DNA of 64,000 nt from Friedmanniella luteola (lineage in GTDB: Bacteria; Actinomycetota; Actinomycetes; Propionibacteriales; Propionibacteriaceae): NCBI RefSeq assembly GCF_900105065.1, contig NZ_LT629749.1, forward strand, positions 124,001 to 188,000. Direction: 5' to 3'. Of the stretch, positions 1-64,000 are shown piece after piece. The notes beneath the pieces were generated by a model. That model was not told the DNA's origin. It did no database searches and was given only the letters and a program-made list of their open reading frames with translations. The translations under genes were made by a program, and so were the position numbers. Numbering within the stretch: the first letter of the stretch is position 1; every line of letters begins with the position of its first letter.

Positions 1-69
1 GTCGAGGGCCGGGACGCCTTCCTCGAGAAGCGCCCGCCCGACTGGTCGGCCTTCCCCTACTACTACTGA
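1..69 (+). CDS. menB: MenB-like naphthoyl-CoA synthase, C-terminal end (partial)
   Basis: Only the last 22 codons are in the window, ending at a TGA at 67-69. The tail contains EGRDAFLEKR followed by PDWSAFPYYY. This pattern closes actinobacterial 1,4-dihydroxy-2-naphthoyl-CoA synthases, crotonase-fold enzymes of menaquinone biosynthesis. EGRDAF sits in the C-terminal helix of the family. Another crotonase is possible because the active site lies outside the window. The gene converges on the minus-strand upp across about 310 bases. Confidence 0.65.
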   Translation, partial: VEGRDAFLEKRPPDWSAFPYYY

Positions 70-380
70 GGGCCCGGAGCCGGCCGCTCCGGCCGCTCCG
101 GCGCGCGGTCGTCCGGGCCACTCCCCGGGCCGCCCTGCGGCCGCCCTCCGCCCGCCAGGGCGCCTGACCACCCCCGGGGCGGAGCCCCGCCCCCACTTCA
201 CACCCCTGCTGTGCACTTCACACCCCGTGCAAGGGGTGCGCGGACCACCGCAGGGGTGTGAAGTGGGGGACCGGGCTGGGCCCGGGTCGCCGGGCTGGCC
301 CCGGGCGTCGGCTCACTGCGGGGAGGCGGGGCCCCGTCGGGCAGGGGCCGGGCGTCCGCCCGGTCAGCCGGCCGCGGCGG
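70..380. other. Intergenic region between convergent genes
   Basis: No convincing gene is seen. The stretch lies between the plus-strand MenB-like end and the minus-strand end of upp. It is very GC-rich and holds the large inverted repeat listed at 191-268. Short open frames here have no ribosome site or recognisable product. Confidence 0.7.
191..268. repeat. 18-bp perfect inverted repeat with a third copy of the core
   Basis: The left arm at 191-208 (CCCCACTTCACACCCCTG) and right arm at 251-268 are exact reverse complements, with 42 bases between them. A third copy of the core, CACTTCACACCCC, lies in direct orientation at 214-226. It could be a bidirectional terminator for the flanking convergent genes, but there is no T-tract and the extra copy suggests a protein-binding or repeat element. 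Confidence 0.7.
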
Positions 381-1022
381 TCAGTCGACGACGCCGTACA
401 GCCGGTCGCCCGCGTCGCCGAGCCCGGGCACGATGTAGCCGACCTCGTTGAGCTTCTCGTCCATCCCCGCGAGGACGACCGTGCACGGCACGCCCAGCCC
501 GTCGAGCAGCCCGCGCAGCCGTTCGACGCCCTCCGGGGCGGCGATCAGGCAGATGCAGGTGATGTGGTCCGCGCCCCGCTTCGCCAGGAACTGGACCGCC
601 GCGGCCAGCGTGCCCCCGGTCGCCAGCATGGGGTCCAGCACGTAGCACTGGCGGCCCGAGAGGTCGTCCGGCAGGCGCTCGGCGTAGGTGGCCGCCTCCA
701 GCGTCTCCTCGTTGCGGACCATGCCGAGGAAGCCGACCTCGGCCGTCGGGATCAGCCGGGTCATCCCCTCGAGCATGCCCAGGCCGGCGCGCAGGATGGG
801 CACCACCAGGGGCCGCGGCGTCGACAGCCGGACGCCGACGGTGGTGGCCAGCGGCGTCTGCACCGCCTGCGGCGTGACCCGGACCTCCCGGGTCGCCTCG
901 TAGGCCAGCAGGGTCACCAGCTCCTCGGTGAGCCGCCGGAACGTCGGCGAGTCCGTCGCCTGGTCGCGGAGCACGGTGAGCTTGTGAGAGACGAGGGGGT
1001 GCTCGACGATGCGGAGGTCCAC
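381..1022 (-). CDS. upp: Uracil phosphoribosyltransferase
   Basis: Upp converts uracil and PRPP to UMP in cytosolic pyrimidine salvage. The 213-residue product matches the usual family length of about 207-210. Visible motifs are the N-terminal [21 protein letters not shown] in the substrate-binding core and the PRPP loop [10 protein letters not shown]. It ends with a [13 protein letters not shown] segment typical of the family. I chose the GTG at 1022 because homology begins there, although the frame stays open far upstream as antisense to the next genes. No strong ribosome site precedes it, so leaderless translation is possible. It is divergent from the gene at 1144. Confidence 0.93.
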
Positions 1023-1143
1023 GGGGTGAACGTTAGCGCTCCGGAACCGGTCGGGGATCGGTGTCGTACCCCGGCCTGATGTCTGACACCATGGGGCGGT
1101 CGGCCCGACGGCCGCCGGTGGACGAGCGTGATGGAGGGGCGGC

Positions 1144-1782
1144 GTGTCGGACTTCGACGACGACGAGTACGAGTCGTTCGACCTGGACGGACCCGCTCCC
1201 GACTCCCGGCCGGGGACGGCCCCCGCCGCGACGACCGCGGCCCCCGACGTCGACGACGACGACGACGAGGATGACGACGACGACGACCTCGAGGACGCCG
1301 CCGACGACGAGATCGACTTCGTCATCTCGGCGTACCGCGAGGAGGGCCAGCTGGTGGTCCAGGCCATGGACAACGACCTAGCCAACGACCTCGAGGAGCT
1401 GATCGCGCAGCTGCGGCGGCTCCCGGGCGACGCCGGTGCGCTGGGGTTCGTCAGCCTCGTCGAAGAGGTCTTCGTGGTGGCGCGGGTGCGCGGCCAGCAC
1501 GTGCAGGTGCTGCTGAGCGACGGCGCCTCGGCCGGGGACTGGCCGATCGCCCACGACGTCGCCGACTTCCTGGACGAGGACATCCCCGACCCCGACGAGG
1601 ACGACAGCGAGCCGATGGGTGACCTCGGGATCGTCGCCGACCTCGGCATGAGCGACTTCGACATGGCCGCGCTGATCGAGGACCTCGACCTGGGCAGCGA
1701 CCAGATGCTCGTGGAGATCGCCGAGAAGATCAAGCTCAACCCGCAGTTCCGCAAGGTCGCCGAGGCGGCCGCGCACTCCTGA
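1144..1782 (+). CDS. tRNA adenosine deaminase-associated protein
   Basis: This 212-residue protein begins at a GTG preceded by a GGAGGGG ribosome site. The first 65 residues are strongly acidic, with runs of Asp. The conserved part follows, including ISAYREEGQ and a long helical segment ending [12 protein letters not shown]. Actinobacterial genomes commonly carry this protein immediately before tadA, and its family is named for that neighbourhood. Its biochemical role is not established. The 11-base gap to tadA supports co-transcription. Confidence 0.85.
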
Positions 1783-1793
1783 GCGGCCCGCCC

Positions 1794-2255
1794 GTGCCCG
1801 CGCCCGCAGGCGGCTGGTCGACGTCGATGCGTCTGGCCCTCGAGCACGCCCGCTCCGCGCAGGTGCACGGGGACGTCCCGGTCGGCGCCGTCGTGCTGGG
1901 TCCGGACGGCACCCTGCTCGCCTCGGCCGGCAACGAGCGCGAGCTCACCGGCGACCCGACGGCCCACGCCGAGGTGCTGGCCCTGCGCCGGGCCGCGGCG
2001 GTGCTGGGCTCCTGGCGGTTGACCGGCTGCAGCCTGGTCGTCACCCTCGAGCCGTGCACCATGTGCGCGGGCGCCCTGGTGCTGGCGCGGGTGCCGACCC
2101 TGGTCTTCGGGGCCTACGACCCCAAGGCCGGCGCCGTCGCCTCCCTGTTCGACGTGGTCCGCGACCCTCGGCTCAACCACCGGGTCGAGGTTCGCGGCGG
2201 CATCCTGGCCGCCGAGTGCGGCGCCCTGCTGAGGGATTTCTTCCTCACCCGCTGA
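1794..2255 (+). CDS. tadA: tRNA-specific adenosine deaminase
   Basis: TadA deaminates adenosine 34 to inosine in tRNA-Arg(ACG). The zinc site is clear: HAEVLALR supplies the His and catalytic Glu, and PCTMCAGAL supplies the two Cys ligands. The 153-residue length fits the family. The first candidate start is a GTG at 1794. An in-frame ATG at 1827 (MRLALEHAR) is where family homology begins and may be the real start. It probably shares a transcript with the TadA-associated gene. Confidence 0.92.
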
Positions 2256-2307
2256 GCCCCCGGCCTCGATTGGCGGGACAGGCCTCCCGTTGAGTAGCCT
2301 CTACGGC

Positions 2308-2395
2308 GGTGGCGTGTCTGAGCGGCCTAAAGAGCGCGCCTCGAAAGCGCGTGAGGGTAAAACCTCCGAGAGTTCAAATCTCTCCGCCACCGCCA
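2308..2395 (+). tRNA. tRNA-Ser(CGA)
   Basis: The 7-bp acceptor stem GGTGGCG (2308-2314) pairs with CGCCACC (2385-2391), followed by discriminator G and encoded CCA. The anticodon stem CGCGC/GCGCG encloses the loop CTCGAAA, giving anticodon CGA, which reads UCG. A long variable arm (GAGGG...CCTC) identifies a class II serine tRNA, and the T-loop TTCAAAT is present. A TTGGCG at 2270 and TAGCCT at 2295, spaced 19 bases apart, could be its promoter. Confidence 0.95.
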
Positions 2396-2410
2396 GCCTG
2401 GCTAGGCAGG

Positions 2411-2443
2411 ACGCCGGCGCAGCCCTCAGGGCGGCGCCGGCGT
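2411..2443 (+). terminator. Stem-loop downstream of tRNA-Ser
   Basis: ACGCCGGCGC (2411-2420) is perfectly complementary to GCGCCGGCGT (2434-2443), and the loop has an internal CCC/GGG pairing. It lies 15 bases past the tRNA. The following TCTGGTCCT is only weakly T-rich, as is common for actinobacterial terminators. Confidence 0.55.
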
Positions 2444-2519
2444 TCTGGTCCTCAGTCTCAGTTCTAGTCTCAGTTGGGGCCCCTGTCGACGGGCCGCGGC
2501 ATCTGAAGAGGGTGGGCTC

Positions 2520-3075
2520 ATGAAGCTCAAGCAGGAGGCTCGGGTGCTGCACCGCAGGGCGCTCTCCTCGCTGACGGTCGCCACGACGGCCTTCAACTCG
2601 CCCTCGGATGATGGCCGTGTCACTCAGGTCCTGCTGAGCCTTCAGCACTGCTCCGAGATGCTTCTCGAGGCCGCCTTCGTTCAGGCCGGCGTCCGAGTGT
2701 TCGACAAGCACCTGGGAAGGTCCATCGAGTTCGAGGCCTGCATCCGGCAGGCGTCCAGCAGCGCCACGCTCAAACTCAGCGACAGCGAGGCGGGAACGCC
2801 TCGCCCCATCGACGCCATGAGGGACGACGAGCAGCACTGGTTCAACGAGGTGAGTGAGCAGCTGCTATACCTCCACGCTCGGGCTGGGATCACCCTTTCG
2901 ATGATCTGCAGCAACGCGTCTTCGGGGAGCACCTAGCCGACTGCCGTCCCTTGCGTGTGCTTCCCCTGTCCGTGGATCCTCCCCGCGACCTCGCGATCCT
3001 GATCGACGAGGAGTACTCCCAGATTGCGGCTCTGCTCGCACCCGGGCGCCGAGCCGCCACGAGGCACGAGGGCAC
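2520..3075 (+). pseudogene. DUF3644-like protein, frameshifted and truncated
   Basis: The ATG at 2520 opens a 138-residue frame that stops at 2936. Its sequence (LLSLQHCSEMLLEAAF, then RDDEQHWFNEVSEQLLYLHARAGITL) looks like a DUF3644-type helical protein; such proteins are often found near defence or mobile genes. At TTT 2896-2898 one added T would continue it as LFDDLQQRVFGEHLADCRPLRVLPLSVDPPR and on to about 3060. The frame after the shift runs without a stop into a sugar-isomerase fragment. I infer one deleted base plus a deletion junction near 3060-3080. Family assignment is from memory of the pattern and is moderate. Confidence 0.6.
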
Positions 3076-3883
3076 CGGGGTGGGCATCGCGGGCCTGAAC
3101 TGCAACGGCAACCCGCTGCATCCCGATCCGAAGATCGGTGGCCAGCACGCCGAGGACATCCGTCGCAGCATCCGGCTCGCGAACCGGCTCGGTCAGCACC
3201 GCGTGGTCACCATGTCCGGGCTGCCCGCCGGCGAGCCAGACGGCATCCGGCCCAACTGGGTCGTGAACGCGTGGAACTCCGCGGCCCTCGACGTGCTGGA
3301 CCACCAATGGGGGATCGCCGAGACCTTCTGGCGAGAGATCGACCGCGAGGCGGCCGACCTCGATGTCAAGGTGGCCCTCGAGCTGCACCCGCAGAACCTC
3401 GTCTTCAACCCGGCCGGCATCAGGGAGCTGGTCGAGCGGACCGGCGCCACCCACGTCGGCGTCGAGCTCGACGCCTCCCACCTGTTCTGGCAGTGGATGG
3501 ACCCAGTCGCGGTCGTCCAGGACCTCGGCCCGCTCGTCTTCCACGCCGCCGCCAAGGACGTCCGGATCAACCCGGCCGCCGCCGTGTACGGGGTACTCGA
3601 CAACCGGTTCCGCAAGCTCGGCCCCGACGAGGACCGCACGAACGTCGGCGGCGACGAGTGGGCCAACGAGTGGCCCAAGAACGCTGCCTGGGACTTCGTC
3701 GCCCTCGGTCGCGGTCACGACCCCGTCTACTGGTCGACCTGGCTGGCCGCACTGCACGCAGTCGATCCCGACATGCTCGTCAACATCGAGCACGAAGACG
3801 TCACGCTCAGCCGCATCGAAGGCCTCGAGATCGCCGCCGACGTGCTCCTCGACGCCGCCCGCCGCGCCGGCATCCCCGGCTGA
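3076..3883 (+). pseudogene. Sugar phosphate isomerase/epimerase, N-terminally truncated
   Basis: From about 3079 the translation is a TIM-barrel isomerase of the xylose-isomerase-like superfamily: GLNCNGNPLHP, LELHPQNLVFNP, GVELDASHLFWQ and a final NIEHEDVTLSRIEGL. Conserved metal ligands of the later strands (Glu, Asp/His, Glu) are present. The first 60 or so residues, including the first two strands, are missing and replaced in frame by the DUF3644 remnant. The open frame starting at a TTG at 2951 covers both parts. An incomplete barrel is unlikely to be active. It is probably a leftover of the sugar-catabolic genes found further along. Confidence 0.75.
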
Positions 3884-4353
3884 TCAAGGGACGACCCGCG
3901 ACCCGCCGCGCAACCCCCGACTTCCTCGGCGCCGGCGGGCCCGCCCGAAGTCCGACAGGCATCTCCGATGAGCCGGCCTGCGGCGTCGGTCGCGGCCGAG
4001 GGCCACGCTCGCCCTCCCTCTCGGTGCTGGTGCGGCTCGGGCTGGCCCCCGGCCTCTCGACGAGCCAGGGGGCCGGCGGCGCCTTCGGCTCGGCAGCGGC
4101 GCAGCACTGGTGGGCGGTCGCCCGCGACACCCCACCCTCGTCGACGACGTGAGCGGCGAGTCGCCCCTCGTGCACCCGCTCGACCCGGAGCAGGCGTGAC
4201 CGAGGCCTAGCGGGAATCACGAGGACCTCCGATTGGATTCGGCTGAAGTAGAGGCCCACGACTTCGCCACGGCGGTCCTTCTTCACGTCAAGTCCCTGCG
4301 TCGACGAGGTCCGTGGTGACTACAACGAGACTGGGATCGCACATGACCGTGCG
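3884..4353. other. Gene-poor region
   Basis: No recognisable gene is seen in these 470 bases. A frame at about 4110-4199 ending LVDDVSGESPLVHPLDPEQA reads like the tail of a real protein but has no start or body, so it may be a gene remnant. No clear terminator or promoter was recognised. Confidence 0.5.
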
Positions 4354-4866
4354 GTGCAACGGCGGCGATGTCCCATCGCCGCGGCTCGGGATATCTTTGG
4401 TCATGTGGATGGGTGGTCTGAGGGGGAGTGGCTGACTCTGCAGCTGGGGCCGGTATGGGTCATCAGCGCGCTCGTCGGTCGCAATCGGTTCGACGCGCTT
4501 GAGCAGGCGGCCTTCTGGCAGGGCGTCGATGACGCACCCCAGGAGTCGCCCTTGGGCTGGCAGCTGATGCGAGCCATGACTCGCAACCGCGAGTGGTTGC
4601 TCGACGAGTTCACGCTCGACGAGCGCTCCATCGTCTCAGGCCTGAACGAGGTCGCCTCGTTGCTCGAACGCGTCTCGCCGGAGGTCAGCAGAGACGCCCG
4701 CGAGTTCATGCTGCGCGTCGGCATGGCGCTGGCCCGGGCGCGGGGGCCGTTTGGTCAGCGCATGAGCGACCAGGACGCACTTACCCTCCAGCTCGTTGCG
4801 CAACTGCTGGAGACGACGAAGGAGACGGCGGAGAACAACCCGCTCAACGCAGCCGTTGCTATCTGA
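4354..4866 (+). CDS. Hypothetical protein
   Basis: I do not recognise this family. The open frame begins at a GTG at 4354, but the sequence looks protein-like only from about the GTG at 4405 (VDGWSEGEWLTLQLG), which is the more likely start and would give about 153 residues. It is largely helical and soluble, with conserved-looking blocks VISALVGRNRFDALEQAAFW, WLLDEFTLDERSIV and ARGPFGQRMSDQDAL. No signal peptide or membrane segment is seen. It stands alone between two decayed regions. Confidence 0.55.
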   Translation: MQRRRCPIAAARDIFGHVDGWSEGEWLTLQLGPVWVISALVGRNRFDALEQAAFWQGVDDAPQESPLGWQLMRAMTRNREWLLDEFTLDERSIVSGLNEVASLLERVSPEVSRDAREFMLRVGMALARARGPFGQRMSDQDALTLQLVAQLLETTKETAENNPLNAAVAI

Positions 4867-5315
4867 AACGCTCACTTGGGTTGGGTCGACCTAGGCATGG
4901 GGCCGTCGACAGGCTCGGGCGCAGAGGGGTAGAGGTGCGCGCCTGCGGAACTGGCGCTCGCGCTGTGAGTGACGGCAGTCGGTACCTGGGAGGAACGTGT
5001 TCTTCCGGAATGTCAGAGTCCTCGACCCGTCACGCCAAATCGGCTGCCATCAACAAGTCGAGTTTCCCTCGATCGACTCTTCGCTGCCTACGAGCCGAAG
5101 ACAACCTCTCAGGTGAGCCTCGATCTGGTGGCGATCAAGCGTTGGTTCCTGTGTCGGACGGTTTGACGTGCATGTCCGCGAGGGGAGCCGATCATTGGGT
5201 GGCCCGCGCCGGCTCTGGCGCTGGGTCAACAAGACGTGTAGTGAGAGTCCGAATACCTCGGCACTAGGTAGGGACCCATGTATCAAGGACGTCGGCCGCG
5301 TCGGCCGCGTAGGAC
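4867..5315. other. Gene-poor region
   Basis: No complete gene is seen in about 450 bases. At 4997 a GTG with a GGGAGGA ribosome site opens VFFRNVRVLDPS, which resembles the first residues of an amidohydrolase, but the similarity stops within about 14 codons. It may be a gene relic. Base composition is slightly less GC-rich than in the flanking genes. Confidence 0.45.
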
Positions 5316-6129
5316 CTATTGAGCGAGCCGCCAAGGATCCCCCATGTGAAGCGGCCGAGGGCCAGCTGCTGGCGGGCAGCCGAGACCGGTCGATAGCTCT
5401 CTGGCCGCCTGCTGGACGCTCTCAGCGAGGAGACGTTCGCGGGGGAGGACCTTTCTCGCACCCCACAGACGCCGAGGCCCGCTATCGCGCGTCCGGACCT
5501 GTCGAAGACAGGGGCGCCAATCGCGGCAACCCCGACCGCGTCGCCAAAGTCGCCGACGCTGTAGTCGCGCAGCGGCGAGGTCTTCGAGCGCGACTTCGCG
5601 TAGCTGGCGACTGTTGGCGGTTCGGCCTCCAGTCCCGCCCGGAGTAGTTCTGAGAGCAACGCCGCTTGATCGTGCGCTAGCAAGGCCTGGGAGCACCGCC
5701 CTGGTGCAGTGGCTGTGAGTCTCCGACGTCGAGGTGCAGGATGCGCACGTTCCGAGGATGGTCGACGCGCTCGATGCAGACAGTTCTTGGGCCGGACGGA
5801 ACGACCAGGTGGACCGCGAGACCGCAGCGCCCCGCCAAGCCCTTCATCAGCGGGTGGCCCAGTTGTCGCAGGTCGAGGCTGTCGACGAGGATGGCGCCGA
5901 TCTCGAAGAGGCGGATGGTCAGCCGGAAGGCTGAGGCTGCATCTCTTCCGAGCCAGCCGGCTCCCTCCAGTGTGAGGAGAAGCCGGTATGTGGCGGTCTT
6001 GGAGTATCCGGATCTTCGGACGAGTTCCGCCAGCGTGAGCGAGGGTTCTCCTTGTCGGAAGCAGCCCAGGAGCCGGGTGGCTCGCACCACCGGATGGACC
6101 GCGGTCCGGCGGGGCTCGGTCTCCTGCAT
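5316..6129 (-). pseudogene. IclR-family transcriptional regulator with two frameshifts
   Basis: The N-terminal frame from ATG 6129 gives a winged-helix domain (VRATRLLGCF, LAELVRRSGYSKTATYRLL) and the start of the effector domain, then stops at 5677. Homology continues in a second frame from about 5685 (LLAHDQAALLSELL, then YSVGDFGDAVGVAAIGAPVFDRSG). It continues again in a third frame from about 5445 (LLAESVQQAARELSTGLG), ending at 5316. Restoring one base near 5687 and correcting the frame near 5445 would rebuild a normal regulator of about 260 residues. As it stands it is broken. Confidence 0.85.
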
Positions 6130-6318
6130 GTGGATTCCTTCATCTGCGGATCGGGTGGTCTGGGCGGTTGAAGGTTCCCCACCGATGAAGGCAGCGAGGC
6201 CCAGGGGAGAGTGAGACTTCCCGTCGGACGAGCGATGGTGTCGAGGTCGGTGAGGGGTTCGGTCAGCGACTGGGACTGTCAGGTTGTGTCCCTCCGCGCT
6301 GGTCGGTCAGATCAGGGA

Positions 6319-7725
6319 TCAGCAGGCGAGCTCTGAATCCTGGGCCGCCGTCTCGGCGTGGCGTACGGCTTGGGCGACCGCCGGCGCGACGGAGGAGTCG
6401 AAGACGCTGGGGATGATGTAGCTGGCGTTGAGCTCCTCGGGGGCTACGCGGTCAGCGATGGCGTTGGCCGCGGCGCTGAGCATGACGTCGGTGATGTCGC
6501 GGAGACCGCCGTCGAGCAGTCCGCGGAACAGCCCGGGGAAGGCGAGCACGTTGTTGATCTGGTTGGGGAAGTCGCTGCGGCCGGTCGCGACCACGGCGGC
6601 GTGCTGCTGGGCGTCGAACGGGTCGATCTCCGGCACCGGGTTGGCCAGAGCGAACACGATGGCCTGGTCAGCCATGCGGGCGACGTCGCTGCCGGCAAGC
6701 AGGTCGGGAGCAGAGACGCCGATGAACACGTCGGCGCCGGGAAGGACGTCGAGGAGGGTACCGGTCCGCCGTTCGAGGTTGGTGTGGGCGACGAGCCAGT
6801 GCCGGGTGGCGCCGTCGTGGGGACCGGCTTCGTGGACGACTCCGTCTTTGTCGCAGCCGATGATGTTGGTGGCACCTTGCTGATGGAGGAGCTGGATGAT
6901 GGCCGATCCTGCGGCTCCGGTGCCGGAGACGACGATGCGCACGTCCTCAATCTTCTTCCCGACGACGCGGAGTGCGTTGATCAGGGCGGCCAGCACCACG
7001 ATCGCTGTGCCGTGCTGGTCGTCGTGGAAGACGGGGATGTCTAGTTCCGCTCGGAGGCGACGTTCGATGTCGAAGCATCGTGGTGCGGAGATGTCCTCGA
7101 GGTTGATCCCGCCGTAGACGGGGGCGATCGCCTTCACGACCTGGACGATCTCGTCGGCGTCCTGGGTGTCGAGGCAGACGGGCCACGCGTCGACGCCGGC
7201 AAAGCGTTTGAACAACGCGACCTTGCCCTCCATCACGGGTAGGGCGGCGGCAGGGCCGATGTTGCCGAGCCCGAGCACTGCGGATCCGTCGGTGACCACA
7301 GCGACGGTGTTGCGCTTGATGGTGAGCCGGCGGACGTCATCGGGATTCTCCGCGATGGCGAGGCAGACACGCGCGACGCCCGGTGTGTAGGCGCGGGAGA
7401 GGTCGTCGCGGTGCTTGAGCTCGATCTTCGGGGTGACTTCGATCTTGCCGCCGAGGTGCATCAGGAAGGTGCGGTCCGAGACCTTGCGGACCGTGAATCC
7501 GTCGAGGGCCTCGATGGCTTTGGTGATGGTGTCGGCGTGGGCGACGTCGCTGGCGTTGCAGCTGACGTCGACGACGATCGAGGTCGGGTGTGACTCGGCG
7601 ACGTCAAGGGCGGTGACTGCCCCTCCGGCCTCGGCGACGACGCCGGAGAGCCGTGCGGTGGCGGCGGGGTCGGTCGGTGCCTCGACGCGGACGGTGATGG
7701 AGTACCCAGGGCTGAGCGTGGCCAT
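6319..7725 (-). CDS. NAD(P)-dependent malic enzyme with N-terminal ACT domain
   Basis: This enzyme oxidatively decarboxylates malate to pyruvate. Residues 1-80 form an ACT-like regulatory domain ([13 protein letters not shown]). The malic enzyme N domain follows (YTPGVARVC, the catalytic Lys in [21 protein letters not shown]) and then the Rossmann domain ([12 protein letters not shown]). The 468-residue length fits the short bacterial, non-PTA-fused type. It is last in an operon, 37 bases after adk. Because PpsA is encoded upstream, I infer it feeds pyruvate to PEP synthesis. The coenzyme preference cannot be read. Confidence 0.92.
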
Positions 7726-7762
7726 GATGTGGTCCTTGCGTTCGTATGTCTCCGGGGAGGGG

Positions 7763-8382
7763 TCAGGAGGGCAGCGCGGTCAGAGCCTGGTTGATGCGGT
7801 GAGTGACGAGGTCGACGGGGCCGAGGCCGTCGACCTCGGCCAACAAGCCGCGCTGGCGGTACTCCGCGATCAGGGGGGCGGTCTGGTCGGCGTACAAGGC
7901 GAGGCGAGTACGGATCGTGCCCTCGGTGTCGTCGGTGCGGCCCTGCTCGCGCCCGCGGCGGAGCAGCCGGTGGACGAGCTCCTCCTCATCGGTCTGCAGG
8001 GCGATGACGACGTCCAGAGGTCCACCGGAGGCGGCGAGCATCGCGTCGAGGGTCCGGACCTGGGGGAGGGTGCGCGGGTACCCGTCGAGCACGAACCCGT
8101 GGCGGCAGTCGGTGCCGGCGAGCCGGTCGGCGACGATGGCGTTGGTGGTGTCGTCGTCGACGTAGCCGCCGCCGGCCATGGTGTCCCGGACCTGCGCGGC
8201 CAGCGGGGTGTCCGCGGTTTGCAGGGCGCGGAAGATGTCGCCGGTGGAGATGGCGGGGACGCGGCAACGGTCGGCCACACGATTGGACTGCGTGCCCTTG
8301 CCGGCTCCGGGCGGTCCCATGATGAGGAGCCGGGCGGGTCCTCGGCGGGCTGGTGTGGGTGCGGTGAGCAGGTCGGGGCTGC

Positions 8383-8386
<4 letters not shown>
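7763..8386 (-). CDS. adk: Adenylate kinase
   Basis: Adk interconverts ATP and AMP with two ADP. The P-loop [10 protein letters not shown], the AMP-binding STGDIFRA and the [12 protein letters not shown] segment are present. The LID is short ([22 protein letters not shown]) and lacks zinc-binding cysteines. The GTG at 8386 overlaps the stop of ppsA (GTGA), which sets the start and implies translational coupling; about 18 residues then precede the P-loop. This is probably a second, operon-dedicated Adk, since the housekeeping copy usually sits in the ribosomal-protein operon. Here it would remove AMP made by PpsA. Confidence 0.9.
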
Positions 8387-10797
<2,411 letters not shown>

Positions 10798-10824
10798 GGC
10801 GTTCCTTTCGGTGTATCGGGATGG

Positions 10825-11736
10825 TCACGCGTTGGCGGCGAGGCGCTGCAGGATGACCGTGGACATCTCCTCGACGGACTTGGCGGAGGAGTTGATGGTG
10901 GGCAGGTCGTGGGTGGAGAAGAGCGCCTCGGCGCGACGCAGCTCCCAGGTGCACTGCTCCAGGGAGGCGTAGGTGGAGTGGGGGCGGCGCTCTTGCCGGA
11001 CCTGCCGGAGCCGCGCGGGGGTGGTGGTGATGCCGAAGCAGCGGTCCCGCAGCGCTCGGATCGGACGAGGCAGCACGGTCTGCTCGAGGTCCTCCTCGAC
11101 CAGCGGGTAGTTGGCGACGAGGAGACCATGCTGGAGGGCCAGGTACATGGTGGTCGGCGTCTTCCCGCACCGAGACGGCGCGACCAGGATGACGTCGGCC
11201 TTGCCGAGCGCACGGAGGCTCTGACCGTCGTCGTGTTCGATGGCGTACTCCACGGCGGCCATGCGGGCGTTGTAGCGCTTGATGTCTCCCACGCCGTGCA
11301 GCTGGGAGGCGACCCGCTCACCCTTGGCGTCGAGGATCGCCTCGACCCGGGTCATGTGCATGTCGAAGAAGTCGATGATGGGGCAGCGCGACGTGTGCAG
11401 CTCCGTCCGGATCTCCTCGACCGCTGCGGTGGCGAACGCCAGCGGCGTCACCTCGCCGTCCATGGCGGCGTCGAGGATGGCGACGACTTTCCGCGCCTCA
11501 TCGACTGAGGTGATGAAGGGGATGAGTCGTCGGTCGAAGCGCAAGTAGGGGAACTGGATGAGGAGCGCGTTCCCCATGGTCTCTGCGCTGATCCCGGTGG
11601 AGTCGGACAGGAAGAACACAGGGACGGCGGGCCGGTCGGTAACCGAGGACGCGTGGTGCCGCAGAGCAGTCAGGCTCTCGCCCGCAGCGGGGTCGCCGGG
11701 GCCGCTCGCTGCCTGGCTGGGCCTGCTGCTGTCCAT
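10825..11736 (-). CDS. ppsR: Pyruvate, water dikinase regulatory protein (kinase/pyrophosphorylase)
   Basis: This DUF299-family enzyme inactivates PpsA by ADP-dependent phosphorylation and reactivates it by phosphate-dependent dephosphorylation. Visible motifs are FFLSDSTGISAETMG, the P-loop-like VAPSRCGKTPTTMYLA and VEEMSTVIL at the end. The first 35 residues are a low-complexity extension, so a shorter start is possible. The 303-residue length is slightly above the usual 270-280 for that reason. It is first in the operon, next to its expected target. Confidence 0.92.
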   Translation of the reverse strand: MDSSRPSQAASGPGDPAAGESLTALRHHASSVTDRPAVPVFFLSDSTGISAETMGNALLIQFPYLRFDRRLIPFITSVDEARKVVAILDAAMDGEVTPLAFATAAVEEIRTELHTSRCPIIDFFDMHMTRVEAILDAKGERVASQLHGVGDIKRYNARMAAVEYAIEHDDGQSLRALGKADVILVAPSRCGKTPTTMYLALQHGLLVANYPLVEEDLEQTVLPRPIRALRDRCFGITTTPARLRQVRQERRPHSTYASLEQCTWELRRAEALFSTHDLPTINSSAKSVEEMSTVILQRLAANA

Positions 11737-12242
11737 GGGCTTGCCCTTCTCGCGATGGAGAGATCGGAGGCAGGCACTCCTGCTCCAGGGTCTGCATGGA
11801 TGACTGATGCCCCCAGGCGATGGCGATAGGTTATCGCCTATCGGACAGTTTGTACACTACGCGATAAGACGCGAGCCGCGGACGCTTCTCAGGTCGTCGA
11901 CACCCGGGCCGGGCCAGAGCAGTCCAAGGCCTACTCGCTGCTGCCCGCCACGCCCAGGTGCGAGGTCGACCCTCGGCGCAGCCTCACCGCGCCGGTGGAT
12001 GAGGACCGGCGCGAGGACGTCGCCGTCGAGGTCACGCCTCGGTGCCAGGTACCCGAGGTGCGTCCGGCCGAACGTGACGAGATCGGTGATGGCCTGGTGG
12101 TGTGCTCGAGCGTTGCACAAGCCGCGGTGGAGTTGGAGCTGCCCTCGATGACGATGCTTCCGGCTCGGGGGTCCGCAGAGCGCCGTCGGCGTCCTGGTTC
12201 CAGCGCTGACTGTCGGCGTGGAGGACGGCTCGCTGCGACTGG
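11737..12242. other. Promoter region of the ppsR operon and gene-poor DNA
   Basis: About 500 bases without a recognised gene separate ppsR from the IclR gene upstream. The part nearest ppsR holds the symmetric element at 11822-11843. The remaining roughly 370 bases are GC-rich with short open frames on both strands that I cannot assign. They could be a decayed gene. Confidence 0.5.
11822..11843. promoter_or_regulatory. Symmetric operator-like element upstream of ppsR
   Basis: GGCGATA (11822-11828) and TATCGCC (11832-11838) form a perfect inverted repeat with a 3-base spacer. A second symmetry pairs CGATAGG (11824-11830) with CCTATCG (11837-11843). Another GCGATA lies at 11861-11866. The element sits about 90 bases upstream of the ppsR start in a locally AT-richer patch, so it probably controls the operon. 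Confidence 0.5.
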
Positions 12243-12983
12243 CTAGCTGCTGGCCAGCCGCGTCGCTGCCGACTGCAGGGCCGCGGTGAAGCCGGGGCGG
12301 TTGGCGCGCAGGTCGCCGGCGAGGCCACCGAGGGACAGAGCCCCTCTCAGGGTTCCGTCGTGGAGGAGGGGGACGCCGAGCGCGCCGATGCCCGGGGTGA
12401 CGTCCTCGTCAGAGATGCTGTAGCCGCGGCTCCTGGTCGCCGCGACGTCAGCACGGAGCTCATCCGCGCCGGTCAGGGTGTGCTCGGTGAAGGGTGGAAA
12501 GGGCGCGTCTTCCAGGTATTCCTCGAGCGGTTCCGGCCGGAAGGCGAGCGTGACCCGGCCGGCTGCGCCGGCGTAGAGAGGCAGGGTGCGGCCGGGTTTG
12601 AGGGCCAGCACGCTCACCCCGCGGCCCCGGGACCAGTCGATGCAGACGGCCCGGTCCGCCCGCGGCACGCTGAGGTAGACGGTCTGTCCGGTGGCACTGG
12701 CGAGCTCGTCGAGAACCTCCCGGGCGCCTGCCCACTCGGTCATGCCCGTGCGGGTGGCGTCGGCCAGCCTCAGCCACTGCAAGCCGACGCGGAGCCGGCC
12801 GTCCGGAGTCGGCTCGATCAGCCGAGCTTGCGTCAAGGCGTCCGCGAGCCGGTAGAGGCTGGGTCTGGGCATGCCGACCTGCTCGGCGGCGTCGGCCGTG
12901 CTCATCGGCCCACGCTCGGCGAGCAGCTGCACCAGTTTCGAGGAGCGTTGCAGGATGCCCATCGGTAACGCTTCCGTCGGCAT
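12243..12983 (-). CDS. IclR-family transcriptional regulator
   Basis: A 246-residue regulator with an N-terminal winged helix-turn-helix (LVQLLAERGPMSTADAAEQVGMPRPSLYRLADAL) and a C-terminal effector-binding domain. The effector part contains GRTLPLYAGAAGR and YSISDEDVTPGIGALGVPL, both typical of IclR proteins. Its ATG overlaps the TGA of the preceding IclR gene by one base, so the two are translated together. It lies at the edge of the inositol/sugar cluster and is a candidate for its regulation. Confidence 0.9.
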   Translation of the reverse strand: MPTEALPMGILQRSSKLVQLLAERGPMSTADAAEQVGMPRPSLYRLADALTQARLIEPTPDGRLRVGLQWLRLADATRTGMTEWAGAREVLDELASATGQTVYLSVPRADRAVCIDWSRGRGVSVLALKPGRTLPLYAGAAGRVTLAFRPEPLEEYLEDAPFPPFTEHTLTGADELRADVAATRSRGYSISDEDVTPGIGALGVPLLHDGTLRGALSLGGLAGDLRANRPGFTAALQSAATRLASS

Positions 12984-13762
12984 CAGCTGTCCTCCCAGCC
13001 CAGAGCTGCGCTGGCCTGGGCGGCGGCCTTGAGGAGGAGTGTGACGTTGGTCTCGAGGACCGGAGTCGCGAGGACCTGGCCGCGGAGGCCGCTGATGGAC
13101 AGTGACCCGTCGACCTCGCCCCGGTGGTTGAACACCGGCGCGCCGAGAGCGGCGATGCCTGGGGTGACGTCGCCGTCGGAGATGGAGTAGCCCTGGGTTC
13201 TGATCTGGGCGAGATCAGCCCGGAGAGTGGCGAGTGCTGGTGGCGGTGGGTCGTCGCGGAGCCGTCCGGTGGTGTCGGACAGGACAGCGTCCTGCTCAGC
13301 GGGCGCGAGGAAGGCGAGCAGGGCACGGGGAGCCGCTCCCGCGTAGAGGGGGAGTGAGCCACCGAGCTGCATGGCGAGGGACTGGACTGCGAATCCTTCG
13401 AGACGTTCGAGGCACACAGCGCGGGCGCCTCGGCGGACGCACAGGAAGCTGGTGACGCCGATCGCGTCGACCAGGGTCCGGAGCGAGGGCAAGCATGCTT
13501 CGCGGATGTCCAGCTGATCTTCGACCAGCCCACCGATCGTCATGAGCGAGAGACCCAGCCGATAGGTCCCACGCTTGGGGCCACGGTCGACCCACCCGGT
13601 CGCCGTCAGGCTCTGCAGGAGCCGGTAGACGGAGCTGAGGGGCTCCTGGAGTGTGGCGGCGAGGTCGGCGGCAGTCGTGTCGCCGCGATCCTCGAGGGTT
13701 CGCAGGACGGCGGCGACCTTGCTGATGATCTCGAGGCCGCCGGAGTCGCGAGCCGGATCCAT
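12983..13762 (-). CDS. IclR-family transcriptional regulator
   Basis: A 259-residue regulator starting at the ATG at 13762 (MDPARDSGGLEIISKV). The frame is open 40 codons further upstream, but that extension is unlike the family. The winged helix (DTTAADLAATLQEPLSSVYRLLQSL) is followed by the effector domain with GGSLPLYAGAAPRALLAF and YSISDGDVTPGIAALGAPV. It closely resembles the next gene in layout, suggesting duplication, and the two overlap by one base. Paired IclR proteins can act together or on separate operators. Confidence 0.9.
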   Translation of the reverse strand: MDPARDSGGLEIISKVAAVLRTLEDRGDTTAADLAATLQEPLSSVYRLLQSLTATGWVDRGPKRGTYRLGLSLMTIGGLVEDQLDIREACLPSLRTLVDAIGVTSFLCVRRGARAVCLERLEGFAVQSLAMQLGGSLPLYAGAAPRALLAFLAPAEQDAVLSDTTGRLRDDPPPPALATLRADLAQIRTQGYSISDGDVTPGIAALGAPVFNHRGEVDGSLSISGLRGQVLATPVLETNVTLLLKAAAQASAALGWEDS

Positions 13763-14023
13763 AGTACGGGCAAGTCTGTCACGGCCCTGGGTGTCTCCGG
13801 TCGCAGGCGGCGGCGCGGACAGGTTTCGCCGCTCAGGACGTCCTCTCAACGCTCTCCCACCTTCAAGTTGGGTCGACAGCACGGCAGTCGTGTTGTTGCA
13901 GCTGCTGCTCCAGGCCTCGGCGTGGTTGATCTCCTGCTGGTGGTGCCGTGCTGAGCGCGAGGTCCAGGCGGCGGCGGAGGAGGCGACTGTCGTCGCCGTC
14001 GGGGGGGCAGTGCGCGGCCGGGT

Positions 14024-15022
14024 TCATGCTGTCCCGCGGGGGAGGAGGCCGGCGGTCCGGTAGCACGCGTCGACGAGTTCCATGGTCGCGACGGTGTCCG
14101 CGGTCGTGGTGGGGAACGGCCGGCCGTCCCGGATCGCGGCGACGAAGGTCTCGAGCTGGTAGCTGTACGTGGAGCGGGCGTCGAGGTGCTCGACGCGGTC
14201 CTGACCGTCGACGGTGATGAGCAGCCGGTCGTCATCGTGAGGGTGGACGAAGTCGGCGAACAGCGCTGATCCTCGCGACCCCGTGGCCGCGATCGTCATG
14301 GTGAAGGCGCTCGCGGCCATGTCCACGTGAGCGAAGGCCGGGACGCCGTCAAGAAGGCGGAGCTCGGCCTCGAAGGACTCGTCGATCTGGGGGCGTCCTG
14401 CTCGCTGCGTTGCCGTGGCGGCCACCAGGGTCGGCTCGGCGCCCTGTAGTCCGGCGACGGACCGGATGACGTGAACGCAGTAGCAGCCCAAGTCCATCAT
14501 GGCGCCCCCGGAAAGTGGCCAGGACCAGCGCAGGTCGTCCTCGTCGGGTGCCGGCATCGCCATGGTGACGTCGAGATGCTCGAAGTCGCCGATGGCCTCA
14601 CCGGACACGATCTGGGCCAGCCGGTCGAACTGGGGGTGGTACCGGTAGTGGAAGCCCTCGAGGACGACCAGTCCCGTTCCCGCTGCTGCGTCGTGGACGC
14701 GGGCGGCCTCGGCTGCGTTGCTGGCGGCCGGCTTCTCCGTGAGCACGTGCTTCCGGGCCGCGATCGCGGCCAGGTTCCAGGGCGCGTGAGCGCTGTTGGG
14801 CAACGGATTGTAGATGGCCTCGACCTCGGGGTCGGCGATGACGTCGGCGTAGCTGTCGTGCACCCGTTCGATGCCGTGCTCGCGCGCGTACGCCTCGCTG
14901 CGTCCGCGGTCGCGAGTGGCCACGGCGACCAGGCGCACCCCCAGCTCGGCAGCCGGACCGAGCAGCGAGACGTCGCTGATCCGGGCCGCACCGAGGACGC
15001 CGAGCCGCAGCGGCTCGCTCAT
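14024..15022 (-). CDS. Gfo/Idh/MocA-family sugar oxidoreductase
   Basis: A 332-residue NAD(P)-dependent dehydrogenase. The N-terminal Rossmann fold has LGVLGAARIS, and the catalytic Lys lies in the family motif TEKPAA. The GFHYRYHPQFDRL segment and GGAMMDLGCYCVHVIR in the second domain resemble the xylose or dihydrodiol dehydrogenase branch. The substrate cannot be read. Its ATG overlaps the stop of the isomerase gene upstream (ATGA), so it belongs to the operon that starts at the split transketolase. Confidence 0.88.
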   Translation of the reverse strand: MSEPLRLGVLGAARISDVSLLGPAAELGVRLVAVATRDRGRSEAYAREHGIERVHDSYADVIADPEVEAIYNPLPNSAHAPWNLAAIAARKHVLTEKPAASNAAEAARVHDAAAGTGLVVLEGFHYRYHPQFDRLAQIVSGEAIGDFEHLDVTMAMPAPDEDDLRWSWPLSGGAMMDLGCYCVHVIRSVAGLQGAEPTLVAATATQRAGRPQIDESFEAELRLLDGVPAFAHVDMAASAFTMTIAATGSRGSALFADFVHPHDDDRLLITVDGQDRVEHLDARSTYSYQLETFVAAIRDGRPFPTTTADTVATMELVDACYRTAGLLPRGTA

Positions 15023-15924
15023 GAGGGCACCTGCCCCGAGACCGGTCCGGCGCGCCGGTCGGCCTCCGCAAAGCTGGCGAGTGCTGCGTCGCGGGCCCGC
15101 ACGAGGGCGTCGGTGACCGGCAACGAGCGCGACGTGACGGACATGTCCTCGACGCCCCAGGGCCCGGTCCAGCCGATGTCCCGGACGGCGAGGATGAATG
15201 CGGCTACGTCGAAGTCTCCCTCCCCGCAGGGACGTCGGCGGTCGAACGTGTCCTCGAGCAGGGTGCCCACCGGCTCGGCGTCGCCGTCGTCGAGCTCGAC
15301 GCCGAACAGGTGCGCCAGCGGCAGGGTATCGGCGATCACCTGGTAGTCGCTACCGCCGCGGTAGGCGTGCCAGATGTCCAGAACGACCCCGGCGTTCGGG
15401 TTGCCGACCTCGGTGACGAGAGCGATCGCCTCCTCGGTGGTCCGGATCCGGTAGGAGAAGGGCGTGTTCTCGAACCCGATCTTCACCCCGGCCCGAGCGG
15501 CGTCGTCGGCGAGAGCGTCGAAGGCCTCGCAGAACGGCCCGTACTCGATCGGGGCGCCCTCGTCGTCCGCTCCAACCTTGATGTTGTCGACCCCGAGCGC
15601 CGGGCAGGCCTCGAAGAGGTCCTTCCGGGCCGCGTCCGCCGCACGACGCCGCTCACCGTCGGCCCACCAGTCCGTCAGCCGCTCGAGCTGCACGGTGGTG
15701 ATGCCGTGGTCACGCAGCGCCGAGGCGACCGTGCCCAGGCCGACCGTCTCGCGGGCCACGACGAGGTCCTCGCGGGTGAGGCCAAAGCCGGTGTACCCGG
15801 CCTCGGCCACCGCCCGGATCCGCGTCAGGACGTCCAGCGGGCTGAGCGGTCCGGTCCGGAAGGGTACGACGTTGCCGGCGGAGGTCCAGCACGCGGCGAT
15901 CAGGTCAGGCGCGACCCCCGTCAC
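15019..15924 (-). CDS. TIM-barrel sugar phosphate isomerase/epimerase (IolE/IolH-like)
   Basis: A 301-residue xylose-isomerase-like TIM barrel. Metal-ligand motifs visible are VKIGFENTPFSYR, GVVLDIWHAYR, LFGVELDDGD and a final WGVEDMS. Members of this group convert ketose or inosose intermediates. It overlaps both neighbours by four bases (ATGA), placing it firmly in the operon between an inositol 2-dehydrogenase-like gene and another Gfo/Idh/MocA gene. Whether it is an inosose dehydratase (IolE) or a sugar isomerase is not resolved from sequence alone. Confidence 0.82.
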   Translation of the reverse strand: MTGVAPDLIAACWTSAGNVVPFRTGPLSPLDVLTRIRAVAEAGYTGFGLTREDLVVARETVGLGTVASALRDHGITTVQLERLTDWWADGERRRAADAARKDLFEACPALGVDNIKVGADDEGAPIEYGPFCEAFDALADDAARAGVKIGFENTPFSYRIRTTEEAIALVTEVGNPNAGVVLDIWHAYRGGSDYQVIADTLPLAHLFGVELDDGDAEPVGTLLEDTFDRRRPCGEGDFDVAAFILAVRDIGWTGPWGVEDMSVTSRSLPVTDALVRARDAALASFAEADRRAGPVSGQVPS

Positions 15925-16937
15925 GGCGCACTCGGCTTCGCACGGACCTCATCCATGCGCACCGGGCGGTGCTGGCGACGCGACAGGTCGGCCGCTTCGG
16001 CGATCCAGCCGACCTCGACGGCGTCAGCCACCGTGCAGGGCGAGGTCCGGCTGCCGGACACGACCTCGGTGAAGGCGTCCAGCTCGGCCCGGAACGCGTC
16101 GGCGAACCGGTCCATGAAGAAGGCGTGCGCCGTTCCGCCCGGGAAGCTCACCCCCGGCTCGGTGGAGCGGATGGGCCAGCGCTCCTCGAGACCGGCGGCG
16201 ACGCTGTCCTTCGACCCGTGCACCTCGAGGCGGACGTCGTAGCCCCGCGCGTTGTAGCGGGAGTTCGAGACGACCGCGAGGGCCCCCGACTCCAGCGTGA
16301 GCACGGTGGCGGCGGTGTCCACGTCATCGCACTCGGCGAAGATCGCCGCGCCCTGGTTGGACCCGGTCGCGTACACCTCCACCACCTCCTGCCCGGTGAC
16401 GAAGCGCACGGCGTCGAAGTCGTGCACGCTGCAGTCACGGAAGATCCCGCCCGAGGCCCGGACGTAGCCGTCGGGCGGTGGCGCCGGGTCCAGCGTGGTG
16501 GACCGCACCGTGTGCAGCCACCCGAGGCTGCCGTCGGCGACGGCCTCCCGCGCCGCGGCGAAGGCCGCGTCGAACCGGCGGGGGTACCCGATCTGGACCT
16601 GGACGCCGGAGGACGCGGCCCGACGCAGGATCTCCTCGCTCGCGTGCGGGTCGCTGGCGACCGGCTTCTCGCAGAAGGTGGGAAGACCCGCCTCGAGCGC
16701 GGCGAGGATCAGCTCGGGGTGCGCGTTCGTGGCAGCGGCGATGACCACCCCGTCGACCCCGGACCGCAGCAGCACCTCAGGGCTGTCCGCGGCTCCCGCG
16801 CCGAGCCGCTCGACGGTCTGGGCCACCAGGGCGGGCGCGGCGTCGTAGACGACGAGCGATTCGACCTGGTCGAGACTGCTCAGTGTGGTGGCGTGGAACG
16901 CTCCGATGCGCCCCAGACCGATCAGACCTAAACGCAT
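15921..16937 (-). CDS. iolG: Inositol 2-dehydrogenase-like oxidoreductase
   Basis: A 338-residue Gfo/Idh/MocA dehydrogenase of the IolG type, oxidising myo-inositol or a related cyclitol to the ketone. The Rossmann motif GLIGLGRIGAFHA, the catalytic CEKPV and IGYPRRFDAAF are visible. The catalytic GGIFRDCSVHDFDAVRF contains the expected Asp and His. A close paralogue lies at 30082-31116. The stop overlaps the isomerase start, and only about 45 bases separate it from the transketolase gene upstream, so all are one operon. Confidence 0.85.
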   Translation of the reverse strand: MRLGLIGLGRIGAFHATTLSSLDQVESLVVYDAAPALVAQTVERLGAGAADSPEVLLRSGVDGVVIAAATNAHPELILAALEAGLPTFCEKPVASDPHASEEILRRAASSGVQVQIGYPRRFDAAFAAAREAVADGSLGWLHTVRSTTLDPAPPPDGYVRASGGIFRDCSVHDFDAVRFVTGQEVVEVYATGSNQGAAIFAECDDVDTAATVLTLESGALAVVSNSRYNARGYDVRLEVHGSKDSVAAGLEERWPIRSTEPGVSFPGGTAHAFFMDRFADAFRAELDAFTEVVSGSRTSPCTVADAVEVGWIAEAADLSRRQHRPVRMDEVRAKPSAP

Positions 16938-16982
16938 GTGGACCTCTTCGACGAGTGCACGGACAACAGGGGGCGGAGCAGA

Positions 16983-17924
16983 TCAGGCGGGAACGCGGGA
17001 GCCGAGGACGCCCGCGACCCGCCTGCTGACGAGTTCGGCGGAGAGTCCGTGCTTGGTGAGCATGAAGTCGTTCCCGGCGGACTCGCCCCAGGTGTCGCGA
17101 ACGCCGATCCGCTCGATCCGTGGAGCCGGGCCCGTGGCCGTCAGCACTTCAGCGACCAGTCCGCCCAGCCCGCCCAGGACCGAGTGCTCCTCGGCGGTGA
17201 CCACCAGGTCGTAGCCGGCAAGCTCGGCGCGCAGGGCGTCCTCGTCCAGCGGCTTCAGGCAGCCCACGTGGACGACCCGGGCCTCGATCCGCTTCGCCGC
17301 CAGCTGGTCGGCTGCGGCGAGCACCCGTCCGGTCTGGGGTCCGGTGGAGACCAGGGCCACGTCGGAGCCGTCCCGCAGCCGGTGCACGGCGCCCGGGGTG
17401 AAAGTGTGGTCGGGCCCGAACAGGTCCGGCACGGCGTCGCGGACGATGCGCAGGTAGACCGGACCCTCGTAGGTCTGTGCCCAGTCCATCATCGCGAGCA
17501 GCTCGGGGCCGTCGGCCGGCGCCAGCACGGTCATGTCCGGCATGGCCCTCATGATGGCCAGGTCCTGGACGTCGAGGTGGGTCTTGCCGACGGCGCCGAT
17601 CAGCAGCCCCGAGTAGGAGCCGACGATCTTGACGTTCGCGTGGCTCTGCGCGACCAGCATCCGGACCGGGTCGATCGCCCGGTGGGTGAAGAACACCGTG
17701 AAGGAGGATGTCCAGGGGACGTAGCCCACACTGGCGAGCCCGGCCGCCGCGCCGATGAGGTTCTGCTCGGCGATGCCCATCTGGAAGAAGCGTTCGGGGT
17801 GCGCCTTGGCGAACTTGTCGACCTTGGTCGAGTTCGCCAGGTCGCCGTCGAGCACGACCGTGCGCGGGTCGCTCTGACCGAGCTCGACCAGCTTCTCGCC
17901 CCACACGTCTCGCATGGCCTTCAT
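16983..17924 (-). CDS. Transketolase C-terminal subunit
   Basis: A 313-residue protein with the pyrimidine-binding and C-terminal domains of transketolase. It includes the catalytic Glu in GIAEQN, LIGAVGKTHLDVQDLA and a final RDTWGESA. The ATG at 17924 overlaps the stop of the N-terminal subunit gene (ATGA), giving equal expression of the two halves. Split transketolases of this kind occur in sugar-catabolic operons, for example apulose-4-phosphate transketolase AptAB. I cannot tell the donor sugar here. Confidence 0.9.
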   Translation of the reverse strand: MKAMRDVWGEKLVELGQSDPRTVVLDGDLANSTKVDKFAKAHPERFFQMGIAEQNLIGAAAGLASVGYVPWTSSFTVFFTHRAIDPVRMLVAQSHANVKIVGSYSGLLIGAVGKTHLDVQDLAIMRAMPDMTVLAPADGPELLAMMDWAQTYEGPVYLRIVRDAVPDLFGPDHTFTPGAVHRLRDGSDVALVSTGPQTGRVLAAADQLAAKRIEARVVHVGCLKPLDEDALRAELAGYDLVVTAEEHSVLGGLGGLVAEVLTATGPAPRIERIGVRDTWGESAGNDFMLTKHGLSAELVSRRVAGVLGSRVPA

Positions 17925-18868
17925 GCCTTCACTCCCGTTCTGCTGAGCTGGTGGTTGTCGAGCACGTCGAGCTCGTCGGCCTCGAGCTCTTGGCGTGCGC
18001 GCTCGAAGTCCTCCTGGGTCGGCACGATGCTGTGCCAGGTGTAGACGCCCTCGGCCAGGGACAGGCCCTTGCCCTTGACCGTGTGCGCGAGGATCACGGT
18101 CGGCCGGCCCTGCTGGTCTCCGGCGCGAGCCAGGTCGTATGCGCTCTTGATCTGGGCGTGGTCGTGCCCGTCGATCTCGACGACCCGCCAGCCGAAGGCG
18201 TGGAACACCGCGGCGAGGTCGACCCCGAACCACGGGTCGCGGCGGTCGCCGCGGTCGGTGAGGCTCGTCTCCTCCGAGGACGGCAGGCCGAACTGCTGCA
18301 GCCCATTGCGGTCGACGATCGCGGTCAGATTGGCCAGCTTGTAGCGCGCCGCCGCCTGGACCGCCTCCCAGACCATGCCCTCCTGGATCTCGCCGTCGCC
18401 GAGCAGCACCCAGGTGTGGAAATCCTTCTTCCCGAGCCGCGCCCCCAGGGCCATGCCGACGCCGACTGAGAGCCCCTGACCGAGTGAGCCGGTCGACGAG
18501 TCAACCCCGGGTAGCCGGGTCACGTCGGGGTGGCCCTGCAGCCGCGAGTCGCCCTTGTCGAAGGTTGCGAGCTCGTCCAGCGGCAGGTAGCCCTTGAGCG
18601 CGAGCACCGCGTACAGACCGATGGCTGCGTGCCCCTTGGAGAGGATGAACCGGTCGCGGTCGGGGTCGTCGGGCCGGGTGGGGTCGACGTTCAGCTCGTC
18701 GAAGTAGAGGTTCACGAGCAGGTCCATCATCGACAGCGGACCACCGATGTGGCCGGCTTTCGCGTTGGTCACCGCCTTGATCACCTGCCAGCGGGCCTGC
18801 TGTGCGATGGCGGCGAGCTCGCCTGGGTCTCGCTCCTGCTGGACGACGTCGGTACTCAAGGCTGTCAC
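17921..18868 (-). CDS. Transketolase N-terminal subunit
   Basis: A 315-residue thiamine-diphosphate-binding half of transketolase. GHIGGPLSMMDLL, SKGHAAIGLYAVLA, STGSLGQGLSVGVGMAL and the ThDP motif GDGEIQEG with NGLQQFG are all present. It is the first gene of the operon that continues through the C-terminal subunit, iolG, an isomerase and a Gfo/Idh/MocA gene. A promoter with an overlapping operator lies just upstream (18900-18929). It would transfer two-carbon units from ketose phosphates. Confidence 0.92.
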   Translation of the reverse strand: MTALSTDVVQQERDPGELAAIAQQARWQVIKAVTNAKAGHIGGPLSMMDLLVNLYFDELNVDPTRPDDPDRDRFILSKGHAAIGLYAVLALKGYLPLDELATFDKGDSRLQGHPDVTRLPGVDSSTGSLGQGLSVGVGMALGARLGKKDFHTWVLLGDGEIQEGMVWEAVQAAARYKLANLTAIVDRNGLQQFGLPSSEETSLTDRGDRRDPWFGVDLAAVFHAFGWRVVEIDGHDHAQIKSAYDLARAGDQQGRPTVILAHTVKGKGLSLAEGVYTWHSIVPTQEDFERARQELEADELDVLDNHQLSRTGVKA

Positions 18869-18899
18869 CTGGATCCTTGTTCGAGGGTGGTGGGGTAAT

Positions 18900-18929
18900 A
18901 CTCTATCGCCCTATGGACGTTACGTCCAT
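18900..18929 (-). promoter_or_regulatory. Promoter with overlapping 17-bp palindromic operator
   Basis: ATGGACGT-T-ACGTCCAT at 18913-18929 is a perfect palindrome. Read on the minus strand, TGGACG (18928-18923) inside it can serve as a -35 hexamer, followed by 17 bases and TAGAGT (18905-18900) as a -10. The start codon of the transketolase gene is about 30 bases further. A nearly identical arrangement is found upstream of iolB. Confidence 0.65.
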
Positions 18930-18945
18930 CTGACGATAATTGTTC

Positions 18946-20134
18946 TCAGTGGGGGACGTCGACCCAGCGACGCTCGGCCGCTGACTGCTCCACGGCGTCC
19001 AGCACCTCGCAGACGCGCCAGCCCTCCTCGAAATCGCCATCCGCCGCCCGGTCCTCGGCGATGGCGTTCAGCCACTCGTGGACCTCGATGGTCTTGAGTT
19101 CGTGCACGCCGAGCGGCACGCCGGCGAAGGGCCAGAACGCTCCGTAGTCGCCGTGGCTGGGACCCAGCTCGACCTCCCGGTAGCCCTTGCGCTCGAGTGG
19201 GTCGCCGCTGACGTAGAGCCGCAGGGTGTGGATGTCCTGCTGCACGAACTGCAGGGCACCCTTGCTGCCGATGAGCTCGATGCTCTGGTGCCAGGTGCGG
19301 CCCGTAGCCACCCGGGAGGCCTCGATGTGGCCGCTGGCCCCGTTGGCGAACTCGACGAGGAAGGTTGTCGCGTCGTCGTTCTCGACCTCGTGGCGGGGCG
19401 CCCTCAGGTCGGCCCCGCTGCCGTACCCGAAGACCCCGGTAGGTTCGGGCCGGGTCTTGATGAAGGTCCTGCTCAGGCCTGAGACCGCGCTGATCGGACC
19501 CACGAGGACGTGGGCGAGCGACACGATGTGCGCTCCCAGGTCACCCAGCGCACCGGTGCCGGCGCGCTTCCGCTCGAAGCGCCAGGTGAACGGGACGTCG
19601 GGGTCGCTGCACGCGTCGAGCACGAAGCTCCCCGAGAAGCTCCAGATGTCGCCGAGGACGCCCTCGCGCACCAGCCGGCGCGCCTCGGCGATGGCCGGGT
19701 TGCGGAGGTAGTTGAAGCCCACCAGGGTCTTGACGCCTGCGGCCCTCGGCGGCTTCGTACATCTCCTTCGCGTCGGCGGCGCTGAGAGCCAGGGGCTTCT
19801 CGCAGTAGACGTGCTTCCCTGCCTCGATCGCCGCCATGGCGATCTCCTTGTGCAGGAAGTTCGGCGTGACGATGTCGACGACGTCGACCTCGGGGGCGAC
19901 GACAGCCTCGCGCCAGTCGGTGGTCCAGCGCTCGTAGCCCAGGGACTCCGCCCCCCTGCGGGCGAGATCCGCGCTCGCGTCGGCCAGCACCGTGAACCGT
20001 GGCCGGAGCGGTGTGGTGCCGTAGACGCTCTCGACGTTGCGGTACCCCATGGTGTGCGACTTCGCCATCAAGCCGCTGCCGATCATGGCGACGCCGAGCT
20101 CGGGGACGGACGAGCTGACTTCTTGCAGGGTCAT
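18946..20134 (-). pseudogene. Gfo/Idh/MocA-family oxidoreductase, frameshifted
   Basis: From ATG 20134 the first part reads VAMIGSGLMAKSHTMGY, a Rossmann motif, then the catalytic CEKPLALS and AKEMYEAAE. It then loses frame. The second part, from about 19740 to 18946, continues in another frame as AGVKTLVGFNYLRNPAIAEARRL through GALGDLGAHIVSLAHVL to the end. Removing one base from the CCC at about 19743-19745 restores a normal protein of roughly 395 residues. Either a recent mutation or a sequence error explains this. It is divergent from iolB. Confidence 0.85.
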
Positions 20135-20212
20135 CTGTGACTCCCAGATCTGGGTTGCGAGGGTGCTCTGCTCACGGCGGGCGAGAGAGTGGAAAACTCT
20201 TCTTACCGGTGA

Positions 20213-20242
20213 GTGGACATTGCGTCCGTCCCACGATACGTT
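20213..20242 (+). promoter_or_regulatory. iolB promoter with operator matching the transketolase site
   Basis: GTGGACATTGCGTCCGT at 20213-20229 matches the palindrome at 18913-18929 at 13 of 17 positions, and all four differences are A/G changes. TGGACA (20214-20219) with a 17-base spacer and TACGTT (20237-20242) makes a promoter facing iolB. A further half-site, TTGCGTCCG, lies at 20246-20254. The site also lies upstream of the divergent frameshifted oxidoreductase. Confidence 0.65.
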
Positions 20243-20331
20243 CATTTGCGTCCGGTGAGCAAGCGACCCCGAGTCGAGTCCGGCCGCGCATGTCCGAAGC
20301 AGTTCATCGTCGAACGGAGGGTCCACGACCC

Positions 20332-21174
20332 ATGAGCACCCCGCAGGTCCTGGCCAAGGGCTGGGAGCAGATCAAGCCCGTAGACGCAGGGTGGACCTAT
20401 GTCTCGTTCGCGGTAAAGGTTCTGGCTCCGGGCGAGACGCTGGAGCTGCTGGCCAACGACCAGGAGCGTGCCCTCGTCCCGCTCTCCGGCGTTGCCGAGG
20501 CGACCGCGGCCGGCGCGTCCTGGACCTTCGGCGGACGGCAGAGCGTGTTCGACGGCCTCGGCCACTGCCTTTACCTGCCCCGCGACACAGCGGTGACGGT
20601 GACCGCGACGACCGCGCTCGAGCTGGCCGTCGCCGAGGCGCCGGCGACGGAGAAGCACGAGCCCGTCCTGGTCACGCCCGACGACATCGGCATCGAGCTC
20701 CGCGGCGGGGGCAACGCCTCCCGCCAGGTGGGCAGCCTGATGCTGCCCGACTTCCCCGCCGACCGGCTGCACGTCGTCGAGGTCTGGACCCCTGGGGGCA
20801 ACTGGTCGAGCTACCCGCCGCACAAGCACGAGCACGACGTCGAGGGCGAGTCCGAGCTCGAGGAGACCTACTACTACCGGTTGCGCGACCCCGAGAACGG
20901 CTGGGCGGTTCAGCGCGTCTACAGCCCGGAGCGTGACTTCGAGCTGATCCAGACGGTGCGTGACGGCGAGCTCTTGCTCATCCCTTGGGGCTACCACACG
21001 ACCGTCGCTGCGCACGGCCACGACCTGTACTACCTGAACGTCTTGGCGGGACCGGCCCCCGAGCGGACGCTGCAAGCCTTCCAGGACCCCTGCCTCCGAG
21101 GAACGCAGGACGCCTGGGAGGCGGAGGGCATCGACAGCCGGCTGCCGTTCATCCCGCGCCACCCCAGCACCTGA
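20332..21174 (+). CDS. iolB: 5-deoxy-glucuronate isomerase
   Basis: IolB isomerises 5-deoxy-D-glucuronate to 5-dehydro-2-deoxy-D-gluconate in myo-inositol breakdown. The 280-residue double-cupin protein carries the metal-binding YPPHKHEHD block, EETYYYRL and LIPWGYHTTVAAHGHDLYYLNV. The ATG at 20332 follows a GGAGG about 11 bases upstream. It is the first gene of a long plus-strand operon with iolD, an aldehyde dehydrogenase and an ABC importer. Confidence 0.94.
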   Translation: MSTPQVLAKGWEQIKPVDAGWTYVSFAVKVLAPGETLELLANDQERALVPLSGVAEATAAGASWTFGGRQSVFDGLGHCLYLPRDTAVTVTATTALELAVAEAPATEKHEPVLVTPDDIGIELRGGGNASRQVGSLMLPDFPADRLHVVEVWTPGGNWSSYPPHKHEHDVEGESELEETYYYRLRDPENGWAVQRVYSPERDFELIQTVRDGELLLIPWGYHTTVAAHGHDLYYLNVLAGPAPERTLQAFQDPCLRGTQDAWEAEGIDSRLPFIPRHPST

Positions 21175-21225
21175 TCCGTCTCGTCCCCGTCCCGCTCGTC
21201 CGTGCTCTCCCTTAAGGATCGCGCA

Positions 21226-23100
21226 GTGCCCAACTCCCACCCCACCCAGCGGCTCACCACCGCCCAGGCCGTCGTGAAGTTCCTCGCCGCCCAGCAGGTC
21301 GAGCGAGACGGCGAGACCCGGCCCTTCTTCGGCGGCGCCGTCGGCATCTTCGGCCATGGCAACGTGGCCGGGGTCGGCCAGGCCCTCCTGCAGTACCGCA
21401 AGGACTTCCGCCTCTACCAGGCCCGCAACGAGCAGGGCATGGTGCACATCGCCACCGGCTACGCGAAGGCGAAGAACCGCCTGGGCGCGCTGGCCTGCAG
21501 CACCTCGATCGGGCCCGGGGCGACCAACATGATCACCGGCGCCGCCACGGCAACGGTGAACCGTCTGCCGGTCCTGTGCCTGCCCAGCGACATCTTCGCC
21601 AGCCGCCGCACGGGCCCGGTCCTGCAGCAGCTCGAGTCGAGCTTCTCCTGGGACTACTCGGCGAGCGACGCCTTCAAGGCAGTCTCGAAGTACTGGGACC
21701 GGATCAACCGGCCCGATCAGCTGCCTACGGCCCTCCTCGAGGCGATGCGCACCCTCACCAGCCCGGCCGACACCGGTGCGGTGACGATCTCCCTGCCGCA
21801 GGACGTCCAGGCCGAGGCGTGGGACTACCCCAGCGCCCTCTTCCGGGAGCGCACCTGGCACGTGGCCCGTGCCCGGGCCGACCGTGCCGCCTTGCGCCGC
21901 GCCGCGCAGTTGATCAGCGGCGCGAAGCGACCCGTGATCATCGCCGGCGGGGGGGTCATCTACTCCGCCGCGACGGATGAACTCGCCACGTTCGCCTCGA
22001 CGACCGGTATCCCGGTCGGGGTGACGCAGGCCGGGAAGGCGAGCCTGCCGTACGACCACCCCCAGATGGTCAACGCGCTCGGGGCCAGCGGATCGGTGTT
22101 CGCGAATGCTCTCGCCAACGCCGCCGACGTGATCATCGGCATCGGCACCCGCTACACCGACTTCACCACGGCCTCGAACACCATGTTCACCAACCCGGAC
22201 GTGCACTTCGTGAACATCAACGTCACCGAGATGGACGCTCTGAAGGAGTCGGGGACCGCGCTGGTCGGCGACGCCCGCGAGACGCTGGTCGAGCTGGGCG
22301 AGCTGCTCGGCGGCTTCAGCGTCGACTCGGCCTACCGGGCCGAGGTCGAGCAGGCCGCCGACAGCTGGCGGACCGAAGTCGACCGCATCATCGAGGTCCA
22401 GAACGCGCCCACCCTGTCCCAGGCCGAGGCCATCGGACTGGTCAACGCGGTCGCGGGCGACAAGCACCTGGTGGTCAACGCCGCCGGCTCGATGCCTGGC
22501 GACCTGCACCGGCTCTGGCGCCCGTCCGACCCCAAGGCCTACGACCTTGAGTACGGCAACTCCTGCATGGGCTACGAGATCGGCGGCGCCCTGGGCGGCA
22601 AGATGGCCGACCCCGACCGGGACGTCTTCTGCTTCATCGGCGATGGGACGTTCCTGCTGTCGAGCCAGGAGATCATGACGGCGGTCCAGGAGGGCCTGAA
22701 GCTGACCGTCCTGCTCGTCGACAACTACGGCTACGGCTCGATCGCCGCGCTGTCGGAGACCCGCGGGTCGCAGGGCTTCGCCTGCCGCTTCAACCATCGC
22801 GGCGAGGACGGCCAGTACTCCGACGATCGGGTGGGCATCGACCTCGCCGCCAACGCTGCCAGCTACGGCGCCACCGTGCTGAAGGCTGAGACCGCCGACG
22901 AGCTGAGGAGCGCGTTGTCGGAGGCCACCGGGATCGAGAACACGGTGGTCATCTACATCAAGGTGGACGCCAAGGGCCGCTTCGGCGGCTCGGGAGCCTG
23001 GTGGGACGTCCCAGTCTCGGAGGTGTCCGAGCTCGAGAGCACCCAGCAGGCCCGCAAGGAGTACGAGGAGCAGGTCATCAACCAGAGGCTCTACCTGTGA
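21226..23100 (+). CDS. iolD: 3D-(3,5/4)-trihydroxycyclohexane-1,2-dione hydrolase
   Basis: IolD is a thiamine-diphosphate enzyme that opens the ring of the diketone intermediate of inositol catabolism to give 5-deoxy-glucuronate. Its 624 residues are near the family norm of about 640. FGHGNVAGVGQAL, ARNEQGMVHIATGYA and the ThDP motif GDGTFLLSSQEIMTA...VDNYGYGS are visible. I prefer the GTG at 21226, with AAGGA seven bases before it, over a GTG at 21202. The product is the substrate of the adjacent IolB. Confidence 0.94.
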   Translation: MPNSHPTQRLTTAQAVVKFLAAQQVERDGETRPFFGGAVGIFGHGNVAGVGQALLQYRKDFRLYQARNEQGMVHIATGYAKAKNRLGALACSTSIGPGATNMITGAATATVNRLPVLCLPSDIFASRRTGPVLQQLESSFSWDYSASDAFKAVSKYWDRINRPDQLPTALLEAMRTLTSPADTGAVTISLPQDVQAEAWDYPSALFRERTWHVARARADRAALRRAAQLISGAKRPVIIAGGGVIYSAATDELATFASTTGIPVGVTQAGKASLPYDHPQMVNALGASGSVFANALANAADVIIGIGTRYTDFTTASNTMFTNPDVHFVNINVTEMDALKESGTALVGDARETLVELGELLGGFSVDSAYRAEVEQAADSWRTEVDRIIEVQNAPTLSQAEAIGLVNAVAGDKHLVVNAAGSMPGDLHRLWRPSDPKAYDLEYGNSCMGYEIGGALGGKMADPDRDVFCFIGDGTFLLSSQEIMTAVQEGLKLTVLLVDNYGYGSIAALSETRGSQGFACRFNHRGEDGQYSDDRVGIDLAANAASYGATVLKAETADELRSALSEATGIENTVVIYIKVDAKGRFGGSGAWWDVPVSEVSELESTQQARKEYEEQVINQRLYL

Positions 23101-24584
23101 GCGACATGGACCGTTTCAAGACGCACACGCAGATCGTGGCCGACGCCGTCGCCAAGGTCCCCACCCAGCTCATCATCGCGGGGGCCCAGCGACCCGCCTC
23201 CGACGGCTCGACCTTCGACGTGCTCGACCCCGCCACGGGGCTCCGCCTGGCCACGGTGGCCAACGGCACGGTCGACGACGCTCTCGACTGCGTCGAGGCG
23301 GCTGCTGCCACGGCGAAGGCGTGGGCTGCCACGGCCCCGCGCAAGCGTTCGGAGGTCTTGCAGCGGACCTATCAGCTGATGGTGGACCGAGCCGACGAAC
23401 TGGCGCTGCTGATCACGGCCGAGAACGGGAAGGCGCTGGCCGACGCCCGCGGGGAGGTGCTCTACTCGGCGGAGTTCTTCCGCTGGTACGCCGAAGAAGC
23501 GGTTCGGGTGCGCGGCGAGATCCAGACAGCGCCCGGTGGGACGAACAAGATCATCGTCATCCGGCAGCCGGTCGGGGTCGCGCTGTTGGTGACGCCGTGG
23601 AACTTCCCCGCCGCGATGGCCGCCCGCAAGATCGCTCCCGCACTCGCCGCTGGCTGCACAACCATCCTCAAGCCTGCCAGCGAGACACCACTGACGGCGC
23701 TCGCCCTGGCCGCCTTGATGGAGGAGGCCGGCCTACCGGCGGGGGTGGTGAACGTGCTGCCGTCGAAGCGGTCGAGCGCGGTGGTTTCTGCCATGCTCTC
23801 GGACCCGCGGGTGCGCAAGCTGTCCTTCACCGGCTCCACGGAGGTCGGCCGGACACTCCTCAACCTGGCCAACGACCACATCATCAACTGCTCCATGGAG
23901 CTGGGCGGGAACGCCCCGTTCCTCGTCTTCGCCGACGCTGACCTCGACCGAGCGATCGAGGGCGCCATGGTCGCCAAGATGCGGAACGGGGGAGAGGCCT
24001 GCACCGCGGCCAACCGCTTCTACGTCGAGGCCGGCATCGCCGAGGAGTTCGGCGCCCGCCTGACCCGAGCCATGGGCGCGCTGAGTACGGGGCCCGGGTC
24101 GGATTCCGCGGTGAAGGTCGGACCTCTCGTCAACGAGGCCACCAGGACCAAGGTCGCCGACCTCGTGGGCGCAGCCCTCGCCGGTGGTGCGACCCTCCAG
24201 CTGGGTGGCAAGACGCCGGAAGGCTCGGGCTACTTCTACCCCCCGACAGTCCTGACGGACGTCGCGGCCGACGCGGAGATCCTGCGCACCGAGATCTTCG
24301 GCCCCGTCGCTCCCATCACCACCTTCACCTCGGAGGACGAGGCGGTCGCACTCGCCAACAACACCGAGTACGGCCTCGTCTCCTATGTGTACACCGGTGA
24401 CCTCGCCCGGGGCTTGCGCGTCAGCGAACGGATCGAGGCCGGGATGGTCGGCCTCAACCGAGGGCTGGTCTCCGACCCGGCGGCGCCTTTCGGTGGCGTC
24501 AAGGAGAGCGGCCTCGGCCGCGAAGGTGGCGTCGAGGGACTGCTGGCCTTCACTGAGAGCAAGTACATCGCCGTCGACTGGTGA
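23097..24584 (+). CDS. NAD(P)-dependent aldehyde dehydrogenase, succinate-semialdehyde type
   Basis: A 495-residue aldehyde dehydrogenase. It has FTGSTEVGR, the general-base Glu in ELGGNAPF, the catalytic Cys in GGEACTAAN and the C-terminal PFGGVKESGLGREGG. These are features of succinate-semialdehyde dehydrogenases. They differ from the CoA-dependent methylmalonate/malonate-semialdehyde dehydrogenase (IolA) normally found in inositol operons. The GTG at 23097 overlaps the iolD stop (GTGA); an ATG at 23106 is an alternative. Its place in the operon suggests a semialdehyde end-product of the pathway as substrate. Confidence 0.88.
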   Translation: MSDMDRFKTHTQIVADAVAKVPTQLIIAGAQRPASDGSTFDVLDPATGLRLATVANGTVDDALDCVEAAAATAKAWAATAPRKRSEVLQRTYQLMVDRADELALLITAENGKALADARGEVLYSAEFFRWYAEEAVRVRGEIQTAPGGTNKIIVIRQPVGVALLVTPWNFPAAMAARKIAPALAAGCTTILKPASETPLTALALAALMEEAGLPAGVVNVLPSKRSSAVVSAMLSDPRVRKLSFTGSTEVGRTLLNLANDHIINCSMELGGNAPFLVFADADLDRAIEGAMVAKMRNGGEACTAANRFYVEAGIAEEFGARLTRAMGALSTGPGSDSAVKVGPLVNEATRTKVADLVGAALAGGATLQLGGKTPEGSGYFYPPTVLTDVAADAEILRTEIFGPVAPITTFTSEDEAVALANNTEYGLVSYVYTGDLARGLRVSERIEAGMVGLNRGLVSDPAAPFGGVKESGLGREGGVEGLLAFTESKYIAVDW

Positions 24585-24652
24585 TGCAGCACAACCCGCA
24601 CGAGGCGGGCACCCCCCGTGAACCTGGCAGTAACCGAGAGGAAGGTCGATCA

Positions 24653-25639
24653 ATGAAGATGGTCAAGACACGCGCTGCGGTGATCGCGGTATCCGCGACC
24701 GTGCTGGTGGGACTGTCCGCCTGCAGTGGGGGCGGCGCGCCGCCCTCCAGCGACTCGTCGGGCGGCGGAGGTGGCGGGAACAGCGGATACACCTTCGCGA
24801 TGATCACGCACGAGACGCCCGGTGACACCTTCTGGGACCGCATCAAAGCCGGCGCGAACCAGGCAGCCAAGGACACGGGCTCCACCCTGAAGTACTCGTC
24901 CGACCCGGATGCCACCAAGCAGGCTGTCCTGATCCAGGGCGCGATCGACGCCAAGGTCGACGGCATTGCCACCACCCTGGTGACGCCGGACGCGCTGATC
25001 CCGACCGTCAAGAAGGCCGTGGACGCTGGCATCCCCGTCGACTCGTTCAACTCGGGCACCGATTTCTATCAGCAGGCCGGCTCGATCGCCCACTTCTCGT
25101 CCGACGAGAGGCTGGCGGGGCAACAGGCCGGCGCGAAGGCCAAGGCGGACGGCGCCACCAAGATCCTCTGCACCATCCAGCAGACCGGTTCGGTAGCCCT
25201 GGAGGACCGCTGTGCCGGTGTGAAGGACGCCTTCCCGAACACCGAGAACATCCAGGTCAACGGGGCCGACGACGCGGCGGTCACGTCGGCGATCCAGGCC
25301 AAGCTGGCCCAGGACAAGGACATCAACTGGATCATCACCCTCGGTGCGGCCCAGGGGTTGGACGGCCTGAAGGCGATGGACGCCGCGAAGAGCTCGGCCA
25401 AGCTCGGAACCTTCGACCTGAACAAGGAAGCAGCGGAGGCCGTGCAGTCCGGGAAGATCCAGTTCTGCATCGACCAGCAGCCCTACCTGCAGGGCTACCT
25501 GGCCGTCACCCAGCTCTACCTCTACAAGCAGAACGGCAACCTGCTCGGTGGCGGCAAGGCTTCGCTGACCGGGCCGACGTTCGTCGACAAGACCAATGTC
25601 GACGCGATCCTGCCGTACATCAACCAGAACACCCGCTAG
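24653..25639 (+). CDS. Sugar ABC transporter substrate-binding lipoprotein
   Basis: A 328-residue RbsB-type periplasmic-binding-protein-1 fold. The signal peptide ends in the lipobox LSAC with Cys 24, followed by a Gly/Ser-rich linker. The mature part has MITHETPGDTFWDRIKAGA, typical of ribose/inositol-type binding proteins. The ATG at 24653 follows GAGAGGAAGG. The permease and ATPase genes follow directly. From the operon I infer an inositol or related cyclitol ligand. Confidence 0.9.
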   Translation: MKMVKTRAAVIAVSATVLVGLSACSGGGAPPSSDSSGGGGGGNSGYTFAMITHETPGDTFWDRIKAGANQAAKDTGSTLKYSSDPDATKQAVLIQGAIDAKVDGIATTLVTPDALIPTVKKAVDAGIPVDSFNSGTDFYQQAGSIAHFSSDERLAGQQAGAKAKADGATKILCTIQQTGSVALEDRCAGVKDAFPNTENIQVNGADDAAVTSAIQAKLAQDKDINWIITLGAAQGLDGLKAMDAAKSSAKLGTFDLNKEAAEAVQSGKIQFCIDQQPYLQGYLAVTQLYLYKQNGNLLGGGKASLTGPTFVDKTNVDAILPYINQNTR

Positions 25640-25707
25640 CCATCGGGGTCCGGTGGCCAGGACGTAGGAGCCTGGTCACCGGGCCACCCCTCACCTCGGA
25701 GCTGAGT

Positions 25708-26772
25708 ATGAGTCAAACTGTTAGAACCGCCCCGGCGGGTGCACCAGCAGAGGCGTCGAACCGCGTCACCCTGGGCCTGTCCAACCGGCTGCTCGCGCGC
25801 CCCGAGGTCGGGGCGCTGGTCGCAGCCATCGTCATCTTCGTCTTCTTCCTCGTTGTCGCGCCTTCGTTCCGGTCGCCGTCCTCGTTGTTCACCGTGCTGT
25901 ACGCGTCCTCCGTCATCGGCATCGTCGCCGTTGCGGTCGGCCTGCTGATGATCGGTGGCGAGTTCGACCTGTCAGCCGGAGTCATCACGACGACCGCTGG
26001 CCTGTTCAACGCCATGTTCTGCTTCCAGCTCGGGATCAACCTGTGGGTCGGTGCGATCCTCAGCCTCGTCTTCTGCCTGGCCATCGGCTTCTTCAACGGG
26101 TACATGGTGATGCGAACCGGAATCCCGAGCTTCTTGATCACGCTCGGCAGTTTCTTCGTCCTGCAGGGCGCCAACCTCGGGGTCACGAAGCTTGTCACCG
26201 GCTCGGTGTCCGGCCCCAATCCCAACCAGATGGACGGCTACGCGTCGCTGAACTTCATCTTCGCCCACGTCTTCCAGATCGGCCCGGTGGCGCTGAACAT
26301 CACCGTGATCTGGTGGCTCATCTTCGCGGCGGCGGCGGCCTACGTCCTGCAGCGCACCCGGATCGGCAACTGGATCTACGCGGTCGGCGGCAACGCAGCC
26401 AGCGCCCGGGCCGTCGGTGTCCCGGTGACCCGAGTCAAGATCGGCCTGTTCATGACCGTGTCCTTCCTGGGCTGGTTCACCGGCATGCACCTGCTGTACA
26501 ACTTCAACGTCCTGCAGGCGGGGCTTGGCGTGGGCAACGAGTTCCTCTACATCATCGCCGCAGTGGTGGGCGGGACGCTGATGACCGGTGGCTACGGCAA
26601 CACCATCGGTGTCGCGATCGGCTCCTTCATCTTCGGCATGACGAGTCTCGGAATCGTCTATGCCGGCTGGGATCCCAACTGGTTCCGCGCCTTCCTCGGC
26701 GTCATGCTGCTGCTAGCCGTTCTGGTCAACCTGTACGTCAAGAAGCTCTCGACCGCCCGGAAGGTGGGCTAA
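25708..26772 (+). CDS. Sugar ABC transporter permease (RbsC-like)
   Basis: A 354-residue integral membrane protein with about nine or ten hydrophobic segments. After a cytoplasmic N-terminus come LVAAIVIFVFFLVVAPSF and then GGEFDLSAGVITTTAG and GFFNGYMVMRTGIPSFLITLGS. The latter two are conserved blocks of the RbsC/XylH branch. It would form the transmembrane pore of the importer. The stop lies two bases before the ATG of the ATPase gene. Confidence 0.92.
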   Translation: MSQTVRTAPAGAPAEASNRVTLGLSNRLLARPEVGALVAAIVIFVFFLVVAPSFRSPSSLFTVLYASSVIGIVAVAVGLLMIGGEFDLSAGVITTTAGLFNAMFCFQLGINLWVGAILSLVFCLAIGFFNGYMVMRTGIPSFLITLGSFFVLQGANLGVTKLVTGSVSGPNPNQMDGYASLNFIFAHVFQIGPVALNITVIWWLIFAAAAAYVLQRTRIGNWIYAVGGNAASARAVGVPVTRVKIGLFMTVSFLGWFTGMHLLYNFNVLQAGLGVGNEFLYIIAAVVGGTLMTGGYGNTIGVAIGSFIFGMTSLGIVYAGWDPNWFRAFLGVMLLLAVLVNLYVKKLSTARKVG

Positions 26773-26774
26773 CG

Positions 26775-27590
26775 ATGACCGACACCCTGCACGAGCATGC
26801 CGACCCGAACCTGCACAAGGGTGAGCCCCTGGTGCAGATGGTCGACGTGGGCAAGACCTATGGCGCCATCCGAGCCCTCAAGGGCATCAACCTGACGGTC
26901 AATGCGGGCGAGGTCTCGTGTGTCCTCGGCGACAACGGCGCCGGCAAGTCGACCCTGATCAAGATCATCGCCGGTCTGCACCCTCACAATGAGGGCCAGG
27001 TGCTCGTCGACGGGCAGCCCGTCTCGTTCTCCTCACCGCGCGAGGCTCTGGCCCACGGCATTGCCACCGTCTACCAGGACCTGGCCGTGGTGAGTCTGAT
27101 GGAGGTCTGGCGCAACTTCTTCCTCGGCTCGGAGATGACGGGCAGCAGATTCCCGCTGTCGGGGTTGAAGACCAAGGACATGAAGCGCATTGCCGACGAG
27201 GAGCTGCGCAAGATGGGCATCGTCGTGAAGAACATTGACCAGCCCATCGGCGAGCTGTCCGGCGGTCAGCGGCAGTGCGTCGCCATCGCCCGGGCGGTCT
27301 ACTTCGGAGCCCGGGTGCTCATCCTCGACGAGCCCACGGCCGCGCTCGGCGTCAAGCAGTCGGGAGTGGTGCTGAAGTACACCGCAGCAGCGCGCGACGC
27401 CGGGCTCGGGGTGGTCTTCATCACCCACAACCCGCACCACGCGTTCCTGGTCGGAAACCACTTCATCATCCTGAAGCTGGGCCAGGCCGTACTGGACAAG
27501 AAGCGCTCTGAGGTGACCCTTGACGAGCTCACCCGCCAGATGGCTGGCGGCGACGAGCTGACCGAGCTCTCCCACGAGCTCCAGCGCTGA
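26775..27590 (+). CDS. Sugar ABC transporter ATP-binding protein, single domain
   Basis: A 271-residue ABC ATPase with Walker A GDNGAGKST, Q-loop VYQDLAV, signature LSGGQRQ, Walker B VLILDEPTAAL and the switch His in FITHNPHH. Most RbsA-type sugar ATPases are fused tandem domains of about 500 residues. This one has a single domain, like FrcA-type proteins, and must dimerise. The frame is open long before 26775, but that upstream part is antisense-like and overlaps the permease. Confidence 0.92.
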   Translation: MTDTLHEHADPNLHKGEPLVQMVDVGKTYGAIRALKGINLTVNAGEVSCVLGDNGAGKSTLIKIIAGLHPHNEGQVLVDGQPVSFSSPREALAHGIATVYQDLAVVSLMEVWRNFFLGSEMTGSRFPLSGLKTKDMKRIADEELRKMGIVVKNIDQPIGELSGGQRQCVAIARAVYFGARVLILDEPTAALGVKQSGVVLKYTAAARDAGLGVVFITHNPHHAFLVGNHFIILKLGQAVLDKKRSEVTLDELTRQMAGGDELTELSHELQR

Positions 27591-27627
27591 CGGTCGAGAA
27601 CGAGAAGATGGAAGGGTTGCGACGGCG

Positions 27628-28398
27628 ATGACTCTCCTCCAGAACAAGGTGCTGCTCGTGAGCGGCGGCACCCAGGGAGTTGGAGCCGGCATCGTCAGGG
27701 CCGCGGTCCGTGAAGGCGCACGAGTCGCCTTCACGGGTCGCCGGCCCGGCACCGGTGATCGACTCGTCGACGAGCTGGGGTCAGATGTCGCCTTCTTCGT
27801 CCAGGCGGATCTCGCTGACCCGGAACAGGCGATCATCTCGGTACAACGAGTGGTGAGCCACTTCGGGCGTGTCGACTGCCTCGTCAACTCAGCGGGGCTG
27901 ACGACGCGCGGCACCCTCTTGGACACCTCACCCGGCCTCTTCGACCAGCACATCGCCGTGAACCTGCGGGCGCCCTTCTTCACCATGCAGGCTGCCGTGT
28001 CGGACATGGTCAGCCGGGGCGCACCAGGCACCATCGTCAACATCATCTCGATGGCGGCGCACGGCGGCCAGCCCTACCTGAGCCCCTACTCCGCAGCCAA
28101 GGCCGGTCTGGTGGGTCTCACGCGCAACGCAGCGTTCGCGCACCGCTGGGACAAGGTCCGCATCAACGGTCTGAACATCGGCTGGACGCAGACCGAGGGC
28201 GAGGACGCGATCCAACGCCAGTTCCACGACGCCGATGACGGCTGGCTCGCCGATGCGGCGCTCAAGCTCCCGATGGGGAAGCTGGGCCAGGTGGACGAGA
28301 TCGCCGACTTCGTGGTCTTCCTCATCTCCGATCGCAGCGGCGTCGTCACCGGTTCCGTCATCGACTGGGACCAGGTCGTCATCGGTCCTTACGACTGA
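27628..28398 (+). CDS. SDR-family NAD(P)-dependent oxidoreductase
   Basis: A 256-residue classical short-chain dehydrogenase. The nucleotide motif is SGGTQGVGAG, the structural NSAG motif is present, and the catalytic Ser and YSAAK (Tyr and Lys) are in place. It is last or near-last in the iolB operon, 37 bases after the ATPase. A cyclitol or keto-sugar is a reasonable substrate, but nothing in the sequence fixes it. Confidence 0.88.
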   Translation: MTLLQNKVLLVSGGTQGVGAGIVRAAVREGARVAFTGRRPGTGDRLVDELGSDVAFFVQADLADPEQAIISVQRVVSHFGRVDCLVNSAGLTTRGTLLDTSPGLFDQHIAVNLRAPFFTMQAAVSDMVSRGAPGTIVNIISMAAHGGQPYLSPYSAAKAGLVGLTRNAAFAHRWDKVRINGLNIGWTQTEGEDAIQRQFHDADDGWLADAALKLPMGKLGQVDEIADFVVFLISDRSGVVTGSVIDWDQVVIGPYD

Positions 28399-28548
28399 CC
28401 GCGCGGCGTCGGGGGCCGAAGGCTGACCCGCCTGCGGCCCTGACGCGGTCCGACAACACCACCTGCACGATTCGCCCGGTCGACCAGGCCGGCGACGTGA
28501 TCACCGAGCGCTCGCCCGTGCTGGAGCACGAGATCAAGGAGACCAACC

Positions 28549-28959
28549 ATGACTGTCGCACTCGCCCATCAAGCGTCCTCGCCGATCGGTCGTGTCGCCC
28601 TGCGCGAGGCCGCACGCGAGGCCCAGCTGCGCGCGACCGACCTCGCGGTCATCCACGTCGTCGAGTCCGTCGACCTGGACCTCGCCGAGGCGCACCGGGC
28701 CGGCCTCGCCGACGAGGTGGCGAAGGTGCTCGCGGACTGCGGCCTGCAAGAGGTGCCCTGGCGGGTCGAGCTGGCTGCCGGTGGCAACGAGGACATCGCG
28801 AACACGGTCCTCGCCTTCGCCGACGAAGCGAGAGCCGAGCTCCTGGTGATCGGCGCTCGGCGGCGCTCCCCGGTCGGCAAGTTCTTGCTGGGCAGTGTGA
28901 CGCAGACGATCATCCTGGATGCGGACATGCCGGTGGTGGTGGTCAAGGAGAACCGGTAG
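28549..28959 (+). CDS. Universal stress protein (UspA family)
   Basis: A 136-residue single-domain Usp. The ATP-binding motif near the end, GARRRSPVGKFLLGS followed by VTQTIILDADMPVVVVK, matches the ATP-binding G-x2-G-x9-G(S/T) type. The N-terminal motif is VALAHQASSPIGRVALREA. It has an AAGGAG ribosome site about eight bases before the ATG. Usp genes often follow transporter genes. The 150 bases before it contain an orphan protein-like fragment. Confidence 0.88.
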   Translation: MTVALAHQASSPIGRVALREAAREAQLRATDLAVIHVVESVDLDLAEAHRAGLADEVAKVLADCGLQEVPWRVELAAGGNEDIANTVLAFADEARAELLVIGARRRSPVGKFLLGSVTQTIILDADMPVVVVKENR

Positions 28960-29035
28960 CCCGGCGTCAGCAGCGCTCGTGCAACGAGGTACTCGACGAG
29001 AGCGTTCGTTGGCGTTCCAGCAGCGTGAGGAGAAC

Positions 29036-30061
29036 ATGATGTGGGCTTCGGTGTGGCACGGGCCAGACGACTTCCGGCTCGAGCAGCGGCCCTCCCCGGC
29101 GTGCCCACCGGGCTGGGTGCTGCTCCAGCCTGAGCTCGTCGGCCTGTGCGGCACAGATCTGTCGATCGACGCCGGCCACCACGGTCGAGCGAGGGCGCCG
29201 CTCGTGCTGGGCCACGAGGTCGTGGCCACCGTGGTAGATCCACGCGAGTCGAACCTCGCGCCCGGGTCCCGGGTAGCCCTACGGCCGACTCTCCCGTGCG
29301 GTGAGTGCTGGCCCTGTCGTCACGGGGCGCCGCACACCTGCCGCCAGCTGCGGCTGATCGGGATCGACATGGACGGTGGTCTGGCCGAGCTGGCCGTCGC
29401 CCCAGCTGCCAGCCTGGTTCCTCTCAGTCAGCAGGTCCCGTTGACGGAGGCGGTTCTCGCTGAGCCGCTCGCCGTGGCCATCCATGCCGTGGAGAGGGTG
29501 GGAACCGTCGCCGGCGCGACCGTTCTCGTCATCGGCGCTGGACCGATCGGCATCCTGACGGGGCTGGTGGCGTCGAGCAGAGGAGGGCGGGTCCTGGTCA
29601 GTGAGCCGCACGCACACCGCCGCGGCTTGGCCGAGGACCTGGGGTTCGAGACCCTCGATCCGGCTCGTCCTCTCCTCGACGAGGTCGCCAGCCTCACTGA
29701 CGGGGTCATGAGCGACGTCCTGTTCGACTGCGCCGCCTACCCTCCGCTCAGTGCCGAACTCTCCGCCCTCGTCCGCGAACACGGGTCGATCGTCCTGGTA
29801 GCGCTCTACCCGGACCCTACCCCCCTGGACCTCCACGCCATCACCTTCGCGGAGCAAGCGGTGCTCGGGTCCCGGGTCTACACACCGGACGACCTGACCG
29901 CAGCCGTGAACTTCATCGACACCGGTCAGCTCGATCTGTCCCGGCTGCCCATCGGGGTCTTCGGCCTGGACGACGCCCGAGGGGCCGTCGACGCGGCCCG
30001 CAGAGGAGCAGCGCTGAAGATCGCCGTCCAGCCGACCTCCGTCCTGAGTCCTCGAGGCTGA
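29036..30061 (+). CDS. Zinc-binding alcohol dehydrogenase family protein
   Basis: A 341-residue medium-chain dehydrogenase. The catalytic-zinc residues are in LCGTDLS and GHEVV, and the structural-zinc cysteines in PCGECWPCRHGAPHTC. The Rossmann motif VLVIGAGPIGILTG is present. It resembles the threonine/sorbitol dehydrogenase branch acting on polyols. The ATG at 29036 follows GAGGAG. It ends 20 bases from the convergent iolG-like gene. Confidence 0.88.
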   Translation: MMWASVWHGPDDFRLEQRPSPACPPGWVLLQPELVGLCGTDLSIDAGHHGRARAPLVLGHEVVATVVDPRESNLAPGSRVALRPTLPCGECWPCRHGAPHTCRQLRLIGIDMDGGLAELAVAPAASLVPLSQQVPLTEAVLAEPLAVAIHAVERVGTVAGATVLVIGAGPIGILTGLVASSRGGRVLVSEPHAHRRGLAEDLGFETLDPARPLLDEVASLTDGVMSDVLFDCAAYPPLSAELSALVREHGSIVLVALYPDPTPLDLHAITFAEQAVLGSRVYTPDDLTAAVNFIDTGQLDLSRLPIGVFGLDDARGAVDAARRGAALKIAVQPTSVLSPRG

Positions 30062-30063
30062 GC

Positions 30064-30080
30064 CGGGACGGCTCATCCCG
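30064..30080. terminator. Short stem-loop between convergent genes
   Basis: CGGGA (30064-30068) and TCCCG (30076-30080) can pair around a 7-base loop in the 20-base gap between two converging genes. The stem is short and has no T-tract, so this is only a candidate bidirectional terminator. Confidence 0.35.
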
Positions 30081-30081
30081 T

Positions 30082-31116
30082 TCAGTCCGCGGCGAGGCCC
30101 CTGCCCGTCTTCCGGTCCCGGAGGTCATCGAGCCGGATCGGCTGGCGTTGGTGCAGCGACAGGGTGGCGGCCTCGGCGATCCAACCGACCTCGACGGCCT
30201 CGGCGACGGTGCACGGGCTCGGGATCGTGCCGGCGACGACCTCGGTGAAGGCGTTGAGCTCCCGGCGGAACGCATCGGCGAACCTGTCCATGAAGAAGAC
30301 GTGGGGGGTGCCCCCGGGGAATGTCGCACCAGGCTCGGTCGAGCGGATCGGCCACCCCGGCTCGATGCCTGCAGCGACGCTGTCGCGCGAGCCGTGCACC
30401 TCGAACCGCACGTCGTGGCCGCGGCCGTTGTAGCGGGAGTTCGAGACCACGGCCAGCGTCCCTGACCCCAGCGTGAGGATCGTCGCGGCGGTGTCCACGT
30501 CGTCGTTCCGCGCGAAGACGGCGGAGCCCTGGTTCGAGCCGACGGCGAGCACATCGACGACCTCCTGGCCGGTGACGAAGCGGACTGCGTCGAAGTCGTG
30601 GACGCTGCAGTCCCTGAAGATGCCGCCCGAGGTCTCGACGTAGGCGTCCGAAGGGGGGGCAGGGTCCAAAGTTGTCGACCGCACTGTGTGGATGAAGCCG
30701 AGCTCGCCGGCAGTCACGGCCCGGCGGGCCTCGACGAAGGCCCGGTCGAATCGGCGCGGATATCCGATCTGCACCGGCACGTCCCGGATCAGGGTCTGCC
30801 GCAGGATCTCCGCACCGGCGGCCATGTCCTTCGACACCGGCTTCTCGCAGAAGGTGGGCAGACCCGCAGCCAACGAGGCCAGGATGAGCTCCGGGTGCGC
30901 TCCGGTCGCAGCAGCGATCACCACGCCGTCGACGCCGGACGCGAGCAGCGCCTCCACCGTCCGCGCTGTCTCGACCGAGGCGTGACGCTCGACGACGGAG
31001 TTGACGACCGCGGGGTCCTGGTCGTGGACGACGAGGGAGTCCACCGTGTCCAAGCTCGTGAGGGTGGCGGCATGGAAGGCGCCGATCCGGCCAAGACCGA
31101 TCAGTCCGAGTCTCAT
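30082..31116 (-). CDS. iolG: Inositol 2-dehydrogenase-like oxidoreductase (second copy)
   Basis: A 344-residue IolG-type dehydrogenase that is collinear and highly similar to the protein at 15921-16937. It shares GLIGLGRIGAFHA, the catalytic CEKPV, IGYPRRFD, SVHDFDAVRFVTGQEV and RSTEPG. The two clearly arose by duplication or by repeated acquisition from a close relative. The likely role is oxidation of myo-inositol or an isomer. It is divergent from the IolE-like gene at 31340 and probably shares a control region with it. Confidence 0.85.
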   Translation of the reverse strand: MRLGLIGLGRIGAFHAATLTSLDTVDSLVVHDQDPAVVNSVVERHASVETARTVEALLASGVDGVVIAAATGAHPELILASLAAGLPTFCEKPVSKDMAAGAEILRQTLIRDVPVQIGYPRRFDRAFVEARRAVTAGELGFIHTVRSTTLDPAPPSDAYVETSGGIFRDCSVHDFDAVRFVTGQEVVDVLAVGSNQGSAVFARNDDVDTAATILTLGSGTLAVVSNSRYNGRGHDVRFEVHGSRDSVAAGIEPGWPIRSTEPGATFPGGTPHVFFMDRFADAFRRELNAFTEVVAGTIPSPCTVAEAVEVGWIAEAATLSLHQRQPIRLDDLRDRKTGRGLAAD

Positions 31117-31216
31117 CAGAGGTGGAGTCCTTCGTCAGATCATGGGGAGCGGCAACGCAGGCTTGCATCAGGTGTCTCCGACTCGCGACCGGGCTGCAGA
31201 CACCGAGGCAGCCTAC

Positions 31217-31260
31217 GGGACAAGTCTGGGACAAAAACCGCCAGATAGACACTCTGTCCG
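31217..31260. promoter_or_regulatory. Candidate divergent control region with GGGACAA repeats
   Basis: GGGACAA occurs at 31217-31223 and again at 31228-31234, exactly 11 bases apart. GACACTCTGTC, a palindrome with a 3-base centre, follows at about 31249-31258. TAGACA (31246-31251) and TAGCGT (31269-31274), 17 bases apart, could form a promoter for the plus-strand gene. The region lies between two divergent inositol-type genes. Confidence 0.4.
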
Positions 31261-31339
31261 CTGAGCAGTAGCGTGCGCAGGGCGGTGACCGCCGCCTGCG
31301 GACCCACCCATCCGCCCAGCTCAACCAAGGAGAGCCTCT

Positions 31340-32227
31340 GTGGCGAACGACGTCGTCATCGGTACTGCCCCGGACTCGTGGGGGATCTGGTTCGCGAGCG
31401 ATCCGCAGCAGACCCCGGCCGAACGGTTCCTCGACGAGGTCGTGCAGGCGGGCTACGAGTGGATCGAGATCGGTGCCTTCGGCTACCTGCCCACCGACCC
31501 CGCCCAGTTGCGGCACGAGCTCGACTCGCGGCAGCTGAGGGTGTCGGGGGGGACGACGTTCGCGCGACTGCAGCACCCCGGCACGGTCGACGACGTGTGG
31601 GAGCAGGTCGCCCCGATCGCCTCGCTCACGGCGGCCATGGGGGCGGAGCACCTGGTGGTGATCCCCGATCTGTGGCGCGATGACCTGACAGGGAACGAGA
31701 AGGAGTCACGCCTGCTGACCGCCGAGCAGTGGACGGCGCTGACCCAGGGTCACGACGAGCTGGGGCGACGGATGCTCGAGGAGTACGGCGTCCACTCCCA
31801 GTTCCACTCGCACGCGGACAGCCACGTCGGCTACCAGGCCGATGTGGAGCGGTTCCTCGAGTCGACCGACCCGAGGTACGTGAACCTCTGCCTGGACACC
31901 GGCCACATCGCCTACTTCGGCGGGAACTCCGTCGAGCTGATGGGCAAGTACCCGGACCGGATCGGCTACCTCCACCTCAAGCAGGTCAACGCCGAGCTCG
32001 CCGCCCGGGCTCACGCCGAGGACATCTCGTTCTCCCAGACGGTCCGGATGGACATCATGGTGGAGCCGCCCTCGGGGGTGCCCGACCTCGCTGAGGTGCT
32101 GCAGGTAGCGAAGAACCTGCCCCAGGACCTATTCGCCATCGTCGAGCAGGACATGTACCCGTGCAGCCCGGACCGACCGCTGCCCGTCGCTCGTCGCACC
32201 TACACCTACCTCTCCAGCTGCCTGTAG
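31340..32227 (+). CDS. TIM-barrel isomerase, inosose dehydratase-like (IolE/IolI family)
   Basis: A 295-residue TIM barrel starting at a GTG with an AAGGAGAG ribosome site. It begins IGTAPDSWGIWF, very like IolE proteins, and carries metal-ligand motifs HSQFHSHADSHVGY, LCLDTGHIAYFGG, YLHLKQV and a final AIVEQDMYP. IolE dehydrates 2-keto-myo-inositol; IolI isomerises inososes. Sequence alone favours IolE-like without proof. The dehydrogenase gene follows after seven bases. Confidence 0.85.
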   Translation: MANDVVIGTAPDSWGIWFASDPQQTPAERFLDEVVQAGYEWIEIGAFGYLPTDPAQLRHELDSRQLRVSGGTTFARLQHPGTVDDVWEQVAPIASLTAAMGAEHLVVIPDLWRDDLTGNEKESRLLTAEQWTALTQGHDELGRRMLEEYGVHSQFHSHADSHVGYQADVERFLESTDPRYVNLCLDTGHIAYFGGNSVELMGKYPDRIGYLHLKQVNAELAARAHAEDISFSQTVRMDIMVEPPSGVPDLAEVLQVAKNLPQDLFAIVEQDMYPCSPDRPLPVARRTYTYLSSCL

Positions 32228-32233
32228 GACGTC

Positions 32234-33304
32234 ATGACGACCCACACCGCGCCTCGCTTCCCGGAGTCGCTGCCGGCGGCGCGCACACCGGACGCGGGCG
32301 CCGCACCTCCTCTGCGATGGGGGGTCATGGGAACCGGTTGGATCGCCGAGAGGTTCGTGGCGTCGCTGCAGACCCACTCCAGCCAGCGAGTCGTGGCCGT
32401 GGGTTCGCGCAGCACCGGCACGGCGGAACGGTTCGCCGGGCGGTTCGGGATCGAGCGAGCGCATCCGAGCTACGACGCCCTCGTCGCCGACCCTGCTATC
32501 GACGTCGTCTATGTCGCGACGCCCCACAACACGCACCTCGACTGTGCCTTGCTGGCCCTCGAGGCCGGAAGACACACGGTCGTCGAGAAGCCTCTCGCGT
32601 TGAACGCGGAGGAGGCCCGGACGATCGCCGAAGCTGCAGCCGCCAGGCGCCTCTTCTGCATGGAGGCGCACTGGACGACGTTTCTGCCCAAGTACGACGT
32701 CCTGCAGCAGGTGCTCGACTCCGGCGCTCTCGGCGACATCATGGCGGTGGTCGCCGACTTCGGTGAATGGTTCCCGCCGGGTCACCGGATCTTCCGACCG
32801 GAGCTGGCGGGCGGGCCCATGCACGACCTGGGGACCTACCTCGTGAGCCTGGTGGTCACGGTCCTGGGGCACAGCCCCGACCAGATCGTGGCCCGCGGCT
32901 CGAGGCTCGACTGCGGGGTCGCGGGCCAGACCGCGATGGTCCTGAGCTACGGCGATCGGCAGGCGGTCCTCCACACGAGCATCCTCGGCAACACACCGAC
33001 CAGTGCCTCCCTCGTGGGCACCACCGCCGGTATCACCATCGACGGGCCGTTCTACCAGCCCGGAGGATTCACGCTGACCACCGTCGACCGGGACCGCAGC
33101 CTGCGGTACGAGGAGCCGCGAAGTGCTCATCTCGGCGGGCTCCACTACCAGGCCGCTGAAGTCGCTCGACGCATCGCTGGCGGAGAGACCGAGTCGCCAC
33201 TTCGCCCGCTGGCGACCAGCATCGCCACGATCGCCATCATGGACGAGGTGCGGCGCCTGACCGGGGATCTCGTCGCTCAGGAGAGGTCGACAGCCGCAAG
33301 CTGA
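32234..33304 (+). CDS. Gfo/Idh/MocA-family oxidoreductase
   Basis: A 356-residue dehydrogenase. The Rossmann motif WGVMGTGWIAERF begins only at about residue 28, after a Pro/Ala-rich extension, so the true start could be later. The catalytic VEKPLALN and EAHWTTFLPKYDVL are present, with GGPMHDLGTYLVSL in the second domain. This branch resembles trans-dihydrodiol dehydrogenases and related sugar dehydrogenases. It forms a two-gene unit with the IolE-like gene. Confidence 0.87.
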   Translation: MTTHTAPRFPESLPAARTPDAGAAPPLRWGVMGTGWIAERFVASLQTHSSQRVVAVGSRSTGTAERFAGRFGIERAHPSYDALVADPAIDVVYVATPHNTHLDCALLALEAGRHTVVEKPLALNAEEARTIAEAAAARRLFCMEAHWTTFLPKYDVLQQVLDSGALGDIMAVVADFGEWFPPGHRIFRPELAGGPMHDLGTYLVSLVVTVLGHSPDQIVARGSRLDCGVAGQTAMVLSYGDRQAVLHTSILGNTPTSASLVGTTAGITIDGPFYQPGGFTLTTVDRDRSLRYEEPRSAHLGGLHYQAAEVARRIAGGETESPLRPLATSIATIAIMDEVRRLTGDLVAQERSTAAS

Positions 33305-33714
33305 GCAGTTTCCTGCCCTGGTCGGGTTGCCGGAGCTGGATCGAGCGCCCCGATCACCGGCGCTGACGTTGGGCCGGCGTCGCTTGGTGAAGCAGTCATC
33401 GCGTGCGAGGACCATCATGAGTTCCGCTCGGCGCCTCGTCACCATCGTCACCACGGTGCAGAAGTCCCGAGCCGCTATCGACTTGCTCCCTGACGGGCGC
33501 GGCACGAGATCCCCAGGGCCACGTCGGTCTGACGCGCGAGGCGTACTCATCAGGTGACGGACGTAGATCTGGTAGTGGGCCGCTCGGTGCGCGTCGTCGG
33601 CTAGTACGACAGCGCCCGGTCTCAGGTCCGTTTCCATGAGGCAGAGGACGCCCCAGGAGTCGCGGCCCAGAAGGTGGGCCGCACCCTCAACCAGTTGCCT
33701 CTGCCCGACGAGGA
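33305..33714. other. Gene-poor region at the end of the sugar cluster
   Basis: About 410 bases with no recognised gene lie between the end of the plus-strand dehydrogenase and the stop of the minus-strand response regulator. A 76-codon open frame at 33327-33557 has no ribosome site and no familiar motif. No clear terminator was found. Confidence 0.5.
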
Positions 33715-34374
33715 TCAGGTCACGAGACCGGACTGGTAGGCGATGACGACCAGCTGTGCGCGGTCGCGGGCGCCGAGCTTGGTCATGGCGCGGCTGACGT
33801 GGGTGCGGGCGGTGGCGGGGCTGATGTAGAGGCGTCGGCCGATCTCGTCGTTGTTCAGCCCTTGGCCGATCAGGGCGAGGATCTCGCGTTCGCGGTCCGT
33901 GAGCTCGACCAGGCCCGGGTTGGTGCCGGTTGACTGTGGGCCGGGCCGGGCGCGGAGGCTGTCGATGACCCGGCGGGTGACGGTGGGGGAGAGCAGCGAC
34001 TCTCCGGCGGCGGCGAGGCGAACAGCTCGGATCAGGTCAGCGGGTTCGGCGTCCTTGATGAGGAACCCGGCGGCCCCGGCCCGCAGGGCGGCGAAGACGT
34101 GCTCGTCGGACTCAAAGGTGGTGAGCACGACGACCCGGACGGCCGCCAGGGTGGGGTCGGCCGCGATCTGCCGAAGGGCGCTGATGCCGTCCAGGACGGG
34201 CATCCGGATGTCCATCAGGATGACGTCGGGTGGACAGCGTCGGGTGAGTTCGAGGGCCTGCTGGCCGTTCTCGGCCTCCCAGGCCAGCTGCAGGTCGTCC
34301 TCGGACTCCAACAGGGTCCGCAGTCCCAGCCGGATCAGCTGCTGGTCATCAGCCAGACCGACGGTGATGCTCAC
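33715..34374 (-). CDS. NarL/FixJ-family response regulator
   Basis: A 219-residue response regulator. The receiver domain has the acidic pair in VGLADDQQL, the phosphoacceptor Asp in VILMDIRMPVLDG, and the conserved Thr and Lys in VVLTTFE and FLIKDAEP. The LuxR-type helix-turn-helix follows: LTDREREILALIGQGLNNDEIGRRL, then TARTHVSRAMTKLG. It overlaps the histidine kinase gene (ATGA). It is divergent from the flavocytochrome locus, which it most likely controls. Confidence 0.95.
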   Translation of the reverse strand: MSITVGLADDQQLIRLGLRTLLESEDDLQLAWEAENGQQALELTRRCPPDVILMDIRMPVLDGISALRQIAADPTLAAVRVVVLTTFESDEHVFAALRAGAAGFLIKDAEPADLIRAVRLAAAGESLLSPTVTRRVIDSLRARPGPQSTGTNPGLVELTDREREILALIGQGLNNDEIGRRLYISPATARTHVSRAMTKLGARDRAQLVVIAYQSGLVT

Positions 34375-35654
34375 GGGCGTGCCGCCGGCTCGGCGGGCTC
34401 AGCAGGCGTCGGCGTATCGGGGCGCTTGGCCGCGGGTAGCTCGGCGCGGATCCGGAAGCCGCGCTCGGGCAGCGGGCCGACGACGACGCTGCCGCCGACG
34501 GCTCGGGCCCGAGCGCGCATCCCGGCGATGCCGCTGCCCTCGACAGGGGTGCTCCGGCCCGGCCGGCCGTCGTCGAGGACCTCCACGACCAGCAGAGAAT
34601 CCTCGCTGGTGATGGACACGGTGATCGCCGCGTCGGGGGTGGCGTGTCGAACGACGTTCGTCAGCCCCTCCTGAGCGATCCGCAGTGCGGCGTGCTGGAC
34701 GGCGACCGGCAGCAGCTGCAGCTGGTCGGTGGCCGGGCGGGTGTAGTAGACCGTCCGGCCGGCGGCCCGAAGTGCAGCAACGAGGTTGTCCAGCCCGGCG
34801 AGGCCGGCCGAACCGGTCGGTGGCTCGACGGCAACGGTCCCCGTCGGGATGTCGGCCAGTGCGTCACCGCGCAGGGTCGCCAGGGCGCTGCCCAGCTCGG
34901 CGAGGGCCTGCTTGCTCGTGCCCCTGATGGCTTCCAGTGACGGACGCAACTGGTCGGGGCGCTTCTCCAGCAGGTGCAGGGCGACGCCAGCCTGCATGTT
35001 GATCACCGCGAGGGAGTGCCCGACCACGTCGTGCACTTCCCGGGCGATCTGCAGCCGTTCCTCGTCGGCGTGGCGACGGCGCTCGGCGACGGCGTCGCGG
35101 CGTCGGGCGTCGCGCCGGGTGGTGAGGACGAGGCCGATCAGCCCGGGCAGCAGGATGCCGGCAGTGCCGAGCACCACCGCGAGGTAGAGGCCGGGGTCGT
35201 CCAGACCGGCGTAGGGCCGGGTCCAGAAGCCGGCGGAGAGGGCGACCGGCACGGCCAGCAGGAGCAGCAGGAGCTGGCGGGGCGGGTAGCGGGTCATCAG
35301 CGTGTGCACGGCGAGTGCGGGCCCCAGCAGCACCAGGGCGTACGGCCCGCCCGCCAGCAGGAACATCGCCATGGTCGCCAGGACGCCGACGTAGGCGACG
35401 CGGGGGGCGGTACGGCGGAGGGCCAGGGCGCCGACCAACCCGAGCGTGGCCAAGAACTGGAGCCAGTCGATGGTGTCAGGGAAGCCGCCACCACGACCGG
35501 GTCCTCCGTCCCCAGGACCGTCACTGCCCCGGCCTGTCCGCAGGTCGCGCCGGTTGTCGAAGTCGGGCAGGTGGATGGTGGTCAATGAGAGGAATCCGAC
35601 CGCCAACCCCAACGCTGCGTCCTCCACGACGCGAGGCAGGTGGAGGGTGGGCAT
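34371..35654 (-). CDS. Sensor histidine kinase (HisKA_3 family)
   Basis: A 427-residue kinase. About six membrane segments occupy residues 1-180 with little extracytoplasmic sequence. The dimerisation motif with the phosphoacceptor His is REVHDVVGHSLAVI, and the C-terminal ATPase domain has the N-box-like ALRIAQEGLTNVVRHA and GSGIAGMRARA. This is the usual partner of NarL-type regulators. A Gly/Pro/Asp-rich segment near residue 40 is likely an extracytoplasmic loop. The stimulus is unknown. Confidence 0.93.
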   Translation of the reverse strand: MPTLHLPRVVEDAALGLAVGFLSLTTIHLPDFDNRRDLRTGRGSDGPGDGGPGRGGGFPDTIDWLQFLATLGLVGALALRRTAPRVAYVGVLATMAMFLLAGGPYALVLLGPALAVHTLMTRYPPRQLLLLLLAVPVALSAGFWTRPYAGLDDPGLYLAVVLGTAGILLPGLIGLVLTTRRDARRRDAVAERRRHADEERLQIAREVHDVVGHSLAVINMQAGVALHLLEKRPDQLRPSLEAIRGTSKQALAELGSALATLRGDALADIPTGTVAVEPPTGSAGLAGLDNLVAALRAAGRTVYYTRPATDQLQLLPVAVQHAALRIAQEGLTNVVRHATPDAAITVSITSEDSLLVVEVLDDGRPGRSTPVEGSGIAGMRARARAVGGSVVVGPLPERGFRIRAELPAAKRPDTPTPAEPAEPAARP

Positions 35655-35742
35655 CAGTGTCGTCTTCCTGAGGGTTGCGGAGGGTGGGCCGGGCGCGCTC
35701 CCACAACCCTAGGCGGCTGGACCCCCGCCGTGCGTCCGCTCG

Positions 35743-35765
35743 CTGACGTAGTGGCCGTACGTCAG
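35743..35765. promoter_or_regulatory. Palindrome in the divergent kinase/flavocytochrome promoter
   Basis: CTGACGTA (35743-35750) and TACGTCAG (35758-35765) are perfect 8-base inverted arms separated by 7 bases. They lie midway between the kinase start and the flavocytochrome start. A second, smaller palindrome, CATCC-GAGC-GGATG, follows near 35786-35799. This is a plausible binding site for the adjacent NarL-type regulator. Confidence 0.55.
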
Positions 35766-35833
35766 TGGGCGTAGCCGAGGATCATCATCCGAGCGGATGT
35801 GTGAGCAGCACCGGCCCGGACAGGGTTGCTGCC

Positions 35834-35905
35834 ATGACCGCCCACCACATCTTGGCTACCGGCGGGCCGACCCACCAGGCCGGCCCGTTGGTGGTGGCCC
35901 GATGA
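35834..35905 (+). CDS. Possible short leader peptide overlapping the flavocytochrome start
   Basis: An ATG at 35834 opens a 23-codon frame (MTAHHILATGGPTHQAG, then PLVVAR) whose TGA overlaps the ATG of the flavocytochrome gene. The arrangement could couple translation of the downstream gene. No strong ribosome site precedes it and the peptide has no known relatives to my knowledge, so it may be chance. Confidence 0.25.
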   Translation: MTAHHILATGGPTHQAGPLVVAR

Positions 35906-37311
35906 CCGCCGTGCTCGCCGCGCCACCGGCGGTACCGATGCACACGCGGGACACCCGCCTGGACGCTGAGGCTCGAGGTGACAGCGCGGTCCGGCTGGTC
36001 TTCTCAGTCGCGCTCTGGGCAGGACTCCTGCTCGTCACCTACTGGTGGGATCGCGACGGCGGGGTCACCGACCTGACGGGCTGGGAGAGCGGTCTCACCT
36101 CGGTCGGCCGGCTGACCGGTTTGTGGTCGAGTGATCTGCTGCTCGTGCAGGTGCTGCTGATGTCGCGACTGCCGCCGCTGGAGAACGCTTTCGGCCGTGA
36201 CCGGTTGGCGCGGATCCACCGGGTGATCGGGTTCCTCTCCTTCGACCTGATGATCGCCCACATCGTGCTCATCATCGGTGGCTACGCATCCGGCCGGTGG
36301 ACGGCGGTGCCCGGCACCACCTGGGATCTGCTGACCAACTACGGCGGCGTGCTGCTGTCGGCTGCCGGCACGGTCTGCCTGGTCGTGGTCGTGGTGACCA
36401 GCATCAAAGCGGCGCGGCGGAAGTTGCGGTACGAGTCGTGGCACCTGATCCACCTCTACGCCTACCTGGGCGTCGGCCTGGCCCTGCCGCACCAGCTCTG
36501 GACCGGGCAGGAATTCCTCTCCTCGCTCGGCCGCACCGCCTACTGGTGGACCCTGTGGGGTGCGGCAGCAGGCGCCGTGCTCGTGTGGCGCCTCGGCCTG
36601 CCCCTCATGCGCAGCCTGCGATTCGAGCTGCGGGTCGCCCGGGTGGTGCGCGAGTCCTCCGACGTCGTCTCCGTGCACCTGACCGGGCGCCGGCTCGACC
36701 GGCTGCCGGTCCGGGCCGGGCAGTTCCTGACCGTCCGCTTCCTCACCTCGCCGGGCTGGACCCGGGGCAACCCGTTCTCACTGTCAGCGGCCCCGGACGG
36801 CCGCAGCCTGCGGATCACCGCCAAGGCGCTGGGGGAGGGGAGCGCTCGCTTGGCGCACCTGCAGCCTGGAACCCGGGTGCTGTTCGAGGGCCCGTACGGG
36901 CGCCTCAGCAGCCGCACTCGCACGCAGCGGAAGGTGCTGCTCGCCGGTGCAGGTGTCGGCATCACACCGCTGCGCGGTCTGGCTGAAGGCCTCGACTACG
37001 CGCCGGGCGAAGCGGTCCTGCTGCACCGCTACACCGGCCAGCCGCTGTTCGCCCCCGAGCTCAGCGCTCTCGCCCACGAGCGCGGCCTGCAGGTGCTCGC
37101 CCTACCCGGCCCGCGAGCGGCCCCCGGGTCCGTCCTCGGTCCGACTGCAGGCCGGGACGAGCTCCGCGCCCTCCAGTCCTGGATCCCGGATCTAGCCGAG
37201 CGTGACGTTTTCCTGTGCGGACCGACGGCCTGGACCGAAGGCGTGGAACGCCTCGTCCTCGCGGCCGGCGTCCCCGCCGACCGCATCCACACCGAGAGCT
37301 TTGGCTGGTGA
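35902..37311 (+). CDS. Ferric-reductase-like transmembrane flavocytochrome (first copy)
   Basis: A 469-residue protein. Six or so membrane helices in the first half carry histidines suited to bind haem (RIHRVIGF, MIAHIVLII, YESWHLIHLYAY, LPHQLW). The second half is a ferredoxin-reductase-like FAD/NAD(P) module with NPFSLSA and the nucleotide motif LLAGAGVGITPLRGL, ending ESFGW. It would pass electrons from cytosolic NAD(P)H across the membrane. A possible 23-codon leader (35834-35905) overlaps its ATG. The FMN-binding protein gene follows directly. Confidence 0.9.
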   Translation: MTAVLAAPPAVPMHTRDTRLDAEARGDSAVRLVFSVALWAGLLLVTYWWDRDGGVTDLTGWESGLTSVGRLTGLWSSDLLLVQVLLMSRLPPLENAFGRDRLARIHRVIGFLSFDLMIAHIVLIIGGYASGRWTAVPGTTWDLLTNYGGVLLSAAGTVCLVVVVVTSIKAARRKLRYESWHLIHLYAYLGVGLALPHQLWTGQEFLSSLGRTAYWWTLWGAAAGAVLVWRLGLPLMRSLRFELRVARVVRESSDVVSVHLTGRRLDRLPVRAGQFLTVRFLTSPGWTRGNPFSLSAAPDGRSLRITAKALGEGSARLAHLQPGTRVLFEGPYGRLSSRTRTQRKVLLAGAGVGITPLRGLAEGLDYAPGEAVLLHRYTGQPLFAPELSALAHERGLQVLALPGPRAAPGSVLGPTAGRDELRALQSWIPDLAERDVFLCGPTAWTEGVERLVLAAGVPADRIHTESFGW

Positions 37312-37316
37312 CCCTG

Positions 37317-37826
37317 ATGAGACGCATCGTCCTGTGGTTGGCCTCGACCATCACCATCGTGGTGCTGCTGTTCGGCTACCACACCTCGACCAACGACATC
37401 TCGGCCGCGACGGCGCCGAGCAGCGCGAGCAGCCCGGCCACCACGAGCCCGTCGGCGAGCTCGCCCTCGACCAGCCCGAGCAGCTCCTCGCCCTCGACCA
37501 GCCCGAGCAGCTCCTCGCCCTCGACCAGCTCGAGCAGCAGCTCCGCCGCCCCCACGACCTACGACGGATCGGTCGCCTCGACCCGCTGGGGCCCGGTGCA
37601 GGTCCAGATCATCGTCACCGCCGGGAAGATCACCGAGGTCACGGTGCTGCAGCAGCCGAGCGGCAACCCCAAGGACGCCGAGATCAACGACTACGCGCTG
37701 CCGGTCCTGGTGCAGGACACCCTGACGGCCCAGAGCGCGGACATCGACATGGTCAGTGGAGCGACGGTGACCAGCACCGGCTACGTGCAGTCGCTCCAGG
37801 CCGCTCTCGACGAGGCCGGGCTGTGA
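37317..37826 (+). CDS. Membrane-anchored FMN-binding domain protein
   Basis: A 169-residue protein with one N-terminal membrane segment (residues 4-20), a Ser/Thr/Pro-rich linker to about residue 80, and an FMN_bind domain to the end. The flavinylation motif SGATVTS lies near residues 147-153; Thr 150 is the expected covalent FMN site. The linker is encoded by a 27-bp tandem repeat at 37461-37541. An in-frame GTG at 37308 overlapping the previous stop is an alternative start. It would accept electrons outside the membrane from the flavocytochrome. Confidence 0.9.
   Translation: MRRIVLWLASTITIVVLLFGYHTSTNDISAATAPSSASSPATTSPSASSPSTSPSSSSPSTSPSSSSPSTSSSSSSAAPTTYDGSVASTRWGPVQVQIIVTAGKITEVTVLQQPSGNPKDAEINDYALPVLVQDTLTAQSADIDMVSGATVTSTGYVQSLQAALDEAGL
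37461..37541 (+). repeat. 27-bp coding tandem repeat in the FMN-protein linker
   Basis: Three consecutive 27-base units encode the nine-residue pattern SPSTSPSSS. The first two are identical and the third diverges at its end. The repeat lengthens a flexible extracytoplasmic linker and is likely variable in copy number between strains. Confidence 0.75.
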
Positions 37827-38617
37827 GCGCCGTCGTCGGTGTGGCGGGCCTCGGTTCGCACCGCCGTGTCGAGCAGGTGATGGGGATGCCGGTCAGCGTT
37901 GCGCTCCGCGGCCACCACAGCACGACCCCTGACGGAGAAGCCGCGTGGCAGGCAGTCGTCGAGGAGCTGCGCGACGTCGACCGGGTGTTCAGCACCTACC
38001 GGCCCGACTCGATGATCAGCCGACTCGACCGTGGCGAGCTCACTCTCCAACAGTGCCCTGCCGAGGTCACCGAGGTGCTGGTGCTCGGCAGCGATGCCGA
38101 GGATCAGTCGGGCGGGGCCTTCTCGATCACCCTGCCCGACAGCAACGGACGGCCAAGGCTCGATCCGAGCGGCGTGGTCAAGGGCTGGGCGGTGGAACGC
38201 GCCGCACGCCACCTCGCCGGGCTCGAGGACACCGACTTCTGCCTGTCCGCCGGCGGCGACATGGTCTGCCGGGTCACCGACCCGGGCCGGCCGGCTTGGC
38301 GGGTGGGCATCGAGCATCCGCTCGACCCCACCTCCTTGGTCGCCGTCGTCCCTGTCCGTTCCGGTGCTGTCGCCACCTCCGGCGCTCGCCATCGCGGCCA
38401 GCACCTTCTGGACGCCCGCACCGGCCGCCCCGCCTCCGGGGTCGCCTCCGTCACGGTGATCGACCGCTCGCTCACCTGGGCTGACATCGACGCGACCGCC
38501 GCGTACGCCCACGGACCGCGGGCCGCTGAGTGGCTGCAAGGACGAGGCCGGACCGCGCTGGTGGTCTGGCCCGACGCCACCACGACGGTTCTCGACGGAC
38601 GAATCCCCGCCCGATGA
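37823..38617 (+). CDS. apbE: FAD:protein FMN transferase (ApbE family)
   Basis: ApbE attaches FMN covalently to a Thr of FMN_bind proteins. The 264-residue product shows DPSGVVKGWAVERA, FCLSAGGDMVC, LLDARTGRPASGVASVTVI and the metal-binding WADIDATAAY. The GTG at 37823 overlaps the stop of its probable substrate gene (GTGA). No signal peptide is visible, although the substrate domain is predicted outside the membrane. Flavinylation before export or an unusual export route are both possible. Confidence 0.92.
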   Translation: MSAVVGVAGLGSHRRVEQVMGMPVSVALRGHHSTTPDGEAAWQAVVEELRDVDRVFSTYRPDSMISRLDRGELTLQQCPAEVTEVLVLGSDAEDQSGGAFSITLPDSNGRPRLDPSGVVKGWAVERAARHLAGLEDTDFCLSAGGDMVCRVTDPGRPAWRVGIEHPLDPTSLVAVVPVRSGAVATSGARHRGQHLLDARTGRPASGVASVTVIDRSLTWADIDATAAYAHGPRAAEWLQGRGRTALVVWPDATTTVLDGRIPAR

Positions 38618-38672
38618 CCCGGTCTTCGACCCATCCCGACCACCCACCCCACACACCGAAAGGTCCCGTCTC

Positions 38673-39011
38673 ATGACCCCTCCCCTCCTGCCGCTCGAGG
38701 TGCACGGCCACCACGGCTTCGACGGAGGCTTCTCCGTCCTGCCGTTCCTGGGCAGCTTCTTCCTCCTGCTGGTCCTGCTCGCCGGACTGGCCGCCTTCTA
38801 CCTGTGGCGCCAGGGCAAGCTCACCTTGCCCACCTTCGCCACCCGCCGCTCACCAGAAGACGCGGCCAAGCAGATCCTCGCCGACCGCTTCGCTCGTGGG
38901 GACATCAGCACCGACGAGTTCATGGAGCGGTCCAGCACCCTCAACTGGACTCCGGGCAGCGACACCACCGCACCGCGCCAGCCCCGCAAGAAGCGCCGTC
39001 CAGGCCGCTGA
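38673..39011 (+). CDS. Small membrane protein with SHOCT domain
   Basis: A 112-residue protein with one strong membrane helix (about residues 27-44, FLGSFFLLLVLLAGLAAFY). A cytoplasmic SHOCT motif follows (AKQILADRFARGDISTDEFMERSSTL) and then a Lys/Arg-rich tail. SHOCT modules are short oligomerisation or tethering units. The His/Gly-rich N-terminus (VHGHHGFDGG) is unusual. It lies between apbE and the second flavocytochrome set. Confidence 0.8.
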   Translation: MTPPLLPLEVHGHHGFDGGFSVLPFLGSFFLLLVLLAGLAAFYLWRQGKLTLPTFATRRSPEDAAKQILADRFARGDISTDEFMERSSTLNWTPGSDTTAPRQPRKKRRPGR

Positions 39012-39080
39012 GCCGCTCCGACTCGCCGCACTGCGCCTACCGAAGGGCTCGAACACTGTGGCTCCCATCAGGAGGTCCCC

Positions 39081-39200
39081 ATGAACGTCAGCTGCCCCCG
39101 TGCCGGCCGCGCCGCCGGCGGTCTGGTCGACCAACGCCTGCTCTGCGGGTTCGTCGGCAGCCCAGCCACCCCTGCGCAGTCCCGCCGAGACGTCGCATGA
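39081..39200 (+). CDS. Short ORF with strong ribosome site
   Basis: A 39-codon frame starts at ATG 39081 behind a near-perfect AGGAGG and ends in a TGA overlapping the ATG of the next gene (ATGA). The peptide (MNVSCPRAGRAAGGLVDQ..., two more Cys-containing and Arg-rich parts) has no recognised family. The ribosome site and overlap argue that it is translated, perhaps as a coupling leader for the next gene. Confidence 0.45.
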   Translation: MNVSCPRAGRAAGGLVDQRLLCGFVGSPATPAQSRRDVA

Positions 39201-39559
39201 CGGTCATCCAGGAGCGGCGGCCCTCGGCGGAGGCCCGGGCGGACGGCTTCCACTCGGTCGCCGCAGCTGTGGGTGCCGCCACGCGCCGGGCCGTGCGCCG
39301 TCCGACCAGCCGCAGGCAGAACGTGGTGCTCACCCTGGCCGCCACCGTGCTGGGGCTCTGGTTCGGGTTGGGCGCACCAGCCGTCTCACCGGTGGCGCCT
39401 CCTGTCCCGGCGGTCTCGAGCCCCGCCCTGATCGGTCAGGCCGATGCTCCAGCCGATACCGCCGGCCCGGCCGATCCTCTGCCGCCGGCTGGTCGAGGTC
39501 GCGGAGACGGTCAGTTCGGACGCCTGGACGCGTTCGACCAGCAGGGTCGGCGCCGATGA
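39197..39559 (+). CDS. Hypothetical single-span membrane protein
   Basis: A 120-residue protein with a charged N-terminus, one hydrophobic segment (about residues 47-66, VVLTLAATVLGLWFGLGAP) and a Pro/Ala-rich tail. I do not recognise the family. Its ATG overlaps the short ORF before it and its TGA overlaps the flavocytochrome ATG after it. The three are therefore translationally coupled, and it may be an accessory subunit. Confidence 0.6.
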   Translation: MTVIQERRPSAEARADGFHSVAAAVGAATRRAVRRPTSRRQNVVLTLAATVLGLWFGLGAPAVSPVAPPVPAVSSPALIGQADAPADTAGPADPLPPAGRGRGDGQFGRLDAFDQQGRRR

Positions 39560-40962
39560 CCTCCCCCAGCATCGAACCGCAGTCCTACCGGCAGGCGCCC
39601 GCATCCGACGTGCCCGACGACGTCGAGCCTCGGCTCTACACCCCCGTACCGGGACCCAGCCGAAAGCGGCTACGCCCGCGGCAGGTCCTGCTGGCGATCC
39701 AGCTGGGGGCCGGCGCGGTCGCCGTCTGGCCCCTGGCCCTCGCACTCCAGGCTCCACAGCCGCTCCAGCTCGCCCCTCTGCTGGCCCACGTGGCCGGCAT
39801 GTTGGCCGGCTTTGGCGTCGTCGTGCTGCTCGCGCTGATGTCCCGCGCGCCCGCGCTGGAACGGGGTGTCGGGGCCGACGTCCTCGCCCGCTGGCACGGC
39901 AAGGGCGGACGGGTGGTCGTCGGCCTGGTCCTCGTGCATGCCTGGGCCGCGGTGCTGGCCTGGCAGCAGTCGCGTCAGGAGAACGCGCTCGTCGCCCTCG
40001 GCCAGGTGCTGGGACTGCCAGGGCTGGTCGCAACCAGCCTGGGGACCCTGCTGCTGCTCAGCGTGGCGGCCGGGTCCATCCGCGCGGCCCGCCGTCGGCT
40101 CTCCTACGAGAGCTGGCACAGCCTGCACCTGATCACCTACCTCGCGGTCGCGCTGACGTTCCTGCACCAGCTCGCCGGACCCGACCTGGCCGGGCACCGC
40201 GTCATGCAGGTCGGCTGGTCGCTGCTCTACACGTTCGTGTTCGCGCTGCTGCTGCGATACCGGGTACTGGCTCCGCTGCAGCAGGCAGCCCGTCACCGCC
40301 TCCGGGTCAGGTCTGTTGTCGCCGAAGGGCATGGCGTGGTCAGCATCGAGGTCGAAGGTGAGCACCTGGACGAGCTGCAGGCCGAGGCTGGCCAGTTCTT
40401 CCGGTGGCGGTTCCTCACCCCGGACACCTGGCTCACCGCCCACCCCTTCTCCCTCTCGGCCCCCCCGACCAAGGACCGGCTCCGGCTCACCGTGAAAGCC
40501 CTCGGCACTGGCAGCGCCCAGCTGCAGAGCGTCGCCGTCGGCACCTGGGTGGTGGCCGAGGGCCCCTACGGGGCGATGACAGCGGCTCGCCGAACCCAAC
40601 GTCACGTCCTCTTGATCGCCGGTGGCGTCGGCATCACCCCGATGCGGGCCCTGTTTGAGACCCTGCCCCTGGCGGCCGGGCAGGACCTCACGCTCCTCTA
40701 CCGGGCCCGCACCCTCGACGATGTGCCGTTCAGAGGCGAGCTCGAAGCCATCGCCCGCGACCGCGGGGCCCGAGTGCGGTACCTGCTCGGCATCGACCCC
40801 GACTGCCTGACCGCTGGCGGTCTGCTGGCTGAAATACCCGACCTCACTGACCGCGACGTCTACCTCTGCGGGTCACTGCGCATGGCCGACGCGGTCCGCG
40901 CAGCCGTCTTGGAGGCGGGGCTTCCGCCCGAGCGGCTGCACGAAGAGAGGTTCGCCTTCTGA
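39556..40962 (+). CDS. Ferric-reductase-like transmembrane flavocytochrome (second copy)
   Basis: A 468-residue paralogue of the protein at 35902. The membrane half has haem-suited histidines in RWHGKGGRVV, LVLVHAWAAVL, YESWHSLHLITY and FLHQLAG. The C-terminal half has HPFSLSAPP, the FAD/NAD(P) motif LIAGGVGITPMRAL and a final HEERFAF. Having two such electron-transfer proteins around one FMN protein suggests different donors or acceptors. It overlaps the preceding membrane protein gene by four bases. Confidence 0.9.
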   Translation: MTSPSIEPQSYRQAPASDVPDDVEPRLYTPVPGPSRKRLRPRQVLLAIQLGAGAVAVWPLALALQAPQPLQLAPLLAHVAGMLAGFGVVVLLALMSRAPALERGVGADVLARWHGKGGRVVVGLVLVHAWAAVLAWQQSRQENALVALGQVLGLPGLVATSLGTLLLLSVAAGSIRAARRRLSYESWHSLHLITYLAVALTFLHQLAGPDLAGHRVMQVGWSLLYTFVFALLLRYRVLAPLQQAARHRLRVRSVVAEGHGVVSIEVEGEHLDELQAEAGQFFRWRFLTPDTWLTAHPFSLSAPPTKDRLRLTVKALGTGSAQLQSVAVGTWVVAEGPYGAMTAARRTQRHVLLIAGGVGITPMRALFETLPLAAGQDLTLLYRARTLDDVPFRGELEAIARDRGARVRYLLGIDPDCLTAGGLLAEIPDLTDRDVYLCGSLRMADAVRAAVLEAGLPPERLHEERFAF

Positions 40963-41076
40963 GCCACCTCGACGCCGCGACCCGCGCGCCGCGGACCCGC
41001 GCACCCCCTTCAGCACCCGAATCACTCGGCCACCCCGCGCGCCCGAACCTCACCTCTCTCAACTCAGGAGTCCTCG

Positions 41077-42249
41077 ATGAACAAGACGCTCTCCCTCACG
41101 GCCGGTCTGCTGACGGCAACGGTCCTGACCGTCGCCGGCTGCAGCTCCGACACCGCCGGCTCGACCTCTTCCGCAGCGCCGTCGTCCTCGACCGCCCCCC
41201 AGACTGGCGGGCCGCCCAGCGGAGGCGGTCCTGGCGGCGGCATGGGTGAAGTCACCGCAGTCAACCTCAACACCGATGGCGCCAGCCCAGGCGGGGCGAA
41301 CACCGCCGCCGTGGTCGAGGCGACCAACGCGTTCCTCGCCACCCTCGACGACCCGACGAAGGACATCGCCGAGTACGACTTCACCGACAACAAGTCACGC
41401 CAGACCTGGTCGAACTTCCCCGCGACCACGGTGGCGCGGCCGGGGGTGGAACTGTCGGCCCTCACCGCCGACCAGCTCCAGGCGGTCTACGCAGTCCTGG
41501 AGGTGGCGCTCAGCGAGGCCGGAGCCACCCAGGATGCCGACATCCAGAAGGCGGACGACTACCTGAACAGTCTCGGCGGTCAGGGCGCCGACGGCTTCGG
41601 AGCCCTCAAGGACTACTACGTCGCCGTCTACGGGACGCCGTCGGAGACCAGCCCGTTCATGATCCAGTTCGGCGGTCACCACCTGGCGCGCACCTTGACC
41701 TACAACGGCGACAAGGTCAGCCAGACGCCGCAGTTCGTGGGTTCTGAACCAGTCTCGTTCGAGGTCGACGGCACGACCGTCGAGCCGGTGAAGGCGGAGT
41801 CGACCAGCATGTTCGGCATCATGTCCGCCCTGACGGCCGACCAGCGCACGGCCGCTGAGATCACCTCCGGCACCTTCGACGACCTCTTGATGGGCCCCGG
41901 TCAGGACTCCGGCAACTTCCCCACCGCCGAGGGGCTCTCGGTCTCAGAGCTGGACGCTGACCAGAAGGCGGCGGTGATGACGGCGGTCGAGGCCTACGCC
42001 GGGGATCTCGCTACCGACGCCAGCACCAAGCTGTTGGCCAAGTACGAGGCCGAGCTGGACCAGACCACGATCGGCTGGTCCAACAACACCGGACCGACCG
42101 ACGAGAGCAGCTACATCCGCATCGACGGCCCGAGCGTGTGGATCGAGTTCATCAACACCCGTAGCCGGAGCACCCCCGACATCCACTTCCACACCGTCTA
42201 CCGCGACAAGACCAACGATTACGGCAGCACCAAGCCCGCGACGAGCTGA
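41077..42249 (+). CDS. DUF3500 domain lipoprotein (first copy)
   Basis: A 390-residue secreted lipoprotein: signal peptide with lipobox VAGC, a Ser/Pro/Gly-rich linker, then a DUF3500-type domain. Conserved blocks shared with the protein at 44009 are WSNFP, MIQFGGHHLA, PGQDSG, RIDGPSVWIEF and HFHTVYRDKTNDYG. The repeated His residues (GGHH, HFH) could bind a metal or act in redox chemistry; that is inference. The function of DUF3500 is not known. The HupE/UreJ-like gene follows. Confidence 0.82.
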   Translation: MNKTLSLTAGLLTATVLTVAGCSSDTAGSTSSAAPSSSTAPQTGGPPSGGGPGGGMGEVTAVNLNTDGASPGGANTAAVVEATNAFLATLDDPTKDIAEYDFTDNKSRQTWSNFPATTVARPGVELSALTADQLQAVYAVLEVALSEAGATQDADIQKADDYLNSLGGQGADGFGALKDYYVAVYGTPSETSPFMIQFGGHHLARTLTYNGDKVSQTPQFVGSEPVSFEVDGTTVEPVKAESTSMFGIMSALTADQRTAAEITSGTFDDLLMGPGQDSGNFPTAEGLSVSELDADQKAAVMTAVEAYAGDLATDASTKLLAKYEAELDQTTIGWSNNTGPTDESSYIRIDGPSVWIEFINTRSRSTPDIHFHTVYRDKTNDYGSTKPATS

Positions 42250-42337
42250 GGCGCCCATCCTCACCGCACAACGCCGCCGCCGCGGCCTCCCCACACCGTG
42301 GGGGGGCCGGGCTGCAGGCCTGATCGCCTGCCTGCTG

Positions 42338-43591
42338 ATGGCGTGCACCTCGATCCTGCTGATGCCCGGACCCGCGAGTGCACACCCGCTGAGCAGCACT
42401 GCAGTGCTGCTCGACGTCGGGTCCCACGAGGTCATCGGCCAGGTCCAGCTGCCCATCGACCGGCTCGCCATCGCCGTGGACCAACCCGGTCTCACCACGG
42501 AGATCGCCGTCCAACCCAGCAAGATCGAGGAGTTCCGCCGGTACGTGGCCGAGCACACAGCGGCTACGGGAACCACCGACGGAGAGCCTTGGGACGTTGC
42601 CGTTGCCAACGGGCGGGTGCAGACCCTCGACGGCGTCGACCACCTCGTCTACGACCTGACACTGCGACCGCCGGATGGCGTGGTGGCGAACTTCCGCCTG
42701 AGCTACGACGCCATCGTGACCCGACTCGTCTCGCACCGCGTCTTCGTGTCGGCGCGTCCAGCGAGCACCCAGGCCTACACCGCTGTCGGGCTGATCGACT
42801 GGGAGTCCCAGGACCTCACCGTGCCTGCGGCGGGAGCGACCGCCGATCAAGGCTTCCTGCCCGCGGTGCGGTTGGGCGCGCACCACATCACCGAGGGCGC
42901 GGACCACCTGCTGTTCGTCCTGATGTTGCTGCTTCCCGCTCCTCTGCTGGCCCGCCGAGGCCGGTGGGAACGCACCGAGAACCTGCGCCGCAGCAGCTGG
43001 CGTGTCGTCCACGTCGTCACTGCCTTCGCGGTCGGCCATTCGATCACCCTCGCCCTGGCCGCTCTCGGCTACGTCCACGCCCCCACGCGCGTGGTCGAGA
43101 GCATGATCGCCGTCTCGATCCTGGTCGCAGGTCTGCATGCCATCAAGCCGATCGTCCGGGGCGGGGACACCTGGATCGCCGCTGGCTTCGGACTGATGCA
43201 CGGCCTGGCCTTCGCCACCCTCCTCGGCCAGCTCGGCCTCGGCCGCGGCTCCCTCGTCACCGAGCTGCTCGGCTTCAATCTCGGCATCGAGCTCACGCAG
43301 CTGCTCGTCGTGACTCTGGTCATGCCGTCGCTGATGGTGCTCAGCCGCACCTCGGTCTACCCTGCGGCGAGAACGGTCCAGGCCGGCTCCGGCGTCCTCC
43401 TCGCCGCGGCCTGGCTGGCTGAACGCACGACCCTGCTGAGGACGAATCCGCTCGCACCTCTCCCGGACGCGCTCGTGGCTCATCCGCTCGTCGTGGTCGC
43501 CAGCCTCGCTCTCGCGGCGACCATCGCCTGGGCAGTGCCCGGCTGGCGAGTCAACAGGATGGCACCTGCTGACCGTCCAACCGCCCCGTGA
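42338..43591 (+). CDS. HupE/UreJ-family membrane protein (first copy)
   Basis: A 417-residue protein: signal segment, an extracytoplasmic beta-rich domain to about residue 175, then about six or seven membrane helices. The family motif GAHHITEGADHLLFVLMLLLP holds His, Glu and Asp residues, and FGLMHGLAFA carries another His. HupE/UreJ proteins are predicted nickel or cobalt permeases. From ATG 42338 the signal peptide looks short. In-frame upstream codons add RRRRG and a hydrophobic stretch back to an ATC at 42257 preceded by GAGG, so the real start may be non-canonical. Confidence 0.85.
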   Translation: MACTSILLMPGPASAHPLSSTAVLLDVGSHEVIGQVQLPIDRLAIAVDQPGLTTEIAVQPSKIEEFRRYVAEHTAATGTTDGEPWDVAVANGRVQTLDGVDHLVYDLTLRPPDGVVANFRLSYDAIVTRLVSHRVFVSARPASTQAYTAVGLIDWESQDLTVPAAGATADQGFLPAVRLGAHHITEGADHLLFVLMLLLPAPLLARRGRWERTENLRRSSWRVVHVVTAFAVGHSITLALAALGYVHAPTRVVESMIAVSILVAGLHAIKPIVRGGDTWIAAGFGLMHGLAFATLLGQLGLGRGSLVTELLGFNLGIELTQLLVVTLVMPSLMVLSRTSVYPAARTVQAGSGVLLAAAWLAERTTLLRTNPLAPLPDALVAHPLVVVASLALAATIAWAVPGWRVNRMAPADRPTAP

Positions 43592-44008
43592 CAGCTGCCT
43601 ACGGGCAGGGACGTCTGAAGCGCGGATCTTGCTGACGCTGTGGTCCGGCAGTCGCACCCATGCATCTGCACGTCAACACCGTGGCTCTGTGACCCACTCC
43701 GTGCTGCCGGAGGAGTCGCTCCTCCCCTTCGCCGGTGTAAGGACGCTGATGCACCACAGCCGCAGCTGTGGGATGCCTCGATGGGTGCCGACAGTCATGC
43801 CCCGACGCGCCCGACGACCGGGCTCCTGCCCAACGCAGCCAGCACCACGAGATCGCAGCGCGATGCGCGGTAAGTGACCACCTCTAGGTCTAGGCCGTGT
43901 TCGCTGTCGACAGCTGGGTCAACCGCGACTCTCTAGCCGCTGCGCTTCACAGGAGACGCACAGCGGGCTCACCGCTCGCGGCTGTCCGACCTTGGTTGGC
44001 TTCTTCCC
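43592..44008. other. Gene-poor spacer between the two DUF3500/HupE cassettes
   Basis: No recognised gene in 417 bases. A short inverted repeat, GGAG-GAGTCG-CTCC, near 43701-43714 could be part of a terminator for the first cassette. The promoter of the second cassette presumably lies in the last 100 bases, but I could not pick convincing hexamers. Confidence 0.5.
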
Positions 44009-45274
44009 ATGAACACATCACCGAGCTCCAGCCCCCGTCCCGTCTCGCGGCGGTGGCTCCTGGGAGCGGTTCCCGTGGCTGCCGCCGTCATCGCCGGCTG
44101 CGGGAGCACCTCGACCACGTCGAGCTCGCCGACCACCTCGACCTCCGCCACCCCGTCGTCCTCCACGACAGCGACGGCCGACGGCGTGGCCGCCGCCGGC
44201 AGTGTGGCCGCCCTTGCGCAGGCCTTCTACCAGACGTTGACCGACGACCAGAAGCCGACGGTGCTGCTGGACTACACCCTGGACAGCGCCAAGCGCTGGT
44301 CGAACCTGCCGCAGGGGCTGCTGGCCGGCGGCATGGGCGGCGGCGCTGGAGCCGGCGGGCGCCCCTCGGGAGCCTCCGGGCAGCCGTCGGGCATGCCGAG
44401 CGGCGAGCCCGGTGGTGACGGCTCCGGTGCGCCCGGCGGTGGGGCCGGCGGTGGCAGCGGGTCCCGGGTCGGCATCGCCCTGGCCGACTTGAACGCGGAG
44501 CAGCTGGCCGCGTTCACCCCACTGCTGAAGGCCGCCACCGGTACCACGGCCGGGCTTGGCTACGAGGAAATTGAGTGGCAGCTCGCCGCGGACGACTACC
44601 TGGGCGCCAACGGCGGCGGGGACACCTACGGGCGCGGCCAGTTCTACGTGGCTCTGCTGGGCAGCCCGCAGGACACCGGCACCTGGGAGTTCCAGTTCGG
44701 CGGCCACCACCTCGCCGTCGCCAACACCTACACCGACGGGAAGCTGGCCGGCGCCACCCCGGCCTTCCGCGGGGTCGAGCCGAACACCGACTTCGAGCAG
44801 GACGGCACCAGCTACCCCGCCCCGCTGAAAGTGAAGGAGGCCGCCTTCCAGGCCCTGCTCGCCAGCCTGTCCACCGACCAGCAGACCAGCGCGAAGCTCT
44901 CCGACACCTTCACCGACCTCGTGCTCGGTCCCGGCCAGGACTGGGCGTTCCCCACCACCAAGGACGGCGTCCAGGTCTCCACCCTCACCGCCGACCAGAA
45001 GAAGCTCGTCCTCGCCGCGATCGCCACCTACGTCAACGACATCGCCGACGCCGACGCCAAGACGATCCTGGCCAGGTACCAGAGCGAGCTGGACGACACC
45101 TACCTCGCCTACTCCGGCACCACTGCCCTGACGGAGCAGAACGACTACGTCCGCGTCGACGGCCCGTCGGTGTGGATCGAGTTCTCCATGCAGCACGGCA
45201 TCGTGCTCTCGGGCAACCACCCGCACTCGGTGTGGCGCGACCGCACCACCGACTACGGCGGCACGAAGAGCTGA
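44009..45274 (+). CDS. DUF3500 domain lipoprotein (second copy)
   Basis: A 421-residue paralogue of the protein at 41077. The N-terminus has a Tat-like SRRWLLG motif and a lipobox IAGC, then a Ser/Thr-rich linker. The domain shows WSNLPQG, FQFGGHHLAVA, VLGPGQDW, RVDGPSVWIEF and HPHSVWRDRTTDYGG. It has a large Gly/Ser/Pro-rich insertion (about residues 105-150) absent from the first copy. A twin-arginine signal would imply folding or cofactor loading before export. The next gene starts within its stop codon. Confidence 0.82.
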   Translation: MNTSPSSSPRPVSRRWLLGAVPVAAAVIAGCGSTSTTSSSPTTSTSATPSSSTTATADGVAAAGSVAALAQAFYQTLTDDQKPTVLLDYTLDSAKRWSNLPQGLLAGGMGGGAGAGGRPSGASGQPSGMPSGEPGGDGSGAPGGGAGGGSGSRVGIALADLNAEQLAAFTPLLKAATGTTAGLGYEEIEWQLAADDYLGANGGGDTYGRGQFYVALLGSPQDTGTWEFQFGGHHLAVANTYTDGKLAGATPAFRGVEPNTDFEQDGTSYPAPLKVKEAAFQALLASLSTDQQTSAKLSDTFTDLVLGPGQDWAFPTTKDGVQVSTLTADQKKLVLAAIATYVNDIADADAKTILARYQSELDDTYLAYSGTTALTEQNDYVRVDGPSVWIEFSMQHGIVLSGNHPHSVWRDRTTDYGGTKS

Positions 45275-46734
45275 TGCACACCGCGACCCTCGTCCGGGGT
45301 TGCGTCGGGACCGGCTCCGTGAGGAGCCGGTCCCCGGCGCTGGTCCGGACCGTCCTGCTGGCGCTCGCGCTCGCGTGCGCCGCCGCGCTCCTCGCGGTGG
45401 CGGCACCGGCTGCCTCGGCCCACGTCGTGCCCACCTCCACGCTGCAGCTCGACGTCCGCGACGGCGTCATCGACGCCGCCCTCGCCATCCCGGTGACCGA
45501 CGTCGAGGCCGCTGTCGGGGTCGACCTCGGCGAGGGATCCCAGGCCGACATCGACGCCGAGGCGAGCAGCATCCGCACCTACCTGCAGGACCGCATCACC
45601 CTGATCAGCGACGACGGCACCCCGTGGACGATGACGGTCGGCGCGCTGACCGTGTCCGAGGCCGGTGACCAGCAGACGACCGGCATCTACCGGCAGCTCG
45701 AGACCACGCTCACCCTGACCCCTCCCGCCAGCACGGACGAACGCTCCTTCGACGTCGCCTTCACCGCCATCGTCGACAAGGTCGCCACCCACGTCGTGAT
45801 CGTGACCGTCCGCTCCGACTGGACGGCCCCCGACCTCACCAGCGCCTACCAGCTGGGCACCATCCACCGCGACACCGTCACCGGCGACGTCCAGGCCCTG
45901 CACGTCGGGCTCACCGGCGGCAGCGGCACGGCAGGCTTCTCCAGCATGGTCAGCCTCGGGATGCACCACATCGCCGAGGGCACCGACCACCAGCTGTTCC
46001 TGCTCACGCTGCTGCTCCCGGCCCCGCTGCTCGCCACCGGCAGACGGTGGGCCGGCGCCGTCGGACCGCGGGCAGCCGTCCGGCGCTTCGCCGGCATCAC
46101 CCTTGCATTCACCCTCGGCCACTCCGCCACCCTCGCCCTCGGCGCCCTCGGCGTCCCCGTCCCGCAACAGCTCGTCGAAGCCCTCATCGCCCTCAGCATC
46201 CTCGTCGCCGCGGTGCACGCGATCCGACCAGTCTTCCCCGGCCGAGAGGCCCTCGTCGCCGCCGGGTTCGGACTCGTCCACGGGCTCGCGTTCTCCGAGG
46301 CGCTACGCGAGCTCGACCTCAACGGCGGCCGGCTCGCCACCGCGCTCCTCGGCTTCAACCTCGGCATCGAAGCCATGCAGCTGATCGTCGTCGCCCTCGT
46401 CCTCCCGCCGCTGATCCTGCTGGCCCACGCCAACCGCTACTGTCAGCTCCGGGTGGTTGCGGCCCTCGCGACCGGCGTCGCCGCGCTCGGATGGCTCGGC
46501 GCACGCCTCGGCGTCGACAACCCCGTCGCCACTGCCGCTGACGAGCTCGGCGTCATCGTCCTACCGGTCGTCGCTGCACTCTGGCTGGCCGCGATCGCCA
46601 TCACCGTCAAGCAACACCTCGACGACCTCCACCGTCGCGACGCGGAAGTGCTCACCGACAGCCCTGTCACATCAATCGTCCAAGAGTCACCGATGACCGC
46701 AGGGGGCCCACCACGGCCTCATCTTTCGCGGTAG
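45274..46734 (+). CDS. HupE/UreJ-family membrane protein (second copy)
   Basis: A 486-residue paralogue of the protein at 42338. It has a clear signal peptide (LLALALACAAALLAVAAPAASAH), an extracytoplasmic domain, then the membrane part with GMHHIAEGTDHQLFLLTLLLP and FGLVHGLAFSEA. The C-terminus adds a cytoplasmic tail of about 45 residues. The ATG overlaps the last base of the DUF3500 stop (TGATG), so the pair is made together. The transported substrate is not known. Confidence 0.87.
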   Translation: MHTATLVRGCVGTGSVRSRSPALVRTVLLALALACAAALLAVAAPAASAHVVPTSTLQLDVRDGVIDAALAIPVTDVEAAVGVDLGEGSQADIDAEASSIRTYLQDRITLISDDGTPWTMTVGALTVSEAGDQQTTGIYRQLETTLTLTPPASTDERSFDVAFTAIVDKVATHVVIVTVRSDWTAPDLTSAYQLGTIHRDTVTGDVQALHVGLTGGSGTAGFSSMVSLGMHHIAEGTDHQLFLLTLLLPAPLLATGRRWAGAVGPRAAVRRFAGITLAFTLGHSATLALGALGVPVPQQLVEALIALSILVAAVHAIRPVFPGREALVAAGFGLVHGLAFSEALRELDLNGGRLATALLGFNLGIEAMQLIVVALVLPPLILLAHANRYCQLRVVAALATGVAALGWLGARLGVDNPVATAADELGVIVLPVVAALWLAAIAITVKQHLDDLHRRDAEVLTDSPVTSIVQESPMTAGGPPRPHLSR

Positions 46735-46832
46735 AGACTGGTCGGGTGCCTGCCCGCCGGCGCTGGAGAGGTCGGTGAGAACGCGATGTCGGCACCGCGT
46801 TCAACCCTCGAAGTACGTGGTGGCACCTCAGA

Positions 46833-49376
46833 ATGGGCTCCGTGATCAGGCCTGCGTCAGAGCCGTCCTCCGTCTCGACCGATGCCTCGCCGAGAGTCTC
46901 AGGGTTGTCCAGCCGGGAGGTGGAGGAGCGCCGTCGCCGGGGTGAGGGCAATAGGGCGGTCAGCGCTTCCTCCCGAAGTTGTGCGCGGATCCTGCGGTCC
47001 AACGTCTTCAACCTCTACAACAGCATCCTGTTCACCATCGGGGCGGCGTTGCTTGCGCTCGGCCGATACAGCGACGCCTTCATCAGCGTGGCGATCGGAC
47101 TGTTGAACGCGGTGATCAGCGCCGTGCAGGAGATCCGCGCCAAGCGTCAGCTCGACCGGCTGCAGCTGCTGGGTCGCACCGCAGTGGTGGTGGTCCGCGA
47201 CGGCCGGGACACCGAGGTTCTGCCGGAGAGCATCGTGCGCGGTGACGTCGTCCGGGTGCGTCCCGGCGACCAGTTGGTCGTGGACGGGCCGGTCCTCGAG
47301 GGTGCCGTCGAGGTCGACGAGTCCCTGCTGACGGGGGAGTCGGTGGCGCAGCTTCGGGCCGTCGGTGAGGACCTGCTCTCGGGCAGTCACAGCGTAGGTG
47401 GAGAGGGGCTCCAGCTGGCTCGCGACGTGGGGGCCGCCAGCTACGCGAGCCGTCTGACAGCCGAGGCCCGTAGGACCGTCACTGACACGACCCCACTGCA
47501 ACGGCAGGTTGCTTTCTGCGTCCGCTTGGTCATGGTCGTCGTGGTCTTGATGAGCGGCGCCATCTTGCTGCAGGCCGAATTGGAGGGCGTCACCCTGGTG
47601 CGGGTCGTGCAGAGCGCCGCGGTGCTGTCCGGTCTGGTGCCCTACGGGTTGTTCTTCCTGATCGTGCTCGCCTACACAGCGGGTGCGGTCACCTCGTCCC
47701 GACGCGGCGCACTCGTGCAACGGGTGAACGCCGTCGAGTCGGTGAGCAACGTCGACGTCCTGTGCACCGACAAGACCGGCACCCTGACCACCGGACGGCT
47801 CACCGTCGCCGAGGTCGTGCCTGTCGGCGGGCAGGACGCCGACCTGGTCAGTGCGGCGTTGGGCTCGATGGCGCGCAGCACCGCCGCGGCGAACCTCACT
47901 AGCACGGCGCTGGCCGCGCACCTGCCCGGGAAGCCCTGTCAGGTTATGGAGGAGGTGCCGTTCAGCTCTTCGCTGCGGTGGAGCGCTGTCCGTACCGACA
48001 CAGCGGTGTGGGTCCTCGGTGCGCCGGAGGCTCTCGCCGCCTCCCTCCAGGGTCCTGACCTGACCGGTGAGGTGCAGCGGCGTACTGCTCAGGGGCTGCG
48101 GGTGCTCGTCTTCGCCCGCGCAGCCGACGACGCTGGTCTGCGCGACCAGGACGGACATCCCGTGCTGCCCACGCTGGTGCCGCTAGCCGTGGTGGCTCTG
48201 GCCGACGAGCTGCGTCCCGACGTGCCCGAGACGATCGCCCGGCTGCAGCAGGAGGGCATCGGGTTGTTGGTGCTCTCCGGTGACGACCCCGACACCGTCG
48301 CCGCCCTCGCCACCCGTGCCAGCCTGGCGGTCACCGAGCCGGTGCACGCCGCGCACCTGGGTGAGCTCACTGACGCCGAGCTCGACGCGGTCGTGGCGAG
48401 GAGCACCGTCTTCGGCCGGGTCGCCCCCGACCAGAAGGAGCGCATCGTCACCTCCCTGCGCCGGCAGGGCCACTACGTGGCCATGGTGGGCGACGGGGTC
48501 AACGACGCTCACGCGTTGAAAGCCGCTCAGGTCGGGGTGGCGATGCGGAGCGGCAGCTCCGTCGCGCGGGACGTCGCCGACGTCATCCTGCTCGAGGACT
48601 CCCTCGCCGCGCTGCTCCCTGCCCGCCGGGAGGGCCGTCGCATCGTCGCTGGCATCGCCATCTCGGCGCAGGTGTTCCTCACCCGGGTGGCCACCCAGGC
48701 GCTGATCATCGTCACGGTCACCATGCTCGGGCTGGGCTTCCCCTACTCACCGGCCCAGACCGGGCTCACGCTGTTCACCGTTGGCCTGCCGACCCTCTTC
48801 CTGACCGCCTGGGCCCGGCCCAGGGCGCCCGACCCTCACCTACTGCTCAACCTGGCCCGCTTCGTCTTGCCCGCCGCCGTGGTCACGGCGGGGTTCGCCG
48901 TCGCCGTCTACACCTTCCTCTACACCAGCGTGACCGCCGGCTTCGACGACCCGGACATCCGGGACAGGATGGTCGCCGAGTTCGAGGCGTACACCGGCCT
49001 CACCTACGGCGTCGACGCCGACTTCGTCCAGACGGCGGCCGCCCTCGGAGCCCAGACCGGCCTGTCGACCTTCGTGTCACTGGCCTCCATCCTCCTCATC
49101 CTCTTCCTCGAACCGCCCGCCCGCTTGTTCGCCGCCTGGACCACGACCAGCCCCGACAAGCGGCCGGTGGTGCTCGTCGCCGTGCTGCTGGCGGGACTGG
49201 TCACCGCGCTGGTGGTGCCCGCTCTCCGCAACTACTTCGGGCTCACCCAACCCGTCGGGATCATCTACGAGATCGCCTTGCCCCTCCTCCTGCTCTGGTT
49301 CCTGGCCCTGGGCGCCGCCTACCGCTTCCGCGTCATGGACCGGCTGCTGGGCCTGCAGGACCTGCGGAAGGGCTGA
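46833..49376 (+). CDS. Cation-transporting P-type ATPase (CtpE-like)
   Basis: An 847-residue P-type ATPase. The actuator motif LLTGES is near residues 165-170, the phosphorylated Asp in CTDKTGTLT near 313, and the hinge motif GDGVNDAHALK near 552. The fourth membrane helix has SGLVPYG in place of the PEGL or CPC of Mg/Ca or heavy-metal pumps. The helix order and missing N-terminal metal-binding domain fit the actinobacterial CtpE group, reported as Ca-related in mycobacteria. About ten membrane segments are present. It may serve the metal-handling locus before it. Confidence 0.88.
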   Translation: MGSVIRPASEPSSVSTDASPRVSGLSSREVEERRRRGEGNRAVSASSRSCARILRSNVFNLYNSILFTIGAALLALGRYSDAFISVAIGLLNAVISAVQEIRAKRQLDRLQLLGRTAVVVVRDGRDTEVLPESIVRGDVVRVRPGDQLVVDGPVLEGAVEVDESLLTGESVAQLRAVGEDLLSGSHSVGGEGLQLARDVGAASYASRLTAEARRTVTDTTPLQRQVAFCVRLVMVVVVLMSGAILLQAELEGVTLVRVVQSAAVLSGLVPYGLFFLIVLAYTAGAVTSSRRGALVQRVNAVESVSNVDVLCTDKTGTLTTGRLTVAEVVPVGGQDADLVSAALGSMARSTAAANLTSTALAAHLPGKPCQVMEEVPFSSSLRWSAVRTDTAVWVLGAPEALAASLQGPDLTGEVQRRTAQGLRVLVFARAADDAGLRDQDGHPVLPTLVPLAVVALADELRPDVPETIARLQQEGIGLLVLSGDDPDTVAALATRASLAVTEPVHAAHLGELTDAELDAVVARSTVFGRVAPDQKERIVTSLRRQGHYVAMVGDGVNDAHALKAAQVGVAMRSGSSVARDVADVILLEDSLAALLPARREGRRIVAGIAISAQVFLTRVATQALIIVTVTMLGLGFPYSPAQTGLTLFTVGLPTLFLTAWARPRAPDPHLLLNLARFVLPAAVVTAGFAVAVYTFLYTSVTAGFDDPDIRDRMVAEFEAYTGLTYGVDADFVQTAAALGAQTGLSTFVSLASILLILFLEPPARLFAAWTTTSPDKRPVVLVAVLLAGLVTALVVPALRNYFGLTQPVGIIYEIALPLLLLWFLALGAAYRFRVMDRLLGLQDLRKG

Positions 49377-49387
49377 CCGCCCGGGGT

Positions 49388-49412
49388 CGGCTCCTCCGCT
49401 GAGCCGAGGCTC
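49388..49412. terminator. Palindromic sequence between convergent genes
   Basis: CGGCTC (49388-49393) can pair with GAGCCG (49401-49406). The overlapping GAGCC-GA-GGCTC (49401-49412) is itself a palindrome. The element sits in the 74 bases between the ends of the P-type ATPase and aminotransferase genes, so a bidirectional terminator is likely. Confidence 0.45.
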
Positions 49413-49450
49413 AACCGGACGCTGCGCGCCCGGCTGCGCTCAGAGGGCCT

Positions 49451-50656
49451 TCATGCGGCCCTCGCTGTGCGCTGGGAGTGCTGGTAGTCCTGCAGTCCAG
49501 CGATGAGTCGGGCGACGTCGTCGGCGGGGCGGACGACCAGGCGCAGGAAGTCGCTGGTCATGCCGAGCTTGTTGCCGCACTCGCGGACGAACACGCCGTG
49601 ATGGGTCATCAGGTGGTCGCGCAGGCCCGTCCCGCTCCACCCTGTCGGCACCTTCACCATGACGAAGTTCGCCGTCGACGGGTACACAGTGAGCCCCCGA
49701 ATGCTCTCAAGCTGGCTGCGCATCTGGTCACGGTCGCGACCGAGGAGCCGGAGGCTGTGCTCGTAGTCGTCCCAGTGGTCCTCGACCATGTGCACCACCG
49801 TCTCGGCCAGCGCATTCACGTTCCACCTGGGCAAGGCGCGGGCGACCGTCGCGGTCAGCGCGGGGTTCGCAACCATGTAGCCGAAGCGGATGCCGTGCAG
49901 ACCGAAGTTCTTGCCCAAGCTCTTGAGCACGATCACGTTCGGTCGGATCGCCGCCTCAGCTGCTACGGAGCCTTCTGGCTCGACGTCGACGAAGTCGATG
50001 AAGGACTCGTCGACGACGATGAGGTCCAGGTCCGCGAGCTCGTCGAGGAACCGCACGACCTCCTCCTTGTGCAGGTAACCGCCATCGGGATTGTTGGGGT
50101 TGCAGACGACGGCCACCCGGGAGCCGCGCCGCCGGATGAACTGCGCGTACTCGTCCAGGTCTAGTGCGAAGCCGTCCTCCTCCTGAAGAGGGAACATGTC
50201 CACCCGCTTGCCGGTCTCCAGGGGCTGATCGGTCCAACGGCCGAAGGTGGGGATCGGGATGGCCAGGCTGTCGCGCACGAGCAGGTGGTCGATCCAGGTG
50301 ATGAGCTCGGTGGAGCCGTTCGCCATCGCCACGGTCTGCGGGTTGAGACCCAGGATGGAGGCGAGCTTCTTCGTGGTCAGCGAGGAGTCGCTCGGGTAGT
50401 ACTTCAGCACCTTGGGAAGGTCCGCGGCCAGCTGCGCGAAGATCGTCGGTGTGGGGAAGTAGGGGTTGCACGGAATGCAGAAGTCCACGATGTTCGCGGC
50501 AGGTCCGCTATGCCGGGTGAGAGTCGCGAACGAGGTGCTGTGTGCGGTGGCCGCGAGGTCCAGCGGCTTCGGCGTGTCAGGTGAGGAGCCGGTGGCTCCG
50601 AGTTCAGGAAGTCCGGATCGGTCCCGTCGCTGACTCTGCGGGGTCTCGGTGCTCAT
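49451..50656 (-). CDS. Class I/II pyridoxal-phosphate aminotransferase
   Basis: A 401-residue PLP enzyme of the histidinol-phosphate aminotransferase/CobD-like branch. Motifs are ANGSTELITW, CNPNNPDGG, VVDESFIDF and the PLP Lys in KSLGKNFGLHGIRFG near residue 249. The C-terminal Arg in LRLVVRP binds the substrate carboxylate. A 45-residue N-terminal extension is low complexity. It is not in a histidine or cobalamin operon; its upstream neighbour is a PAP2 phosphatase, so a phospholipid- or glycan-related amino donor role is possible. Confidence 0.85.
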   Translation of the reverse strand: MSTETPQSQRRDRSGLPELGATGSSPDTPKPLDLAATAHSTSFATLTRHSGPAANIVDFCIPCNPYFPTPTIFAQLAADLPKVLKYYPSDSSLTTKKLASILGLNPQTVAMANGSTELITWIDHLLVRDSLAIPIPTFGRWTDQPLETGKRVDMFPLQEEDGFALDLDEYAQFIRRRGSRVAVVCNPNNPDGGYLHKEEVVRFLDELADLDLIVVDESFIDFVDVEPEGSVAAEAAIRPNVIVLKSLGKNFGLHGIRFGYMVANPALTATVARALPRWNVNALAETVVHMVEDHWDDYEHSLRLLGRDRDQMRSQLESIRGLTVYPSTANFVMVKVPTGWSGTGLRDHLMTHHGVFVRECGNKLGMTSDFLRLVVRPADDVARLIAGLQDYQHSQRTARAA

Positions 50657-50711
50657 GTGAAGGCCTTTCGGGGGATGGTGGTGTGGACGACATCAAGACT
50701 GATCGGCTGTG

Positions 50712-51476
50712 CTAGGTGCTGGATGAGATGCCGCTGTGGGCCGGCTGCGCATCGGAAGGGACGAGGACCAGGTCGGCGGTAGGGGTGGCAGGGCGGGGTT
50801 CGCGCGCCTGGTCGGATCGGCTCACCCTGGGGTCGGCTGATGACGAGCGGCCAGCTGGTGCCCGTCCGACGGTGCGCGATTCCCAGCCGGCGGCGGTGGC
50901 ACCGATGACAACCCCCAAGAGCACCGACCCGAGGACGTCGCTGGGGCGATGCCACTCGAGCGCGATGGTGGCGAGACCGGTGAGGGCGACCGCGGGAGTG
51001 ACCGCCAGCAGGGCTGCCCACCGCCACCGGCCCGCGGGCGCGGCGAGCAGCAGCGCCAGCGCCAGCCCGGTCACGGCCGCGACGTGGCCGCTGGGGAAGG
51101 AGTTCGCCAGCGCTTGGACCGTGAAGTCCGGTCGGGCCAGAGTGAGTTTGAGGACTTCCGCGGCGAGCAGCACCACGGCGCCGCTCAGCGCACCCAGGGC
51201 CCCCGCCCGGAGCCCGCGCGCAAGGGCGGTCACGATGGCGAGGGCGCCGCCGACCAGCAACACGCTGCCGCCAGAGACTCCGGTGAGCAGGGCCTCCGCC
51301 CAACCGTCCTCAGTGACGGAGGCCGCCGTCCACTGCATCGCGGCCTCGTCCAGCCGTTGCCCCCCGGCCGTCCCGACGCTGAGGAGGTAGAGCAGGACGA
51401 AGCCGGTCGCAGCCCAACCAGCCGCTGAGGGACGAAGGGTGAACGTCGGGACCGACGTCGTCGCCAAGGCACTCAT
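50712..51476 (-). CDS. PAP2-family membrane phosphatase
   Basis: A 254-residue integral membrane protein with about six helices. The three parts of the phosphatase signature are KLTLARP, PSGH and EWHRPSDV. Such enzymes dephosphorylate phosphatidate, undecaprenyl pyrophosphate or similar lipids. A charged C-terminal tail of about 50 residues follows. Its ATG overlaps the stop of the glycosyltransferase gene (ATGA), which suggests it acts on a lipid-linked glycan carrier. Confidence 0.9.
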   Translation of the reverse strand: MSALATTSVPTFTLRPSAAGWAATGFVLLYLLSVGTAGGQRLDEAAMQWTAASVTEDGWAEALLTGVSGGSVLLVGGALAIVTALARGLRAGALGALSGAVVLLAAEVLKLTLARPDFTVQALANSFPSGHVAAVTGLALALLLAAPAGRWRWAALLAVTPAVALTGLATIALEWHRPSDVLGSVLLGVVIGATAAGWESRTVGRAPAGRSSSADPRVSRSDQAREPRPATPTADLVLVPSDAQPAHSGISSST

Positions 51477-52534
51477 CGGGCGGGCACCGGCTGTGTGACG
51501 GCGGCCCGGGGGAGGGGGTCTGGTTGCGCCGGCCGACGGAGGCGCCGGTGGAAGACGAAGCTTCGTTGGACGACGAACGAGGCTGCCAACAGCACCAACT
51601 CGGTGGCGACCTTGGCGAGCAGCAGCGATCCGGTCACCGCGCTCAGCGACTCCAGCAAGACCACGTTGGTCGCCAGCAGCACGGCGGCCAGCCCTACGTA
51701 GCGGACGACCGAGCCACGGTTGCCGGTGGCGAACACGAACCGCCGGTTGACGCTGTAGTTCACCGCGGCGCTGAGCATTCGTGCCCCGACTGCCGAAGCC
51801 ATCAGGCTGCCGGTCAGCGCGACCAGGGCCAGCAGGGTGACCGTGTCGACGATGAAACCGAGTAGCGACGAGGCGGCGAAGGCCAGCAGCGGGGCGAGAA
51901 CGCGCAAGGAGTCGCGAACCGGCCGGAAGTGGGAGGACGCGTTGTGGTCGAGGTAGACGGTGGCGATCTCCACCTCGGCGACCTCTAGCTGCTCTCGAGC
52001 TGCCCGGACCAGCAACCGCAGCTCGTACTCGAACCGGTCGCCCTTCACCTCCTCCAGCCAGGGAAGCATCCGCGCCGGATAGGCCCGCAGACCGGTCTGC
52101 GTGTCCGTCAGGGGCAGTCCGGTGGTGGCTCTGAACGCCGCCCGGGTGACGCGGTTGCCGATCCGGCTTCGCCCCGGGACCTCGCCCATGAACCGACGTG
52201 CACCCAGCACCATCTCGGGGTCACCGTCGGCCAGCCGGGCGGCGACCGCCTCGATGTCATCGGGCCGGTGCTGGCCGTCGCTGTCGGCGCAGACCACCGG
52301 TTCGCCCGGGTGATGGCGACGGGCGTGCTCGAAGCCTGCCCGCAGGGCACGCCCTTTGCCCTGGTTGAAGGGCATGGTCATCACCTCGGCGCCGGCTGCG
52401 CGGGCGGCGGCGAAGACGGGAACGTAACGCGGGCCGCTGCCGTCGTCGACGACGAGGACGGTGTGGCGGCGCAGCCGGGCGACGAGCTCGACCAGTGCGG
52501 CGCCGGGCTCGTAGGCGGGTATGAGGACGATCAT
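51473..52534 (-). CDS. Family 2 glycosyltransferase fused to a GtrA-like membrane domain
   Basis: A 353-residue protein. Residues 1-210 form a dolichol-phosphate-mannose-synthase-like GT2 domain with VVDDGS, the metal-binding ADSDGQHRPDD and GARRF. Residues 215-330 are a four-helix GtrA domain (SSLLGFIVDTVTLLALV; NYSVNRRFVF). It probably makes or flips a polyprenyl-phosphate sugar used for surface glycans. It is coupled to the PAP2 phosphatase gene. Confidence 0.9.
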   Translation of the reverse strand: MIVLIPAYEPGAALVELVARLRRHTVLVVDDGSGPRYVPVFAAARAAGAEVMTMPFNQGKGRALRAGFEHARRHHPGEPVVCADSDGQHRPDDIEAVAARLADGDPEMVLGARRFMGEVPGRSRIGNRVTRAAFRATTGLPLTDTQTGLRAYPARMLPWLEEVKGDRFEYELRLLVRAAREQLEVAEVEIATVYLDHNASSHFRPVRDSLRVLAPLLAFAASSLLGFIVDTVTLLALVALTGSLMASAVGARMLSAAVNYSVNRRFVFATGNRGSVVRYVGLAAVLLATNVVLLESLSAVTGSLLLAKVATELVLLAASFVVQRSFVFHRRLRRPAQPDPLPRAAVTQPVPAR

Positions 52535-52545
52535 GGTGTTCGCCT

Positions 52546-53502
52546 TCAGCCCGCGATGTAGAGGATGTCGCTGGTGCCACGCTCATCGCTGCGCCCCAGA
52601 GGGTTGTTGACCAGGTCGCCGTTGAAGACCATGGTGGAGGAGCCGCCCCCGTCGAGGTTGTAGGCGACCTGGGCGCCGCGGTCGACGAAGATCTGCGCCA
52701 GCTCGGTCATCGTGACGCCCCGGCTGTAACCCTCACTGCGGCCGTCGACCACCACGAACAGCAGATGATTCGCCGTCACCATCCCGACACCAGTCCGCGG
52801 TTGGCGACCCTGCACGGAGTGGTTGCCGAAGTTGGTGTCGATCTCGATCTCGTCGACACCCGGCACGACGGCGCCTGCGTCCACCAGGCCAGGTCCGAAG
52901 GAGAGGGTGTTCCACACCCCGTCGGCCAGCAGCGCCGCGGCCGAGGTGGCGGTCTCGTCGTAGAGCTGGACGCGGCCGTCGGTGTAGAAGGCCAACCCCT
53001 GCCGAGCACCCGAGTCACGGAAGACCACGCCGTTGCGGATCACCATGCCGGCGTCGCGAAACCCGTAGTAGTCGCCGTTGATCGCCAGCACGGCGCCGAC
53101 GTCCGCGGCGATCGTGGAGGGGTCGGCGATGATGTTCTGGCCGAACTCGTCCTCGGCGAAGGCTGAGCGGACGATCGTCGAGTCGCTCACGGTGACGTCG
53201 GCGACGAAGTAGGTCAGCCCGTCGTCGCCCGAGCCTGACTCGACCGTCGTGATCGTGATCGAGGTGGTGTCGCTGGTGTAGCTGGTGGCGGTGCTGGTGC
53301 CCGTGCCCGGCGACTCGACCGTCGTCGTGTCGGACTCGAGGGTCGAGGCATTGGCCACCTGGACGTCATCGAGGAGGTAGCGGTCTGCGGCCCAGACTCC
53401 GGTGCCGCCGAGGGCGGCGAGGGTCCCGAGGCCGCCGCCGAGGAGAGCGCGGCGGCTGACTTCGTGCGACCGTCCGGTCCGGTCGCTGACGGGTTTGCTC
53501 AT
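52546..53502 (-). CDS. Secreted phosphodiester glycosidase family protein
   Basis: A 318-residue protein with a Tat-type signal (VSRRALLGGG) and a Thr/Ser-rich region to about residue 90. The rest is an NAGPA/DUF2233-like domain: AVLAINGDYYGFRDAGMVIRNG, LSFGPGLVDAG, VVDGRSEGYSRGVTMTELA and NLDGGGSSTMVFNG. Enzymes of this family cleave sugar-1-phosphodiesters in glycans. It is divergent from the DUF4956 operon and 11 bases upstream of the glycosyltransferase gene, with which it is likely transcribed. Confidence 0.9.
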   Translation of the reverse strand: MSKPVSDRTGRSHEVSRRALLGGGLGTLAALGGTGVWAADRYLLDDVQVANASTLESDTTTVESPGTGTSTATSYTSDTTSITITTVESGSGDDGLTYFVADVTVSDSTIVRSAFAEDEFGQNIIADPSTIAADVGAVLAINGDYYGFRDAGMVIRNGVVFRDSGARQGLAFYTDGRVQLYDETATSAAALLADGVWNTLSFGPGLVDAGAVVPGVDEIEIDTNFGNHSVQGRQPRTGVGMVTANHLLFVVVDGRSEGYSRGVTMTELAQIFVDRGAQVAYNLDGGGSSTMVFNGDLVNNPLGRSDERGTSDILYIAG

Positions 53503-53755
53503 GCCGACCAGTGAAAGGGCTGGTCCTTTGCGTCGGCTGTGAGTGAACCCTGGCCTGCCGATGTGAGCGCAATCTGCCCCGCAAGCCAGTTCACGACCTT
53601 GAACGGGCGCGGCTGCCGTGCTCGCAGTGGCCAGTAGATGGCGCAGCGGGAGCCTTGTTCATCCTCCGTTCACAGCGAAGTCACTGGGCAGGCACAAACC
53701 CGACCGGCACGGTGATGGCACCGTCCCTCTTCCGTGCGCACCACCAGGAGCACCT

Positions 53756-54361
53756 GTGAACCAGCTCATGATGATCGCGGCCGACCTCGTCGCCGTCGCC
53801 ATCCTCGCCTTCGGCCTCTACTTCCCGCGCCACCACCGGCGCGACCTCGTCGTTGCTTTCCTGGGCGTCAACATCGGCGTCCTGGCGGTGTCGGTGGTGC
53901 TGGCGTCGACGACGGTGGGCGCCGGGCTGGGCCTCGGATTGTTCGGCGTGCTGTCGATCATCCGGCTGCGCTCCACCGAGATCTCCCAGCACGAGGTGGC
54001 CTACTACTTCGCGGCCCTGGCCCTCGGCCTGATCGCCGGACTCAGCGCAGCCCCGACCACGACCACGACCGGTCTGATGGTCTTGCTGCTGCTTGCACTC
54101 GCCGTGGCTGACCACCCCGCGCTGTTCCGCCGCCACCGGCAGCAGAGCCTGCTGCTGGACACCGCGCACACCGACGAGGGCGCCCTCCGTGCCCACCTGG
54201 AGTTGCTGCTGGGCGGTCGGGTGGTCAACCTCGCTGTGAAGCATGTCGACCTCGTCGACGACACGACCCTGGTGGAGGTCCGCTACGTGGTCGGACGGTC
54301 CAACGCGGTGGCAGACGCCTCGGCCGTCACCCGGGTTGCCGCCGCCGCAGGCGCCCGATGA
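53756..54361 (+). CDS. DUF4956 membrane protein
   Basis: A 201-residue protein with four or so membrane helices in the first 130 residues (LMMIAADLVAVAILAFGLYF; VNIGVLAVSVVLAS; LFGVLSIIRLRSTEI) and a soluble C-terminal domain. GLGLFGVLSIIRLRS is the family hallmark. The GTG at 53756 follows AGGAG at a good distance. DUF4956 genes commonly precede VTC-domain genes, as here. Its biochemical function is not established. Confidence 0.87.
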   Translation: MNQLMMIAADLVAVAILAFGLYFPRHHRRDLVVAFLGVNIGVLAVSVVLASTTVGAGLGLGLFGVLSIIRLRSTEISQHEVAYYFAALALGLIAGLSAAPTTTTTGLMVLLLLALAVADHPALFRRHRQQSLLLDTAHTDEGALRAHLELLLGGRVVNLAVKHVDLVDDTTLVEVRYVVGRSNAVADASAVTRVAAAAGAR

Positions 54362-55149
54362 GCACCGTGACGAGCGCCGCTGTCGACCGGCTGCCCGCCG
54401 TCGGCCTCGACGAGCTCGTGGGCACCGCCGCGTTGCTCACCCGCGTCGACCGCAAGTACCTGCTGCCCGCCGAGGACCTCGAGGTCCTGCTGAGCAGCAC
54501 GGGTCCCGGCACCCGCGTGCTCGAGATCGACGGCCGTCGCCGCTTCGACTACCGGTCCGTCTACTTCGACACCCCGGAGCTGCACAGCTACCACGCCACC
54601 GCCCGCCGCCGACGCCACCGCTTCAAGGTGCGAACCCGCAGCTACCTGGACGCCGGCCTGCACGTGTTGGAGGTCAAGACCCGGGGCCCGCGCGGGCTGA
54701 CGGTGAAGCAGCGGCTGCCCCACGCCGGCGACGGGACCGCCCTGGACGATGCCGACCGCGACCGGCTCGGCCCGCTGCTCGCGTCGCTCGGCCTCCAGGT
54801 CGACGCGGCCGCGCTGGGTCCGGTGCTGACCACCCGCTATCACCGCACCACGCTGCTGTTGCCTACCGGCTCCAGCCGGCTGACCGTCGACACCGGCCTG
54901 GTCTGGAGCCTCGCCGGCACCGGCCGGGCGGGTGCGACCACCGGCCGCGCCGTCATCGAGACCAAGTCCGGCTGCGGCACCTCCGAGGTCGACCGGCTGC
55001 TCTGGTCGCTGGGCCGCCGGCCCAGCGCGATCTCCAAGTACGGCACCGGGCTCGCCGCCCTGCGGCCCGACCTTCCCGCCAACCGCTGGCAGTCGGTGCT
55101 CCGCCGCCACCTTGTTCCCACCCTCCTCACTGAGAGCGAACCCACATGA
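54358..55149 (+). CDS. Polyphosphate polymerase domain (VTC-like) protein
   Basis: A 263-residue protein of the VTC/triphosphate-tunnel type. Basic and acidic tunnel residues appear in RVDRKYLLP, YRSVYFDTPEL, RRRRHRFKVRTR, LEVKTRG and VIETKSG. Yeast Vtc4 polymerises ATP gamma-phosphate into polyphosphate; bacterial versions are uncharacterised. It overlaps both neighbours by four bases, linking it to DUF4956 and a surface carbohydrate-binding protein. Confidence 0.9.
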   Translation: MSTVTSAAVDRLPAVGLDELVGTAALLTRVDRKYLLPAEDLEVLLSSTGPGTRVLEIDGRRRFDYRSVYFDTPELHSYHATARRRRHRFKVRTRSYLDAGLHVLEVKTRGPRGLTVKQRLPHAGDGTALDDADRDRLGPLLASLGLQVDAAALGPVLTTRYHRTTLLLPTGSSRLTVDTGLVWSLAGTGRAGATTGRAVIETKSGCGTSEVDRLLWSLGRRPSAISKYGTGLAALRPDLPANRWQSVLRRHLVPTLLTESEPT

Positions 55150-56927
55150 CCTTCCGCCTGAAGCTGGCCTCCCTCCTGACCTCCCTGGCGATCGGCTCGA
55201 CCGCGCTCGTCGGGTGCGCCGCTGATACCACCGCCACCTCCCCGACGAGTGCATCGACCACCGCCGCCGTGTCGGTCGACGCTGACCAGGGCGTCGCTGA
55301 CGCGCTGGCCGAGAACACCGCCGTGCACACCACCCCCGACAGCACGGGCGGCGCTGTCGACATCACCCTCACCGGCGACTCCGCCACCAGCAGCGGGGAC
55401 GGGGTCACCGTCGACGGGGCCACCGTCACCATCACCGCGGCCGGCACCTACCGGCTGACCGGCGAGCTGGCCGGCCAGGTCGTCGTCACCGCCCCCGACG
55501 CGACGGTGCGCCTGGTCCTCGATGGCGCCACCATCACCAGCACCACGACGGCCGCCATCGCCGCGACCGACGCCGAGCTGCTCGTCGTCGAGCTCGCCGA
55601 TGGCAGCGCGAACACCCTGAGTGACACCGACAGCTATCCCGACGACGCTGACGTGAACGCCGCGCTCTTCAGCGCCGGCGACCTGACGATCACCGGCTCC
55701 GGCGCGCTGGACGTCACGGCCAACGGCAACGATGCCGTGGCCAGCAAGGACGGGTTGGTCCTTCAGTCCGGTGACCTGAGCGTGACCGCTGCCGACGACG
55801 GGATCCGCGGCAAGGACTACGTCGTCGTCGAGGGCGGCACTGTCAACGTGTCCGCCGGCGGCGACGGGGTCAAGGCCGACAACACCGAGGACGCCGACGC
55901 CGGCTACGTCTCCATGACCGGCGGCTCGCTGACCGTGGACGCCGGCGGTGACGGCGTCGACGCCGCCTCCGACCTGCTGGTCAGCGGCGGCACCCTGGAC
56001 GTCACCAGCGGCGGCGGCAGCGAGGTCGCGCCCGCCGAGGACGCCTCCGCCAAGGGCCTGAAGTCCGGCACCATCACCGTCCTCGAGGGCGGCACGATCA
56101 CCGTGGACGCCTCCGACGACGCGGTGCACAGCGACGGGTCGGTGCACGTCGCGGGCGCCGAGGTCCGCGCGGCGTCCGGGGACGACGGCCTGCACGCCGA
56201 GAGCGCCGTGCTGATCAGCAGCGGCAACGTCGCGGTCACCCGCTCGGTCGAGGGCTTGGAGGCCAAGGACATCACCGTCGACGACGGCGACGTCACCGTC
56301 GTCAGTTCCGACGACGGCGTCAACGCCACCGAAGGAACGACCAGTACGGACAGCGGCGGGTTCGGCCGAGGTGGAGGTGGGGGTGAGGAAGTGGCTGACG
56401 CCACCGTCACCATCAACGGCGGCACCCTGACCATCGACTCCGAGGGCGACGGGCTCGACTCCAACGGAAACGCGGCCATCACCGGCGGCACTGTCGTGGT
56501 CAACGGCCCCGAGCAGTCCGGCAACGGAGCACTCGACGTCAACGGCACGCTCAGCGTCAGCGGAGGCACTTTGCTGGCCGCCGGCAGCGCCGGCATGGTC
56601 GTCACCCCTGACACCGACTCCAGCCAGAGCTTCGTCACAGTCACCCTGAACTCCGCCGTCGCCGCGGGCACCACGCTGCACCTGGTCGACGCTGACGACG
56701 ACGTGGTGGCCACCTTCGTCACCAGCAAGACGACCCAGAACGTCGTCTTCTCCTCCGACGCGATCACCGACGGGGATGTCTACACCGTCTACATCGGCGG
56801 GACAGCCTCGGGTACCAGCATCGGTGGCCTCAGCACGGGCGGTGACCTGGGCTCAGCGACTGCAGCCGGGAGCGGCACGGCGGGGGTGGAGGCTGCTGGC
56901 GGCGGTCGAGGGCAGGGTCACCATTGA
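55146..56927 (+). CDS. Carbohydrate-binding domain lipoprotein (DUF4353-like)
   Basis: A 593-residue secreted lipoprotein with lipobox LVGC at about residue 24. The body is a parallel beta-helix-like series of short repeats around AGGDGVDA, ASDDAVHSDGSVHV and GNGALDVNGTLSVSGG, as in DUF4353/carbohydrate-binding proteins found next to CotH and VTC genes. An acidic Asp/Gly-rich composition suggests calcium binding. It ends the DUF4956-VTC operon. No CotH kinase is present in this window. Confidence 0.85.
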   Translation: MTFRLKLASLLTSLAIGSTALVGCAADTTATSPTSASTTAAVSVDADQGVADALAENTAVHTTPDSTGGAVDITLTGDSATSSGDGVTVDGATVTITAAGTYRLTGELAGQVVVTAPDATVRLVLDGATITSTTTAAIAATDAELLVVELADGSANTLSDTDSYPDDADVNAALFSAGDLTITGSGALDVTANGNDAVASKDGLVLQSGDLSVTAADDGIRGKDYVVVEGGTVNVSAGGDGVKADNTEDADAGYVSMTGGSLTVDAGGDGVDAASDLLVSGGTLDVTSGGGSEVAPAEDASAKGLKSGTITVLEGGTITVDASDDAVHSDGSVHVAGAEVRAASGDDGLHAESAVLISSGNVAVTRSVEGLEAKDITVDDGDVTVVSSDDGVNATEGTTSTDSGGFGRGGGGGEEVADATVTINGGTLTIDSEGDGLDSNGNAAITGGTVVVNGPEQSGNGALDVNGTLSVSGGTLLAAGSAGMVVTPDTDSSQSFVTVTLNSAVAAGTTLHLVDADDDVVATFVTSKTTQNVVFSSDAITDGDVYTVYIGGTASGTSIGGLSTGGDLGSATAAGSGTAGVEAAGGGRGQGHH

Positions 56928-57094
56928 CCTCGCGCCCACCAGTAGGAATAGCGCGAAAGCCCGACAGTGCGACCACGGCCTTGCCATCTTCATCCAGCAA
57001 CCTTCCGCCTCGCCGACGCACAGCCAATGCCCATCCTGCTCACCGGCAGTTGCGATCGGCTCAGAGACACAAGCCGATCAGTAGGAGAAACATC

Positions 57095-58279
57095 ATGGGA
57101 CGCACGTACGGGTGGGTACGACGAGTCGGCGGGACGACAGCCCTGACGCTGACCGTGGGGCTGGGCAGCCTCCCAGTCACCGCGGCGGCGGCGAGTACTT
57201 TCGAAACCCGAGTGGTCGCACTCGCTGACTGGAGCCGGGGTTCCGGCGGCGGCAGGGACTGGGGGTACCCCGGCTACCCGGGCGGCTCCGACCTCTCGAG
57301 CAGCACCGGCAACACGACGGTCGACTCCGACCCAGCCACCACCGCCGAGTCAACGGGAGTGGTGCTGGTGAACACCGAGCTCGGGTACGAGAACGCCGCC
57401 GGCGCGGGGACCGGCATCGTGCTGACCTCCGGCGGGGAGATCCTCACGAACTACCACGTCGTCGAGGGCGCCACCGCCATCCAGGTGACGGTGGCCAGCA
57501 CCGGCGCGACCTACACCGCGGACGTCGTCGGCCACAGCGCCAGCGCCGACATCGCGCTGCTGCAGCTCGAGGACGCCAGCGGGCTGACCCCCGCCACCAT
57601 CGACGACGACACCGTGGCGCTGGGTGACTCCGTCACCGCCGTCGGGAACGCTGGCGGTACCGGCACCCTCACTGCGGCCGATGGCACTGTCACCGCCCTT
57701 GAGGCGTCCATCACCACGGCAGCCGAGAGTTCGGTGGCCGCCGAGCGGCTTACCGGGCTGATCGAGACCGACGCCGACGTCGTGGCCGGAGACTCGGGCG
57801 GTCCGCTGGTCGACGCGGAGGGCGAGGTGGTCGGCATCGACACCGCCGCCTCCAGCGGCTCGGTCATCGACGGCTACGCCGTCCCCATCGAGGACGCCCT
57901 GGTAGTCATCGACCAGATCGCCTCCGGCACCTCCACCCCAACGGTTCAGGTCGGCGCCTCCGCCTTCCTCGGCGTCCAGGTCGCCGACTCCGCATCGGCG
58001 TATCCGGGCACTGCCTGGGGTACCGAGGCCGCCACCTCGACAGGCGGCGGCGGAGCGGCCGTCGCCGTGGTTGTCGACGGCTCACCCGCTGCAAGAGCGG
58101 GGTTGGCTGCCGGGGACACGATCACCGCGGTTGGCGACGAGGCAGTCCGCTCGGCAGCCGACCTCAGTGCGGCTCTCGACGGCCGCCACGTCGGCGAGCA
58201 GGTCGAGGTGACCTGGACCGGCGCGAGCGGGACGACACAGACCGCCCCCGCCACACTCGCCGAGAGCCCGACCGCCTGA
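57095..58279 (+). CDS. Secreted trypsin-like serine protease with PDZ domain (HtrA-like)
   Basis: A 394-residue exported protease. A signal peptide ends near residue 33 (PVTAAAAS), then a Gly/Ser/Tyr-rich linker. The protease domain has His 121 in TNYHVVEG, Asp 152 in SADIALL and Ser 234 in AGDSGGPL. A PDZ domain occupies roughly residues 300-394 (AGLAAGDTITAVGDEAV). The ATG at 57095 follows AGGAG with a seven-base gap; the open frame further upstream lacks a signal-like start. Likely an envelope quality-control protease. Confidence 0.92.
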   Translation: MGRTYGWVRRVGGTTALTLTVGLGSLPVTAAAASTFETRVVALADWSRGSGGGRDWGYPGYPGGSDLSSSTGNTTVDSDPATTAESTGVVLVNTELGYENAAGAGTGIVLTSGGEILTNYHVVEGATAIQVTVASTGATYTADVVGHSASADIALLQLEDASGLTPATIDDDTVALGDSVTAVGNAGGTGTLTAADGTVTALEASITTAAESSVAAERLTGLIETDADVVAGDSGGPLVDAEGEVVGIDTAASSGSVIDGYAVPIEDALVVIDQIASGTSTPTVQVGASAFLGVQVADSASAYPGTAWGTEAATSTGGGGAAVAVVVDGSPAARAGLAAGDTITAVGDEAVRSAADLSAALDGRHVGEQVEVTWTGASGTTQTAPATLAESPTA

Positions 58280-58634
58280 CTGGCCATCGGTCATCACCGA
58301 GCGGCGTTCTGACATGCCTCCGGCCCGCGCTGCGGGTCGGTCGCCTCGTGTACCAGGTCGGTTTGCGCCACATGTAGTCCCCGCAAGCCGGGGCCGTAAC
58401 CAGCCGTAGGTGTCGACGGGGCGACAGCGCGTCCTGCGGGACAGCAGGACCGAACGCGGGTCCCCCCCGGGGGTTGGAGGGCTCCGGTCGCGGTCACGCA
58501 CGCGGCCAGAGCCCTCCACCCTTGCAGCTGCGCTGAGTGCGGTCAGCCTTCCTCGCGGTCGCGGTCGCGGTCGCGGTCGCGGTCGCGGTCGCGCACGTGC
58601 GCTGCGACCGCCCCGAGGCCTCCCGCCGGCCCGG
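58280..58634. other. Gene-poor region with hexanucleotide repeat
   Basis: No recognised gene lies between the converging ends of the protease and the GMC oxidoreductase. It contains an inverted repeat, TCCTGC-GGGACA-GCAGGA, near 58432-58449 that may terminate the protease transcript. The GCGGTC repeat at 58555-58590 is also here. Confidence 0.55.
58555..58590. repeat. GCGGTC hexanucleotide tandem repeat, six copies
   Basis: Six perfect head-to-tail copies of GCGGTC fill 58555-58590, with a partial copy at the end. The array lies 45 bases beyond the GMC oxidoreductase stop. Read as codons it would encode alternating Ala/Val or Arg/Ser, but no gene covers it. It is a simple-sequence repeat likely to vary by slippage. 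Confidence 0.85.
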
Positions 58635-60268
58635 TCAGGCCGGTCCGGCGATGATGGCGTCCGCCACCCTCCAGGCGTTGGCCATCATGGTCAACGTGGG
58701 GTTCGCTCCGGTGGCGGTCGGGAGCGGGCCCCCATCGACGACGAACAAGTTCGCGACCTCGTGGGCTCGACAGTTCGCATCCAGCACGGAGGAGTCAGGA
58801 TCGGTGCCCATCCGGGTGGTGCCATGCTGGTGGGAGCAGTTGCCCGTCACCCGCGTCGGGTACACCTTGTCCACGGTCGTGGCACCCGCTGCTTCGAGGA
58901 TGTCGCCGCAGCGGTCCACCAGGAAACGGCCCTGAGTCAGGTCGTTCTGGTGCGTCTTCAGCGTGATCCGGGCTACCGGGAACCCCCAGGCGTCGGTGAC
59001 GTGGGGATCGAGGTCGACGCGGTTGTCGTGCTGGGGCATGTCGTGCAGCACCATCGCGACCGCCATGGTGTGGTTGAACAGCTCGCGGTCGATCTTCTTC
59101 GCCTCGGCGCCCCAGGTCGGGCGGCCGGGGAGGTGCCAGTTGATCGGCAACGGGATGCCGACGCCGGCTGCCGCGATGTGACCGCCGCTGACGAAGTCCC
59201 GGGACGCGTCGTGGTTGTAGAACTCGAACGAACTGGCACTGACGTAGCCGCCGCCGGCCCAGGCGTTGATCGGGTCCGAGAAGGTCCCCACGGATGCCGA
59301 GTACTCGTGGAAGGTGACGTTGCGGCCGACCAGGTCGCCGCCGTTGGCGAGGCCGTTGGGAAGCGGGAGGACTGGGACATGAGGAGAAGCCGTGCGGACT
59401 CGATCGCGCCGCCCGCCAGGATGAAGAGGTCCGCCTCCTGTTCCACGGTCTTCCCGTCGGCGTCGACGTAGACCGCGGCCCGCACGTGCCCCCGGCTGTC
59501 GAGTACCAGCTCGCGGACGTAGGACTCGGGCCGCAGGTCGTAGCGGCCGGTGGCCAGGGCATCGGGGATGAACACGTTGAGGGCGCTGGACCGGGTGCCG
59601 CTGGGGTCGCCGTGCTGCTGCGCGAAGGCGCTGACCACGGTCGCCGGGCGGCCGCTGAAGGGCCGGGACAGGGCGGCCTGCGGCGTGGGGAAGGAGTTCC
59701 AGCCGAGGTTTGCGCAGCCCTTGTGGAACTTCTCGGCGTACCGGGACTGCGGCATCGGCGGGCACGGGTAACCCTGGCTTCGCCCGCCCTCGTAGGCGTT
59801 CGCCCCGGCCTGGCCGGAGACGCCGAACGCCCACTCCACCTTCGTGTAGTACGGCTCGAGGTCGTCGTAGCTGATCGGCCAGTCGACCAGCGTGGTGCCG
59901 GGCAGCTCGCCGGCGATGCTGCGCAGCCGGAAGTCCTCAGGGGTGAACCGAGGCAGCCAACCTTGCCAGTGCACGGTTCCGCCACCGACCATCTGCGGCA
60001 CCGGGCAGAACAGCTCCTCGTGGGCCTGTTCGTCAGCCGTGGTCCGGACCGTCCGCGGGTCCTGAGCCGGGTCGGGCCAGAGGTTGTAGCGGTTGACGTT
60101 GGCCAGCTCGTCGCCGCCAAACGTCTCCTTGGTCCGCCAAGGTCCCTTCTCGAGGGCGACCACCGTGCGGCCTGCCTCGGTCAGCACCTTGGCGGCCGTG
60201 GCTCCGGTGGCGCCGGCGCCGATGATGCACACGTCGACTCGCTCGGGTTTGCGCACGGGCGTACTCAT
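58635..60268 (-). pseudogene. GMC-family oxidoreductase, frameshifted
   Basis: From ATG 60268 the N-terminal half has the FAD motif IIGAGATGATAAKVL and continues to LILAGGAIESARLLLMSQS at about 59370. There the frame shifts. The rest reads in another frame as LPNGLANGGDLVGRNVTFHEYSA through SHQHGTTRMGTD (active-site His) and GANPTLTMMANA to 58635. Adding one base in the GGAGGA at 59365-59372 would restore a full GMC enzyme of about 545 residues. It is the large-subunit partner of the gluconate-2-dehydrogenase-like protein before it. Confidence 0.87.
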
Positions 60269-60270
60269 GA

Positions 60271-60945
60271 TCAGTCCTCCTGGCCCTGGTGGCTCTGCTG
60301 CTGGGGGTGGCGGCGGTCGTCCGCGAAGTAGTCCAAGGTGCTGTAGCGACCGGTATGGACCTCGGCCAGCGAAGCCGGCCCGGGGAATCCGATCACCTGC
60401 CAGCCGATCCGGTCTCGGTTGCCGCCGTAGATCGGGTCGGACAGGAAGCCCTGTCGTGTGTGGGTGACCAGGAGCGAGAAGAAGTCGAGCTCGGACTCCG
60501 CGTTGGTCTGCTGCAGGGCCGGCTCGATGCCGTAGGGAACCTCGGGCTTGGCCAGCTCGGGGCCAGCCTCCACGCCCCGCTCGAGCTCGGTCAGGATCTG
60601 GTCCTGCTGCGTCTCGGTCAACCCGACGAAGTCCTTGCACGCCACCGCCTGGGCCCGCCGGTCCAGTTCGCGCACGCCGTCGACGTACTTGCGCCGAGCC
60701 AGCTCGACTCGCCGCTGCCAGGCGGCGGCGCTGCGCCCGGACAGCGGTTCGAATCCGCTGCCGTCCGGCTTGGCGTAGATGTAGTCGATCCCGGACAGGT
60801 AGCGGTCGACGAAGTCCACGGTCCCCGCTTCCCGAGCACCCGGCAGGTCGTCGGTGGGGATGATGCGCGCCATCGCCGCCTCGACGGTGGCCCGCTGGTG
60901 CTGATCGAAGAAGGTGGGGGTCTGGATTGCCTCGGTCACGATCAC
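60271..60945 (-). CDS. Gluconate 2-dehydrogenase subunit 3 family protein
   Basis: A 224-residue helical protein of the small-subunit type that accompanies GMC dehydrogenases. Typical blocks are ATVEAAMARIIPTDDLPGA, FVDRYL, DQILTELERG and FFSLLVTHTRQGFLSDPIYGGNRDRIGWQVIGFPG. The GTG at 60945 overlaps the permease stop (GTGA); a GTG at 60939 is an alternative. No Tat signal is seen, unlike many periplasmic versions. It sits two bases before the GMC gene. No cytochrome subunit is found in the window. Confidence 0.87.
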   Translation of the reverse strand: MIVTEAIQTPTFFDQHQRATVEAAMARIIPTDDLPGAREAGTVDFVDRYLSGIDYIYAKPDGSGFEPLSGRSAAAWQRRVELARRKYVDGVRELDRRAQAVACKDFVGLTETQQDQILTELERGVEAGPELAKPEVPYGIEPALQQTNAESELDFFSLLVTHTRQGFLSDPIYGGNRDRIGWQVIGFPGPASLAEVHTGRYSTLDYFADDRRHPQQQSHQGQED

Positions 60946-61919
60946 TTCTTCCTGGCGAGCGCGACGGCCAGGATGATGATGGCTCCGCGGACGACCTGTT
61001 GCTGGCTGGAATCCAGCCCGGCGAGGATCAGGCCGTTGTTGATCAGGCCGATCAGCAGCGCACCGAAGAGCGTGCCGACCACGGAGCCGGCGCCGCCGAA
61101 CAGGCTGGTGCCGCCCAGGATCACCGCCGCGATGGCGGACAGCTCGTCCCCGGCGCCCCACTGGAACCGCCCGGACTCCAGCCGGCCGGCGTAGAGCATG
61201 CCGGCGACGGAGGCGACGATGCCGGAGAGGAGCATCACCTGGAACTTGATCCGCTTGGTGTTCACGCCGGTGAACTGGGCCGCCGTCCGGTTGCCACCGG
61301 TGGCCAGCACCTGCCGGCCGAAGCGAGTCCTGTTCATGGCCACGGCGCCGAGGACCACGAAGATCGCGCTCCACACCAGCAGGCCGGGAAGGGGGCCGAA
61401 GTTGCCGCCGCCGAAGATCACGATGAAGGTGTCGTCCAGGATGGGCTGCGGTGCGGACCGGGTGATCCACTGGGCGAGGCCGGCGGCCACGCCCAGCATG
61501 CCCAGGGTGACCAGGAAGGACGGGATGCCCAGCAAGCTGTCCAGTCCACCGTTGACCGCGCCGATGACCACACCGACGAGCAGGCCGGCGAGGATGCCGG
61601 GGATCAACCCGTAGGCGGAGATCGCCATGGCGGCACAGACCGACGAGAGTCCCGCCACCGAGCCGACGCTGAGGTCGATCTCGGCGCAAGCGATGACGTA
61701 GGTCATGCCCACGGCGATGACGGTGATCGTCGCGGTCTGGCGGAAGATGTTCAGCAGGTTGTTCGCCGACAGGAAACCCTCGTCTCCGAGCAGGATGGCG
61801 AAGAAGGCGAAGATCACGACGAATCCGATGTAGATGACGTAGCGGCGCCAGTCGAGGGTCCTGATCCGCGCGGCGACGCTGTCCCGGGTCTCACTCGGGG
61901 TGGTGACGGTGGTGGTCAT
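60942..61919 (-). CDS. Sugar ABC transporter permease (RbsC-like)
   Basis: A 325-residue membrane protein with eight to ten helices. The family blocks CAEIDLSVGSVAGLSSV, GLIPGILAGLLVGVVIGAVNGGL, LGIPSFLVTLGMLGVAAG and LGGTSLFGGAGSVVGTLFGA are all present. It forms the pore with the ATPase encoded just upstream. It overlaps the ATPase stop (ATGA) and the next gene's start. Confidence 0.93.
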   Translation of the reverse strand: MTTTVTTPSETRDSVAARIRTLDWRRYVIYIGFVVIFAFFAILLGDEGFLSANNLLNIFRQTATITVIAVGMTYVIACAEIDLSVGSVAGLSSVCAAMAISAYGLIPGILAGLLVGVVIGAVNGGLDSLLGIPSFLVTLGMLGVAAGLAQWITRSAPQPILDDTFIVIFGGGNFGPLPGLLVWSAIFVVLGAVAMNRTRFGRQVLATGGNRTAAQFTGVNTKRIKFQVMLLSGIVASVAGMLYAGRLESGRFQWGAGDELSAIAAVILGGTSLFGGAGSVVGTLFGALLIGLINNGLILAGLDSSQQQVVRGAIIILAVALARKK

Positions 61920-63433
61920 GCTGCGACTCCTTGTACGGCTAGCTGGAGGGCTTCCTCGTCGGCGATGTCGCTGCGCAGCATCTCGGCGGCCACAGCCCCG
62001 TCGCGCAGGATGATGAGGCGGTCGCTGACCGCGAGCAGTTCGGGATACTCCGACGAGATGACGATGACGCCCTTGCCGGCGTCAGCCAGGTCGCGGATCA
62101 TCTCGAGGATCTCGCTCTTGGTGCCGATGTCCACACCAGCGGTGGGTTCGTCCAAGATCAGCACGTCTGGATCGGTGCCCAGCCATTTGGCCAGCACCAC
62201 CTTCTGCTGGTTGCCGCCGGAGAGGAGGCGCACTGGCCGGTTGGGGTGGGCCACCTTGACCGTGAACTGCTTGATCAGGTCGTCGGAGAGTCTTCGGCCC
62301 TTGTCCTTGCTCAGCAGAACGCCGTTCTGCACCTTCTTGAGCAGCGGCAGCAGCAGGTTCTCCCGCACCGAGTGGTCCAGCACCAGCCCTTGTTCGCGGC
62401 GGTCCTCCGGGATCAGCGCGAGGCCGGCCGAGATGGCCCGCTGCGGTGAGGACAGGTTCACCCGGCGACCTCTGATGGTGATCTCGCCAGAACGGGGGGC
62501 GTCGATACCGAAGAGCACCCGGGCCAGCTCGGTCCGGCCGCTGCCCATCAGTCCGGCCAGACCGAGGATCTCGCCCGCCTGGAGCGTGAAGGAGACATCG
62601 TTCACGCGTGGTGGGGCGCTCAGGTTTCTCGCTTCGAGCAGGATCTCCCCAGCCGCCTCGTGGCCGCGTTCGCGGTACGCCATCTCTGCGCCGAGCTCTT
62701 TGCCGACGATGCCCTCCACGATCTGAGCGGGGGTGATGTCGGTGAGCCGTTCGGTGAGCAGCCGGTTTCCGTCACGCAGGATGGTGATGCGATCCGCGAT
62801 CCGGTACACCTCGTCCATCCGGTGCGAGATGTAGACGATCGCGATGCCACGAGCCTTCAGCCGGTCGATCAGCTCGAACAGCGCCTCGGTCTCGTGTCGG
62901 GCGAGGCTGGCCGTCGGCTCGTCCATGATCAACACCTGAGCGTCCTGGGCCAGCGCCTTCGCGATCTCGGTGAGCTGCCAGTAGGCGGTGCTCAGCTCGC
63001 TGACCCGGGCCCGCGGATCGACCTCGACGCCCATGTCGGTGAACACCTGCCGCGCTCGACGGACCGCCTCCCGGTCGTCGATGAGACCTCGAGACATCGG
63101 TTCGGCCGACAAGTAGATGTTTTGCGCGACCGTCAGGCTGGGCACCAGGCTGAACTCCTGGAACACCATCCCGATGCCTGCCGCCTTGGCCGCCTGGATC
63201 GAGGTGAGGTCCACCTCTCCGCCGTTGATCACGATCTTCCCGGCGTCCTTGGTGTAGACCCCCTGCAAGATCTTCATCAGGGTCGACTTGCCGGCTCCGT
63301 TGCCGCCCGCGAGCGCGTGGATCTCCCCCCGAACGACCTCGAAGTCGACGCCCTTCAGCACGACCACACCGTCGAAGCTCTTCTTGATGCCGATCATCTC
63401 GATCGCCGGGTCCGGCGATGCCTGGTCTGTCAT
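61916..63433 (-). CDS. Sugar ABC transporter ATP-binding protein, tandem domain (RbsA/MglA-like)
   Basis: A 505-residue protein with two ABC domains. The first has Walker A GGNGAGKST, signature region VSELSTAYWQLTEIAKAL and Walker B VLIMDEPTASL. The second has a degenerate Walker A region (GLAGLMGSGRTEL), LSGGNQQKVVLAKWL and VLILDEPTAGVDIG. Only the first domain is expected to hydrolyse efficiently, as is usual in this family. I chose the ATG at 63433 with a GGAGA upstream; a GTG at 63475 overlapping the previous stop would add 14 residues. Confidence 0.93.
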   Translation of the reverse strand: MTDQASPDPAIEMIGIKKSFDGVVVLKGVDFEVVRGEIHALAGGNGAGKSTLMKILQGVYTKDAGKIVINGGEVDLTSIQAAKAAGIGMVFQEFSLVPSLTVAQNIYLSAEPMSRGLIDDREAVRRARQVFTDMGVEVDPRARVSELSTAYWQLTEIAKALAQDAQVLIMDEPTASLARHETEALFELIDRLKARGIAIVYISHRMDEVYRIADRITILRDGNRLLTERLTDITPAQIVEGIVGKELGAEMAYRERGHEAAGEILLEARNLSAPPRVNDVSFTLQAGEILGLAGLMGSGRTELARVLFGIDAPRSGEITIRGRRVNLSSPQRAISAGLALIPEDRREQGLVLDHSVRENLLLPLLKKVQNGVLLSKDKGRRLSDDLIKQFTVKVAHPNRPVRLLSGGNQQKVVLAKWLGTDPDVLILDEPTAGVDIGTKSEILEMIRDLADAGKGVIVISSEYPELLAVSDRLIILRDGAVAAEMLRSDIADEEALQLAVQGVAA

Positions 63434-63471
63434 CGCTGTCTCCGTCTCCGTCTCCTGCGTCGCTCTCCTGG

Positions 63472-64000
63472 TCACTGCTTGAAGGAGGACTGCAGGTCGG
63501 CCGGCGGGTCCTCGTGGTAGACCTGCTTCCAGGCGTCGAGCACGTTGTCGTGGGTGACGGGCAGGGCACTCAGCGCGACGTAGGGGGCAGCCTCCTTGCC
63601 GAGAGCGGCGCCGGCAGCCAGGTTGGCTTCGGTCACGCCCTGGTCGAACGGCACCTGAGCGCCGAGACCGACGACGAGCTCGTTCTTGGCCATCGCGATC
63701 GCCACGTTCTTGCCCAGGTCCTCGGTGGCGATCTTCAGGTCGCCGCGACCGGAGGCCCGCGCCGCTGCCATCACGCCCTCGGCCGGCACGTCCCAGACGG
63801 CCCAGATGCCGCTGAGGTTCGGGTGCTTGGCGAGCATCGCGTTCGCGGCGCCCTGGGCGTCACCGGCGAAGTCCGGACCGGCGATCCCCTTCTCCTCCAC
63901 GATCTTCAAGTCGGGGTAGTCAGCGGTGATGGTGTCCTTGAAGCCCTGGTAGCGCTGCTTGGTGACGAAGAAGTCGGCCTCGTGGTAGATCAGGCCGATC
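63472..64000 (-). CDS. Sugar ABC transporter substrate-binding protein, C-terminal part (partial)
   Basis: The gene runs off the window, so only about 175 C-terminal residues are visible. IGLIYHEADFFVTKQRYQGFKDTI and NAMLAKHPNLSGIWAVWDVPAEGVMAAA are typical of RbsB-type PBP1 proteins. The end (VALSALPVTHDNVLDAWKQVYHEDPP) is close to sugar and cyclitol binders. It is the first visible gene of the minus-strand operon that continues with ATPase, permease and dehydrogenase subunits. Confidence 0.9.
   Translation of the reverse strand, partial: IGLIYHEADFFVTKQRYQGFKDTITADYPDLKIVEEKGIAGPDFAGDAQGAANAMLAKHPNLSGIWAVWDVPAEGVMAAARASGRGDLKIATEDLGKNVAIAMAKNELVVGLGAQVPFDQGVTEANLAAGAALGKEAAPYVALSALPVTHDNVLDAWKQVYHEDPPADLQSSFKQ

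What the first reader, a model, noticed from the sequence alone, without database searches (positions are those of the whole stretch)
33715..49376. A flavin-based electron-transfer locus joined to two DUF3500-HupE/UreJ cassettes
Two ferric-reductase-like flavocytochromes, a covalently flavinylated FMN protein and its ApbE lie beside two copies of a DUF3500 lipoprotein plus HupE/UreJ membrane protein pair. A P-type ATPase and a divergent two-component system flank them. FMN_bind-ApbE-ferric reductase systems are known as extracytosolic electron-transfer units. I know of no described link to DUF3500 or a doubled HupE/UreJ pair. Shared His motifs in DUF3500 (GGHH, H-x-H) and in HupE (HHIxEGxDH) suggest a metal that is reduced outside and then imported. 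The metal and the direction of flow are inference.
Basis: partly seen in the sequence, partly recalled or inferred. Interest (0 to 1): 0.85.

Follow-up and report, generated by a model that had tools for sequence, protein, structure and literature searches.

The report
Secreted DUF3500 and histidine-tipped permease cassettes
This bacterium carries two unequal copies of a gene pair seen in many bacteria: a secreted protein that looks like a metal enzyme, and a membrane metal carrier whose outer tip begins with a metal-gripping histidine; the flavin electron-transfer genes beside them are probably just neighbours.

Summary
The flavin link is mostly local: of 80 close DUF3500 loci 2 have the flavin cluster within 10 kb (my profiles found FMN_bind in 7 of 8 known clusters). 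The DUF3500-HupE link is strong, within one DUF3500 clade (99/98 support). Of those 80 loci 50 have HupE directly downstream, 3 rearranged or broken, 16 only an N-terminal-histidine domain without permease, 11 neither. Start codons mostly abut the DUF3500 stop, the partners co-vary (Mantel r 0.90), and the pairing is seen in nine phyla. The HupE N-domain model matches the copper-binding anglerase Ang-1 (9gce). DUF3500 keeps HH...E...HxH, shared with its one solved relative, dehydratase ApmL. Best reading: a secreted DUF3500 metalloprotein, probably an enzyme, served by a dedicated N-terminal-histidine metal-handling protein often fused to an importer. Metal, activity and direction are inferred. 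The two cassettes are diverged lineages, not a recent duplication. My paper searches showed no report of this pairing.

The parts
33715..34374 (-). LuxR-type response regulator
   Evidence: Pfam Response_reg + GerE
34371..35654 (-). HisKA_3 sensor kinase; two-component genes are the commonest class upstream of DUF3500 elsewhere
   Evidence: Pfam; HisKA in 8 and Response_reg in 7 of 93 upstream genes scanned
35902..37311 (+). Flavocytochrome 1, MsrQ-like/ferric-reductase TM (neighbouring flavin cluster)
   Evidence: Pfam Ferric_reduct 56.9 bits
37317..37826 (+). FMN_bind protein with SGATVT flavinylation-type motif
   Evidence: Pfam FMN_bind 44 bits; motif
37823..38617 (+). ApbE flavin transferase
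   Evidence: Pfam ApbE 133 bits
38673..39011 (+). Small membrane protein, weak SHOCT-like (DUF1707) hit below cut-off
39556..40962 (+). Flavocytochrome 2 with FAD- and NAD-binding domains
   Evidence: Pfam Ferric_reduct, FAD_binding_8, NAD_binding_1
41077..42249 (+). DUF3500-A, lipoprotein-type signal (LTVAGC, by eye), conserved H201 H202 E357 H370 H372 R376
   Evidence: Pfam 246 bits; model pLDDT 84.5; conservation
42338..43591 (+). HupE/UreJ_2-A: predicted signal peptide ending ASA, then His, then beta-sandwich domain and permease
   Evidence: Pfam 155 bits; model pLDDT 89.6, best PDB match 9gce Ang-1
44009..45274 (+). DUF3500-B, lipoprotein-type signal (VIAGC, by eye), different subclade from A
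   Evidence: Pfam 219 bits; tree
45274..46734 (+). HupE/UreJ_2-B, ASA|H N-terminus; start overlaps the DUF3500-B stop by one base
   Evidence: Pfam 129 bits; junction and translation
46833..49376 (+). P-type ATPase without CPx motif; a 54% match over 333 residues at the edge of the Actinoplanes sp. M2I2 locus
51473..56927 (.). GT2-GtrA, NAGPA, DUF4956, VTC, Cthe_2159 genes, also matched in L085 (57-70%)

Best explanation
The core is a two-gene unit for handling a metal outside the cytoplasm. A secreted or lipid-anchored DUF3500 protein carries a metal-type HH...E...HxH site and is probably a metal-dependent enzyme. Its partner, whose start codon usually abuts the DUF3500 stop, exposes an N-terminal histidine that grips a metal ion (Cu(II) or Ni(II) by analogy with anglerases) and exchanges that ion with DUF3500, most simply loading it. 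In most actinobacterial loci (34 of 39) and about half of the Bacteroidota ones (7 of 13) the His domain is fused to a HupE/UreJ permease, which adds uptake; in 9 of 15 Acidobacteriota and 7 of 8 Verrucomicrobiota loci it stands alone. The window holds two diverged units in tandem beside an ordinary actinobacterial MsrQ-like flavinylation cluster. SHOWN by computation: pairing, abutting starts, clade restriction, N-terminal His after a predicted signal peptide, modelled folds, conserved residues, permease-free variants. INFERRED: metal binding, metal identity, exchange, enzyme activity, direction.
For: Pairing in 69 of 80 loci: 50 HupE directly downstream, 3 HupE rearranged or fragmentary, 16 His-domain only. 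In 54 of 69 tested junctions a start codon lies -3 to +5 from the DUF3500 stop, against 5-24 at nine shifted positions. DUF3500 and HupE distances correlate, r 0.90, 0 of 2000 permutations (53 pairs). All partnered DUF3500s in the tree fall on one side of one branch: 98 SH-aLRT with 116 rows, 99/98 with 73 rows. His at the alignment column after the predicted signal peptide in 40 of 42 HupE rows, 2 gaps, rows having been trimmed around such a motif, and in 10 of 10 His-only rows, 8 of the 16 loci plus two plasmid proteins. HupE-A N-domain matches 9gce, Cu-bound Ang-1, E 8.2e-5. H201, H202, H370, H372, R376 in 116 of 116 rows, E357 in 115. Only PDB match of DUF3500 with E <= 0.001: 9x86, ApmL dehydratase, E 5.8e-17, with GHH and HxH kept. 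A fungal DUF3500 is a proposed ring-opening dioxygenase (PMC12388069, PMC13094099, passages).
Against: No metal or activity was measured. 11 of 80 loci have neither partner (one, L105, ends at the contig edge). HupE/UreJ_2 often occurs without DUF3500: 0 of 11 other HupE loci read (10 of the order sample, one of the phylum sample) had it within about 10 kb. The ApmL title does not tell me whether it binds metal. The relation between the HPLS-type and HRLDEY-type His domains is weak by sequence (hhalign probability 30%); it rests on the HRLDEY type being fused to HupE in some Acidobacteriota.
Confidence: 0.47

Rival explanations
1. Capture and import: DUF3500 is an extracellular metal receptor or metal-chelate binder that passes the ion to the His-tipped domain, and HupE/UreJ imports it (Cu, Ni, Co or Zn). 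An anglerase-HupE importer with an added lipoprotein receptor.
For: HupE fused in 50 of 80 loci; Ang-2-HupE proposed as a metal-fishing importer (PMC12537917, section 8 part 1 read); both window DUF3500 copies have lipobox-like signals (by eye); the HupE N-domain also resembles zinc-binding ZrgA and PA4063; the genome has urease, a Ni enzyme.
Against: 16 of 80 loci and two alphaproteobacterial plasmid records, Komagataeibacter and Agrobacterium, keep DUF3500 plus a short His-domain protein without the permease; a third, Qipengyuania, is unclear because its annotated protein lacks a signal peptide. DUF3500 keeps a whole set of conserved W, R, Y, E, H residues, most shared with the biosynthetic enzyme ApmL, more than a receptor would seem to need.
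Confidence: 0.3
2. One reading: the flavin cluster passes electrons outward, reduces the metal, and HupE imports the reduced ion; the whole 33.7-49.4 kb stretch is one system.
For: Adjacent in the window and in Actinoplanes sp. M2I2, which has FRE, FMN_bind, ApbE, DUF3500, HupE and P-ATPase matches; FRE-FMN_bind-ApbE also lies about 1.5-4 kb past the pair in Actinokineospora terrae. 153 MsrQ-like clusters carry a VIT1-like iron transporter (PMC8238504, section 10 read).
Against: 2 of 80 loci and 0 of 15 further regions have it within 10 kb; [quoted passage not shown] the M2I2 locus also shares polyphosphate- and glycan-type genes, so adjacency may reflect one transferred island.
Confidence: 0.13
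3. Hitch-hiking: a secreted enzyme and a metal permease travel as a mobile pair for unrelated benefits.
For: Patchy distribution; HupE not found in the 6 same-genus genomes listed; DUF3500 homologues occur in 52 plasmid records.
Against: Abutting starts, co-variation, conserved pairing over nine phyla, and retention of only the His domain in permease-free loci, argue for a joint function.
Confidence: 0.08

Closest known systems
Ang-2-HupE/UreJ-2 anglerases (PMC12537917, Nat Commun 2025)
   Same: Signal peptide then N-terminal His, extracytoplasmic beta-sandwich, PF13795 permease; HupE-A N-domain best matches 9gce, the Ang-1 structure.
   Different: The main text does not mention DUF3500 (0 occurrences) and reports Ang-2 only from Actinomycetota; here His-domain proteins sit after DUF3500 in Bacteroidota, Bacillota, Deinococcota and others, and also occur without permease.
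MsrQ-like flavinylation clusters (PMC8238504, eLife 2021)
   Same: PF01794 protein with NAD-binding domain, FMN_bind protein, ApbE.
   Different: Two flavocytochromes, and DUF3500-HupE cassettes beside them; no HupE or DUF3500 in that paper's main text as whole words.
ApmL / Amc20, PDB 9x86 (title: dehydratase in amipurimycin biosynthesis)
   Same: DUF3500 fold and the GHH, E, HxH residues.
   Different: Biosynthetic enzyme by its title; the window's DUF3500s are secreted. Its own neighbourhood and its place in the tree were not looked at.
Fungal DUF3500 AN10530, 1,2,3,5-tetrahydroxybenzene ring opening (PMC12388069, PMC13094099 passages; primary paper not held)
   Same: Same Pfam family.
   Different: Fungal aromatic catabolism; activity proposed in the passages, data not seen by me.
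CutF-like proteins beside HupE/UreJ (PMC9973294, one passage)
   Same: Proteins with only His-rich motifs encoded beside HupE/UreJ.
   Different: A different family; DUF3500 is not mentioned in the passage.

Membership tests
Anglerase-HupE/UreJ-2 (Ang-2) | His as first residue after signal peptide | tested here: met
   Sequence ASA|H in both window proteins; 40 of 42 rows, 2 gaps. Cleavage judged from an A-x-A motif, not by a predictor and not measured.
Anglerase-HupE/UreJ-2 (Ang-2) | Extracytoplasmic beta-sandwich followed by PF13795 permease | tested here: met
   Copy A: model 89.6 pLDDT, Foldseek best 9gce E 8.2e-5; PF13795 155 bits in A, 129 in B. Copy B was not modelled.
Anglerase-HupE/UreJ-2 (Ang-2) | Second ligand Asp33 (numbered from His1) | tested here: inconclusive
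   Counting by hand from His1, HupE-A has Asp at 33, HupE-B has Gly; no alignment with the published Ang-2 sequence was made.
Anglerase-HupE/UreJ-2 (Ang-2) | Cu(II) binding at the His site | not testable with these tools
   Needs purified protein.
DUF3500 (PF12006) | Profile match over cut-off and fold of 9x86 | tested here: met
   246 and 219 bits against 27.2; Foldseek E 5.8e-17 for copy A.
DUF3500 enzymes (dehydratase or ring-opening) | Catalytic activity | not testable with these tools
   Only the shared conserved residues were seen.
MsrQ-like flavinylation cluster | PF01794 + FMN_bind with SGAT motif + ApbE | tested here: met
P1B heavy-metal ATPase | CPx-type motif and family cut-off | tested here: not met
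   No CPx-type motif; TIGR01525 239 bits against 346.

The most novel reading that the evidence does not exclude
DUF3500 plus an N-terminal-histidine domain is an undescribed extracytoplasmic metalloenzyme-and-metallochaperone system found in at least nine bacterial phyla, with the importer an optional fusion; some actinobacteria have further wired it to flavin-based electron export so that the metal is reduced in place.
Probability: 0.4. Interest if true: 0.8.

Novelty: new variant of a known kind. Interest (0 to 1): 0.6.

Why it matters
It gives a clade of a family of unknown function (DUF3500) a dedicated, testable partner, gives the newly described anglerase domains a cognate secreted protein, and shows a stand-alone N-terminal-His domain that matched no Pfam family above cut-off in the members scanned singly. 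The permease-free forms make it possible to ask whether these domains feed import or feed an enzyme outside the cell.

Tried and rejected
Flavin genes as part of the core: rejected on counts. Recent tandem duplication: rejected (38% identity, different subclades). P-ATPase as copper pump: not supported. Metal identity from Ni enzymes: urease present, NiFe hydrogenase not found, Ni-SOD not found but no control genome rang, so this does not discriminate.

Neighbour enrichment: among 93 upstream genes (of 98 listed) and 87 others (81 downstream genes and 6 added by hand) two-component families lead, the next families occur in 2-3 genes. For these lists 12 loci were skipped as near-duplicates, and loci where my gene caller missed DUF3500 (12, some in both sets) are absent.

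Papers: DUF3500 in 3 papers, passages of each read; HupE+UreJ 27 listed, two opened; PF12006/IPR021889 in 3, of which one is among the above, one opened and one seen in the listing only; AN10530 in 1; Amc20 and amipurimycin/ApmL searches gave nothing on this protein among the 20 of 73 and 8 of 337 rows listed; no HupE or DUF3500 in PMC11334425.

Errors and selections of mine: protein 8 was given out of frame and is not used. Partner labels come from my own HMMs; copies under 300 bits or with a broken frame (such as L143) and six sample loci whose domain came out too short are not in the tree; the 22 outside rows were chosen from the tree and about every second inside row was taken (51 of 94). 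The taxonomy helper placed Rhodococcus sp. IEGM 1409 (L098) in Cyanobacteriota; I counted it as Actinomycetota, giving 39 actinobacterial loci, 34 with HupE directly downstream. In the alphaproteobacterial plasmid record H2 (Pannonibacter) DUF3500 has no His-domain partner downstream. The chance estimate uses 20 FMN_bind clusters counted by hand over rounded genome sizes (160.2 Mb) and assumes full flanks.
Full report
OBSERVATION. On the minus strand lie a LuxR-type response regulator and a HisKA_3 kinase. On the plus strand follow flavocytochrome 1, an FMN_bind protein with an SGATVT motif, ApbE, a small membrane protein, flavocytochrome 2, DUF3500-A, HupE-A, DUF3500-B, HupE-B and a P-type ATPase. 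The genome is one contig of 4.7 Mb with a third DUF3500 elsewhere.

WHAT GOES WITH DUF3500. In a phylum sample 32 of 396 genomes have DUF3500. Of those 32, 5 have HupE_UreJ_2, adjacent to DUF3500 in 3 (the window's genome twice, G335, G383), while a flavocytochrome and FMN_bind gene beside it occur only in the window's genome (several genomes are in many contigs). So most DUF3500 is not HupE-linked. Of these 80, 50 have HupE directly downstream and 3 have it in another state (L111 short, L127 with one gene between, L132 upstream); 16 have a short protein with predicted signal peptide and N-terminal His but no permease (191-239 aa in the 8 with a called ORF); 11 have neither. In a class sample 39 of 394 genomes have a homologue of DUF3500-A at E 1e-15 or better. 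I read regions in 21 of these 39; HupE is adjacent in 9. None of the 15 regions fetched holds a flavin cluster; 7 of the 15 hold the pair, and three of these have the contig lengths of L097, L099 and L100, so they are probably repeats.

PHYLOGENY AND COUPLING. All partnered DUF3500s in the tree lie on one side of one branch: 98 SH-aLRT for 94 of 116 rows (60 HupE, 17 His-only, 17 without partner), and 99/98 in a careful tree of 73 rows. The 22 rows outside have no partner. Residues H201, H202, H370, H372 and R376 are in 116 of 116 rows and E357 in 115, whereas N113, D160, T330 and D377 are far commoner on the partnered side (for example D160 in 92 of 94 against 1 of 22). In 54 of 69 pairs an in-frame start lies -3 to +5 from the DUF3500 stop (30 at -3, 12 at 0, 12 at 1 to 5); nine shifted positions gave 5 to 24. 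DUF3500 and HupE distances over 53 pairs correlate at 0.90 (0 of 2000 permutations reach it). In the two loci with two usable pairs, the window and L101, the differences between the two copies run in parallel for both proteins (correlations 0.91 and 0.97).

THE HIS DOMAIN. The HupE-A model (pLDDT 89.6) has a strand-rich domain before the permease helices. Its best PDB match is 9gce, the Cu-bound Ang-1 domain of a HupE/UreJ-2 protein (E 8.2e-5), then ZrgA and PA4063, zinc-binding proteins. The paper on these anglerases (PMC12537917; abstract, passages and section 8 part 1 read) reports Kd values for Cu(II) of 74 nM (Ang-1) and 62 nM (Ang-2) and proposes that they fish metal for the permease; its main text does not mention DUF3500. 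Permease-free partners (HRLDEYLQ type) are fused to HupE in other Acidobacteriota, which links the two forms; direct profile comparison is weak. L118's protein matches no Pfam family above cut-off. The same arrangement appears in plasmid records of Spirosoma and Deinococcus (two-component genes, DUF3500, HupE), in Paenibacillus, and with short His-domain proteins in Komagataeibacter and Agrobacterium; Qipengyuania is unclear and Pannonibacter has none. Phyla seen with a partner: Actinomycetota, Bacteroidota, Acidobacteriota, Verrucomicrobiota, Gemmatimonadota, Ignavibacteriota, Pseudomonadota, Deinococcota and Bacillota, plus one cyanobacterial MAG.

DUF3500 ITSELF. The model of copy A (pLDDT 84.5, most core blocks above 90) has one PDB match with E <= 0.001, 9x86, titled dehydratase ApmL in amipurimycin biosynthesis; the next hit has E 0.19. 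The alignment keeps GHH, E and HxH. A fungal DUF3500 is a proposed ring-opening dioxygenase (PMC12388069 and PMC13094099, passages; the primary paper was not held). I infer an enzyme with a metal site.

THE FLAVIN CLUSTER. [quoted passage not shown] abstract, outline and section 10 read). Within 10 kb of the 80 DUF3500 loci they occur in 2: Actinoplanes sp. M2I2 (L085) and Actinokineospora terrae (L095); a ferric-reductase-like hit without FMN_bind is in L147 and a weak one in L098. Contig ends cut some flanks, so this is a lower bound. My profiles found FMN_bind in 7 of 8 known clusters. A rough chance estimate for 39 actinobacterial loci is 0.11, so 2 is somewhat more than expected, but L085 also matches the window's P-ATPase, GT2-GtrA, NAGPA, DUF4956, VTC and Cthe_2159 genes, which suggests one shared island rather than separate joinings. 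None of the 6 same-genus genomes listed has HupE.

MECHANISM. The constant part is DUF3500 plus a His-tipped domain; the permease is optional and the flavin cluster rare. The simplest reading is that the His domain supplies or exchanges the metal of a secreted DUF3500 enzyme, with import as a common addition (0.47). Capture-import (0.30), reduction-import (0.13) and hitch-hiking (0.08) remain.

NOVELTY. Three papers in the held library name DUF3500 and three name PF12006 or IPR021889; in the passages read none links it to HupE, and most subscription papers are not held. I rate it a new variant of a known kind.

Noticed in passing
window 42250-42340: HupE-A has no in-frame ATG, GTG or TTG before 42338, inside the signal peptide; the nearest upstream GTG (42298) is in another frame and is followed by a seven-G run. 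Base-call error, slipped tract or unusual start cannot be told apart.
   Followed up: partly
A7 (L116, L118, L121, L130, L137, L140, L144, L146, P0002, P0003): Stand-alone N-terminal-His domain (HRLDEYLQ...) with an EF-hand-like DxDxDG loop; the members scanned singly (L118, P0002, P0003) matched no Pfam family above cut-off.
   Followed up: partly
L104, L107: Acidimicrobiales loci with DUF3500 followed by a YceI protein instead of HupE, and a YHYH protein upstream (shown for L104; two YHYH members among the 93 upstream genes).
   Followed up: no
L127:11080-12117: Intradiol-dioxygenase-like protein encoded between DUF3500 and HupE in an Ignavibacteria MAG.
   Followed up: no
G000:C1 1027076-1027981 and 1033362: The genome's third DUF3500 (unpartnered side of the tree) lies about 5 kb from the urease alpha gene.
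   Followed up: no
L087: Winogradskya consettensis carries DUF3500-HupE-DUF3500-HupE-DUF3500 in a row.
   Followed up: no
L073, L074: HupE genes with ASA|H or AWA|H N-termini and no DUF3500, beside 1640-1687 aa ORFs, in two genomes of the window's family.
   Followed up: no
window 51473-56927: GT2-GtrA, NAGPA, DUF4956, VTC and Cthe_2159 genes matched in Actinoplanes sp. M2I2 at 57-70% identity, suggesting a larger transferred island.
   Followed up: partly
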